Shown: piece by piece, positions 1-42,947 of the stretch
Position numbering within the stretch: the first letter of the stretch is position 1
Layout: each line of letters starts with the position of its first letter
Source of the DNA: Comamonadaceae bacterium
GTDB lineage: Bacteria > Pseudomonadota > Gammaproteobacteria > Burkholderiales > Burkholderiaceae_C
Direction: 5' to 3'
Assembly (NCBI GenBank): GCA_027486255.1
Contig: JAIXPL010000014.1
Coordinates: forward strand, 1 to 42,947
Length of the DNA stretch: 42,947 nt
Notes under the pieces: model-generated
The model's input: the letters and a program-made list of their open reading frames with translations, nothing else
Told to the model about the DNA's origin: nothing
The model's database searches: none
Translations under genes and position numbers: made by a program

Positions 1-297
<297 letters not shown>

Positions 298-330
298 GCG
301 TGAAGGGCTTCGGCCCTGCCCCTTACCGAA

Positions 331-353
331 GCCCGCCTCCGGCGGGCTTTTTT
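331..353 (+). terminator. Rho-independent terminator after the ferredoxin-NADP reductase gene
   Basis: A perfect 7-bp stem (GCCCGCC 331-337 paired with GGCGGGC 341-347) with a 3-base loop is followed directly by six T residues (348-353). It serves the plus-strand reductase gene. The convergent thiD gene ends only 7 bases further on, at 360. Confidence 0.9.
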
Positions 354-359
354 CTTGGC

Positions 360-1217
360 TCAGGCCAGCGGCACCCGCACCATGGCCTGCGGCGCGTGGC
401 CGTGGCACAGCGGCCCGTGGCCGTGGCCGGTCTGCACCGGGGCGCCCGCGCGGATGGCGCCCAGGATGTAGCTGCGCGCCTGCTGCACCGCCTCGCGCAG
501 CGGCCAGCCCTGCGCCAGAAAGGCCGCAATGGCCGAGGACAGGGTGCAACCCGTGCCATGCACATTGCGGCTGTGAATGCGCTCGGAGCGCAGGTGCAGC
601 CAGGGCTCGCCCGGCTCGGCCAGCACGTCCATCACCACCTCGCCCGGCAGGTGCCCGCCCTTGAGCAGCACGGCCCGCGCGCCTTGCGCCAGCAGGTCGG
701 TGGCGGCCGGCTCCAGGCTGTCCACGTCGGCCAGGGGTCGGCCCAGCAGCAGCGCCGCTTCGTCGAGGTTGGGCGTGATCACACTGGCGCGCGGGAACAG
801 CTCCTCGCGCAGCACGCGCACGCTGGCCTCCTCGATCAAGCGGTCACCGCTGGTGGCCACCATCACCGGGTCCAGCACCACGTTCTTCAAGCCGTAATGG
901 TCGATGGCCCAGGCCACCACGCGCACGATCTCGGGCGCATGCAGCATGCCGATCTTCACGGCGTCGACACCGATGTCGTCCAGCACGGCCTGTAGCTGGG
1001 CCTTGAGGAACTCGGGCGGCACCGCATGGATGCCGCTCACACCCCGGGTGTTCTGCGCGGTGAGTGCGGTCAGCGCGGTCATGCCATAGCAGCCGAGCGC
1101 GCTGAAGGTCTTGAGGTCGGCCTGGATGCCAGCACCACCACCGCTGTCGGAGCCGGCAATTGACAGGACACGGGCATAGCGGTGCGTGGCGCGCGGAAGG
1201 AGGTCGTGCGAGTTCAT
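360..1217 (-). CDS. thiD: Hydroxymethylpyrimidine/phosphomethylpyrimidine kinase
   Basis: ThiD phosphorylates HMP and then HMP-P to give HMP-PP, the pyrimidine half of thiamine. The product is 285 residues, normal for the family. The N-terminal SIAGSDSGGGAGIQADLKTF is the ribokinase-fold substrate site, and NVHGTGCTLSSAIAAFLAQG near residue 240 is the C-terminal anion-hole and catalytic-base motif. A longer frame runs upstream to 1316, but the added residues are unlike the family and cover noncoding DNA. ATG at 1217 sits exactly six bases after a GATAAT hexamer, with no Shine-Dalgarno, so the message may be leaderless. The gene is divergent from the riboswitch-controlled thiOSGE operon, so it shares the pathway but not the riboswitch. 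It is a single-domain ThiD with no fused ThiE. Confidence 0.95.
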   Translation of the reverse strand: MNSHDLLPRATHRYARVLSIAGSDSGGGAGIQADLKTFSALGCYGMTALTALTAQNTRGVSGIHAVPPEFLKAQLQAVLDDIGVDAVKIGMLHAPEIVRVVAWAIDHYGLKNVVLDPVMVATSGDRLIEEASVRVLREELFPRASVITPNLDEAALLLGRPLADVDSLEPAATDLLAQGARAVLLKGGHLPGEVVMDVLAEPGEPWLHLRSERIHSRNVHGTGCTLSSAIAAFLAQGWPLREAVQQARSYILGAIRAGAPVQTGHGHGPLCHGHAPQAMVRVPLA

Positions 1218-1223
1218 GGCCAA

Positions 1224-1229
1224 ATTATC
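1224..1229 (-). promoter_or_regulatory. -10 hexamer of thiD, leaderless arrangement
   Basis: On the minus strand GATAAT is followed by six bases (TTGGCC) and then the thiD ATG. A standard -10 hexamer covers -12 to -7, so the A of ATG would be the +1 base. No Shine-Dalgarno is present and no good -35 was seen. The promoter call is inference from spacing, supported by the same arrangement at other genes in the window. Confidence 0.6.
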
Positions 1230-1296
1230 GGGGGGCCCTGGCCATGCCCCGCAGCAGCCGGGCCTCGGTGGAGATGTGCTGTAATTCAAACCGGAT

Positions 1297-1376
1297 GAAA
1301 CAGGGGTGTCCGGCACGCGGCCGGGCTGAGATCAGACCCTCGACCCGATCCAGATCATGCTGGCGTGGGAAGTTTC
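1297..1376 (+). ncRNA. TPP riboswitch (THI element) upstream of thiOSGE
   Basis: The leader of the thiO operon holds the conserved parts of the TPP aptamer in order. The GAAAC (1297-1301) and GTTTC (1372-1376) arms can form the closing P1 helix. GGGGTG starts at 1303. The pyrimidine-sensing core CTGAGA is at 1326-1331, followed by the ACCC segment. The GATCCAGATC and TGCTGGCG segments form the pyrophosphate-sensing arm, and GGGAAG ends the element. It should bind thiamine pyrophosphate and lower expression of thiO-thiS-thiG-thiE. About 60 bases separate it from the thiO ATG. They hold GC-rich complementary segments and a TTTT at about 1412, but I could not decide between an attenuator and a translational switch. 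Confidence 0.9.
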
Positions 1377-1435
1377 TGCAAGCGCCCGGCGTCACCGCCC
1401 ACCGGCCGTCTGTTTTGTCCCCACGACAACACCCG

Positions 1436-2554
1436 ATGGAACCCGTGATCGCTTCTGCCACCCCCCAACACATGCTGATCCTTGGCGCTGGCCTCATGGG
1501 CCGGCTGCTGGCGCTGGCCTTGGCCCGGCAGGGGCACCGTGTCGAGGTGCACGAGGCCGGACCGGCCGACGCCTCTGGGGCCGCTGCGCGGGCGGCGGCC
1601 GCCATGCTGGCGCCGCTGGCCGAATCGGCCGTGACCGAACTGAACGTGGTGCGCATGGGGCAGCACAGCCTGCCCCGCTGGGCGCAGCTCATCGGCAGCC
1701 TGGCGCAGCCCGTCTTTTTTCAGCATAAGGGCACGCTCATCGTCTGGCACCGTCAGGACGCCCCCGAGGCCGAGCGCCTGCACCAGCACCTGGCGCGCAC
1801 GGCCAGGCTCATGCCCGAGCTGCCCGCCGCCCAGCCGCTCGATGCGGCCCGGCTGGCGCACATGGAGCCCGCGCTGGCCGGGCGCTTCAACCAGGGCCTG
1901 TTCCTGCCGGGCGAAGGCCAGCTCGACAACCGCCAGCTGCTCGAGGCACTGCGCCATGAACTCGAGCGCGCCGGCGTGGAGCTTCACTGGCACAGCGCGC
2001 GCAGCCCCGAAGCCTGGCAACCGGGGCGGCCCGGACAGCCCGACTGGCTGCTCGACTGCCGGGGCCTGGGCGCGCAGCCCGACTGGCGGCAGGTGCGCGG
2101 TGTGCGCGGCGAGGTCGTGCGCCTGCACGCACCCGAAGTGACCCTGGAGCGCCCCACCCGGCTGGTGCATCCGCGCTACCCGCTGTACATCGCGCCCAAG
2201 GAAAACCATGTCTTCGTGATCGGCGCCACCGAGATCGAGTCCGAGGACCGCTCGCCCGCCAGCGTGCGCTCGGCCCTAGAGCTGCTGAGCGCGGCCTACT
2301 CGGTGCACAGCGGCTTTGCCGAGGCGCGCCTCTTGGAAATTTCCACGCAGTTGCGCCCCACCCTGCCCGACAACCTGCCGGCCGTGCGTTGGCTGGGCGA
2401 GCGGCGCCTACAGGTCAATGGTTTGTACCGCCACGGTTTCCTGATCGCCCCAGCCCTGCTGGATGTGGTGCTGGAACTGCTCGAGGCCGGCGACAGCCCC
2501 CTGGCCCGCCACTTGGGCCTGCACATCGAACAGGGGGCGGCCGTGGCCGCTTGA
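1436..2554 (+). CDS. thiO: Glycine oxidase ThiO (FAD-dependent)
   Basis: ThiO oxidises glycine to the imine that ThiG uses to build the thiazole of thiamine. The product is 372 residues. The N-terminal MLILGAGLMGRLLALALARQ is a Rossmann FAD-binding motif, GxGxxG type. The AAARAAAAMLAP segment resembles the DAO-family region after the first strand, and the C-terminal VNGLYRHGFLIAPAL matches the G-Y-R-H-G substrate/FAD loop of glycine and D-amino-acid oxidases. The start was set at ATG 1436, downstream of the riboswitch; the frame stays open upstream through the aptamer, which is not coding. ATG 1472, just before the FAD motif, is a possible alternative. It is the first gene of thiO-thiS-thiG-thiE, with thiS starting 7 bases after its stop. 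Confidence 0.9.
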   Translation: MEPVIASATPQHMLILGAGLMGRLLALALARQGHRVEVHEAGPADASGAAARAAAAMLAPLAESAVTELNVVRMGQHSLPRWAQLIGSLAQPVFFQHKGTLIVWHRQDAPEAERLHQHLARTARLMPELPAAQPLDAARLAHMEPALAGRFNQGLFLPGEGQLDNRQLLEALRHELERAGVELHWHSARSPEAWQPGRPGQPDWLLDCRGLGAQPDWRQVRGVRGEVVRLHAPEVTLERPTRLVHPRYPLYIAPKENHVFVIGATEIESEDRSPASVRSALELLSAAYSVHSGFAEARLLEISTQLRPTLPDNLPAVRWLGERRLQVNGLYRHGFLIAPALLDVVLELLEAGDSPLARHLGLHIEQGAAVAA

Positions 2555-2561
2555 GCAGGGC

Positions 2562-2759
2562 ATGCAAGTTCTCATCAACCAATGTCACCATGAACTGCCC
2601 GACAGCGCCACCCTGGCCGAGGCCCTGGCCGCCGGGGGCTTCAAGCCGCCCTTCGCGGCCGCGGTCAACCTGCAGTTCATTCCCAAGACCCATTACGCAG
2701 CCACCCTGCTTGCGCCCGGCGACCAGGTGGAGGTGATCTCGCCGATCACCGGTGGCTGA
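2562..2759 (+). CDS. thiS: Sulfur carrier protein ThiS
   Basis: This is a 65-residue ubiquitin-fold protein ending in Gly-Gly (PITGG), the tail that is adenylated and thiocarboxylated to deliver sulfur to the thiazole ring. PGDQVEVISPITGG at the C-terminus is typical of ThiS. It lies between thiO and thiG, as expected for a ThiG partner. The start is ATG 2562, since sequence upstream in this frame overlaps thiO. No thiF or other activating enzyme is in the window, so activation must be encoded elsewhere. Confidence 0.93.
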   Translation: MQVLINQCHHELPDSATLAEALAAGGFKPPFAAAVNLQFIPKTHYAATLLAPGDQVEVISPITGG

Positions 2760-2774
2760 ACGGATGCACACACC

Positions 2775-3572
2775 ATGAGCACGAACTCCGACACCCTCGT
2801 TCTTTACGGCGAAGCCTTCGCCAGCCGACTGCTGCTCGGCACCTCCCGCTACCCCTCCCCCCGGGTGATGCAACAAGCGCTGCAAACCGCCCAGCCTGGC
2901 ATGGTCACGGCCTCGCTGCGCCGCCAGGGCGCGGTCTCGGCCGAGACCAGCAACGGATTCTGGGACCTGCTCAAGGAAGTCGGTATCCCGGTGCTGCCCA
3001 ACACCGCCGGCTGCCACAGTCCCCAAGAGGTGATCACCACCGCGCAGATGGCCCGCGAGGTGTTCGACACGCCCTGGATCAAGCTCGAACTCATCGGCGA
3101 TGACTACACCCTGCAACCCGACACGCTGCAGCTGGTCGGCGTGGCCGAGCTCCTCATCAAGGACGGCTTCAAGGTGCTGCCCTACTGCACCGAGGACCTG
3201 GTGCTGTGCCGGCGCCTGGTGGACGTGGGTTGCCAGGCCGTGATGCCCTGGGCCGCGCCCATCGGTACAGGCAAAGGCCCCATCAATGCCTACGCCATGC
3301 GCACCCTGCGCGAGCGCCTGGACGTGCCCCTGATCGTGGACGCCGGCCTGGGTCTGCCCTCACATGCCTGCCAGGTCATGGAGTGGGGCTATGACGGCGT
3401 GCTGCTCAACACCGCCGTGGCGCTGGCCACCGACCCGGTGGCCATGGCCGCCGCCTTTGCACAGGCGGTGCAGGCCGGGCGTAGCGCTTTTCTGAGCGGC
3501 GCCATGCGCGAGCAAGAAGCCGCCCAGCCCAGCACACCCGTGCTGGGCACGCCCTTCTGGCACCAGGGCTGA
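2775..3572 (+). CDS. thiG: Thiazole synthase
   Basis: ThiG condenses 1-deoxy-D-xylulose 5-phosphate, dehydroglycine and ThiS thiocarboxylate into the thiazole phosphate of thiamine. The product is 265 residues, normal length. WIKLELIGDD near residue 110 contains the lysine that forms the imine with DXP. MPWAAPIGTGKG is the conserved phosphate-binding stretch, and VDAGLGLPSHACQVMEWGYDGVLLNTAVA is the C-terminal TIM-barrel signature. It begins 15 bases after thiS and its stop is 5 bases before the thiE start, so it is translated within the same operon. Confidence 0.96.
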   Translation: MSTNSDTLVLYGEAFASRLLLGTSRYPSPRVMQQALQTAQPGMVTASLRRQGAVSAETSNGFWDLLKEVGIPVLPNTAGCHSPQEVITTAQMAREVFDTPWIKLELIGDDYTLQPDTLQLVGVAELLIKDGFKVLPYCTEDLVLCRRLVDVGCQAVMPWAAPIGTGKGPINAYAMRTLRERLDVPLIVDAGLGLPSHACQVMEWGYDGVLLNTAVALATDPVAMAAAFAQAVQAGRSAFLSGAMREQEAAQPSTPVLGTPFWHQG

Positions 3573-3577
3573 ACGCG

Positions 3578-4501
3578 ATGCAGCCCATCCCCACCGATCT
3601 TGACCAGGCTGCCGCCGCCATCGTGCGCCTGCACGGCGAACTGGCCCTGCCGGCCAGCAGGCCGCAAACCGACCGCACAGGCCAGCCCGTGTTCCAGGCC
3701 GCGCAGCTGGCCTGCCTGCAGCTGGGCTTCGTGGCCGCGGATGCGCACTGCGTAGCCCGTGCCTGGGCACACCAAGCCGAGCGCCTGGGCTGCTTCGACC
3801 CTGCCCAATGGCCCAGCGATCCGCGCGACTTCGGCCTGGCGCCCTGGCCGCGAGCCCAGGCCTTCGCCGAGTGCCCGAAGGACCTGGGGCTCTACGCGGT
3901 GCTGCCCGATGCAGCCTGGGTGGGCCGGCTGGCGCGGGCGGGCGTGCCCACGCTGCAGTTGCGCTTCAAGTCGGAAGACGCCCTGGCCGTGGAGACCGAA
4001 GTACAGGCCGCCGTGGAGGCCGTTCGCGGCACCGGAGCACGGCTGTTCATCAACGACCACTGGCAGGCTGCCCTGCGCGCCGGTGCCTATGGCGTGCATC
4101 TGGGCCAGGAAGACCTGGAGGTCCTGTCTGCTGCCGAGCTTGCCACGCTGCTCGAATCCGGCGTGCGCCTGGGCCTGAGCACCCACGGCTATGCCGAGAT
4201 GCTGCGGGCCGACGCATTCAGCCCCAGTTACCTGGCCCTGGGCGCCGTATTCCCCACCACCCTCAAGCGCATGGCCACTGCACCCCAGGGGCCCGGCCGG
4301 CTCAAGCGCTATGCGCAGCTGATGGCGCGCTACCCACTGGTGGCCATTGGCGGCATCGATGTCGAACGCCTGCCCGAGGTGCTGGCCAGCGGCGTAGGGT
4401 CGGTGGCCGTGGTGCGCGCCCTGGTGCAGGCTGAAGATCCCGAGCGGACCGCGGCCGACTGGATGGCGCGCATGGCCGGACGGCAGGCTTTGCCAAGCTA
4501 A
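3578..4501 (+). CDS. thiE: Thiamine phosphate synthase with N-terminal extension
   Basis: ThiE joins HMP-PP and thiazole phosphate to make thiamine phosphate. The catalytic TIM barrel occupies about residues 105-300. LYAVLPDAAW begins the barrel, and LQLRFK corresponds to the usual (L/V)QLR(x)K strand. LFINDHW matches the LxINDxxx motif, YGVHLGQEDL is the H-L-G-Q-x-D Mg2+/pyrophosphate motif, and VAIGGI is the C-terminal phosphate loop. The protein is 307 residues, whereas stand-alone ThiE is usually about 210. The first ~100 residues are not part of the barrel, show no motif I recognise and do not look like ThiD. The pyrophosphate-site residues appear intact. It is the last gene of the operon and is followed by a terminator. 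Confidence 0.9.
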   Translation: MQPIPTDLDQAAAAIVRLHGELALPASRPQTDRTGQPVFQAAQLACLQLGFVAADAHCVARAWAHQAERLGCFDPAQWPSDPRDFGLAPWPRAQAFAECPKDLGLYAVLPDAAWVGRLARAGVPTLQLRFKSEDALAVETEVQAAVEAVRGTGARLFINDHWQAALRAGAYGVHLGQEDLEVLSAAELATLLESGVRLGLSTHGYAEMLRADAFSPSYLALGAVFPTTLKRMATAPQGPGRLKRYAQLMARYPLVAIGGIDVERLPEVLASGVGSVAVVRALVQAEDPERTAADWMARMAGRQALPS

Positions 4502-4526
4502 AGCCTCAGCCCAGACGTAAAAAAAA

Positions 4527-4547
4527 GCCGCCCGAGGGCGGCTTTTT
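4527..4547. terminator. Bidirectional terminator between thiE and the lipoprotein gene
   Basis: A 6-7 bp GC stem (GCCGCC 4527-4532 with GGCGGC 4537-4542) is preceded by a run of A and followed by five T, so it can stop transcription in both directions. It lies between the convergent thiE (+, ends 4501) and lipoprotein (-, ends 4563) genes. Confidence 0.88.
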
Positions 4548-4562
4548 CAGGAGAAGGAAGGA

Positions 4563-4796
4563 TTACTTCTTCTCGGGGGCTGCGGGAGCAGCGGGGGCAG
4601 CAGGAGCGGCAGGGGCAGCAGCTGCAGGAGCGGCGCCAGCGGCGGGAGCAGCAGCGTCAGCAGCAGGAGCGGCCGGGGCGGGAGCAGCAGCGGCGGGAGC
4701 AGGAGCGGGTGCGGGAGCAGCAGCTTCTTCTTTCTTGCCGCAAGCAGACAGGGCAACGGCAGCAACGATGGCGGCCAGAGCGAGAGACTTGTTCAT
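4563..4796 (-). CDS. Small Ala/Pro-rich lipoprotein
   Basis: The product is 77 residues. MNKSLALAAIVAAVALSAC is a type II signal peptide with lipobox LSAC and the acylated Cys at residue 19. The next residues, GKKEEAAAP, start a mature part made almost only of Ala and Pro (repeats of AAP/APA) and ending in EKK. After lipidation it would be an extended, unstructured envelope peptide. The +2 residue is Gly, so outer-membrane sorting is possible. An AAGGAATC Shine-Dalgarno lies 7-8 bases before ATG 4796, unlike the leaderless starts elsewhere in the window. Low-complexity lipoproteins of this kind are common near the ends of betaproteobacterial operons. I cannot give a function. The sequence continues upstream in frame, but those residues lie before the signal peptide. 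Confidence 0.8.
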   Translation of the reverse strand: MNKSLALAAIVAAVALSACGKKEEAAAPAPAPAPAAAAPAPAAPAADAAAPAAGAAPAAAAPAAPAAPAAPAAPEKK

Positions 4797-4841
4797 TTTT
4801 TGATTCCTTGATGAATGAGAAAAATATTTTCCACTTTCGCC

Positions 4842-4870
4842 AGAAACCTGAATTAGCAATTCAAGTTTCT
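4842..4870. promoter_or_regulatory. 29-base AT-rich dyad upstream of the lipoprotein gene
   Basis: AGAAAC (4842-4847), one unpaired base, TGAATT (4849-4854), AGC, AATTCA (4858-4863), one unpaired base and GTTTCT (4865-4870) form an inverted repeat of 12 paired bases per arm with a single internal mismatch. It lies between the stop of roxA (5003) and the ATG of the lipoprotein gene (4796), both on the minus strand. No T-run follows on either strand, so it is not a standard terminator. A TATACT hexamer (minus strand, 4912-4917) further upstream could start a leader of about 110 bases that contains this hairpin. It may be an operator or an mRNA stem-loop. Confidence 0.55.
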
Positions 4871-5002
4871 CGCCAGGCTAGGTGACTCGAGCTCACCCAA
4901 CCCAGCCAATGAGTATAAGCCCTAACTTGTGCTGCTTGCATCGGCCCCTGGAATGGCTGTTCAGGCCCCAAAAGAAAGCGCCATACGAGGCAAATATCTG
5001 TC

Positions 5003-6202
5003 TCAGGTCGGCGGCTGCGCCGTGACCCAGCCATCGGCCAGCCACTGGGTCATCAGGTCACGGGCATCCGGGCTGGCGCGGTCCATGTCACGGGCCGTGA
5101 GGCGTCGCTCATTGGCCAGGCGGCGCATCAGCCGGGCATCTGCTCCCCGGGCCTGGTAACTCTCGCCGTTGATGAACACGTGGTCCGCGTCATAGAGCAT
5201 GCGGGTGCAGTCATGCAGCCGAAGCCCCTGCCCTGGCGGCCAGTCCGCGCCCACGTCCTGGGCCTCGAACCAGACCGTGGGTTTGGGCTCGGTCAGGTGC
5301 TCCCCCAGCACGCAGGCCAGGCGCCTAGGGTCTTTCAGGGCCTGGGCCAAGGCCTGGCGGGCAAAGGCCTCGAGGGCGGTGGGCACCAGGGCTGGCGTGT
5401 CGGTGGCGGGCTGCGCCGGGTCGCGGTACAGGCTAGGCGGCAGGCCCTCGGTCTCGTCGGCCACCAGTTCAGCCAGACCTTGCAGCAGGCCGCTGGCCAG
5501 TTCCGACCGGCTGGGGGCCTTGAAGCCGATGGAATAGGTCATGCACGGGTCTTTTGAGTGGCCCTCAGGCTGCTCGACCGCCACCCCGTCGTGCGCATAG
5601 CGCGGCGGCAGGTAGAGCATGTCCCCGGCGTGCAGCACGAACTCTTGCTCAGGTTGGAAGTTCTGCAGGATCTTCAGCGGCACACCGGCCTGCAGCGTCA
5701 GGTCGGTCTGGGCGCTGATCTTCCAGCGCCGGCTGCCGCTGGCCTGGAACAGGAACACGTCGTAGCTGTCGAAATGCGGCCCGACGCCGCCGCCTGGGCT
5801 GGCCAGAGAGATCATCAGGTCGTCCAGACGGGCATCGGGCAAGAAACGGAACTGCTGCAAGAGCTCATGCGCGGGACCGTGGTGCAGGTCCACACCTTGC
5901 ACCAACAAGGTCCAGCCAGGCTGCTTGAGCGGGGGCAGCGCGCGGCGGGCAAAAGGGCCCGATTGCAGGGTCCAGCCGGCCTCTGCCCGCCGGGCTCGGG
6001 CCGGCCGGTGGGCTTGTTGCGTGATCAGGCGCGACTCCACCTCCTCGCGCCCGGCCAGGGCAAACAGCTGCACCGGTGTGAGCAGAGGCACAAAGCCCGG
6101 GATCGCCTGGCGCACCAAGAGGGGCTTTTTCTGCCAATGGCGACGCATGAATTGCCGGGGCGAAAGGCCCCCCAGCAGGGCCAGGGCGAGTTGGGTATCC
6201 AT
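5003..6202 (-). CDS. roxA: JmjC/cupin ribosomal protein uL16 arginine hydroxylase (RoxA/YcfD family)
   Basis: The family consists of Fe(II)/2-oxoglutarate oxygenases that hydroxylate an arginine of ribosomal protein uL16. The product is 399 residues. FMRRHWQKKPLLVRQAIPG at the N-terminus is the entry motif of the family. The JmjC core carries the iron ligands in VGPHFDSYDVFLFQ (H-x-D) and in the later RYAHDGVAVE (distal His), with the LxxGDMLYLPPRY strand between. The C-terminal ~150 residues would be the dimerisation and winged-helix part. It is divergent from slyD with 14 bp between the two ATG codons. The start ATG 6202 lies six bases after a CACAAT hexamer with no Shine-Dalgarno. E. coli ycfD lies in a different context, so the name rests on the motifs. 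Confidence 0.88.
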   Translation of the reverse strand: MDTQLALALLGGLSPRQFMRRHWQKKPLLVRQAIPGFVPLLTPVQLFALAGREEVESRLITQQAHRPARARRAEAGWTLQSGPFARRALPPLKQPGWTLLVQGVDLHHGPAHELLQQFRFLPDARLDDLMISLASPGGGVGPHFDSYDVFLFQASGSRRWKISAQTDLTLQAGVPLKILQNFQPEQEFVLHAGDMLYLPPRYAHDGVAVEQPEGHSKDPCMTYSIGFKAPSRSELASGLLQGLAELVADETEGLPPSLYRDPAQPATDTPALVPTALEAFARQALAQALKDPRRLACVLGEHLTEPKPTVWFEAQDVGADWPPGQGLRLHDCTRMLYDADHVFINGESYQARGADARLMRRLANERRLTARDMDRASPDARDLMTQWLADGWVTAQPPT

Positions 6203-6204
6203 GG

Positions 6205-6214
6205 GACAATTGTG
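6205..6214. promoter_or_regulatory. Overlapping divergent -10 elements of slyD and roxA
   Basis: The 14-bp intergenic region holds the palindrome ACAATTGT (6206-6213). Read on the plus strand, GACAAT (6205-6210) ends six bases before the slyD ATG (6217). Read on the minus strand, CACAAT (6214-6209) ends six bases before the roxA ATG (6202). Both spacings fit a -10 element with the start codon at +1. No convincing -35 was found in either direction. Confidence 0.55.
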
Positions 6215-6216
6215 GA

Positions 6217-6744
6217 ATGAAAATCACCGAACCATGCGTGATCGGGCTGACCTGGGTCATGAAGGACACCCTGGGTGAAGTGCTCGATGAACTGGATGAG
6301 CCCATCGAGTTCCTGGTGGGTGGCCAAGACCTGCTGGCCAGCATCGAAAAGGCCCTGCTGAACCACGAGGCCGGCGCCAAACTGGACCTGCACCTGGAGC
6401 CGGAAGAGGCTTTTGGTGACTACGACGAAAACCGCGTGTTCCTGGAGCCGCGCACCTTGTTCCCGGCCGAACTTGAGGAAGGCATGATCTACGATGGCCG
6501 GAGTCTGCCGGCCGGCGCCAGCAGCGAGGCGCCGCCCGAGCTGATGTACACCGTCACCGACATCTACCCCGAGCATGTGGTGCTCGATGGCAACCACCCG
6601 CTGGCGGGCATCGCCATTCGCCTGCACCTGCGTGTGAGCTCGGTGCGCGAGGCCACGTTGGAGGAAGTGGGCAGTGGTACCCTGGGCACGGGCTTTTTCA
6701 AGCTCGATGCCTCCTCTGGCAGCAGCGGCCAGACACTGCACTGA
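6217..6744 (+). CDS. slyD: FKBP-type peptidyl-prolyl cis-trans isomerase, SlyD-like
   Basis: The product is 175 residues. The FKBP fold is split by an insert-in-flap chaperone domain, as in SlyD. The N-terminal strand is followed by EFLVGGQDLLASIEKALLNHEAGAK, then LEPEEAFGDYDENRVFLEPRTLF, which is the typical link into the flap domain. The FKBP domain closes with VLDGNHPLAGIAIRLHLRVSSVREAT (the V-D-x-N-H-P-L-A-G motif of the SlyD/FkpB group). Unlike E. coli SlyD there is no long His/Cys-rich metal-binding tail; the C-terminus is Ser/Gly-rich. The expected role is cytoplasmic proline isomerisation and folding assistance. FkpB-like is an alternative subfamily call. A bidirectional terminator follows. 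Confidence 0.88.
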   Translation: MKITEPCVIGLTWVMKDTLGEVLDELDEPIEFLVGGQDLLASIEKALLNHEAGAKLDLHLEPEEAFGDYDENRVFLEPRTLFPAELEEGMIYDGRSLPAGASSEAPPELMYTVTDIYPEHVVLDGNHPLAGIAIRLHLRVSSVREATLEEVGSGTLGTGFFKLDASSGSSGQTLH

Positions 6745-6762
6745 GGCACAACGCAAACCAAA

Positions 6763-6787
6763 AGCCGGCCCTAGGGCCGGCTTTTTC
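6763..6787. terminator. Bidirectional terminator between slyD and dut
   Basis: AGCCGGCCC (6763-6771) and GGGCCGGCT (6774-6782) form a near-perfect GC stem. It is preceded by AAA and followed by TTTTT, so it works for both convergent genes, slyD (ends 6744) and dut (ends 6805). Confidence 0.9.
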
Positions 6788-6804
6788 GTGGGCGACTTGC
6801 GGGT

Positions 6805-7251
6805 TCAGCGTTTGCCCGTGGAGCCGTAACCGCCCTCGCCTCGCTCGGAGGCCTCGAAGCCGCTAACCAAGTTGAACTGGGCTTGCACCACGGGCACGAT
6901 CACCAGCTGCGCAATGCGCTCCATGGGCTCGATGGTGAAGGCCGTGCTGCTGCGGTTCCAGGCGCTGACCATCAGCTGGCCCTGGTAGTCGCTGTCGATC
7001 AGGCCCACCAGGTTGCCCAGCACGATGCCGTGCTTGTGGCCCAGGCCCGAGCGGGGCAGGATCAGGGCCGCAAAATTCGGGTCCTGCAAATGGATGGCCA
7101 TGCCGGTGGGCACCAGTTGCCAGGCGTTGGGCGCCAAAGTCAGCGGCTCGCTCAGGCAGGCCCGCAAATCCAGGCCGGCGCTGCCGGGGGTGGCGTAGGT
7201 GGGCATGGCGGTGTGCAGCCGCTCGTCCAGGATCTTGACGTCAATCTTCAT
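6805..7251 (-). CDS. dut: dUTP diphosphatase
   Basis: Dut hydrolyses dUTP to dUMP and pyrophosphate, keeping uracil out of DNA and supplying dUMP for dTMP synthesis. The product is 148 residues, the normal trimeric dUTPase size. The five family motifs are present: [10 protein letters not shown] (1), [11 protein letters not shown] (2), GLIDSDYQG (3, with the catalytic Asp and Tyr), [10 protein letters not shown] (4) and the flexible C-terminal arm [11 protein letters not shown] (5). It starts 18 bases after the coaBC stop on the same strand. The coaBC-dut order is conserved in many proteobacteria and suggests a shared transcript. Confidence 0.97.
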
Positions 7252-7269
7252 GGCTTTTGATTTGATAGT

Positions 7270-10297
<3,028 letters not shown>

Positions 10298-10325
10298 GCC
10301 ACGCACCCCGCGCCAAGGTGAACGC

Positions 10326-11183
10326 ATGAAGCTCTGCGGTTTTCCTGTCGGGCTAGACCAGCCCTTCTTTCTGATCGCCGGCACCTGCTCCATCGAGGGG
10401 CTGGAGATGTCGCTGGAGGTCGCCGGCCGGCTCAAGGAGATCTGCGCGCCCCTGGGCATCCCGCTCATCTACAAAGGCTCCTTCGACAAGGCCAACCGCT
10501 CCTCAGGCAACAGCAAGCGCGGCGTGGGCATCGATGCGGGCCTCAAGATCCTCGATGAGGTGCGGCGCCAGCTCCAGCTGCCCATCCTCACCGATGTGCA
10601 CGACCAAACCCAGGTGGCCGAGGTGGCCAGCGTGGTGGACGTGCTGCAGACACCGGCCTTCCTGTGCCGCCAGACCGACTTCATTCGCGCCGTGGCCCAG
10701 AGCGGCAAGCCCGTGAACATCAAAAAGGGGCAGTTCCTTGCGCCCTGGGACATGAAGAACGTGATGGACAAGGCTCGCGATGCCGCCCGCGAGGCAGGCC
10801 TCTCGGAAGATCGGTTTCTGGCCTGCGAGCGCGGGGTGAGCTTTGGCTACAACAACCTCGTGGCCGACATGACGAGCCTGGCTGAGATGCGCAAATCTGG
10901 CGCCCCGGTGGTGTTTGACGTCACCCATTCGGTGCAAAAACCCGGCGGCCTGGGCGCCAGCAGCGGTGGCGCGCGCGACATGGTGCCTGTGCTGGCCCGC
11001 GCAGGGGTGGCAGCCGGTGTGGCAGGCCTCTTCATGGAGACCCACCCGAAACCAGCCGAGGCCTGGTCAGATGGCCCTAACGCCGTGCCACTCAAGCACA
11101 TGCAGGCCCTGCTCGAAACACTTGTGGCCCTGGACCAGGTCAGCAAAAAAAGTGGCTTTCTCGAAGACCACTTCTCGACCTGA
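10326..11183 (+). CDS. kdsA: 3-deoxy-8-phosphooctulonate (KDO-8-P) synthase, metal-dependent type
   Basis: KdsA condenses phosphoenolpyruvate and arabinose 5-phosphate into KDO-8-P for the lipopolysaccharide inner core. The product is 285 residues. [11 protein letters not shown] is the substrate-binding stretch. The metal-independent E. coli enzyme has Asn in the strand near residue 26. Here AGTCSIE carries Cys21 instead, matching the A-G-x-C of metal-dependent KdsA. The other expected ligands are visible in VTHSVQ (His), METHP (Glu) and SDGPN (Asp). It starts 28 bases after the pyrG stop, with a spacer that gives AAGG 6-9 bases ahead of the ATG. Confidence 0.96.
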
Positions 11184-11201
11184 TTTTCAGCCTCTTTCCG
11201 C

Positions 11202-12819
<1,618 letters not shown>

Positions 12820-12827
12820 ACCTCACC

Positions 12828-13115
12828 TTGGCATTTGACGTGGGCAAACGCGCACTTGCAGGCCTCTTGATCGGCCTGCTCGTCATCCTGCAGATCCAGA
12901 TCTGGTTCGGCAGGGGGAGCGTTCCCAACGTCCACCAGATGGAAAAAAAGCTGCTCGAGCTGCAGCAGCAGAACCTCGCGGCCCAGGCCGAAAATGACCG
13001 CCTGGCCGCCGAGGTGCGCGACCTCAAGGAAGGCCTGGAAATGGTCGAGGAAAAAGCCCGAACCGATCTGGGCATGGTCAAGCCCAACGAGATCTTCGTG
13101 CAGATCACCAAATGA
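12828..13115 (+). CDS. ftsB: Cell division protein FtsB
   Basis: FtsB is a bitopic inner-membrane divisome protein that forms a coiled coil with FtsL and binds FtsQ. The product is about 95 residues. A short N-terminal cytoplasmic part is followed by one membrane helix (about 9-26, ALAGLLIGLLVILQIQIWFG). A periplasmic coiled coil (about 35-75) rich in Leu, Gln and Glu comes next, then the conserved end KARTDLGMVKPNEIFVQI. The start is taken as TTG 12828, eight bases after the eno stop. GTG 12840 would also leave the membrane helix intact. The position after eno is the standard context. The end overlaps the first of three ATGA units leading to the next gene. Confidence 0.93.
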   Translation: MAFDVGKRALAGLLIGLLVILQIQIWFGRGSVPNVHQMEKKLLELQQQNLAAQAENDRLAAEVRDLKEGLEMVEEKARTDLGMVKPNEIFVQITK

Positions 13116-13133
13116 GCAAATGACCAAATGAGC
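13110..13133 (+). repeat. Three tandem 8-bp units placing ATGA stop/start overlaps
   Basis: AAATGAGC, AAATGACC and AAATGAGC follow each other without spacing. Each unit contains ATGA. The first holds the ftsB stop (TGA 13113-13115) and an ATG (13112) that opens a three-codon ORF. That ORF ends at TGA 13121-13123, overlapping the second ATG (13120). The second ORF ends at TGA 13129-13131, overlapping the ATG (13128) of the next full gene. Confidence 0.9.
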
Positions 13134-13613
13134 AAGGGGCCGCTTGTGGCCGTACTGGGCGCAGGGCGAGAAGCCTTCCTCGGAGCACTCCACCAAGCGC
13201 TTGACAACACACGGGCCCAGGCCGGGGCCGCTCCGCCATCAGGCCTGCAATTGCAGAGCTTTGCCAGCGTGGAAGACACCGTAGGCGCCGACCAGCGCTG
13301 GCTGCTGGCCTGGGAAGTTGATCAGCAGGCCCATACCCAAGAGGCGCTTACCGCCCTTGCACACCACCACGCGCTGCGCCAGGCACTCAATGACCGGGGC
13401 CTGGCCTACCAGGTGCTCAGGGGCTCACAGAGTGAGCGCGTGGCCCATGCCTTGCAAAGTCTGGCCCCCTGCTGGCCAGAACTGGCGGCCCTGTTGCCGC
13501 GCACTGGCCTGGCCTCACGGCGCCCGGGCAGCCTAAGCTGTGACCGTTGCAGCGACCCGGACTGCGAGCACCGCAGCTTCACGCAGCTGATCAAGAACAG
13601 GTCCGGCGACTGA
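13128..13613 (+). CDS. Conserved-looking protein of unknown function downstream of ftsB
   Basis: The product is 161 residues, with no signal peptide or membrane helix. I do not recognise a family. The N-terminal PLVAVLGAGREAFLGALHQAL could be a nucleotide-binding-like strand-loop-helix, but GAGREA is not a true P-loop. The middle is helical and rich in Ala, Gln and His. Near the C-terminus CDRCSDPDCEHRSF has three Cys and a His within 14 residues, a possible metal site. Codon usage with strong third-position GC agrees with its neighbours, so it appears to be a real gene. It begins at the third ATGA unit after ftsB and should be translated by coupling with ftsB. Its TGA is 6 bases before a REP-like hairpin. 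Confidence 0.75.
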   Translation: MSKGPLVAVLGAGREAFLGALHQALDNTRAQAGAAPPSGLQLQSFASVEDTVGADQRWLLAWEVDQQAHTQEALTALAHHHALRQALNDRGLAYQVLRGSQSERVAHALQSLAPCWPELAALLPRTGLASRRPGSLSCDRCSDPDCEHRSFTQLIKNRSGD

Positions 13614-13618
13614 GGTCT

Positions 13619-13641
13619 ATCGCCGAGGGCTCGGCTCCTAC
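13619..13641 (-). repeat. REP-like hairpin, copy 1, overlapping the hslO stop codon
   Basis: On the minus strand the element begins GTAGGAG, continues with a hairpin whose arms are CCGAG and CTCGG, and ends CGAT. GTAGGAG followed by a small imperfect hairpin and CGAT is the layout of Pseudomonas-type REP sequences. The TAG stop of hslO (13640-13638) lies inside GTAGG. Two relatives with a changed stem are at 36928 and 36976. Confidence 0.75.
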
Positions 13642-14618
13642 TGGAGGCCCGAGGACGAAGGCGGCTGGTCGGCCTGCGCAGCGAAAAGCTGCACCGACTC
13701 CACCGCGTCAAAGCCGTACTGCGCGCCGCAGAACTCGCAACCCACATTCACCAGGCCTCGCTCCTCGATGATGGACTGCACTTCGGCCTGGCCCAGGCTG
13801 CGCAGCATGCCGCTGACCCGCTCGCGTGAGCAGCTGCAGGCAAAGCGCGGATGCAGGGGCTCAAAGCGCACCAGCGGCTCCTCCCAGAAAAGGCGGTGCA
13901 GGATGCTGTCGATGTCCAGACCCAGCAACTCCTCGGCTTTGAGGGTGCCAGCCAGCAAGGCAATGCGCTGGTAGTCCTCGTTGCGGCCAATCTGGTCCTC
14001 ATTGGCATCGCGGTCCATCTGGCCTTCGAGGTTCTGGCTGCCCATCACGGGCAGGCGCTGGATCAAGAGACCGGCTGCCATCTGCTCATTGGCCGCCAGC
14101 ACCAGGCGGGTGTCGAGCTGTTCGCTTTGCAGCATGTAGTGTTCCAGCACCTCGCTGAGCTTTTCCAGCTTCTCGTGGCGGTCGCCAAACAGTGGCACTA
14201 CGCCCTGGTAGGGCTGCTGGCCAGGCAAGCGGTCCTTGGGGTCCAGCGTGATGGCGCAACGCCCCAGGTTATTCACATTGACCATTTGGCTGAGCGTGGC
14301 GCCGGCGGGCACGCCCTGGACGCCAGCCGCGCCCAGCGTGGCCGTGGCGCGCAAGCTCAGGTCGGGCTGCACCTCGGCCACGGCCAGCTTGACCGGGCCA
14401 TCACCGGAAATCTGCAGCACCAGCGAGCCATTGAACTTGATGTTGCTCTGCATCAGCGCACCGGCGGCCAGCATCTGGCCGAGCAGCTCGCTGAGTTCGG
14501 GCGGATAACCGCCTGCGGCCCGGCGACGCTGGAGGATCTCCTGCCAGACATCGGTGAGCTGAACCAGCATGCCGCGCACGGGCAGGCCCTCGAAAATGAA
14601 TTTATGCAGTTCTGACAT
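13638..14618 (-). CDS. hslO: Redox-regulated chaperone Hsp33
   Basis: Hsp33 is a holdase activated when oxidative stress oxidises its zinc-bound cysteines. The product is 326 residues, a little longer than E. coli Hsp33 (about 290). The N-terminal domain begins MSELHKFIFEGLPVRGMLVQL, typical of the family, with GPVKLAVAEVQPDLSLRATA in the core fold. The C-terminal redox switch has C-x-C in RFACSCSRERV and C-x-x-C in GCEFCGAQYGF, the four Zn2+ ligands. About 20 extra residues (ending PPSSSGLQ) lie after the switch domain. The stop TAG is supplied by a REP-like repeat, so the tail may have been altered when the repeat arrived. Confidence 0.95.
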   Translation of the reverse strand: MSELHKFIFEGLPVRGMLVQLTDVWQEILQRRRAAGGYPPELSELLGQMLAAGALMQSNIKFNGSLVLQISGDGPVKLAVAEVQPDLSLRATATLGAAGVQGVPAGATLSQMVNVNNLGRCAITLDPKDRLPGQQPYQGVVPLFGDRHEKLEKLSEVLEHYMLQSEQLDTRLVLAANEQMAAGLLIQRLPVMGSQNLEGQMDRDANEDQIGRNEDYQRIALLAGTLKAEELLGLDIDSILHRLFWEEPLVRFEPLHPRFACSCSRERVSGMLRSLGQAEVQSIIEERGLVNVGCEFCGAQYGFDAVESVQLFAAQADQPPSSSGLQ

Positions 14619-14644
14619 GGAAAGCTTCTGGCCGTGCGGCCTCT

Positions 14645-14680
14645 CAAAAACAAAGGCCGGACGCTGGCAAGCGCCCGGCC
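14645..14680 (-). terminator. Terminator of the gamma carbonic anhydrase-like gene
   Basis: On the minus strand GGCCGG-G-CGCT (from 14680) pairs with AGCG-T-CCGGCC (to 14655) around a short loop and is followed by TTTGTTTTTG (14654-14645). It separates the gene ending at 14700 from hslO, which starts at 14618, so hslO needs its own promoter. Confidence 0.75.
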
Positions 14681-14699
14681 GCCAACCCGCCTAAGCGGC

Positions 14700-15224
14700 T
14701 CAGCCGATCTTGCGCAGCCCGGCCCGAAAGCGCCGGGCATTGTCCCGGTAGCCCTGGGCGCTGCGCTGCAGGCCCTCGATCTGCTCGGGCGTGAGTTGGC
14801 GCACGACCTTGGCAGGGCTGCCCAGGATCATGGAGCCATCGGGAAATTCCTTGCCTTCGGTCACCAGCGCGCCCGCGCCCACCAGGCAGTTCTTGCCGAT
14901 GCGGGCGCCGTTGAGCACCACGGCCTGTATACCAATGAGCGAGCCGTCGCCAATGGTGCAGCCGTGCAGCATCACCTGGTGACCCACGGTCACGTTCTCA
15001 CCGATGTTCAGGGGCATGCCCTGGTCGGCGTGCAGCACGCTGCTGTCCTGGATGTTGCTGCCCCGGCCAATGCAGATGGTGTCGGTGTCGCCGCGCACCA
15101 CCGCGCCAAACCAGACGCTGGCGTTTTCCTCGAGCGTGACGCGGCCGATCACCTGGGCGCTGTCAGCCACCCAGGCACTGTCGTGGACTTGCGGGGTGTC
15201 GGCATCGAGTTGGTAGAGGGCCAT
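14700..15224 (-). CDS. Gamma carbonic anhydrase family protein (left-handed beta helix)
   Basis: The product is 174 residues built from hexapeptide repeats, e.g. SVWFGAVVRGD, NIQDSSVLHADQG, VTVGHQVMLHGCTIGD and LVGAGALVTEG. The metal-binding histidines of gamma carbonic anhydrases are in place: one in SSVLHAD and two in VGHQVMLHG. The C-terminus YRDNARRFRAGLRKIG is the packing helix. Members (YrdA/CaiE-like) bind zinc or iron as trimers; some have CO2 hydration activity and many have no proven activity. An upstream frame extends to 15629 but lacks family similarity; ATG 15224 starts the hexapeptide fold. A TACAAT hexamer on the minus strand (15263-15258) is a possible -10 with a short leader. 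Confidence 0.9.
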   Translation of the reverse strand: MALYQLDADTPQVHDSAWVADSAQVIGRVTLEENASVWFGAVVRGDTDTICIGRGSNIQDSSVLHADQGMPLNIGENVTVGHQVMLHGCTIGDGSLIGIQAVVLNGARIGKNCLVGAGALVTEGKEFPDGSMILGSPAKVVRQLTPEQIEGLQRSAQGYRDNARRFRAGLRKIG

Positions 15225-15297
15225 GGTCCGAAGGAGCTGGGTGTGAAGTAACTTCGGATTGTAGGGAGGGCCAGCTGCCCTCGGCGCATGCCCTGGG

Positions 15298-15303
15298 GAT
15301 AAT
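15298..15303 (+). promoter_or_regulatory. -10 hexamer of the DUF455 gene, leaderless arrangement
   Basis: GATAAT is followed by six bases (CGGCCC) and then ATG 15310. There is no Shine-Dalgarno. The spacing places the +1 base on the A of ATG. Confidence 0.6.
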
Positions 15304-15309
15304 CGGCCC

Positions 15310-16113
15310 ATGCCCTGCCTGCGCCGCACCGCCCTGGACCTGATCCGCCTGACCGACCCGCATGCCAAGGCCCGCGCCGTGCGCGCCCTGCCCCTGGCGC
15401 CCGAGGCCCTGCGCGAGGCCGGCTGGACACTCGGGCAAGACCAGGCCCTGGTCGAACCCGAAGGCGTGCCCGGCCGCGCCGAGCGGCCGCTGCTGCTGCC
15501 GGCGCGCGAGGTGCCGCAGCGCTCGGTGGGCACGCCCGAGGGCCATGCCGGTCTCATCCATTCACTGGCCCACATTGAATGCAATGCGGTCGACCTCGCG
15601 CTCGATGCCATTTGGCGCTTCCCAGGCATGCCCGCCGGCTTCTACACCGACTGGTGGCGCGTGGCCCATGAGGAGGCCCTGCACTTTGAGCTGCTGGCCG
15701 AGCATCTGCATCGCCTGGGCCACGCCTACGGCGACTTCACGGCCCACGAGGGCCTGTGGCACATGGCAAACAAGACCCGAGACGACGTGCTGGCACGCAT
15801 GGCCATCGTGCCGCGCACGCTGGAGGCGCGCGGGCTCGACGCCTCGCCGGCCGTGCAGCGCAAGCTGGTCTCGGTGGGTGACCACCGCGGCGGCGAGATC
15901 CTGGACACCATCCTGCGTGACGAGATTGGGCACGTGGCCATCGGCAACCACTGGTTCCGCTGGCTCTGTCAGCAGCGTGGGCTGGAGCCGGTGGCGCACT
16001 ACGAGGCACTGGCGCTGCAGTATGGGGCGCCACGCCTGAAGGGCCCCTTCAACCTGCCCGCCCGCCGGGCGGCCGGTTTCGAGGACGCTGAGCTGGCCCT
16101 GCTGGGCCGCTGA
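15310..16113 (+). CDS. DUF455 ferritin-like domain protein
   Basis: The product is 267 residues and belongs to the DUF455 ferritin-like group. Helical segments carry the carboxylate/histidine pattern expected of a di-iron four-helix bundle: SLAHIECNAVDLALDA (E-C-N and H), WWRVAHEEALHFELLAEHL (H-E-E..H) and RDEIGHVAIGNHWFRWL (D-E-x-x-H). The reaction is not known to me; related bundles are oxidases, hydroxylases or tRNA-modifying enzymes of the MiaE type, to which DUF455 is sometimes compared. It is cytoplasmic, with no signal peptide. The gene is divergent from the gamma carbonic anhydrase gene and is not in an operon, since the next gene follows 194 bases later behind its own ribosome-binding site. 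Confidence 0.88.
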   Translation: MPCLRRTALDLIRLTDPHAKARAVRALPLAPEALREAGWTLGQDQALVEPEGVPGRAERPLLLPAREVPQRSVGTPEGHAGLIHSLAHIECNAVDLALDAIWRFPGMPAGFYTDWWRVAHEEALHFELLAEHLHRLGHAYGDFTAHEGLWHMANKTRDDVLARMAIVPRTLEARGLDASPAVQRKLVSVGDHRGGEILDTILRDEIGHVAIGNHWFRWLCQQRGLEPVAHYEALALQYGAPRLKGPFNLPARRAAGFEDAELALLGR

Positions 16114-16307
16114 GCTGCGCCGCACAGCCAGGGACAAGTTCCGCACGCCCTGCCCGACAGGGCCCACAAGCCGTGCAGGGCGCGTCTGAAAACCAAGGTC
16201 TGGCAACGGCTCCGCTTGCCCGCGGGCATCGGCGCACCTTAAGCTGACTTTGTACTGCGCCTTCGCGGTCCGCTGCCTGCCGACCCACGCCACAGGAGCC
16301 TCGCCCC
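16114..16307. other. Intergenic region before the cyclopropane synthase-like gene
   Basis: This 194-base gap holds a short stem (GCCCTG 16147-16152 with CAGGGC 16158-16163) without a T-run, which may slow polymerase after the DUF455 gene. An AGGAG Shine-Dalgarno lies about 8 bases before ATG 16308. I could not pick a promoter with confidence and see no coding potential. Confidence 0.5.
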
Positions 16308-17576
16308 ATGCTGATGCGCCCTTCGCTCATGCGCTCCACCCCGGCTGCACTGCTGCCCTCGGCCGTGCAGCTGCGCCTGCCCAGCGGCCAGACCCTGGGC
16401 CGCGAGGAAGCGCCGGTGCGCCTGTCGCTGGCGCAATGGGCCTGCTTGGCCCGGCTCAAGTCCGGTCAGGTGGGGGGCCTGGCCGAGGACTACGTGGAAG
16501 GCCGCTTGGGGCTGGAAGGGCGCATGCGCGACATCATGGGAGCCGTGCTGCACCTGCTCCCGGGCAACCCGGTGGACAAGGGCACGGGCTGGTGGATGCC
16601 GCTGTGGGCACGTGCGCGCTCTCTCAGAGCGCACTCCCCTGGCCGGGACGCGGCACAAATCCAGTTCCACTACGACGTCTCGGATGCCTTCTACGCCCTC
16701 TGGCTGGATCCACGGCGGGTCTACTCCTGCGCTTACTACCCCAGCGAAGGCATGAGCCTGGCCGCGGCGCAGGAGGCCAAGCTTGAGCACATTTGCCGCA
16801 AGCTGATGCTCAGGCCCGGTGAGCGATTCCTGGACATTGGCGCAGGCTGGGGCGGGCTGCTGCTCTGGGCGGCCGAGCACCACGGCGTAGACGCCACCGG
16901 CATCACGATCTCGCGCCACCAGCATGCGCATGTCAGCCGGCTGATCGATCAAAAAGGCCTGCACAAGCGCGTGCGCATCGAGTTGCGGGACTACCGCGAG
17001 CTCGATGAATCACAGCCTTTCGACAAAATCTCCTCCGTGGGCATGTTCGAGCACGTCGGCCAGGCCCGCATGCCCGCCTACTTCGGAAAAATTCAGCGCC
17101 TGCTCAAGCCCGGAGGCCTGGTCATGAACCATGGCATCACCTCGGGCAGCACGCGCAACCGGGAGCTGGGCTCGGGCATGGGCCAGTTCATCGAGCGGTA
17201 CATCTTCCCCGGCGGCGAACTGCTGCACGTGGCCACCGTGCTCACCGACATGGCCGAGGCCGGGCTGGAGATGGTGGACACCGAGAACCTGCGGCCCCAC
17301 TACGCGCGCACGCTCTGGGCCTGGTCCGACGCCCTGGAGGCGCGCCTGGACGAGGCCAGGCGCGTGCTGGCCGCCGAGGCCGGCTCCGTTCGGGCCGAGA
17401 AGATCCTGCGCGCCTATCGGCTCTACCTGGCCGGCAGTGCCATGAGCTTCGAGCAGGGCTGGATCGCGCTGCACCAGATGCTGGCCACCCGCCCCTCAGG
17501 CCAGGTGCAGGGCGGGGATATGCGCGGCAGCCAGTCGGTGTACCCCTTCAGGCGCGACTATATGTACCCACCCTAG
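16308..17576 (+). CDS. cfa: Cyclopropane fatty-acyl-phospholipid synthase-like methyltransferase
   Basis: The family transfers a methylene from S-adenosylmethionine to double bonds of membrane phospholipid acyl chains. The product is 422 residues. The N-terminal ~110 residues are the lipid-binding part. The catalytic domain begins with IQFHYDVSDAFYALWLDPRRVYSCAYYP, typical of CFA synthases. The SAM site is FLDIGAGWGGLLLWAAEHHG, followed by ISSVGMFEHVGQARMPAYF, the conserved V-x-M-x-E-H-V segment. The C-terminus has the NLRPHYARTLWAW motif. It is an AGGAG-led gene and the only member of its transcription unit. Its TAG stop overlaps the convergent xerD stop inside CTAG. A methyltransferase acting on another lipid cannot be excluded. 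Confidence 0.88.
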   Translation: MLMRPSLMRSTPAALLPSAVQLRLPSGQTLGREEAPVRLSLAQWACLARLKSGQVGGLAEDYVEGRLGLEGRMRDIMGAVLHLLPGNPVDKGTGWWMPLWARARSLRAHSPGRDAAQIQFHYDVSDAFYALWLDPRRVYSCAYYPSEGMSLAAAQEAKLEHICRKLMLRPGERFLDIGAGWGGLLLWAAEHHGVDATGITISRHQHAHVSRLIDQKGLHKRVRIELRDYRELDESQPFDKISSVGMFEHVGQARMPAYFGKIQRLLKPGGLVMNHGITSGSTRNRELGSGMGQFIERYIFPGGELLHVATVLTDMAEAGLEMVDTENLRPHYARTLWAWSDALEARLDEARRVLAAEAGSVRAEKILRAYRLYLAGSAMSFEQGWIALHQMLATRPSGQVQGGDMRGSQSVYPFRRDYMYPP

Positions 17577-18469
17577 CTGCCGCGCGGATGGTGCGCGGCA
17601 TGCAGGGTCTTGAGCCGTTCACGCGCCACGTGGGTGTAGATGGTGGTGGTCGAAATATCGGCATGACCCAGCAGCATCTGCACCGCCCGCAAATCAGCAC
17701 CGTGGTTGAGCAGGTGCGTGGCAAAAGCATGGCGCAGGGTGTGCGGCGACAGCGGCGCGTTGATGCCGGCCTGCTGCGCATACTTCTTGACCAGCATCCA
17801 GAACATCACGCGGCTCATGGCCTGGCCTCTGCCGGTCACGAACAAGTCGTCCGAACCCCGGCCCGCGAGGATGGCGGGGCGCCCGTCCTCCAGGTAGGCC
17901 TGCAGGTGCTCGCGCGCCACCGCGCCAAAGGGCACCATCCGCTCTTTTTCGCCCTTGCCCATGATGCGCAGCACGCCCTCATTCAAGCCCAGGCGGAAGG
18001 TCTTGAGCGTGACCAGTTCGCTCACCCGCAGGCCGCTGGCGTAGAGCAGCTCCAGCATGGCCTTGTCGCGCAGACCCAGGGGGGTGGCCAGATCGGGGGC
18101 GGTCAGCAGCGCATCAACCTGCGCCTCGCTCAGCGATTTGGGCACACGCAGGGCCTGTCGGGCCGATTGCAGCTTGAGCGTGGGGTCGGCCTGGATGCGT
18201 CCCTCGCGCAGGGCCCAGCGGAAGTAGCGCTTGAACACCGTCAGGCGCCGGTTAGAGGTGCTGGCCTTGCTGGCGGCATGGCAGTGGGCGAAGTAGCCGT
18301 GCAGGTCCGCCTCGGTGCAGGCATCCAGCGGCCGCGGCGTGGCCTGGCTGGCCAGCCAGCGGGCATACAGGGCCAGATCGCGCCGGTAGGCCGCCAGGGT
18401 GTTGGCAGACAGCCCCTCTTCTAACCAGAGGGCGTCGATGAAAGCGTCTATGCCGGCGGGGGGGTGCAT
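17573..18469 (-). CDS. xerD: Tyrosine recombinase XerD
   Basis: XerD with XerC resolves chromosome dimers at dif. The product is 298 residues. The N-terminal SAM-like core-binding domain (about 1-95) has LWLEEGLSANTLAAYRRDL. The catalytic domain shows the full set: Arg in LLYASGLRVSELV, Lys in GKGEKER, H-x-x-R in SPHTLRHAFATHLL, His in GHADISTTTIYTHV, and Tyr in the same motif. Length and the xerD-type N-terminus favour XerD over a mobile-element integrase, and no att-like repeats flank it. The ATG 18469 lies six bases after a TATGGT hexamer, a weak leaderless candidate. The end is convergent with the cyclopropane synthase-like gene. Confidence 0.93.
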   Translation of the reverse strand: MHPPAGIDAFIDALWLEEGLSANTLAAYRRDLALYARWLASQATPRPLDACTEADLHGYFAHCHAASKASTSNRRLTVFKRYFRWALREGRIQADPTLKLQSARQALRVPKSLSEAQVDALLTAPDLATPLGLRDKAMLELLYASGLRVSELVTLKTFRLGLNEGVLRIMGKGEKERMVPFGAVAREHLQAYLEDGRPAILAGRGSDDLFVTGRGQAMSRVMFWMLVKKYAQQAGINAPLSPHTLRHAFATHLLNHGADLRAVQMLLGHADISTTTIYTHVARERLKTLHAAHHPRGS

Positions 18470-18475
18470 GCGCGA

Positions 18476-18481
18476 ACCATA
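18476..18481 (-). promoter_or_regulatory. Possible -10 hexamer of xerD
   Basis: TATGGT on the minus strand is six bases before the xerD ATG. It matches four of six consensus positions and no Shine-Dalgarno is visible. It is included only because of the exact spacing shared with stronger cases. Confidence 0.3.
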
Positions 18482-18496
18482 GCAAAAAGCGCCATG

Positions 18497-18527
18497 AAAA
18501 AAGCCGCCGCGGCAGGCCGGGGCGGCT
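18497..18527 (-). terminator. Terminator of the Bug/TctC gene
   Basis: On the minus strand AGCCGCC (18527-18521) and GGCGGCT (18508-18502) pair, with the intervening CCGG/GC segment as loop, followed by a run of T to 18497. It ends transcription of the solute-binding protein gene before xerD. Confidence 0.85.
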
Positions 18528-18546
18528 TTATAGGGGCTACTCGGGC

Positions 18547-19524
18547 TTAGTCGAGCTTGAGTTTGGCGCTGTCCACCACCTTCTTGTAGACCTCGAACTC
18601 GGCCTTCATCTGCTCGGCAAACTGCTCGGGCGTGTTGGCCACGATCAGAGAGCCAGTGTCCTCAATGCGCTTGCGCACGGCCGGGTCTTCCAGGGCCTTG
18701 CGGGTGCCGGCGCTGATCTTGTCGATGACTTCCTTAGACAGGCCCTTGGGACCAAGAATGCCGTAGTAGGCCATGCGGTTGACCGGCTCCAGCCCCACCT
18801 CCTTGAAGGTAGGCACGTTGGGCAGCACAGCCAGGCGCTGGGGTGCGGCCACCACGATGGGCACCAGGCGGCCTTGCTGGATAAAAGGCAGCGCCGAGGG
18901 CAGGTTGTCAAAAATGATCTGCACCTGGCCAGCCACGGTGTCGTTCAGGGCCGGGCCAGCGCCGCGGTAGGGAATGTGGGTGATGAAGGTGCCGGTCAGG
19001 CTCTTGAAGAGCTCGGTCTGCAGGTGGCCGATGCCGCCCGTGCCGGACGAGGAGTACGAGTACTTGCCGGGGTTGCGCTTGATCTCGGCGAGGAACTCCT
19101 TGTAGTTCTTGGCCGGAAAGCTCGGGTGCACGGCAATGATGTTGGGCGTGGCCGCGATGTTGATGATGGGCGTGAAATCGGTGGCGACGTTGTAGGGGAT
19201 CTTGGGGTTGATGGCCGGATTGGCGGCGGTGGTAGACACCGTGGCCATGCCCAGCGAATAGCCATCGGGGGCGGACTTGGCCGTCTCGTTGGCGCCGACC
19301 ACACCGCCACCGCCAGCGCGGTTTTCCACCACCACACTCTGTCCCAAGACCTTGCCCAGGGGCTCGGCAATGGTGCGGGCGATGATGTCGGTGGTGCCAC
19401 CCGGGGCAAAGGGCACCACCAGCTTGACAGTTTTATTGGGGTAGGCCTGGGCCCAGGCAGCACCGGTGGCAAGGCTGAGGGCCGTGCAAGCCACTGCAGG
19501 CAGCAGGAAAGAGCGACGAAGCAT
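18547..19524 (-). CDS. Bug-family (TctC-like) periplasmic solute-binding protein
   Basis: The product is 325 residues. A signal peptide [19 protein letters not shown]...AWAQA cleaves after about residue 26. The mature protein begins [23 protein letters not shown], the diagnostic start of Bug proteins (P-F-x-x-G-G-x-x-D). It continues with [14 protein letters not shown] and [16 protein letters not shown], followed by the [14 protein letters not shown] and [19 protein letters not shown] ligand-loop motifs. These proteins bind carboxylates or other small organic acids for tripartite tricarboxylate transporters. No TctA or TctB membrane gene is near, so it is an orphan receptor, as is usual in Burkholderiales, where such genes are numerous. 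The start ATG 19524 follows an AAAGGATT ribosome-binding site. Confidence 0.93.
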
Positions 19525-19673
19525 GTGCGAATCCTTTGTATTGAAAGAAGGTCGGAGCCCGATAGGCCCACGCCGGCACCCGTTGGCCGGCACAAACCGA
19601 ATCGTAGTGCAGCCGCGAAGGGCCAGGGGCTGGGTAAAACCCAGAGGCCCCATGGCTCAGCGGTTATTCTCAG

Positions 19674-20585
19674 GTGGTGAGCTACCTGCAACTGCTGCTG
19701 CCCGACTTCTCCCTGATTCTGTGCGGCTACCTGATCTGCCGCTACACCGCGCTCGATCGCTCGGTCTGGGAACCGGTCGAAAGACTGGTCTATTTTTTCC
19801 TCTTCCCGGTCCTGCTCTTTCACTCCATCGTCAAGAGCCCGCTGGACCTGCTGGCCGCCTCCAACCTCATCGTGGGCGGGCTGGCGGTGGCGGCGGCGGG
19901 CATTGGCCTGTCGTATGCCCTGCCCTGGCTGCCCTGGGTGGGTCGCCGCATCGACGTGCGCGACCATGCGGCGGCGGCGCAGATCGGCTTTCGCTTCAAT
20001 TCCTTCATCGGCCTGGCCATGGCCGAACGCCTGGCCGGCGCGCAGGGCCTGCTGCTGATCGCGGTGCTCATCGGCGTGTGCGTGCCCATCTTCAACATCG
20101 GCGCGGTCTGGCCCATGGCGCGGCACGCGCAGCGCCACTTCGGTCGGGAGTTGCTGCGCAACCCGCTGATCATCGCCACGGCCTCGGGGCTGCTGGCCAA
20201 CCTCCTGGGCTTTCGGCTGCCCACCTGGCTCGAACCCAGCGTGGGCCGGCTGGGCGCGAGCTCCCTGGTGCTGGGCCTGATGGCCGCCGGCGCGGGCATG
20301 CGCCTGGGCACCTTGGCCCATGCCAAGACCCTGGCCGTGAGCTTGCTGACCATCAAACACTTCCTGATGCCCCTGGTCGCCTTTGGTGTGGGGCGGCTGC
20401 TGAACCTGGCGCCTGTACAGGCCACGGTGCTGCTGGCTTTTTCCGCCCTGCCCACGGCCTCCAGCGCCTACGTGCTGGCCGCGCGCATGGGCTACAACGG
20501 CCCCATGGTGGCAGGCCTGGTGACACTCTCCACCCTGGCCGGCTTGCTCAGCTTGCCCTTTGCCATGGGCCTGGCCGGACGCTGA
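19674..20585 (+). CDS. AEC family transporter (auxin efflux carrier-like permease)
   Basis: The product is 303 residues with about ten membrane helices in two five-helix repeats, as in the AEC family. Features include the N-terminal LLPDFSLILCGYLICRYTAL, the first-repeat end QIGFRFNSFIGLAMAERLAG, and the loop RELLRNPLIIATASGLLANLLG, which is diagnostic (N-P-x-I-I-A). The second repeat ends VLLAFSALPTASSAYVLAARMG. The substrate is unknown; family members export or import malate, malonate and other carboxylates. It starts with GTG (19674 or the next GTG at 19677) without a clear ribosome-binding site. It is divergent from the carboxylate-binding Bug protein, so a shared substrate type is possible. 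Its TGA abuts the queG stop. Confidence 0.9.
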   Translation: MVSYLQLLLPDFSLILCGYLICRYTALDRSVWEPVERLVYFFLFPVLLFHSIVKSPLDLLAASNLIVGGLAVAAAGIGLSYALPWLPWVGRRIDVRDHAAAAQIGFRFNSFIGLAMAERLAGAQGLLLIAVLIGVCVPIFNIGAVWPMARHAQRHFGRELLRNPLIIATASGLLANLLGFRLPTWLEPSVGRLGASSLVLGLMAAGAGMRLGTLAHAKTLAVSLLTIKHFLMPLVAFGVGRLLNLAPVQATVLLAFSALPTASSAYVLAARMGYNGPMVAGLVTLSTLAGLLSLPFAMGLAGR

Positions 20586-21659
20586 TCACTGCGCCAGCGC
20601 CCAGTGCAGGTGCTCTCGCACCAGCGCGCTCGGGTGGTCCAGGCGCTCCCGAAGGGCCTCAGCCAGGGCCTGGCGGTCCGCGCCAGGGGCTGAGCGGGCA
20701 TTGCCCAGGGCCACGGCCAGGTTACGCAGCCAGCGTTCATGGCCAATGCGCCGGATTGGGCTGCCCTCGGTGTGGCGCAAGAAATCCTCCTCGGTCCAGC
20801 GCCAGAGCGTGAGCAGGGTCTGGCCGCTCAGGGGCGCACGCTCGTCGAAATCCGGCAGGGGCGAGCGCTGGGCGAATTTATTCCAGGGGCACACCAGCTG
20901 ACAGTCGTCGCAGCCGTAGATGCGGTTGCCCATGAGCGGCCGCAGGTCCTCGGGAATGGGGCCCGCGTGTTCGATGGTGAGGTAAGAGATGCAACGCCGC
21001 GCATCGAGCCGTTGCGGCCCGACGATGGCACCGGTCGGGCACAGGTCCATGCAAGCGCTGCAGCTGCCGCAGTGCGCCTCCACCGGCTCGGTGGCCGGCA
21101 GCGGCATGTCAATGAAGATCTCACCCAGGAAAAACAGGGAGCCGGCCTCGCGGTGCAGCACCAGGGTGTGCTTGCCGCGCCAGCCCAAACCGCTGCGGGC
21201 GGCGAGCTCGGCCTCCATCACGGGGGCCGAATCGGTAAAAGCCCGATAACCCAGGGGCTGCACCTGGGCGGCAATGCGCTCACCCAGCTGGGCCAGGCGA
21301 GATCGCAGCACCTTGTGGTAGTCCCGACCCCGGGCGTAAACCGACACCACAGCCTCGCCCGGGCGCTGAAGGCGTTGGAGTTCGCGCTCGACCCAGTCGG
21401 CCGGGGCCTGGCGCGGCAGGTAGTCCATGCGCGCGGTGATCACGCTCACGGTGCCGGGCAGCAGTTCGGCCGGTCGGGCGCGCTTCATGCCGTGTGCGGC
21501 CATGTAATCCATCTCGCCGTGAAAGCCTGCGGCCAGCCAGGCCGATAATCCAGGTTCTGCCGAGCTCAGGTCCACGCCAGCGACGCCGATTTGAGAAAAT
21601 CCCAGCGCCCTCGCCCACTCCCGAATCAAAGACACGAATTCATGGCCGCCCTGGATCAT
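20586..21659 (-). CDS. queG: Epoxyqueuosine reductase
   Basis: QueG carries out the last step of queuosine synthesis in tRNA, reducing epoxyqueuosine with cobalamin and two [4Fe-4S] clusters. The product is 357 residues. The N-terminal domain has LGFSQIGVAGVDL and SVYARGRDYHKVLRSRLAQL, the cobalamin-binding region. The ferredoxin-like part has C-G-S-C-S-A-C-M-D-L-C-P and C-D-D-C-Q-L-V-C-P, the cysteines for both clusters. A C-terminal HEAT-like helical part follows. The start ATG 21659 matches the usual QueG length and overlaps 18 bases of tsaE coding on the other strand. The frame continues upstream antisense to tsaE, but this is not family-like. A TACAAT lies six bases upstream. Confidence 0.95.
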   Translation of the reverse strand: MIQGGHEFVSLIREWARALGFSQIGVAGVDLSSAEPGLSAWLAAGFHGEMDYMAAHGMKRARPAELLPGTVSVITARMDYLPRQAPADWVERELQRLQRPGEAVVSVYARGRDYHKVLRSRLAQLGERIAAQVQPLGYRAFTDSAPVMEAELAARSGLGWRGKHTLVLHREAGSLFFLGEIFIDMPLPATEPVEAHCGSCSACMDLCPTGAIVGPQRLDARRCISYLTIEHAGPIPEDLRPLMGNRIYGCDDCQLVCPWNKFAQRSPLPDFDERAPLSGQTLLTLWRWTEEDFLRHTEGSPIRRIGHERWLRNLAVALGNARSAPGADRQALAEALRERLDHPSALVREHLHWALAQ

Positions 21660-22169
21660 CCTGGCATTGTAGGAAGCACGGTCTGGCAAGACGAGCGCGG
21701 CACCGAGGCTTTTGCCCAGCGGCTGGCGCAGGCCCTGCGTGCGCTGCAGCCCGCCGGCGATGCGCTGATTGAGCTGCGCGGCAACCTGGGCGCGGGCAAA
21801 ACCACCTTCGCACGCCACCTGCTGCATGCCTTGGGCGTGGTCGGCCGCATCAAAAGCCCCACTTATGCCGTGGTGGAGACCTACCAAGTGCGGCTGGAGG
21901 GCGTTGCACTGGCCATTGCCCACTTCGACTTCTACAGATTCAACGACCCCGACGAATGGGAGGAAGCGGGCTTTCGCGATGTATTCGCCGCGCCCGGACT
22001 CCAGCTCGTGGAGTGGCCCGACAAGGCCCAGGGCCGGCTGCCCACGCCCGACCTGGTGATTGAGATCCACAGCCAGGCCCATGACGGCGAGCAGGCCGAG
22101 GGGCCTCGCCAAGTGCATCTGCGCAGCTTCAGCCCCCGGGGTGACGCCCTGGTGGCCGCCTGCTCATGA
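21642..22169 (+). CDS. tsaE: tRNA N6-adenosine threonylcarbamoyltransferase complex ATPase TsaE
   Basis: TsaE is the ATPase that supports TsaBD in making t6A37 on ANN-decoding tRNAs. The product is 175 residues. Motifs: the Walker A GNLGAGKTTFARHLL, the switch-like SPTYAVVETY, HFDFYRF, and LVEWPDKA near the end. The C-terminus is about 20 residues longer than the E. coli protein. Start ATG 21642 gives a normal N-terminus and lies inside the first codons of queG on the opposite strand, so the two divergent genes overlap by 18 bases. TGA 22167-22169 overlaps the ATG of amiC (ATGA), indicating translational coupling. The tsaE-amiC pair is widely conserved. Confidence 0.94.
   Translation: MAALDHPGIVGSTVWQDERGTEAFAQRLAQALRALQPAGDALIELRGNLGAGKTTFARHLLHALGVVGRIKSPTYAVVETYQVRLEGVALAIAHFDFYRFNDPDEWEEAGFRDVFAAPGLQLVEWPDKAQGRLPTPDLVIEIHSQAHDGEQAEGPRQVHLRSFSPRGDALVAACS
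21666..21671 (-). promoter_or_regulatory. -10 hexamer of queG inside tsaE coding sequence
   Basis: On the minus strand TACAAT is followed by GCCAGG and then the queG ATG (21659). The promoter therefore lies within the first codons of tsaE on the other strand. The six-base spacing fits a leaderless transcript. Confidence 0.55.
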
Positions 22170-23470
22170 GCACCCGGCCCGACCGCCAGCGCAGGCGTCT
22201 GCTCCAGGCCGGCGGGGTGGTGCTGCTGCTCGGGGCGCGCGAGATTGCCCATGGCGCCGAGATCCTGGCCGTGCGCGTCTGGCCCGCCAAGGACTACACC
22301 CGGGTCACGCTGGAATCCAATGAGCCGATCCGGGCGCGGTACATCCTGATTGCCGACCCTCCCCGGGTGGCCGTGGACATCACAGGCCTGGAACTGCAGC
22401 CGACGCTCAGGGAGCTGGTGGCCAAGGTCAAGGCAGACGACCCGAACATCGCGGGCATCCGCGTCGGTCAAAACGCACCGGGCGTGGTGCGTCTGGTGAT
22501 CGACCTCAAGCAGGCGGTGGCGCCCCAGGTCTTCAGCCTCAAGCCGGTGGAGCCCTATCAGCACCGCCTGGTGATGGACCTCTATCCCACGGTGGCGCAG
22601 GACCCGCTCGAAGCCCTGATCGCCGAGAAACTCCAGGCCCGTGGCCGAACCGACAGCATGGCCACGGAGCCGCCGGCAGATCCCCTGGGTGAACTGATGG
22701 CCGAGCGGGCCAGGCGCAGCGCCCAAACCCAGCCGCAGGGTGCGGCAGGAAGCAAAACCGACCGGCTCATCATCGTGGCGCTGGACCCGGGCCATGGTGG
22801 CGAGGATCCGGGCGCCATCGGCCCAGGCGGCACCCGCGAGAAAGACGTGGTGCTGCAGGTGGCCCAGCTGCTGCGCGAGCGCATCAATGCCCGGCCCAAT
22901 ATGCGCGCCTACCTCACCCGCGACGGCGACTTCTTCGTGCCCCTGCACGTGCGCGTGCAAAAGGCCAGACGCGTGCAGGCCGACCTCTTCATCAGCATCC
23001 ACGCCGACGCCTTCTTCACGCCCCGGCCCCAAGGCGCCAGCGTGTTCGTGCTCAGCGAGCGCGGCGCCACCAGCAACGCCGCACGCTGGCTGGCCGACAA
23101 GGAAAACGCGGCCGACGGCGTGGGCGGCGTGAACATCCCCGTGCGCGACAACGCCGTGCGCCAGGCGCTGCTGGACATGAGCACCACGGCGCAAATCAAC
23201 GACAGCCTGCAATTGGGCGGCGCCATGCTGGGGGAGATCGGCCGGGTGGGCAAGCTGCACAAGCCCCGCGTGGAGCAGGCGGGCTTTGCGGTGCCCAAGG
23301 CGCCGGATATTCCCAGCGTACTGGTGGAGACCGCCTTCATCAGCAACCCGGACGAGGAAATCCGGCTGCGCAACCCGGCCTTCCAAACCCAGCTGGCTGA
23401 TGCGCTGATGCGCGGTATCGAGCGCTACTTCGCGCGCAATCCGCCGCTGGCCCGCAACCGCCCCATCTGA
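22166..23470 (+). CDS. amiC: N-acetylmuramoyl-L-alanine amidase, AMIN plus Amidase_3
   Basis: Amidases of this type cut the peptide from N-acetylmuramic acid and split daughter-cell septa. The product is 434 residues. The N-terminus MSTRPDRQRRRLLQAGG carries a twin-arginine motif, so Tat export is likely, as for E. coli AmiA/AmiC. An AMIN septum-targeting domain covers about 30-135, followed by a linker. The zinc amidase domain runs from about 200 to 428. ALDPGHGGEDPGAIG and TREKDVVL give the first His and Glu ligands, LFISIHADAFF the second His, and VLVETAFISNPDEE the catalytic Glu. It overlaps tsaE by ATGA. Activation by EnvC/NlpD-type LytM proteins is known for the family. Confidence 0.94.
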   Translation: MSTRPDRQRRRLLQAGGVVLLLGAREIAHGAEILAVRVWPAKDYTRVTLESNEPIRARYILIADPPRVAVDITGLELQPTLRELVAKVKADDPNIAGIRVGQNAPGVVRLVIDLKQAVAPQVFSLKPVEPYQHRLVMDLYPTVAQDPLEALIAEKLQARGRTDSMATEPPADPLGELMAERARRSAQTQPQGAAGSKTDRLIIVALDPGHGGEDPGAIGPGGTREKDVVLQVAQLLRERINARPNMRAYLTRDGDFFVPLHVRVQKARRVQADLFISIHADAFFTPRPQGASVFVLSERGATSNAARWLADKENAADGVGGVNIPVRDNAVRQALLDMSTTAQINDSLQLGGAMLGEIGRVGKLHKPRVEQAGFAVPKAPDIPSVLVETAFISNPDEEIRLRNPAFQTQLADALMRGIERYFARNPPLARNRPI

Positions 23471-23485
23471 GACGGTGGCCGGCGC

Positions 23486-24127
23486 TCAGGCGGCGCTGCG
23501 GCGGGCGCGCCAAGCGCCCAGCAGGGCCAGCAGGCCCGGCACGATGATCAGAGCCCAGATGATCTTGCTCAGGTGCAGCTGCACCCAGGCCAGGTTGCCA
23601 AAGAGGTAACCCACGCCGCACAGGCCCACCACCCACAGCAGCGCACCGCCCACGTTGTAGGCCGTGAATTTGCCGCGATCCATCTCGGCCACGCCCGCCA
23701 CAAAAGGCGCGAAGGTGCGGATAAAGGGCATGAAGCGCGCAATCACGATCGTGATGCCGCCATAACGCTCATAAAAGGCATGCGCCTGCTCGAAGGCCTG
23801 GCGGTTGAAAAATCGTGAGTTCGGCCACTGGAACACCCGCGGCCCGAAGTGGCGACCAATCAAGTAATTGCACTGGTCGCCCAGGATGGCCGCCACCAGC
23901 AGCAGAGCCATCACCAAGGGCAAGTTCAGCAGGCCCGCACCGGCCAATGCCCCGGTGATGAACAGCAGTGAGTCGCCCGGCAGGAAAGGCATGATGACCA
24001 GGCCCGTCTCCACAAACACAATGGCAAACAACAGGGCGTAGACCCAGGTGCCGTGGTCGCGCGTGAAGGCCTCCAGATAGCGGTCCACGTGCAGGATGAA
24101 GTCGATCAAAAAAGTCACCAGTTCCAT
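23486..24127 (-). CDS. DedA family membrane protein
   Basis: The product is about 213 residues with four to five membrane helices. DedA hallmarks are visible: FVETGLVIMPFLPGDSLLF near residue 40, the G-D-Q-x-N-Y-x-I-G-R segment in ILGDQCNYLIGRHFG, and FYERYGGITIVIARFMPFIRTFAPFVAG, which has the conserved R-F-x-P-x-x-R and following Gly. DedA proteins act as inner-membrane lipid transporters (undecaprenyl phosphate or phosphatidylethanolamine) and affect proton-motive force and envelope stress. I chose ATG 24127 (MELVTFLIDF). ATG 24145, behind a GGAGG placed only 3 bases away, would add MPESRP. The gene is divergent from mutL and convergent with amiC. Confidence 0.9.
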   Translation of the reverse strand: MELVTFLIDFILHVDRYLEAFTRDHGTWVYALLFAIVFVETGLVIMPFLPGDSLLFITGALAGAGLLNLPLVMALLLVAAILGDQCNYLIGRHFGPRVFQWPNSRFFNRQAFEQAHAFYERYGGITIVIARFMPFIRTFAPFVAGVAEMDRGKFTAYNVGGALLWVVGLCGVGYLFGNLAWVQLHLSKIIWALIIVPGLLALLGAWRARRSAA

Positions 24128-24153
24128 GGGCCTGGATTCTGGCATGGGCCTCC

Positions 24154-24159
24154 TACAAT
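24154..24159 (+). promoter_or_regulatory. -10 hexamer of mutL, leaderless arrangement
   Basis: TACAAT is followed by seven bases and then the GTG start of mutL (24167). There is no Shine-Dalgarno. The seven-base spacer is within the normal range for a start at or next to the first codon base. Confidence 0.55.
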
Positions 24160-24166
24160 CCCGGCC

Positions 24167-26032
24167 GTGACCTCACCGCCCCGCCGCGCCATCCGCGAAC
24201 TCCCCGATGAACTCATCAGCCAGATCGCCGCTGGCGAAGTGGTTGAGCGCCCCGCCTCCGTGGTGCGAGAGCTGGTGGACAACGCCCTGGACGCCGGCGC
24301 CACCGAGGTGGTGGTGCGCCTGTCGGCCGGCGGCGTGCGCCTGATCCGCATCGAGGACGATGGCATGGGCATCCGCCGCGAGGAGCTGCCGATCGCGCTC
24401 AAACGCCACGCCACCAGCAAGATCGCCTCACTCGATGAGCTGCAGTCCGTGCAGACCATGGGTTTTCGGGGCGAGGCGCTGGCCGCCATCAACTCGATTG
24501 CCGACATGAGCGTCCTCTCGCGCACGGCCGATGCCGAGCACGGCTGGCAGCTTGACGGCCGCACCGGCGAGCTCAAACCAGGCGCGCGCGCCGTGGGCAC
24601 CACGGTGGAGGTGCGTGAGCTGTTTTACGCCACGCCCGCGCGCCGCAAATTCCTCAAAACCGATGCCACCGAGCTGGCGCACTGCATCGAGGCTGTGCGG
24701 CGCCATGCGCTGGCGCGGCCCGATGTGGGCTTTTCCATCTGGCACGAGGGCAAGCTCATGGAGCAGTGGCGCGCCGCCCGCAGCGACCCGGCCGGCGCAC
24801 TGGCACAGCGCCTGGCCGACGTCATGGGCGAGGCCTTTGCCGAGCAGTCGGTGGTGGTGGACCACCACAGCAGCGGGCCTGGCCCGCAGATCCGAGTTTG
24901 GGGCCGCGCAGGCCTGCCGGACCTCGCCCGCGCGCGCGGCGACCTGCAGTTTGCCTACGTCAACGGCCGCTACGTGCGCGACAAGGTGCTCACGCACGCC
25001 GCCCGCTCGGCCTACGAAGACGTGCTGCACGGCCAGCGCCAGCCGCTCTATGCCCTGTACGTGGAGATGGATGCCACCCGCGTGGATGTGAATGTGCACC
25101 CGACCAAGATCGAGGTGCGCTTTCGTGACAGCCGCGAGGTGCACCAAGCGGTGCGCCACGCCCTGGAAAACGCGCTGGCTGCGCCCCGCGCCGGTCTGGG
25201 CCATGGCATTCCCTCCACGCCCATTGAAACCGCCGCGCCACCCGTCTGGCCCAGCGACGCCAGTCCCGCCCGTCCCTGGCAGCAGGCTGGCATGAGCCTG
25301 TCACTCCGGCAGGACCGTGGCATCAACGACTTCGCCGCCATGTGGCCCAGCACTGCACCAGCAGCGGCTGCGTTGATGGCCGCCGAGCCCTCAGCAGCCC
25401 TGGCGAGCTGGTCTGCCCAGGCCCGGCCCTCCGAGCTGCCGTCTGGCGACTGGCCGCTGGGCCGCGCCATCGCGCAGCTGCAAGGCGTCTACATCCTGGC
25501 AGAAAACAGCCAGGGGCTGGTCGTCGTGGACATGCATGCCGCGCACGAGCGCATCGTCTATGAACGGCTCAAGACCCAGCTCGACGAAGCCGCCCTGGCC
25601 AGCCAGCCCCTGTTGATTCCGGCCAGCTTCGCGGCCACGCCGCAGGAAATTGCCACCGCCCAGGCGGCCGCAGACACCCTGCAGGCCCTGGGCCTGGAAG
25701 TGGCCCCGCTCTCACCCAAGACCCTGGCCGTGCGGGCCGTACCCAGCACCCTGGCCCAGGGCGAACCGGTGGAGCTGGCGCGCAGCGTGCTGGCCGAGCT
25801 GGCGCAGCACGATGACCACCAGGTGCTGACCCGGGCACGCAACGAACTGCTGGCCACCATGGCCTGCCACGGCGCCGTGCGTGCCAACCGCAAACTCACG
25901 CTCGAAGAAATGAATGCGCTGCTGCGGCAGATGGAGGCCACCGAGCGCTCGGACCAGTGCAACCATGGCCGACCGACCTGGCGGCAGCTCAGCCTCAAGG
26001 AACTCGACGCGCTCTTTCTGCGCGGGCGCTGA
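24167..26032 (+). CDS. mutL: DNA mismatch repair protein MutL (endonuclease type)
   Basis: MutL links MutS mismatch recognition to strand removal. The product is 621 residues. The N-terminal GHKL ATPase (about 1-340) has LPDELISQIAAGEVVERPASVV, the DDGMGI Mg/ATP motif, KRHATSKI and TMGFRGEALAAI. A Pro/Ala-rich linker (about 345-430) leads to the C-terminal dimerisation domain. There DMHAAHERIVYE fits the D-x-H-A-x2-E-x4-E endonuclease metal motif with Met at the variable position, and CNHGRPT near the end is the matching zinc motif. This MutL should therefore nick DNA itself, as expected where MutH is absent. The start is GTG 24167; longer in-frame sequence overlaps dedA. DUF3429 ends 8 bases downstream on the other strand. 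Confidence 0.96.
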   Translation: MTSPPRRAIRELPDELISQIAAGEVVERPASVVRELVDNALDAGATEVVVRLSAGGVRLIRIEDDGMGIRREELPIALKRHATSKIASLDELQSVQTMGFRGEALAAINSIADMSVLSRTADAEHGWQLDGRTGELKPGARAVGTTVEVRELFYATPARRKFLKTDATELAHCIEAVRRHALARPDVGFSIWHEGKLMEQWRAARSDPAGALAQRLADVMGEAFAEQSVVVDHHSSGPGPQIRVWGRAGLPDLARARGDLQFAYVNGRYVRDKVLTHAARSAYEDVLHGQRQPLYALYVEMDATRVDVNVHPTKIEVRFRDSREVHQAVRHALENALAAPRAGLGHGIPSTPIETAAPPVWPSDASPARPWQQAGMSLSLRQDRGINDFAAMWPSTAPAAAALMAAEPSAALASWSAQARPSELPSGDWPLGRAIAQLQGVYILAENSQGLVVVDMHAAHERIVYERLKTQLDEAALASQPLLIPASFAATPQEIATAQAAADTLQALGLEVAPLSPKTLAVRAVPSTLAQGEPVELARSVLAELAQHDDHQVLTRARNELLATMACHGAVRANRKLTLEEMNALLRQMEATERSDQCNHGRPTWRQLSLKELDALFLRGR

Positions 26033-26040
26033 ACAAAGGC

Positions 26041-26514
26041 TCAGGCCAGCCAGTAGGCCAGCGCGCCCAGAGCCACGCTGACCGAGGCCACCGCCGTCAG
26101 CAGGGCCCGCAGGGGCAGCCAGGCCGCGAGACCCAGCGCGCGGTAGCTCGCGCGGTCTACCGCATAGCAGGCCAGCAGGCTGAGCACCAAGAGCGCATGC
26201 CCCCAGGGGCTGTCGAGCAGCACGGCCAGCCAGCCCAGCAGGCTGGGCAGCACCCCCCACAGCAGTCGGGGCGCCTGAAGCTCCGCCTGACGCATGGCCA
26301 GACCCCAGTGAATGCCACCCAGAAAGCTCACGATCACCGCCCCGTAAGTCAGCAGGGCCGAGGCCGCCAGCATGCGCCAGCCCGGTGGCGTGAACCATTG
26401 CAGCGCGGCACCGGCCACGAAGGGAATAAGGCCCGCCAGACCCAGGCCCCAGGCCAGAGGCGAGGGGGCATGCGAAGGGGTAGGCAGTGCAGCGGAAGAA
26501 GGCAAAGCGGGCAT
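26041..26514 (-). CDS. DUF3429 membrane protein
   Basis: The product is 157 residues with about five predicted membrane helices and a short N-terminal tail. The pattern LAWGLGLAGLIPFVAGA, then ALLTYGAVIVSFLGGIHWGLAM, then WGVLPSLLGWLAVLL fits the DUF3429 family, in which the F-L-G-G-x-x-W-G motif is the hallmark. No function is established for the family. The ATG 26514 lies six bases after TACACT with no Shine-Dalgarno. The gene is convergent with mutL with only 8 bases between them, and divergent from the Bcr/CflA exporter gene 103 bases away. Confidence 0.85.
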   Translation of the reverse strand: MPALPSSAALPTPSHAPSPLAWGLGLAGLIPFVAGAALQWFTPPGWRMLAASALLTYGAVIVSFLGGIHWGLAMRQAELQAPRLLWGVLPSLLGWLAVLLDSPWGHALLVLSLLACYAVDRASYRALGLAAWLPLRALLTAVASVSVALGALAYWLA

Positions 26515-26520
26515 GGCGGC

Positions 26521-26526
26521 AGTGTA
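26521..26526 (-). promoter_or_regulatory. -10 hexamer of the DUF3429 gene, leaderless arrangement
   Basis: On the minus strand TACACT is followed by GCCGCC and then ATG 26514. The spacer has no Shine-Dalgarno, and six bases place +1 on the A of ATG. Confidence 0.5.
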
Positions 26527-26617
26527 AGAGAGCCCCTGCCCTTGATTCTGCTACCCTCAAAGACCGTGGCCCCGGCAGCCTGCCGACGCGTGCCCACCCT
26601 GCCCGAGCGACCTTCTC

Positions 26618-27877
26618 TTGCCTTCCAAGTCCACGCCGATCCCCGAGCACACCAGCCTGCCGGTCCACCCCACCAGCCGCAGCTCGGCCCGCCTGCTGAT
26701 CGTCCTTTTGTCGCTGCTCATGGGACTGCAGCCTGTGAGCACCGACCTGTATCTGCCCGCGCTGCCCGCCATGAGCGAGGGCTTTGGCGTGCACATCTCG
26801 CAGGTGCAGTTCACCCTGAGCGCCCTGCTGCTGTCCTTTGGCTGCTCGCAGCTGTTTTGGGGGCCGCTGTCGGACCGTTTCGGCCGGCGCCCGGTGCTGC
26901 TGTGGGGCATGAGCGCCTATGTGCTGGCAGCCATTGGCTCGAGCCTGGCCCCCAGCCTGGGCTGGCTGGTGGTCTGGCGCATGCTGCAGGGTGCGGCCCT
27001 GGGCTCGGCGGTGATGACCGCGCGCGCCGTGGTGCGCGACCGCTACGGCCCCACCGAGGGCGCGCGCGTGATGTCCACGGCCCTGACCGGCCTGGGCCTG
27101 ATCGCCGGCCTGAGTGCCCCCATCGGCGGCCTGCTCACGCAGTTCTTCGGCTGGCGTGCGTCACTGGCCGCCCTGGCCATTTTTGGGGCCGTGGTGCTGG
27201 CCCTGATCGCCTGGCGCTTTGAAGAGACGCTGACGGCCAAGCGCCTCAATGCCCTGCACCCGGGCGAGATGCTGCGCACCTGGCTGCGCATTGGCCGCCA
27301 CCCGCGCTTTCTGGTGTTCTCTGCCGTGGCCTCCAGCGGCAACGCGGGCCTGTTCACCTACCTGGTGACCTCCTCCTTCATCCTCATCCGCCTCCATGGT
27401 CTGAGCCAGGTGAGCTACGGCTTTTGCATGGCCTCCATGAGCCTGTGCTACGTGGCCGGCACCATGGTCTGCCGCCGGCTGCTGCTGCGCGTGGGCCTGC
27501 AGCGCACCATGGACATAGGCGCTGGCATCAGCCTGAGCTCTGGCCTCTTGCTGGCGGGGCTCTTTGCCTTGGACGTGCACACGGTCTGGGCCGTGGTGCT
27601 GCCCATGAACCTGTTCTTGGTGGGCCACGGCATCAACCAGCCCTGCAGCCAGAACGGCGCCATCGCGCCCTTCCCCGAGGCGGCCGGCACCGCGGCTGCG
27701 CTCAATGGCTTTTGCATGATGATGACCGCCTTCCTGGTGGGCCTCTGGCTTGGAGAGCACATGGACGGCACCGAGCTGCCCCTGGTGCAGGGCCTGCTGT
27801 TCTGGAGCGCCATCATCGCCCTGCTCTCCTGGGTACTGGTGCGCCGCTTCGGCAGCCGCACGAGCACTGCCGTGTAA
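26618..27877 (+). CDS. Bcr/CflA family multidrug efflux MFS transporter
   Basis: The product is about 419 residues with 12 membrane helices. Bcr/CflA features: STDLYLPALPAM after helix 1 (D-x-Y-L-P-A-x-P), GPLSDRFGRRPVLLWG as the MFS motif A between helices 2 and 3, RMLQGAALGSAVMTARAVVRD (R-x-x-Q-G), and the motif C-like GLGLIAGLSAPIGGLL in helix 5. It exports drugs or small metabolites such as sulfonamide-type compounds or cysteine, driven by protons; the actual substrate is unknown. The start is uncertain: TTG 26618 keeps the N-terminal tail and helix 1, and no ATG exists before residue 35, inside helix 1. It is followed 9 bases later by miaA, so both may share a transcript. Confidence 0.88.
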   Translation: MPSKSTPIPEHTSLPVHPTSRSSARLLIVLLSLLMGLQPVSTDLYLPALPAMSEGFGVHISQVQFTLSALLLSFGCSQLFWGPLSDRFGRRPVLLWGMSAYVLAAIGSSLAPSLGWLVVWRMLQGAALGSAVMTARAVVRDRYGPTEGARVMSTALTGLGLIAGLSAPIGGLLTQFFGWRASLAALAIFGAVVLALIAWRFEETLTAKRLNALHPGEMLRTWLRIGRHPRFLVFSAVASSGNAGLFTYLVTSSFILIRLHGLSQVSYGFCMASMSLCYVAGTMVCRRLLLRVGLQRTMDIGAGISLSSGLLLAGLFALDVHTVWAVVLPMNLFLVGHGINQPCSQNGAIAPFPEAAGTAAALNGFCMMMTAFLVGLWLGEHMDGTELPLVQGLLFWSAIIALLSWVLVRRFGSRTSTAV

Positions 27878-27886
27878 GGCCTGCCC

Positions 27887-28845
27887 ATGGCCGAGCACCT
27901 GCACCTGATCGCGCTGGCCGGACCCACGGCCTCCGGCAAGACCGCCGCCGCACTGGCCGTGGCTGAGCGCTGGCCGGTGGAAATCATCAGCGTGGACTCG
28001 GCCCTGGTCTACCGGGGCATGGACATCGGCACCGCCAAACCCAGCGCAGCCGAGCGCGCCGCCGTGCCGCACCACCTGATCGACATCCGCGACCCGCTCA
28101 ATGCCTACAGCGCCGCCGATTTCTGCCGCGATGCCCGCAGCTTGGTGGGCGAGATCCGGGCGCGGGGCCGCCTGCCCCTGCTGGTGGGCGGCACCATGCT
28201 GTACTTCAAGGCCCTGTTCGAGGGGCTGGACGACATGCCCACCGCCGATGCAGAAGTGCGCGCAGCCATCGCTGAAGAAGCGGCCGCCCTGGGCTGGCCG
28301 GCCCTGCATGCACAGCTGGCCGAGCTTGACCCGGCCACGGCCGCGCGCCTGGAGCCGCAGGATTCGCAGCGCATCGCCCGGGCACTGGAGGTCTGGCGGG
28401 TCTCGGGACAGCCGCTGTCGGCCTTTCAGACCCGCCAAGGGCGTGCGCCGGCTCCACAAGAACATGTCCTCATCGCGCTGGAACCCCGCGAGCGCGCCTG
28501 GCTGCACCAGCGCATCGCCCAGCGCTTTGAACAGATGCTGCACGAGGGCCTGCTGGACGAGGTGCGCATGCTGCGCCGGCGCGGCGACCTGCACGCCGAC
28601 CTGCCGGCCATGCGCTGCGTGGGCTACCGGCAGGCCTGGGCGCTGCTGCACGAGGCCGGCGATGCCGAGCTGTCCCCGGCACAGACCGAACGCTTGCGCG
28701 AGACCGGCATCGCCGCCACCCGCCAACTGGCCAAGCGCCAGCTGACCTGGCTGCGCAGCATGCCCGGGCGCCACAGCATCGCCGCCGACGCGGACCAGGC
28801 CCTGGCGCAGCTGATGGCCTGCGTGGCCTCGCACTGGGGCACGCC

Positions 28846-28849
<4 letters not shown>
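27887..28849 (+). CDS. miaA: tRNA dimethylallyltransferase
   Basis: MiaA adds an isopentenyl group from dimethylallyl diphosphate to A37 of tRNAs reading UNN codons. The product is 320 residues. Motifs: [15 protein letters not shown] (P-loop), [19 protein letters not shown] (DSxQxY-like tRNA site, here with Ala-Leu in place of the usual Gln region), [30 protein letters not shown], and the C-terminal [10 protein letters not shown]. In many proteobacteria miaA follows mutL and precedes hfq. Here DUF3429 and an exporter gene intervene, and an ABC ATPase follows with an ATGA overlap. Confidence 0.95.
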
Positions 28850-29505
<656 letters not shown>

Positions 29506-29530
29506 CGACGCGGCTGCCAGCTCTTCCACC

Positions 29531-32089
29531 ATGACGCTGCTGCCCCTGCTGCGCACCTATTCCTGGCAGGAACTGCGGCACCACCCCTGGCGCACGGCCT
29601 CGGCGGTGGCGGCCGTCATGCTCGGGGTGGCCCTGGCCTTTTCGGTGCACCTGATCAACGCCTCGGCACTGTCGGAGTTCTCACAGGCCAGCCGCGCCAT
29701 CAATGGCCAGCCCGACCTGGAGCTGCGCGCCCCGCAGGGCATGCTCGATGAAACGCTGTACACCGCCGTGGCGCAGGCCCCGGCCGTGGCCTGGGCCAGC
29801 CCCGTGCTGGAGCTGAGCACACAGGCCCTGTCCGGGGACCAAGCGCTGGGCCTGCGGGTGCTGGGCGTCGATGCGCTGCGCGTGGCCAGCCTCGCCCCCG
29901 CCCTCCTGCCCCGGCTGGACGCCCAGGCCTCGCGCCTGGACCTGTTCGCCCCGGGCAGGGTGTTCCTCAATGCGTCGGCACGGCAGAAGTTGCAGGGGCC
30001 GGAGATCCTGATGCAAAGCGGCAGCGAGCTGGTGCGCGCGCGCGTGGCCGGCACCGTGGCGGCAGACGGCCCACCCCTGGCCGTGATGGACCTGGGCGCC
30101 GCCCAGGACCTGTTCCAACAAGGCGGGCGGCTCTCGCGCATTGATGTGCGGCTGCAGCCCGGGGCCGACCGCGCCAGCCTGGAGGCGCAGCTGGCCCTGC
30201 CACCGGGCCGCCTGCAGTGGTCCGAGCCGGGTGATGCCGCCACCAGAGTCAGCCAGATGTCCCGGGCCTACCGCGTCAACCTCACGGTGCTGGCCTTGGT
30301 GGCACTGTTCACCGGCGCCTTCCTGGTGTTTTCCGTGCTGTCACTGAGCGTGGCCAAGCGCGCACCGCAGCTGGCGCTGCTGGGGGTGCTGGGCCTGACC
30401 GGGCGCGAGCGCCTGCAACTGGTGCTGTGCGAATCGCTGGCCCTGGGGCTGCTGGGCAGCGGGCTGGGGCTGGCACTGGGCACCCTGCTGGCCGGCCTGG
30501 GCCTGCGCCTGGCCGGCGGCGACCTGGGCGGCGGCTACTTTGCCGGTGTGCAGCCCACACTGCAATGGCATGGCACGGCTGCCCTGGCCTATGGCGCGCT
30601 CGGCGTGGCCGCGGCCCTGGCGGGCGGCTGGTGGCCAGCACGGGCGGCGCAAGGCCTGCCACTGGCCCAGACCCTCAAGGGCCTGGGTGGGCGCGGCAGC
30701 GCCCATGCACATGGCGCCTGGAGCCTGGCGCTGCTGGCCCTGGCTGGCCTGCTCACGCTGGCACCGCCCGTGGCGGGCATGCCGCTGGCCGCCTACTTGG
30801 CGGTGGCGCTGCTGCTGGTGGGCGGCATCGCGGCCCTGCCCGCCTTGATCCGGGTGATGTACGCGCCGCTCAAGCGTCTGCTGGGTGGCCAGCTGCTGCC
30901 ACTGCTGGCCATTGAGCGCGCCGGGCGCGTGCGCGAGAGTGCGAGCGTGGCCGTCAGCGGCGTGGTCGCGTCACTGAGCCTGGCTGTGGCCATCACCATC
31001 ATGGTGGCGAGCTTTCGGCAGTCGGTGACCGACTGGCTGAACGTGGTGCTGCCGGCCGACCTGTATGTGCGCAGCGCCACCAGCACGGCCGCAGCCGACA
31101 CCGTTTATTTCAGCCCGGAAGACGTCGAGGCCCTGCGCAGCCTGCCCGGCGTGGCACGCCTGGGGAGCCAGCGCGTGAGCTCGGTGCTGCTCGAGGCCGC
31201 GCAACCACCGGTGGCGGTGGTTGCCCGCGAGCTCGGTGATGTGCGCCGCAGCCTGCCCCTGGTGGGCGAGCCCCTGGCCGTGCCACCGGGGGCCATTGCC
31301 CTGTATGTGAGCGAGGCGATGGTGACGCTCTATGGCGCGGCGCCGGGCACCGACTTCGCGCGGCTGGCACCGGCGCTGTCGCAGGCGGTGGCACCGGGTG
31401 AGCCGGGTCAGCCAGTCCGCTTCTTCGTGGCCGGTGTGTGGCGCGACTATGCCCGGCAGTTCGGCGCCATCATGATGGACGAGCGCGACTTCGTGCGGCT
31501 CACAGGCGACCGGCGCGTCAACGACCTGTCCCTCTGGCTCAGCGATCCGGGCCTTTCAGGCCAGGTGCAGGCCAGCGTGCGGCAGGCGCTGGCCAAAGCG
31601 GCCCCCGAGGGCCGCGCACCCTGGCTGGAAATGGCCTCGGCCAGCGAGATCCGCGCCACCTCGCTGCGCATCTTTGACCGCAGCTTCGCCGTCACCTACT
31701 GGCTGCAGGCCGTGGCCATTGCCATTGGCCTGTTTGGCGTGGCGGCGAATTTCAGCGCGCAGGTACTGGCGCGGCGCAAGGAGTTCGGACTGCTGGCGCA
31801 CCTGGGGCTCACGCGCCGGCAGGTGCTGACCGTGGTGGCCGGCGAAGGCGCAGCCTGGACCCTGGTGGGCAGCCTTGCCGGTCTGCTGCTGGGCCTGGCC
31901 GTGGCCGTGGTGCTGGTGCATGTGGTCAATCCGCAGAGCTTTCACTGGACCATGGACCTGCAAATCCCTTGGGGCAGGCTGGCGCTGCTCAGTGGGGCGG
32001 TGATGCTCTCGGGCACGGCCACGGCCTGGCTGGCAGGCCGCTCGGCCGCAGGCCAGGAAGCCGTGCTGGCCGTCAAGGAAGACTGGTGA
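29531..32089 (+). CDS. FtsX-like ABC transporter permease, double-length (AttF/AttG-like)
   Basis: The product is 852 residues, with two FtsX-type halves in one chain. I estimate ten membrane helices: one near residue 22-45, three at about 250-370, two at about 397-440, one near 475-500 opening the second half, and three at about 720-840. Two large periplasmic domains lie at about 50-245 and 505-715. The first-half segment AKRAPQLALLGVLGLTGRERLQL and the second-half segment ARRKEFGLLAHLGLTRRQVLTVV are the same R-x-x-x-L-x-L-x-x-L-G-x-T coupling motif, showing an internal duplication or fusion. It should form the membrane part of the complex with the preceding ATPase. The substrate is unknown; lipoproteins, lipids or peptides are typical for the group. 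Confidence 0.9.
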   Translation: MTLLPLLRTYSWQELRHHPWRTASAVAAVMLGVALAFSVHLINASALSEFSQASRAINGQPDLELRAPQGMLDETLYTAVAQAPAVAWASPVLELSTQALSGDQALGLRVLGVDALRVASLAPALLPRLDAQASRLDLFAPGRVFLNASARQKLQGPEILMQSGSELVRARVAGTVAADGPPLAVMDLGAAQDLFQQGGRLSRIDVRLQPGADRASLEAQLALPPGRLQWSEPGDAATRVSQMSRAYRVNLTVLALVALFTGAFLVFSVLSLSVAKRAPQLALLGVLGLTGRERLQLVLCESLALGLLGSGLGLALGTLLAGLGLRLAGGDLGGGYFAGVQPTLQWHGTAALAYGALGVAAALAGGWWPARAAQGLPLAQTLKGLGGRGSAHAHGAWSLALLALAGLLTLAPPVAGMPLAAYLAVALLLVGGIAALPALIRVMYAPLKRLLGGQLLPLLAIERAGRVRESASVAVSGVVASLSLAVAITIMVASFRQSVTDWLNVVLPADLYVRSATSTAAADTVYFSPEDVEALRSLPGVARLGSQRVSSVLLEAAQPPVAVVARELGDVRRSLPLVGEPLAVPPGAIALYVSEAMVTLYGAAPGTDFARLAPALSQAVAPGEPGQPVRFFVAGVWRDYARQFGAIMMDERDFVRLTGDRRVNDLSLWLSDPGLSGQVQASVRQALAKAAPEGRAPWLEMASASEIRATSLRIFDRSFAVTYWLQAVAIAIGLFGVAANFSAQVLARRKEFGLLAHLGLTRRQVLTVVAGEGAAWTLVGSLAGLLLGLAVAVVLVHVVNPQSFHWTMDLQIPWGRLALLSGAVMLSGTATAWLAGRSAAGQEAVLAVKEDW

Positions 32090-32185
32090 GCCCAGCAGGG
32101 CTTACACCTGCTCACCGCGCATACCCTGCGCACACAAGCGCGTCACGAATGTGCAACGCAAACACCCTAGGATGACACGCTGACT

Positions 32186-32461
32186 ATGAAGCCGGGCCTG
32201 CGCCGCAGGACCTGGCCATCCCTGGAGACAAACTGCGTCAAGACCATGGCCTGTCCCGAATACCGCATCGAGCGTCCCCAGCCCCTGCCTGGCGGCCTGC
32301 TGCCACCGCAGAACCCGGACGAGCTCTACACCGACCGAAGCCTGGCTGTGGCCGTGGCGGTCAAAAGCCTGAAAGATCCCTCGCGCGAACGTGTGCGCGT
32401 GGTGCACATACCCACGGGTGAAGTGGTGTTTCAAACGGCACCGGATGAGACCGGGGTCTGA
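32186..32461 (+). CDS. Small protein of unknown function between the permease and AttH-like genes
   Basis: The product is 91 residues from ATG 32186, or 71 from ATG 32246 (MACPEYRIERPQ). I do not recognise a family. The better conserved-looking part is probably the C-terminal half, LAVAVAVKSLKDPSRERVRVV followed by HIPTGEVVFQTAPDE. This half reads like two beta strands joined by a turn and resembles the ends of small FlaG- or YvyC-like proteins (R-x-x-x-I-P-x-G-E-V-V-x-x-x-P), without enough sequence to claim that. No signal peptide is seen. Third-position GC agrees with coding. A TAGGAT hexamer 12 bases upstream may be a -10. It lies 96 bases after the permease and 69 bases before the AttH-like start. 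Confidence 0.6.
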   Translation: MKPGLRRRTWPSLETNCVKTMACPEYRIERPQPLPGGLLPPQNPDELYTDRSLAVAVAVKSLKDPSRERVRVVHIPTGEVVFQTAPDETGV

Positions 32462-32518
32462 GCAGGCCGAGCCATGCCCCCAGATGGGCTTGGCAGCGCA
32501 TCGGCCAGGCTGCGCGCA

Positions 32519-32524
32519 GACAAT
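32519..32524 (+). promoter_or_regulatory. -10 hexamer of the AttH-like gene, leaderless arrangement
   Basis: GACAAT is followed by GGGGCC and then ATG 32531. The spacing supports ATG 32531 over the in-frame ATG 32474, which has no promoter or ribosome-binding signal of its own. Confidence 0.5.
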
Positions 32525-32530
32525 GGGGCC

Positions 32531-33637
32531 ATGTCCTCGCCCGTGCCCATGCTCCGCGCCCTGCCGTCTCGCCGCCTCTGCCTGCAGTGGCTGGGCCTGG
32601 CCACGGCCGGCGGCCTGCCCGCCGCCCAGGCCCTGCCGCCGGCGCAGCTGAGCTTTCCCCGCGACTTCGGCGCACACCCCGACCGGCGCACCGAGTGGTG
32701 GTACATCACGGGCCTGGCGCGCACGGTCGCAGGCCGCGAATTCGGCTTTCAGCTCACCTTCTTTCGCACCCGGGTGGAAGCCGCGCAGGGCATGCAATCG
32801 CGCTTTGCCGCTCGGCAACTGGTCTTCGCCCACGCCGCCCTGACTGACCTGGCGGGCGGCCGCCTGCTGCACGACCAGCGCATCGCCCGCGAAGGCTTTG
32901 GCTTGGCCCAGGCCTCCAGCCAAGACACCAACCTGCGCCTGGACGGCTGGACCCTCCAACGCCAAGGCCCCGCCGAACGCAGCACCTATGTGGCCGAGCT
33001 GCAGGCGCAGGACTTCGGCATGGCGTTGTCGTTCACCAGCACGCAGCCGGTGCTGCTGCAGGGACAACAAGGCCTCTCGCGCAAGGGCCCGGAGCCCCGC
33101 CAGGCCAGCTACTACTACAGCCAGCCGCAGCTTAGCGCCCAGGGCAGCTTGAAGCTGCGCGGCCAAAGCCTGGCCGTGCAGGGGACCGCCTGGCTGGACC
33201 ATGAATGGAGTGACGACCTCCTGCACCCCGATGCGCAGGGCTGGGACTGGGTGGGCATGAACCTGGACGACGGCAGTGCCCTCACCGCCTTTCGCCTGCG
33301 GCGCCCCGACGGCAGCAGCCTCTGGGACGGTGGCTCCTGGCGGACACCGGGCCAGGCGGCGCGCAACTTCGCTGCCGGCAGCGTGCGCTTTGAACCCCAA
33401 CGCTGGTGGACCAGCCCGCTCACCCAGGCGCGCTATCCCGTGGCCTGGCAGCTGGACACACCGGCCGGCCGCTTCATGGTCCAGGCACGACTGGACGACC
33501 AGGAGCTCGACAGCCGCGCCTCCACCGGCGCCGTTTACTGGGAAGGCTTGAGTGAGCTGCGCGATGCACAGGGCCGGCGTGTGGGCCAGGGTTACCTGGA
33601 AATGACGGGCTACGCCGCTCCGCTGCGCCTGTCCTGA
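32531..33637 (+). CDS. CrtC/AttH lipocalin-like secreted protein
   Basis: The product is 368 residues from ATG 32531; ATG 32474 would add 19. The N-terminus LPSRRLCLQWLGLATAGGLPAAQA looks like a Tat-type signal peptide (S-R-R-x-C-L-Q), cleaving after AQA. The mature protein begins with FPRDFGAHPDRRTEWWYITG; the E-W-W-Y-x-T-G motif is the hallmark of the CrtC/AttH (carotenoid 1,2-hydratase-like lipocalin) family. AWLDHEWSDD and GWDWVGMNLDDG mark the second beta-barrel. Carotenoid hydratase activity is unlikely, because no carotenoid genes are present. The location behind an FtsX-type ABC transporter fits the AttH component, a periplasmic barrel that may bind a lipidic substrate. Confidence 0.88.
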   Translation: MSSPVPMLRALPSRRLCLQWLGLATAGGLPAAQALPPAQLSFPRDFGAHPDRRTEWWYITGLARTVAGREFGFQLTFFRTRVEAAQGMQSRFAARQLVFAHAALTDLAGGRLLHDQRIAREGFGLAQASSQDTNLRLDGWTLQRQGPAERSTYVAELQAQDFGMALSFTSTQPVLLQGQQGLSRKGPEPRQASYYYSQPQLSAQGSLKLRGQSLAVQGTAWLDHEWSDDLLHPDAQGWDWVGMNLDDGSALTAFRLRRPDGSSLWDGGSWRTPGQAARNFAAGSVRFEPQRWWTSPLTQARYPVAWQLDTPAGRFMVQARLDDQELDSRASTGAVYWEGLSELRDAQGRRVGQGYLEMTGYAAPLRLS

Positions 33638-33652
33638 GGCCCCGGGTTGGGT

Positions 33653-33658
33653 TCCAAT
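33653..33658 (+). promoter_or_regulatory. Possible -10 hexamer of slyX
   Basis: TCCAAT, with four of six consensus bases, ends six bases before the slyX ATG (33665), and no Shine-Dalgarno is present. It is a weak member of the leaderless set. Confidence 0.3.
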
Positions 33659-33664
33659 ACGGGC

Positions 33665-33895
33665 ATGGACACACGAACCGAAGAGCGGCTGGAGGCGCTG
33701 GAGATCAAGGCCAGCTTCCAGGAGGACATGCTGGAAGAACTCAACAAGGTGGTCGTGCGGCAGCAGTCGCAGATCGACCTGCTCCAGCGAGAGGTGGCCG
33801 AACTGAGATTGCGCAGTGCCGAGTCTGCTGGCCTTCAAGGGCTGTCGGGCGACGTGGCGGCGCGGACCCGTGACAACCTGCCGCCGCACTACTGA
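33665..33895 (+). CDS. slyX: SlyX family protein
   Basis: The product is 76 residues. The N-terminal two thirds is a single coiled coil rich in Glu, Leu and Gln: EERLEALEIKASFQEDMLEELN, then VVVRQQSQIDLLQREVAELR. The C-terminus NLPPHY is the conserved (P-P-H-Y) end of SlyX proteins. The function is unknown; in E. coli slyX lies next to slyD, but here slyD is 27 kb away. It starts at ATG 33665 rather than at GTG/ATG codons further upstream, which give residues unlike the family. The stop TGA is 5 bases before the ATG of the following ABC exporter, so the two are probably cotranslated. Confidence 0.9.
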   Translation: MDTRTEERLEALEIKASFQEDMLEELNKVVVRQQSQIDLLQREVAELRLRSAESAGLQGLSGDVAARTRDNLPPHY

Positions 33896-33900
33896 ACACC

Positions 33901-35673
33901 ATGACCAAGACCCTCCAGGATGCCCCCAAGGGCTCACCGCGCTCCCTCACCGGGCTGCTGCCTTTCCTGCGGCCCTACCGAGGCCGCATCCTGCTGGCGC
34001 TGCTGATGCTGCTGCTGGCGGCCGGTGCCACGCTGCTCTTTCCAGTGGCCCTGCGCAGCCTGATCGATGGCGGCCTGCAGCCTGGCAGCGAAGACACGGG
34101 CCTGGCCCGGCACTTTTTCGAGCTCTTCGGCGTGGCGGTGGCCCTGGGCCTGTTTTCGGCCGGGCGCTTTTACATCGTGAGCTGGCTGGGCGAGCGCGTC
34201 ACCGCCGACCTGCGCCAGGCCGTGTATGCCCATGTGCTGCGCCAGAGCCCGGCTTTCTTCGAGGTCACGCCCACCGGTGAGGTGCTCTCGCGGCTGACCA
34301 CCGACACCACGCTGGTGCAATCGGTGGTCGGCTCCTCGCTGAGCATGGGCCTGCGCAACACCGTGATGGGCCTGGGTGCGCTGACCATGCTGGTGTGGAC
34401 CAACCCCTGGGTGATGGTGCAGGTGCTGGGCGTGCTGGTGCTCATCGTGGTGCCGGCGGTGCGCTACGGGCGGCGGGTGCGCAAGCTCTCGCGCGCCAGC
34501 CAGGACCGCGTGGCCGACGCCAGCGCCATCGGCGCAGAAGTGCTGAACGCCGTGCCGGTGGTGCAGAGCTACACCGCCGAGGCGCGCGAGGCTGCCCGCT
34601 TTGAGTCGGCCACGCAGCAGGCCTTTGACGTGGCGGTGCGCCGCACCCGCGCCCGCTCGGTGCTGGTGGCCTTCATCATCATCGCCACCTCGGCGGCGCT
34701 GCTGTGGGGCCTGTACCAGGGCACGCAGGCGGTGCTGCGCGGTGAGATCTCAGCTGGCCATCTGGGGCAAACGGTGGTCTACGTGATCATTCTGGCCAGC
34801 GCCTTTGCCGTGCTCGGCGAGGTCTATGGCGACCTGCTGCGCGCCGCCGGTGCCACCGAGCGCTTGATGGAGCTCTTGGCCACGCATTCGCCCATCGATT
34901 CGCCCGCCTCCCCCGACCAACCGGCCCTGCCCGCAGGCGGCAGCACCTTGAGCTTCGAGGCCGTGGATTTCCACTATCCCTCGCGGCCCACGCAGCCTGC
35001 CCTGAGCAGCTTCAGTCTGCAAGCCCAGCCGGGACAGACCATTGCCCTGGTCGGCCCCAGCGGGGCGGGCAAGAGCACGGTATTCCAGCTGCTGCTGCGC
35101 TTTTACGACCCCAGCGCCGGCGTGATCCGGATCGATGGCACGCCGATTGCCCGCATGGACCTGCAGGCCCTGCGCCAGCGCATGGCCATCGTGCCGCAAG
35201 AGCCGGTGATCTTTTCCTCCAGCGCGCTGGAGAACATCCGCTACGGACGGCCCGAGGCCACGGATGAGGAGGTCAAGGCCGCCGCCCGCGCCGCCTTTGC
35301 AGACGAGTTCCTCCAGCGCCTGCCCGAGGGCTACGACACCTTCCTGGGCGAACGCGGTGTGCGCCTGTCGGGCGGCCAGCGCCAGCGCCTGGCCATTGCC
35401 CGGGCCATGCTCAAGAACCCGCCGCTGCTGCTGCTGGACGAAGCCACCTCGGCGCTGGACGCCGAGAGCGAGCGCATGGTGCAGGCCGCGCTCGACTCGG
35501 CCATGCGCGGGCGCACCACGCTGGTGATCGCCCACCGCCTGGCCACGGTGCAGCGGGCCGATTGCATCCTGGTGCTGGACCACGGCCGCCTGATCGAGCA
35601 GGGCAGCCATGCCGAGTTGGTGGCGCGTGGCGGCATGTACGCGCGCCTGGCCGCGCTGCAGTTCAACGCCTAA
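33901..35673 (+). CDS. ABC exporter, fused membrane and ATPase domains (MsbA-like)
   Basis: The product is 590 residues, a half-transporter that works as a homodimer. Six membrane helices cover about 20-320, including FYIVSWLGERVTADLRQAVYAHVLRQ and the family signature in GEVLSRLTTDTTLVQ. The ATPase domain (about 345-585) has Walker A GPSGAGKSTVFQLLLRFYDP, the Q-loop IVPQEPVIFSSSALENIRYG, signature LSGGQRQRLAIARAML, Walker B LLLLDEATSALDAES, and the switch His in VIAHRLATV. Such proteins export lipids, drugs or glycans. The R-L-T-T-D motif and the absence of a lipid A gene neighbour (lpxK) mean it need not be the essential MsbA. It follows slyX by 5 bases. Confidence 0.92.
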   Translation: MTKTLQDAPKGSPRSLTGLLPFLRPYRGRILLALLMLLLAAGATLLFPVALRSLIDGGLQPGSEDTGLARHFFELFGVAVALGLFSAGRFYIVSWLGERVTADLRQAVYAHVLRQSPAFFEVTPTGEVLSRLTTDTTLVQSVVGSSLSMGLRNTVMGLGALTMLVWTNPWVMVQVLGVLVLIVVPAVRYGRRVRKLSRASQDRVADASAIGAEVLNAVPVVQSYTAEAREAARFESATQQAFDVAVRRTRARSVLVAFIIIATSAALLWGLYQGTQAVLRGEISAGHLGQTVVYVIILASAFAVLGEVYGDLLRAAGATERLMELLATHSPIDSPASPDQPALPAGGSTLSFEAVDFHYPSRPTQPALSSFSLQAQPGQTIALVGPSGAGKSTVFQLLLRFYDPSAGVIRIDGTPIARMDLQALRQRMAIVPQEPVIFSSSALENIRYGRPEATDEEVKAAARAAFADEFLQRLPEGYDTFLGERGVRLSGGQRQRLAIARAMLKNPPLLLLDEATSALDAESERMVQAALDSAMRGRTTLVIAHRLATVQRADCILVLDHGRLIEQGSHAELVARGGMYARLAALQFNA

Positions 35674-35761
35674 AAGCGCCCGGCTCAGCCAGAATGCCGC
35701 GGGGCAGGCAGAATCGAGCCGGCCTTGAAGGCCTCTTCATTTCAAAACTACCGGAGACGCC

Positions 35762-36787
35762 ATGCTGTTCCCCACCACCATCGTCGGCAGTTATCCCCAG
35801 CCCGACTGGCTCATCGATCGCCAAAAACTCGCGGGGCGCTTTCCACCGCGCGTGCGGGCCAAGGAGCTCTGGCGGGTGGCCGAGCCCTATCTGCAGCAGG
35901 CCATGGACGACGCCACGGTGCTGGCCATCCGGGCCCAGGAAGAAGCTGGGCTGGACATCATCACCGACGGCGAGATCCGGCGTGAGAGCTACTCCAACCG
36001 CATCGCCACGGCGCTGGACGGGGTGGACATCGACAACCCTGGTACGGCGCTGGACCGCTCGGGCCACCCCAATCCGGTGCCGCGCATCGTGGGCAAGGTG
36101 CGGCGCCTGCGGCCTATCGAGGTCGAGGACCTGATCTTTTTGAAGAAACACACCACGCGCCAGGTCAAGATCACGGTGCCTGGCCCCTTCACCATGCTGC
36201 AGCAGGCGCAGAACGATTTTTACGCCTCCGAGGAAGAGGCGGCCATGGACTATGCGGTGGCCATCAACGAGGAGATCAAGGACCTGTTTGCCCACGGCGC
36301 CGACGTGGTGCAGATCGACGAGCCCTACATGCAGGCCCGCCCCGAAAAGGCCCGGCAATACGGCATCCAGGCGCTCAACAGGGCCCTCGAGGGTGTGCGC
36401 GGCGCGACCGCGGTCCATATCTGCTTTGGCTATGCAGCCGTCATCCATGCCCGCCCGAGTGGCTACAACTTCCTGCCCGAACTCGCAAGCTGCAGCTGCC
36501 AGCAGATCTCGATCGAGACGGCCCAGTCCAACCTCGACTGCGCGGTGCTGCAGAGCCTGCCGGGCAAGCAGATCATGGTCGGTTGCCTGAACCTGGAGGA
36601 CCCTGCGATCGAGTCGCCGGTGGTGGTGGCCTCGCGGGTCAAACGGGCGCTGCAGTACCTCAAGCCCGAGCAGGTGATCCTGGCGCCCGACTGCGGCATG
36701 AAGTACCTGCCGCGCGAGGTGGCCGACGGCAAGCTGCGGGCCATGACCGAAGCGGCCCAGATCCTGCGGGCGGAATACAGCCGCTGA
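35762..36787 (+). CDS. MetE C-terminal-domain-like (cobalamin-independent methionine synthase core) methyltransferase
   Basis: The product is 341 residues, one catalytic barrel without the N-terminal half of full MetE (about 750 residues). FPTTIVGSYPQPDWL is the typical start. The zinc site of the MetE core is visible: H-x-C in VHICFGY, Glu in SIETAQ and Cys in APDCGMKYL. VPGPFTMLQQAQ and VVQIDEPYMQARPE complete the homocysteine/folate-like site. Core-only homologues transfer methyl groups from simpler donors (methylcobalamin or small methyl compounds) rather than from polyglutamyl methylfolate. CCGGAGACGCC before ATG 35762 is a good Shine-Dalgarno. It is monocistronic, with a strong hairpin 13 bases after the stop. 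Confidence 0.88.
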   Translation: MLFPTTIVGSYPQPDWLIDRQKLAGRFPPRVRAKELWRVAEPYLQQAMDDATVLAIRAQEEAGLDIITDGEIRRESYSNRIATALDGVDIDNPGTALDRSGHPNPVPRIVGKVRRLRPIEVEDLIFLKKHTTRQVKITVPGPFTMLQQAQNDFYASEEEAAMDYAVAINEEIKDLFAHGADVVQIDEPYMQARPEKARQYGIQALNRALEGVRGATAVHICFGYAAVIHARPSGYNFLPELASCSCQQISIETAQSNLDCAVLQSLPGKQIMVGCLNLEDPAIESPVVVASRVKRALQYLKPEQVILAPDCGMKYLPREVADGKLRAMTEAAQILRAEYSR

Positions 36788-36799
36788 CCGGCATGGGGC

Positions 36800-36825
36800 G
36801 CCGCTGATCTGAACCGATCAGCGGC
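36800..36825 (+). terminator. Perfect 10-bp hairpin after the MetE-like gene
   Basis: GCCGCTGATC (36800-36809) and GATCAGCGGC (36816-36825) pair perfectly around a 6-base loop. No T-run follows, so it may be an RNA 3'-end stabiliser or a Rho-assisted terminator rather than a classical intrinsic one. It starts 13 bases after the stop codon. Confidence 0.6.
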
Positions 36826-36927
36826 CGGTGAGCCTGCACGCAGCCACCTTCATCGTGGCCTGCCAGCGCATTCTGCACACGCGCCAGCTGCGTGGGCTGT
36901 ACCCCTGAGACGATGGCGCCCCAGGGC

Positions 36928-37000
36928 GATCGCCCAGGGACTGGGCTCCTACACAGGGGCAGAAGACTAAGCCCTGATCGCCCAGGGACTGGGCTCCTAC
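36928..37000 (-). repeat. REP-like hairpins, copies 2 and 3, direct repeats
   Basis: Two identical 25-base elements lie at 36928-36952 and 36976-37000. On the minus strand each reads GTAGGAG, then a hairpin with arms CCCAG and CTGGG, then CGATC. They are 48 bases apart in the same orientation. The second supplies the TAG stop of the DUF1178 gene (36999-36997). The remaining gap, 36788-36927, holds the hairpin at 36800 and no convincing gene. A 12-base palindrome GGGCGATCGCCC overlaps the left edge of the first copy. Confidence 0.8.
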
Positions 37001-37464
37001 TGGAGAGGTTCGTTCAGCGAGGAAGGCAAAGGCAGCACGGTGATGCCCTCCTCCAGCAACTCCACGGCTTCCTTGGCCGAGGTGCGGCCACGGATGCCGC
37101 GCTCTTCGGTTTCGCCATAGTGCATCTGGCGGGCGACTTCGGCAAAGCGCTCACCCACGTCCTCGGTGCGGGCCACCGCCTCGCGCATGACCTTCATCCA
37201 GGCGGCCTGGAGCTGCGGGTCGGCCATGACGGCTGGCAGCCCCGCCTCGGCGGTGGGGGCCGGGGTCGAGGCCGTGGGGGCCACGGGTGGGGGCGACGCC
37301 CCGAGGTTCAGGCGCGGGGCACTGAGCTGTTTGTCCACCGAGGCGTCACCGCACAGGGGACAGCTCACGAGGCCGCGCTCGCGCTGACTCTGGAAGTCGT
37401 CCTCGGACGCGAACCAGCCCTCGAAGACATGCTGCTGCGTGCATTTGAGGTCCAAGACTTTCAT
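36997..37464 (-). CDS. DUF1178 family zinc-ribbon protein
   Basis: The product is 155 residues. The N-terminal MKVLDLKCTQQHVFEGWFAS and SCPLCGDASVDKQLSAPRLN form the DUF1178 zinc-ribbon-like start (C-x4-H, later C-x-x-C). A Pro/Ala/Thr linker follows, then the conserved helical region VMREAVARTEDVGERFAEVARQMHYGETEERGIRG. The function is unknown. DUF1178 genes at the end of nuo operons with a NUDIX gene are typical of Burkholderiales. The ATG 37464 lies seven bases after a GATAAT, so it may also be transcribed independently of nuo. Its last codons, including the stop, overlap a REP-like repeat, giving the C-terminal LQ-stop. Confidence 0.88.
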   Translation of the reverse strand: MKVLDLKCTQQHVFEGWFASEDDFQSQRERGLVSCPLCGDASVDKQLSAPRLNLGASPPPVAPTASTPAPTAEAGLPAVMADPQLQAAWMKVMREAVARTEDVGERFAEVARQMHYGETEERGIRGRTSAKEAVELLEEGITVLPLPSSLNEPLQ

Positions 37465-37471
37465 GGGGACG

Positions 37472-37477
37472 ATTATC
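37472..37477 (-). promoter_or_regulatory. -10 hexamer of the DUF1178 gene, near-leaderless arrangement
   Basis: On the minus strand GATAAT is followed by seven bases (CGTCCCC) and then ATG 37464. No Shine-Dalgarno is present. It would give the last gene of the nuo cluster its own short transcript. Confidence 0.5.
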
Positions 37478-37508
37478 CGCCGGGGCGCGAGAACCCGCGC
37501 CACGCTGG

Positions 37509-38099
37509 TCAGGCGCGGGCGGTCCAGGTCAGCGGCCACAGGCCAGTCCGTGCGTTCTGGGCCCACAGCAGGCAGCTCAGGGTCTTGCCATCGGTGAGGT
37601 GTCCATCGCGCGACCAGGCCAGCAGCTCCTCCAGGCTGGCCGGGAAGACGTCGAGGAACTCACCCTGGTCGAGCTTGCGTGGCCCGGCCTCCAGGCCGCG
37701 GGCAAAGAAGATGTGGATCACCTCGGTGGAGTAAGAGATCACGGGATGCATGGGCCCGGCGTAGGCCCACTCGCGCGCCTGGTAGCCCGTCTCTTCCCGC
37801 AGCTCGCGCTGGGCGCAAGCCAGCAGGTCCTCGCCCGCATCGAGCTTGCCGGCGGGAAACTCGATGAAGGCCCGTTGCAGGGGGTAGCGCCACTGGCGCT
37901 CGAGCACGTAGCGGCCATCTGGCAGTTCGGCGACGATCACCACCGCGCCGGGATGGCGAACGTACTCACGAGATGCCTGACTGCCATCGGGCAGGCGCAC
38001 CTGGTCGCGCAAGGCATGGAGAAAGTTCCCGCGCAGGAGCTCCTGGCTCGAGAGCGTCTCTTCCTTCAGATGCTCCGCCGGTCCCGGGGGCTGGCTCAT
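37509..38099 (-). CDS. NUDIX hydrolase, ADP-ribose pyrophosphatase-like
   Basis: The product is 196 residues. The Nudix box is complete: GKLDAGEDLLACAQRELREE then TGY fits G-x5-E-x7-R-E-U-x-E-E-x-G-U. The N-terminal domain with FLHALRDQVRLPDGSQASREYVRHPGAV and the later Y(S)TEVIHIFFARGL resemble ADP-ribose pyrophosphatases (NudF-like), which hydrolyse ADP-ribose and related sugar nucleotides to AMP. ATG 38099 was chosen; GTG 38111, which abuts the DUF2818 stop, would add four residues. It lies between DUF2818 and DUF1178 at the end of the nuo operon, a frequent position in this order of bacteria. A role in clearing ADP-ribose made near NADH metabolism is only suggested by the location. Confidence 0.92.
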   Translation of the reverse strand: MSQPPGPAEHLKEETLSSQELLRGNFLHALRDQVRLPDGSQASREYVRHPGAVVIVAELPDGRYVLERQWRYPLQRAFIEFPAGKLDAGEDLLACAQRELREETGYQAREWAYAGPMHPVISYSTEVIHIFFARGLEAGPRKLDQGEFLDVFPASLEELLAWSRDGHLTDGKTLSCLLWAQNARTGLWPLTWTARA

Positions 38100-38111
38100 G
38101 GGGTCGGCCAC

Positions 38112-38414
38112 TCAGTGGCGCTTGTACAGGTAGCGGTAGACAAAGCCGGGAAAGGCCAGGGTGATGAACAGCGCACCCGTGATCGCATAGAACTCCCAGC
38201 CCTGCGGCGCGTTCTTACCCAGGTATTGTTCCAGGGCCATGGCGATGAGGCCGACCACCAGATAAGCCAGCAGCATCTCGGCCAGGCGCCAGGCCAGGGA
38301 CTTGCCCTGTGCCAGGCGACGCACGAAGAAAAGGCGCTCGGTGAAAAAGGGCAGATTGGCAGCCACCAGGGCCAGCACGATGAGCAGCCAGGCCAGGGAA
38401 GAAGAGGTCATCAT
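38112..38414 (-). CDS. DUF2818 membrane protein, nuo-operon associated
   Basis: The product is 100 residues with three membrane helices: SSSLAWLLIVLALVAANLPFF, then AEMLLAYLVVGLIAMALEQYL, then FYAITGALFITLAFPGFVYRYL. NLPFFTERLFF and the ending GFVYRYLYK are typical of DUF2818, a family found behind nuoN in betaproteobacteria. No function is established; the location and membrane nature suggest complex I assembly or an accessory subunit, which is inference. It starts 13 bases after nuoN and ends directly before the NUDIX gene. Confidence 0.9.
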   Translation of the reverse strand: MMTSSSLAWLLIVLALVAANLPFFTERLFFVRRLAQGKSLAWRLAEMLLAYLVVGLIAMALEQYLGKNAPQGWEFYAITGALFITLAFPGFVYRYLYKRH

Positions 38415-38427
38415 GGTGGCCAGTGCC

Positions 38428-39930
38428 TCAGGTACCCAGGGACTTGACGAGGCTGTCTATGGATTGTGCGCACAGCGTCATCAGGCCGCCGGGCAGCAGG
38501 CCCAGCACCAGCACCAGAGCGCCATTGAGACTGAGCACCACACGCACGTCCTTGGCCGCCTCGATGGTGGCCGGCACATGGGCGGGGGGCGCATCGAAAT
38601 ACATGACCTTGACCACGCGCAGGTAGTAGAAGGCGCCAATCAGCGACACCAGCACGGCGAAGATGGCCAGAACCATGTGGGAGATCTGCTGCGAAGCCAG
38701 CAGGGTCTCCAGCACGGACAGCTTGGCATAAAAGCCTACAAGCGGCGGCACACCGGCCAGCGAGAACATGCCCACGGCCATGACACCTGCATAGAGCGGG
38801 CTGCGCTGGTTCAAGCCAGCGAGGTCGCCGATCTCTTCGGACTCGAAGCCTTCACGCGCCAGCAGCATGATCACGCCGAACACGGCCAGCGTGGTGAGCA
38901 CGTAGGTGACGGCATAGAACATGGCTGCGCTGTAGGCCGACTGGACATTAATCATGTCACCGCCCACCACCCCGGCCACCATGGCCAGGAGCAGGAAACC
39001 CATCTGCGAGATGGTGGAGAAAGCCAGCATGCGCTTGAGGTTGGTCTGTGCGATGGCCGCGAGGTTGCCCACCAGCAGTGAGGCCACGGCCAACACGGTG
39101 AGCATCTGCTGCCAGTCAATGGCCAGGGGCAGCAGGCCCTGCACCAGAATGCGCATGAGGATGGCAAAGGCCGCCAGTTGCGGCGCGGCACCAATGGCCA
39201 GGGTCACGGCCGTGGGGGCGCCGTGGTAGACATCGGGCAGCCACATGTGGAAAGGCACGGCACCGAGCTTGAAGGCCAGGCCCGCGACCACAAACACCAG
39301 ACCGAAGACCAGCACCTGGTGCTTGACCTCCCGGCTGATGATGGCCCTGAACACCTCACTGACGTCCAGGCTGCCGGTAGCACCATAGATCATGGACAGG
39401 CCATACAGCAAGAAGCCCGACGCCAGTGCACCCAGCACAAAGTACTTCATGGCCGCCTCGGTGGCGGTGGCGTTGTCTCGGCGCAAAGCCACCAGGGCGT
39501 AGCTCGAGAGGGTCATCATCTCCAGGCCCATGTAGAGCACCAGGAAGTTGTGGCCCGAGATCATGATGAAGACGCCCAGCAGCGAGAACAGGCTGAGCGT
39601 GAAGAACTCGCCGCCGCGCAGCATGCCGCGATCGGCCGCATAGGGCCGGCCGTAGACCACGGTGGCCATCAAGGCAATGGCGGCAAAGCACTTGAGCCAG
39701 TTGCCCATGGGCTCGCTCACCACCATGGTGCCGAAGGCGTAGATCGTCTGGCCGCCTAGGGCCTGGCTGGCGGTGACCACCGCCACCCAACCCAGGGTGA
39801 GCAAGGTCAGCACATAGGTGGTGGTGCGTCGGGCGCTGGTGACGCCCAGGTCCACGAGCAGGATCACGCAGGCCATCACCAAGAGGATCAGTTCAGGGTA
39901 GATCGCAAGCCAGCTGAGTGTGTCAATCAT
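38428..39930 (-). CDS. nuoN: NADH-quinone oxidoreductase subunit N
   Basis: NuoN is one of the three antiporter-like proton-pumping subunits of respiratory complex I in the inner membrane. The product is 500 residues with about 14 membrane helices. LYMGLEMMTLSSYALVAL carries the helix-5 Glu, and GLAFKLGAVPFHMWLPDVYHGAPT carries the helix-7 Lys and the conserved W-L-P-D segment. KRMLAFSTISQMGFLLLAM is the typical broken-helix region with a Lys on helix 8. Order nuoL-nuoM-nuoN is the standard distal part of the 14-gene nuo operon, with 36 bases between nuoM and nuoN. Confidence 0.97.
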   Translation of the reverse strand: MIDTLSWLAIYPELILLVMACVILLVDLGVTSARRTTTYVLTLLTLGWVAVVTASQALGGQTIYAFGTMVVSEPMGNWLKCFAAIALMATVVYGRPYAADRGMLRGGEFFTLSLFSLLGVFIMISGHNFLVLYMGLEMMTLSSYALVALRRDNATATEAAMKYFVLGALASGFLLYGLSMIYGATGSLDVSEVFRAIISREVKHQVLVFGLVFVVAGLAFKLGAVPFHMWLPDVYHGAPTAVTLAIGAAPQLAAFAILMRILVQGLLPLAIDWQQMLTVLAVASLLVGNLAAIAQTNLKRMLAFSTISQMGFLLLAMVAGVVGGDMINVQSAYSAAMFYAVTYVLTTLAVFGVIMLLAREGFESEEIGDLAGLNQRSPLYAGVMAVGMFSLAGVPPLVGFYAKLSVLETLLASQQISHMVLAIFAVLVSLIGAFYYLRVVKVMYFDAPPAHVPATIEAAKDVRVVLSLNGALVLVLGLLPGGLMTLCAQSIDSLVKSLGT

Positions 39931-39966
39931 GGGGAATCTTGAGGGTGTGTTCGCGGGGACGGGGCG

Positions 39967-41442
39967 TCAGTTCAGCTTGGTGAGCGCCACATGCTTGAGC
40001 AGGTCGGCCACCGAGGCGTCCATCACGTCGGTGAAGGGCTTTGGGAAGATGCCCATGTAGAGCACGGCCGCCGCCAACAGAGAGAGCATGACGATCTCAC
40101 GGCCATTGATGTCCTGGAGGGTTCGGACCTCGTCCTTGGTGACGGGGCCCAGGTAGACGCGCTTGAACATCCAGAGGGTGTAGGCTGCGCCGAAGATCAG
40201 CGCCGAAGCCGCCGCAAGGCCCACCCAGAAGTTGGCCTTGATGGCTGCCAGGATGACCATCCACTCGCCCACGAAGCCAGCGGTGCCGGGCAGGCCGCAG
40301 TTGGCCATGGCAAACAAAAGCGCAAAGGCCGCAAACTTGGGCATGGTGTTGACCACGCCGCCATAGCTGTCGATCTGGCGCGAATGCACGCGGTCGTAAA
40401 GCACACCGATGCACAGGAACATGGCGCCGGAGACAAAGCCATGGGCAATCATCTGCACGATGCCGCCAGCCACGCCCAAGTCATTGAAGACGAAAAAGCC
40501 CAGGGTCACGAAGCCCATGTGGGCCACCGAGGAATAGGCCACCAGCTTTTTCATGTCCTGCTGTACCAGGGCCACCAGGCCCACGTAAACCACCGCCACC
40601 AGGGACAGAGCGATCATCAACCAGGCCCATTCGCGGGAAGCGTCAGGCGCGATCGGCATGGAAAAACGCAGGAAGCCGTAGGCGCCGAGCTTGAGCATGA
40701 TGGCCGCCAGCACCGCTGATCCACCGGTGGGGGCCTCCACGTGCACGTCAGGCAGCCAGGTGTGCACGGGCCACATGGGCACCTTCACGGCGAAGGCCGC
40801 GAAGAAGGCAAAAAACAGCAGGGTCTGCGCGTTCATGCCCAGGGGCAGCTTGTGCCAGGTGGCAAGGTCAAAACTGCCGCCCGACTCGCGGTACAGGTAG
40901 ACCAGGGCCACGAGCATGAGCAGCGAGCCCAGCAAGGTGTAGAGGAAGAACTTGAAGGCCGCGTAGATCTTGTTCGGCCCACCCCAGATGCCGATGATCA
41001 GGTACATCGGGATCAGCGTGGCTTCGAAGAACACGAAGAACAGCATGGCATCGAGCGCTGAAAACACGCCGATCATGAGGCCGCTGAGAATGAGGAAGGC
41101 ACCCATGTACTGGTTGACGCGCTCCTCAATCACCTCCCAGGCCGAAATCACCACCACCAGTGTGATGAAGGCCGTGAGCAGCACAAACCAGAAAGAAATC
41201 CCGTCCAGGCCGAGGTGGTAGTTGATGTTGAAGCGCGAAATCCAGGAGGCCTTTTCAACGAACTGCATCGCCGAGGTGTCGTACTGGAAGCTGCCGTAGA
41301 GCGGCAGGGTCACCAGCAGGCTGATGAAGGCGCCAGCCAGCGCAAACCAGCGCACAGCCTTGGCATGCTCATCCCGACCGATGGCCAGAAGGATGGTTCC
41401 GAAAACGATTGGCGTCCAGATCGCCAGGCTCAGCAAACCCAT
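39967..41442 (-). CDS. nuoM: NADH-quinone oxidoreductase subunit M
   Basis: NuoM is the middle proton-pumping membrane subunit of complex I. The product is 491 residues with about 14 helices. LGLDGISFWFVLLTAF is the conserved early segment. FFVFFEATLIPMYLIIGIWG has the essential Glu of helix 5. FAVKVPMWPVHTWLPDVHVEAPT has the helix-7 Lys and the W-L-P-D(x)H-x-E-A-P-T motif, with MLKLGAYGFLRF following. KLVAYSSVAHMGFVTLG is the discontinuous-helix region. It starts 18 bases after the nuoL stop. Confidence 0.97.
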   Translation of the reverse strand: MGLLSLAIWTPIVFGTILLAIGRDEHAKAVRWFALAGAFISLLVTLPLYGSFQYDTSAMQFVEKASWISRFNINYHLGLDGISFWFVLLTAFITLVVVISAWEVIEERVNQYMGAFLILSGLMIGVFSALDAMLFFVFFEATLIPMYLIIGIWGGPNKIYAAFKFFLYTLLGSLLMLVALVYLYRESGGSFDLATWHKLPLGMNAQTLLFFAFFAAFAVKVPMWPVHTWLPDVHVEAPTGGSAVLAAIMLKLGAYGFLRFSMPIAPDASREWAWLMIALSLVAVVYVGLVALVQQDMKKLVAYSSVAHMGFVTLGFFVFNDLGVAGGIVQMIAHGFVSGAMFLCIGVLYDRVHSRQIDSYGGVVNTMPKFAAFALLFAMANCGLPGTAGFVGEWMVILAAIKANFWVGLAAASALIFGAAYTLWMFKRVYLGPVTKDEVRTLQDINGREIVMLSLLAAAVLYMGIFPKPFTDVMDASVADLLKHVALTKLN

Positions 41443-41460
41443 GTGGTCCCTCTTCTTCTT

Positions 41461-42947
41461 TTACTTGTTGAGCCAGACGAAATACGTCATCAGCACAAAG
41501 ACGCCGATGATCATCGCCAGGGCGTAGTGGTAGATGTAGCCCGATTGGACGCGGCGCACGACGCTCGAGAACCAGCCGACCAGCTTCCAGGAGCCGTTGA
41601 CCACGGCACCGTCAATGAGGGATTGATCACCCACTTTCCAGAGGCCCAAGCCCAAGCCGCGTGCACCACGGGCCAGCACGTTCTCATTGAACCAGTCCAT
41701 GTAGTACTTGTTCTCGAGCAGGGTGTGCAGGGGGCGGAAGGCGCGCTGGATGGCCGCCGGGATGGCTGGGTTGACCATGTAGAAATACCAGGCCAGCACC
41801 ACACCGGCCAGAGCCAGCCAGAAAGGCAGGGTGCTCAGGCCGTGCACCGCCATGGCGAGGGGGCCATGGAAGGCCTCATTCAGCTCCTTGATGGCCGGAT
41901 GAAGCTGGGTGTTGACGACGATGGCGTCCTTGAAGAAGGCGCCATGCACCAGCGGCTCGAGCGTGAAGTAACCCACGATCACCGAAGGAATGGCCAACAG
42001 GATCAGGGGCAGCGTGACCACCCACGGCGACTCGTGGGGTTTGGCGTCGTGGCCGTGGCCGTGGCCGTGGTCATCGTGGTGGGCTTCAGGATTTTGGTCG
42101 TAGCGTTCCTTGCCGTGGAAGACCAGGAAGTACATGCGGAAGGAATAAAAGGCGGTGACGAACACGCCAGCCAGCACCGCGAAATTGGCAAAGCCAGTGG
42201 CCGGCAGATTGCTCGCGTGCACGGCCTCGATGATGCTGTCCTTGGAGAAAAAACCCGAGAACAAGGGCGTGCCGATGAGTGCGAGCGAGCCCAGCAGCGA
42301 GGTGATCCAGGTGATCGGCATGTACTTGCGCACACCGCCCATCCAGCGGATGTCCTGGTTGTGGTGCAGGCCCATGATGACCGAGCCGGCGCCGAGGAAC
42401 AGCAGTGCCTTGAAGAAGGCGTGGGTCATGAGGTGGAACACGGCCACCGAGTAGGCCGAGGCGCCCAGGGCCACGGTCATGTAGCCCAGCTGCGAGAGCG
42501 TGGAGTAGGCCACCACGCGCTTGATGTCGTTCTGGATGATGCCCAGAAAGCCCATGAACAGCGCCGTGATGGCGCCGATCACCATGATGAAGTTCAGGGC
42601 CGTGTCGCTCAGCTCAAAGATCGGCGACATGCGGGCGACCATGAAGATGCCGGCCGTCACCATGGTGGCGGCGTGGATCAGCGCGGAAATGGGGGTCGGG
42701 CCTTCCATGGAGTCCGGCAGCCAGACGTGCAGCGGGAACTGGGCCGACTTGCCCATGGCACCGATGAACAGGCAGATGCAGATCACGGTCACCAGCATCC
42801 AATCGGTGCCGGGGAAGCTCAGCGCGCCCAGCTCATCCGCCTTAGCAAAGGCCTCGGTGTAATTGAGCGTGCCGGCGTAGGCGGCGATCAGGCCGATGCC
42901 CAGGATGAAGCCAAAGTCGCCGACTCGGTTCACCAGGAAGGCCTTCA
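41461..42947 (-). CDS. nuoL: NADH-quinone oxidoreductase subunit L (5' part outside the window)
   Basis: The frame is open to the right edge; about 495 C-terminal residues are present of the usual 650-690. AMGKSAQFPLHVWLPDSMEGPTPISALIHAATMVTAGIF is the family's most conserved segment with the pumping Lys, and IKRVVAYSTLSQLGYM follows. The rest holds the remaining pump helices, then the long C-terminal lateral helix and anchor that tie together NuoL, M and N. A His-rich stretch (HHDDHGHGHGHD) lies in a loop before the later helices. A break into separate genes is not seen. The start and the upstream nuo genes lie beyond 42947. Confidence 0.96.
   Translation of the reverse strand, partial: KAFLVNRVGDFGFILGIGLIAAYAGTLNYTEAFAKADELGALSFPGTDWMLVTVICICLFIGAMGKSAQFPLHVWLPDSMEGPTPISALIHAATMVTAGIFMVARMSPIFELSDTALNFIMVIGAITALFMGFLGIIQNDIKRVVAYSTLSQLGYMTVALGASAYSVAVFHLMTHAFFKALLFLGAGSVIMGLHHNQDIRWMGGVRKYMPITWITSLLGSLALIGTPLFSGFFSKDSIIEAVHASNLPATGFANFAVLAGVFVTAFYSFRMYFLVFHGKERYDQNPEAHHDDHGHGHGHDAKPHESPWVVTLPLILLAIPSVIVGYFTLEPLVHGAFFKDAIVVNTQLHPAIKELNEAFHGPLAMAVHGLSTLPFWLALAGVVLAWYFYMVNPAIPAAIQRAFRPLHTLLENKYYMDWFNENVLARGARGLGLGLWKVGDQSLIDGAVVNGSWKLVGWFSSVVRRVQSGYIYHYALAMIIGVFVLMTYFVWLNK

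What the first reader, a model, noticed from the sequence alone, without database searches (positions are those of the whole stretch)
1217..37477. Recurrent leaderless-promoter signature: -10 hexamer exactly 6-7 bases before the start codon
At thiD (GATAAT-6-ATG), roxA (CACAAT-6), slyD (GACAAT-6), coaBC (TACATT-6), DUF455 (GATAAT-6), queG (TACAAT-6), DUF3429 (TACACT-6), AttH-like (GACAAT-6), mutL (TACAAT-7-GTG) and DUF1178 (GATAAT-7), a -10-like hexamer ends six or seven bases before the start codon. None of these spacers holds a Shine-Dalgarno. XerD and slyX are weaker members. Because the -10 element normally covers -12 to -7, +1 would fall on the start codon. The genes are unlinked and functionally diverse, and nearly all head a transcription unit. 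Genes with a clear Shine-Dalgarno (lipoprotein, MetE-like, cfa) lack the pattern. It suggests that a large fraction of single genes in this organism use leaderless mRNA, and it fixes several start codons.
Basis: partly seen in the sequence, partly recalled or inferred. Interest (0 to 1): 0.75.

Follow-up and report, generated by a model that had tools for sequence, protein, structure and literature searches.

The report
Leaderless genes with start-adjacent promoters
In this bacterium a modest share of genes appear to be copied into RNA starting at the protein start codon itself, and some neighbouring genes that point away from each other seem to do so from touching or overlapping promoter boxes that many relatives share.

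Summary
The ten sites are real, as written. With starts chosen without the motif, -10-like hexamers peak 6 to 8 bases before start codons in this genome and drop sharply below 6; internal ATGs and E. coli K-12 show no such peak, and it recurs in 0.77 Mb held out. Orthologues often keep hexamer and spacing: slyD 58 of 70, coaBC 25 of 29, mutL 64 of 77; AttH does not (0 of 7). Leaderless transcription is the best reading, but 'large fraction' is too strong: about 5 to 10 % of genes; this window is unusually rich. No -35 enrichment is detectable. Less expected are divergent leaderless pairs: roxA/slyD start 14 bp apart over overlapping -10 hexamers (ACAATTGT), and maf/yceD have back-to-back -10s; both recur in relatives. 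Such tight pairs were not found in the held-out part (0 of 6). Leaderless genes in beta-proteobacteria are already published; the shared-promoter pairs look like a variant. No transcript end was measured.

The parts
1224..1229 (-). -10 hexamer GATAAT of thiD; 6-nt spacer; start codon ATG at 1217
   Evidence: 16 of 28 orthologues keep a hexamer at -14..-12, 6 % at control offsets
6209..6214 (-). -10 hexamer CACAAT of roxA; start ATG at 6202; overlaps the slyD hexamer by 2 bp (6209-6210)
   Evidence: 17 of 36 orthologues, a set that includes loci found by the pair pattern; pair pattern in 21 of 120 family genomes, own included, 16 of them at slyD
6205..6210 (+). -10 hexamer GACAAT of slyD-like gene; start ATG at 6217; with the roxA hexamer forms the palindrome ACAATTGT (6206-6213) in a 14-bp intergenic region
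   Evidence: 58 of 70 junctions not chosen by the pattern (own included), 1 to 6 of 70 at shifted spacings
8530..8535 (-). -10 hexamer TACATT of coaBC; start ATG at 8523
   Evidence: 25 of 29 orthologues, consensus ctgnTACATTGC
15298..15303 (+). -10 hexamer GATAAT of DUF455 gene; start ATG at 15310
   Evidence: 18 of 26 orthologues
18476..18481 (-). weak -10-like hexamer TATGGT of xerD; start ATG at 18469
   Evidence: 3 of 14 orthologues
21666..21671 (-). -10 hexamer TACAAT of queG; start ATG at 21659
   Evidence: 27 of 43 orthologues
   Evidence: posterior 0.57; 44 of 70 orthologues, 13 % at control offsets; DedA family
24154..24159 (+). -10 hexamer TACAAT, 7-nt spacer, of mutL; start GTG at 24167
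   Evidence: 64 of 77 orthologues
26521..26526 (-). -10 hexamer TACACT of DUF3429 gene; start ATG at 26514
   Evidence: only 2 orthologues at hand
32519..32524 (+). -10-like hexamer GACAAT before CrtC/AttH-like gene; start ATG at 32531
   Evidence: not conserved, 0 of 7 orthologues
37472..37477 (-). -10 hexamer GATAAT, 7-nt spacer, of DUF1178 gene; start ATG at 37464
   Evidence: 16 of 29 orthologues

Best explanation
The hexamers work like housekeeping-sigma -10 elements, placed so that transcription starts at, or within about 3 nt of, the start codon; the mRNAs are leaderless and are translated without a Shine-Dalgarno, probably by recognition of the 5' AUG by 70S ribosomes or with IF2 (general knowledge; also in abstracts and passages seen). 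Shown by computation: the hexamers, their spacing, their enrichment at that position, their conservation, their bias to divergent starts. Inferred: that RNA polymerase starts there and that the mRNA is translated leaderless. Some divergent neighbours have taken this to the limit: with no leaders to accommodate, two -10 elements sit back to back (maf/yceD) or overlap in one palindrome (roxA/slyD), so that 14 to 27 bp hold both -10 elements between the two start codons. There RNA polymerase would bind one way or the other, not both at once (inferred).
For: Position peak at -12 with an almost empty -11, replicated on held-out DNA, not seen at internal ATGs or in E. coli K-12; the learned motif is lost in shuffled upstream regions. 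Learned motif [T/G]AnAAT with positions not given in advance, 45 % at -12; it resembles TAnAAT from mapped starts in two Burkholderiales. Divergent context 35 of 74 against 96 of 467 for Shine-Dalgarno genes, p = 3e-6; co-directional under 30 bp 13 of 74 against 225 of 467; ATG 71 of 76 against 602 of 753. Orthologue conservation above control offsets in nine of the window's genes including DedA. Loci of other Burkholderiales around mutL show the same peak. Pairs: roxA/slyD both with the hexamer in 32 of 76 junctions, 27 of these 14 to 19 bp apart; maf/yceD both in 26 of the 26 loci where yceD was found divergent, 15 of these 25 or 26 bp apart.
Against: No -35 enrichment: at least 4 of 6 TTGACA matches at spacer 15-19 in 14 of 109 motif genes against 188 of 1304 others; at least 5 of 6 in 5 of 109 against 26 of 1304, although both published data sets report a weak -35. 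EM from three random seeds did not find the -10 motif (two found Shine-Dalgarno), so it rests on a seeded start. Tight leaderless pairs: 5 of 8 divergent pairs under 60 bp in the first set (two of them in this window), 0 of 6 held out. Of three control genes, cfa also exceeded its control offsets (8 of 25 against 10 %). thiD orthologues also match at -11..-9 in 13 of 28, by eye mostly TAATTT inside GATAATTT. AttH is not conserved. No 5' end was measured.
Confidence: 0.86

Rival explanations
1. The hexamers are true -10 elements but many transcripts keep a short leader of 1 to 9 nt, so the genes are short-leader rather than strictly leaderless.
For: Spacers of 7, 8 and 9 make up a shoulder (learned positions -13 22 %, -14 13 %, -15 8 %); 7 of 36 roxA orthologues have a hexamer at -15.
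Against: The commonest spacer is 6 and very little lies below it, which fits +1 on the start codon; published work counts leaders of up to 10 nt or under 5 nt as leaderless.
Confidence: 0.2
2. The A/T-rich hexamer is a translation element (unstructured or S1-binding patch), not a promoter.
For: No -35 enrichment; Nakagawa 2017 notes that A/T bias at -20..-10 might also be S1 sites (passage).
Against: Specific [T/G]AnAAT pattern with last T 84 %, bias to divergent starts and scarcity behind close co-directional genes, palindromic sharing between divergent genes.
Confidence: 0.06
3. The roxA/slyD palindrome ACAATTGT is an operator for a regulator and only looks like two -10 elements.
For: A.AATT.T lies within 20 nt of a candidate slyD start in 46 of 70 junctions; the mirror control T.TTAA.A within 80 nt in 0 of 70.
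Against: In three family members (G034, G084, G007) the two genes have separate -10 hexamers with start codons 32 to 42 bp apart, each at 6 or 7 nt spacing; maf/yceD has non-palindromic back-to-back hexamers.
Confidence: 0.08
4. Chance or the reader's selection from a GC-rich window.
For: The window is richer than the rest of the genome, so the impression was inflated; AttH may be such a chance site.
Against: Genome-wide peak, held-out replication and orthologue conservation.
Confidence: 0.01

Closest known systems
TA-led (leaderless) genes of Zheng et al. 2011 (PMC3160421; passages and one section read)
   Same: TANNNT about 12 bp before the start, no Shine-Dalgarno; they report 9 of 71 beta-proteobacterial genomes with 2.8 to 10.6 % leaderless genes, a range that holds the estimates here
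Leaderless transcripts of Burkholderia cenocepacia J2315 (PMC4603805) and Cupriavidus metallidurans CH34 (PMC7563307); passages read
   Same: Mapped starts at or near the start codon (72 plus 42 genes, 24 of these transcripts tRNAs; 4.67 % of primary starts); -10 TAnAAT
   Different: Measured, in other members of the order; transcriptional regulators over-represented; a weak -35 reported for their promoters as a whole
-10 region adjacent to ORFs in Deinococcus-Thermus (PMC12340547; outline and two sections read)
   Same: -10 hexamer about 6-7 bp before the ORF, conserved in homologues, working there without a -35
   Different: Nearly one third of D. radiodurans genes and a different phylum; promoter function tested there; here G is almost as common as T in the first position
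Bidirectional promoters of E. coli and Salmonella (PMC10268837, PMC12825309; passages read)
   Same: Divergent starts from symmetric or overlapping -10 elements; definition 7 to 25 bp between starts
   Different: Preferred spacing 18 bp (10 and 23 also common) while roxA/slyD would be 15; the word leaderless does not occur in either text; here both products would be proteins that begin at the starts
prpD and its divergent regulator in Mycobacterium tuberculosis (PMC3898074, passages and a figure legend seen)
   Same: Two divergent neighbours both with leaderless mRNAs
   Different: Overlapping -10 hexamers are not stated in the passage
EcoRV restriction-modification genes (PMC5333194, passages seen)
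   Same: Divergent promoters with overlapping polymerase sites, only one bound at a time
   Different: A regulated selfish system; the leaderless transcript in the passages seen is that of AhdI, not EcoRV

Membership tests
Leaderless (TA-led) genes | -10-like hexamer with first base about 12 nt before the start codon | tested here: met
Leaderless (TA-led) genes | no Shine-Dalgarno at the usual distance | tested here: met
   Shine-Dalgarno posterior at most 0.02 for the eight listed starts that the caller kept; for coaBC and queG judged by eye
Leaderless (TA-led) genes | gene heads its transcription unit | tested here: met
   9 of 10 by position; genome-wide bias, but 13 of 74 motif genes lie within 30 bp of a co-directional gene
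Leaderless (TA-led) genes | mRNA 5' end on the start codon | not testable with these tools
   no transcript data held
Classical sigma-70 promoter with -10 and -35 | -35 element 15 to 19 bp before the -10 | tested here: not met
   14 of 109 against 188 of 1304; TGn extension mildly enriched, 13 of 109 against 61 of 1304, p = 0.003. So I say 'works like a -10 element', not 'classical promoter'
Bidirectional promoter (definition in PMC10268837) | overlapping -10 elements on opposite strands, starts 7 to 25 bp apart | tested here: met
   roxA/slyD by sequence only: hexamers overlap 2 bp, predicted starts 15 bp apart; maf/yceD predicted at 26 bp or more, just outside
Bidirectional promoter (definition in PMC10268837) | divergent transcription observed from the element | not testable with these tools
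   needs transcript mapping

The most novel reading that the evidence does not exclude
In this family of Burkholderiales, leaderless expression lets divergent housekeeping genes share a minimal two-way promoter without a recognisable -35, in which 14 to 27 bp between the start codons hold both -10 elements; at roxA/slyD two formerly separate -10 elements have fused into one palindrome, and the same state arose separately at murB/yajQ in one genome.
Probability: 0.55. Interest if true: 0.62.

Novelty: new variant of a known kind. Interest (0 to 1): 0.5.

Why it matters
It gives a list of named, conserved, probably leaderless housekeeping genes in an order with culturable members, so start codons can be corrected and leaderless translation studied in ordinary genes. 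The divergent pairs would be a small natural test of how RNA polymerase chooses direction: 14 bp of DNA would decide which of two protein genes is transcribed. The apparent lack of a -35 raises the question of what else recruits polymerase there.

Tried and rejected
EM for upstream motifs from three random seeds did not recover the -10 motif; two recovered Shine-Dalgarno. The seeded motif was therefore checked on five shuffles, one pseudo-start set and three internal-ATG samples, none of which kept TAnAAT or a -12 peak. A -35 was sought twice and not found. The idea that tight divergent pairs are generally leaderless in this genome did not replicate: 5 of 8 in the first set, 0 of 6 held out; pooled 5 of 14 against 2 of 187, and 3 of 12 without this window's own pairs. 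Five of the 21 genomes with the 14-bp pattern have it elsewhere than at slyD: one is a murB/yajQ pair, a second (L158) is MurB-like by eye on one side with a doubtful ORF on the other, and three lack a convincing second gene. yajQ itself is mostly without the hexamer (2 of 30). The loci all surround mutL, so that comparison is not genome-wide. Literature on shared promoters of divergent leaderless genes: the listings (titles and starts of abstracts) showed nothing that describes it; one search lists overlapping divergent promoters on a Bacillus plasmid (PMC4207663), not read. This covers the held open-access library only.
Full report
What was claimed. All ten are present as written, and Pfam supports nine of the ten gene names; the slyD name rests on a sub-threshold NCBIfam match. 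The window is the first 42,947 bases of contig C56 in a 2.66-Mb, 85-contig draft genome. In the named collection its MutL is closest, at 67 to 71 % identity, to Polaromonas, Hydrogenophaga, Ramlibacter, Curvibacter and Variovorax, so I place it in or near the Comamonadaceae (inference).

Is it more than chance? I called genes in 1.06 Mb of the same genome with a coding-potential caller of my own whose start choice ignores upstream motifs (929 genes). Around 894 starts, TANNNT begins at -12 in 19, at -13 in 13 and at -14 in 9, with a mean of 3.5 per offset further upstream and 1 at -11. NANAAT gives 23, 12 and 7 against 1.5, with 0 at -11. At 5804 in-frame internal ATGs the -12 counts are 8 and 5 (means 3.7 and 1.6), and at 4328 out-of-frame ATGs 2 and 1. 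The near-empty position at -11 fits a transcript that must not start beyond the start codon. A mixture model seeded with Shine-Dalgarno and -10 consensus, but with free positions, puts 9.7 % of genes in a [T/G]AnAAT class with 45 % of its weight at -12. Random seeds did not find it, which I count against the model; shuffles, a pseudo-start set and internal ATGs started from the same seed lost the motif.

Held-out test. On 0.77 Mb not used before (641 starts) either hexamer starts at -12 in 19 and at -13 in 10, with a background mean of 4.6 and maximum of 10. The frozen model assigns 33 of 641 (5.1 %). With all in-frame start candidates allowed, 88 of 915 genes pass at the true spacing and 21 to 45 at shifted ones, an excess of 5 to 6 %. 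Two hundred kilobases of E. coli K-12 under the same procedure show no peak (166 starts, 0 at -12, background 4.2). So the fraction is about 5 to 10 %, not a large one. The window itself is rich, 9 of 37 (one of them, DedA, at posterior 0.57) against 100 of 1498 elsewhere (p = 8e-4).

Context. Motif genes are more often divergent from their upstream neighbour than Shine-Dalgarno genes (35 of 74 against 96 of 467), less often within 30 bp of a co-directional gene (13 of 74 against 225 of 467), and mostly start with ATG (71 of 76 against 602 of 753). These are properties expected of leaderless transcription-unit heads, though the 13 close co-directional cases are not explained.

Orthologues. For each gene I took relatives, all in-frame start candidates near the aligned start, and asked for NANAAT or TANNNT at -14..-12, with other offsets as control: slyD 36 of 36 (control 14 %), coaBC 25 of 29 (4 %), mutL 64 of 77 (4 %), DUF455 18 of 26 (9 %), queG 27 of 43 (6 %), DedA 44 of 70 (13 %), thiD 16 of 28 (6 %), DUF1178 16 of 29 (3 %), roxA 17 of 36 (6 %). 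Genes meant as controls: amidase at 22166 0 of 41 (4 %), IPP transferase at 27887 5 of 59 (5 %), cfa 8 of 25 (10 %), the last above its control. AttH 0 of 7 and xerD 3 of 14. The slyD and roxA rows include loci found by the palindrome pattern; without them slyD is 58 of 70 (own genome included), with 1 to 6 of 70 at shifted spacings. In the orthologues that have the hexamer, most genes keep their own version of it, while the 31 bases upstream carry little information (0.17 to 0.35 bits per base; 0.79 for roxA, whose upstream side is slyD); since these rows were selected for the hexamer, its own conservation there is partly by construction. By eye, mutL keeps it even in Massilia, Ralstonia and Undibacterium loci, whereas DedA is leaderless-type in Comamonadaceae-like loci and Shine-Dalgarno-type in Burkholderia-like and Oxalobacteraceae-like ones.

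No -35. Over 109 motif genes of the own genome a -35 of at least four matches at spacer 15 to 19 occurs in 14, against 188 of 1304 others, and of at least five in 5 against 26; a TGn extension is mildly enriched (13 of 109 against 61 of 1304, p = 0.003). This resembles the -10-adjacent promoters described in Deinococcus and differs from the weak -35 reported for B. cenocepacia and C. metallidurans promoters as a whole.

Divergent pairs. roxA and slyD start 14 bp apart. GACAAT (6205-6210, +) and CACAAT (6209-6214, -) overlap by two bases, and together make ACAATTGT. The pattern CATNNNANAATTNTNNNATG occurs in 21 of 120 family genomes, own included, and its reversed control in none; 16 of the 21 are slyD loci. 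Over 76 distinct junctions (own included; 30 best protein hits, 40 picked by hand over the remaining range, the rest from the pattern scan, so the 14-bp count is not a rate), slyD has the hexamer at -14..-12 in 64; the roxA start region could be placed in 61 and has it at -15..-12 in 40; both have it in 32, with gaps of 14 bp in 14 cases, 15 to 19 in 13, and 32 to 58 in 5, two of the last resting on weak hexamers. In three genomes the two hexamers are clearly separate, with starts 32 to 42 bp apart, which suggests fusion in the others (direction of change inferred).

A pair outside the window. maf and yceD, 27 bp apart in this genome, were then examined in 29 relatives: maf has the hexamer in 27, yceD was found divergent in 26 and has it in all 26, and in 15 the gap is 25 or 26 bp with AGTGTA-A-GAGAAT between the spacers; shifted controls for maf give 0 or 1 of 29. 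murB has the hexamer in 28 of 29 divergent loci, while yajQ has it in 2 of 30; one genome has both at 14 bp. Against generality: divergent pairs under 60 bp were both motif-led in 5 of 8 in the first set, two of which are this window's own, but in 0 of 6 held out.

Mechanism and likelihood. Best reading, 0.86: elements that work like sigma-70 -10 boxes place +1 at or next to the start codon. The step from sequence to transcript, and the mode of translation, are inferred. For the pairs I think mutually exclusive binding of polymerase in two directions is most likely, 0.55.

Known or new. Leaderless genes with this signature are known in bacteria, including 9 of 71 beta-proteobacterial genomes at 2.8 to 10.6 % (passages of PMC3160421), and by measurement in two Burkholderiales; a gene-finder study says 21.6 % of bacterial species are predicted to use them (passage of PMC9581028). 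Bidirectional promoters are known, and one divergent leaderless pair is shown in M. tuberculosis. I saw no description of overlapping -10 elements serving two leaderless genes in the listings. Hence new variant of a known kind, with moderate interest.

Noticed in passing
own genome, 894 starts: C stands directly before the start codon in 68 % and at -2 in 49 % of all starts, in Shine-Dalgarno genes too (340 of 486 at -1). A C signal immediately upstream of starts in some Proteobacteria is reported in PMC5397173 (passages).
   Followed up: partly
window 8523 and 21659: A motif-blind caller starts coaBC at TTG 8538 and queG at ATG 21827; the conserved -10 hexamers point to 8523 and 21659.
   Followed up: yes
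window 19674-20585 and 26618-27877: Orthologues of these transporter-like genes often have the hexamer (15 of 22 and 11 of 25) although the starts called in the window do not; their start codons may be misplaced.
   Followed up: no
DedA orthologues in L028-L107: By eye, DedA looks leaderless in Comamonadaceae-like loci but has a Shine-Dalgarno and often a TTG start in Burkholderia-like loci, a possible switch of initiation mode.
   Followed up: partly
murB orthologues in L433-L462: murB has the hexamer in 28 of 29 divergent loci of the family.
   Followed up: partly
own genome, learned -10: G (34 %) is almost as frequent as T (43 %) in the first -10 position.
   Followed up: no
L023 6631/6677: hrcA and an NAD kinase gene form another divergent pair, 45 bp apart, with both starts assigned to the -10 class; conservation not examined.
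   Followed up: no
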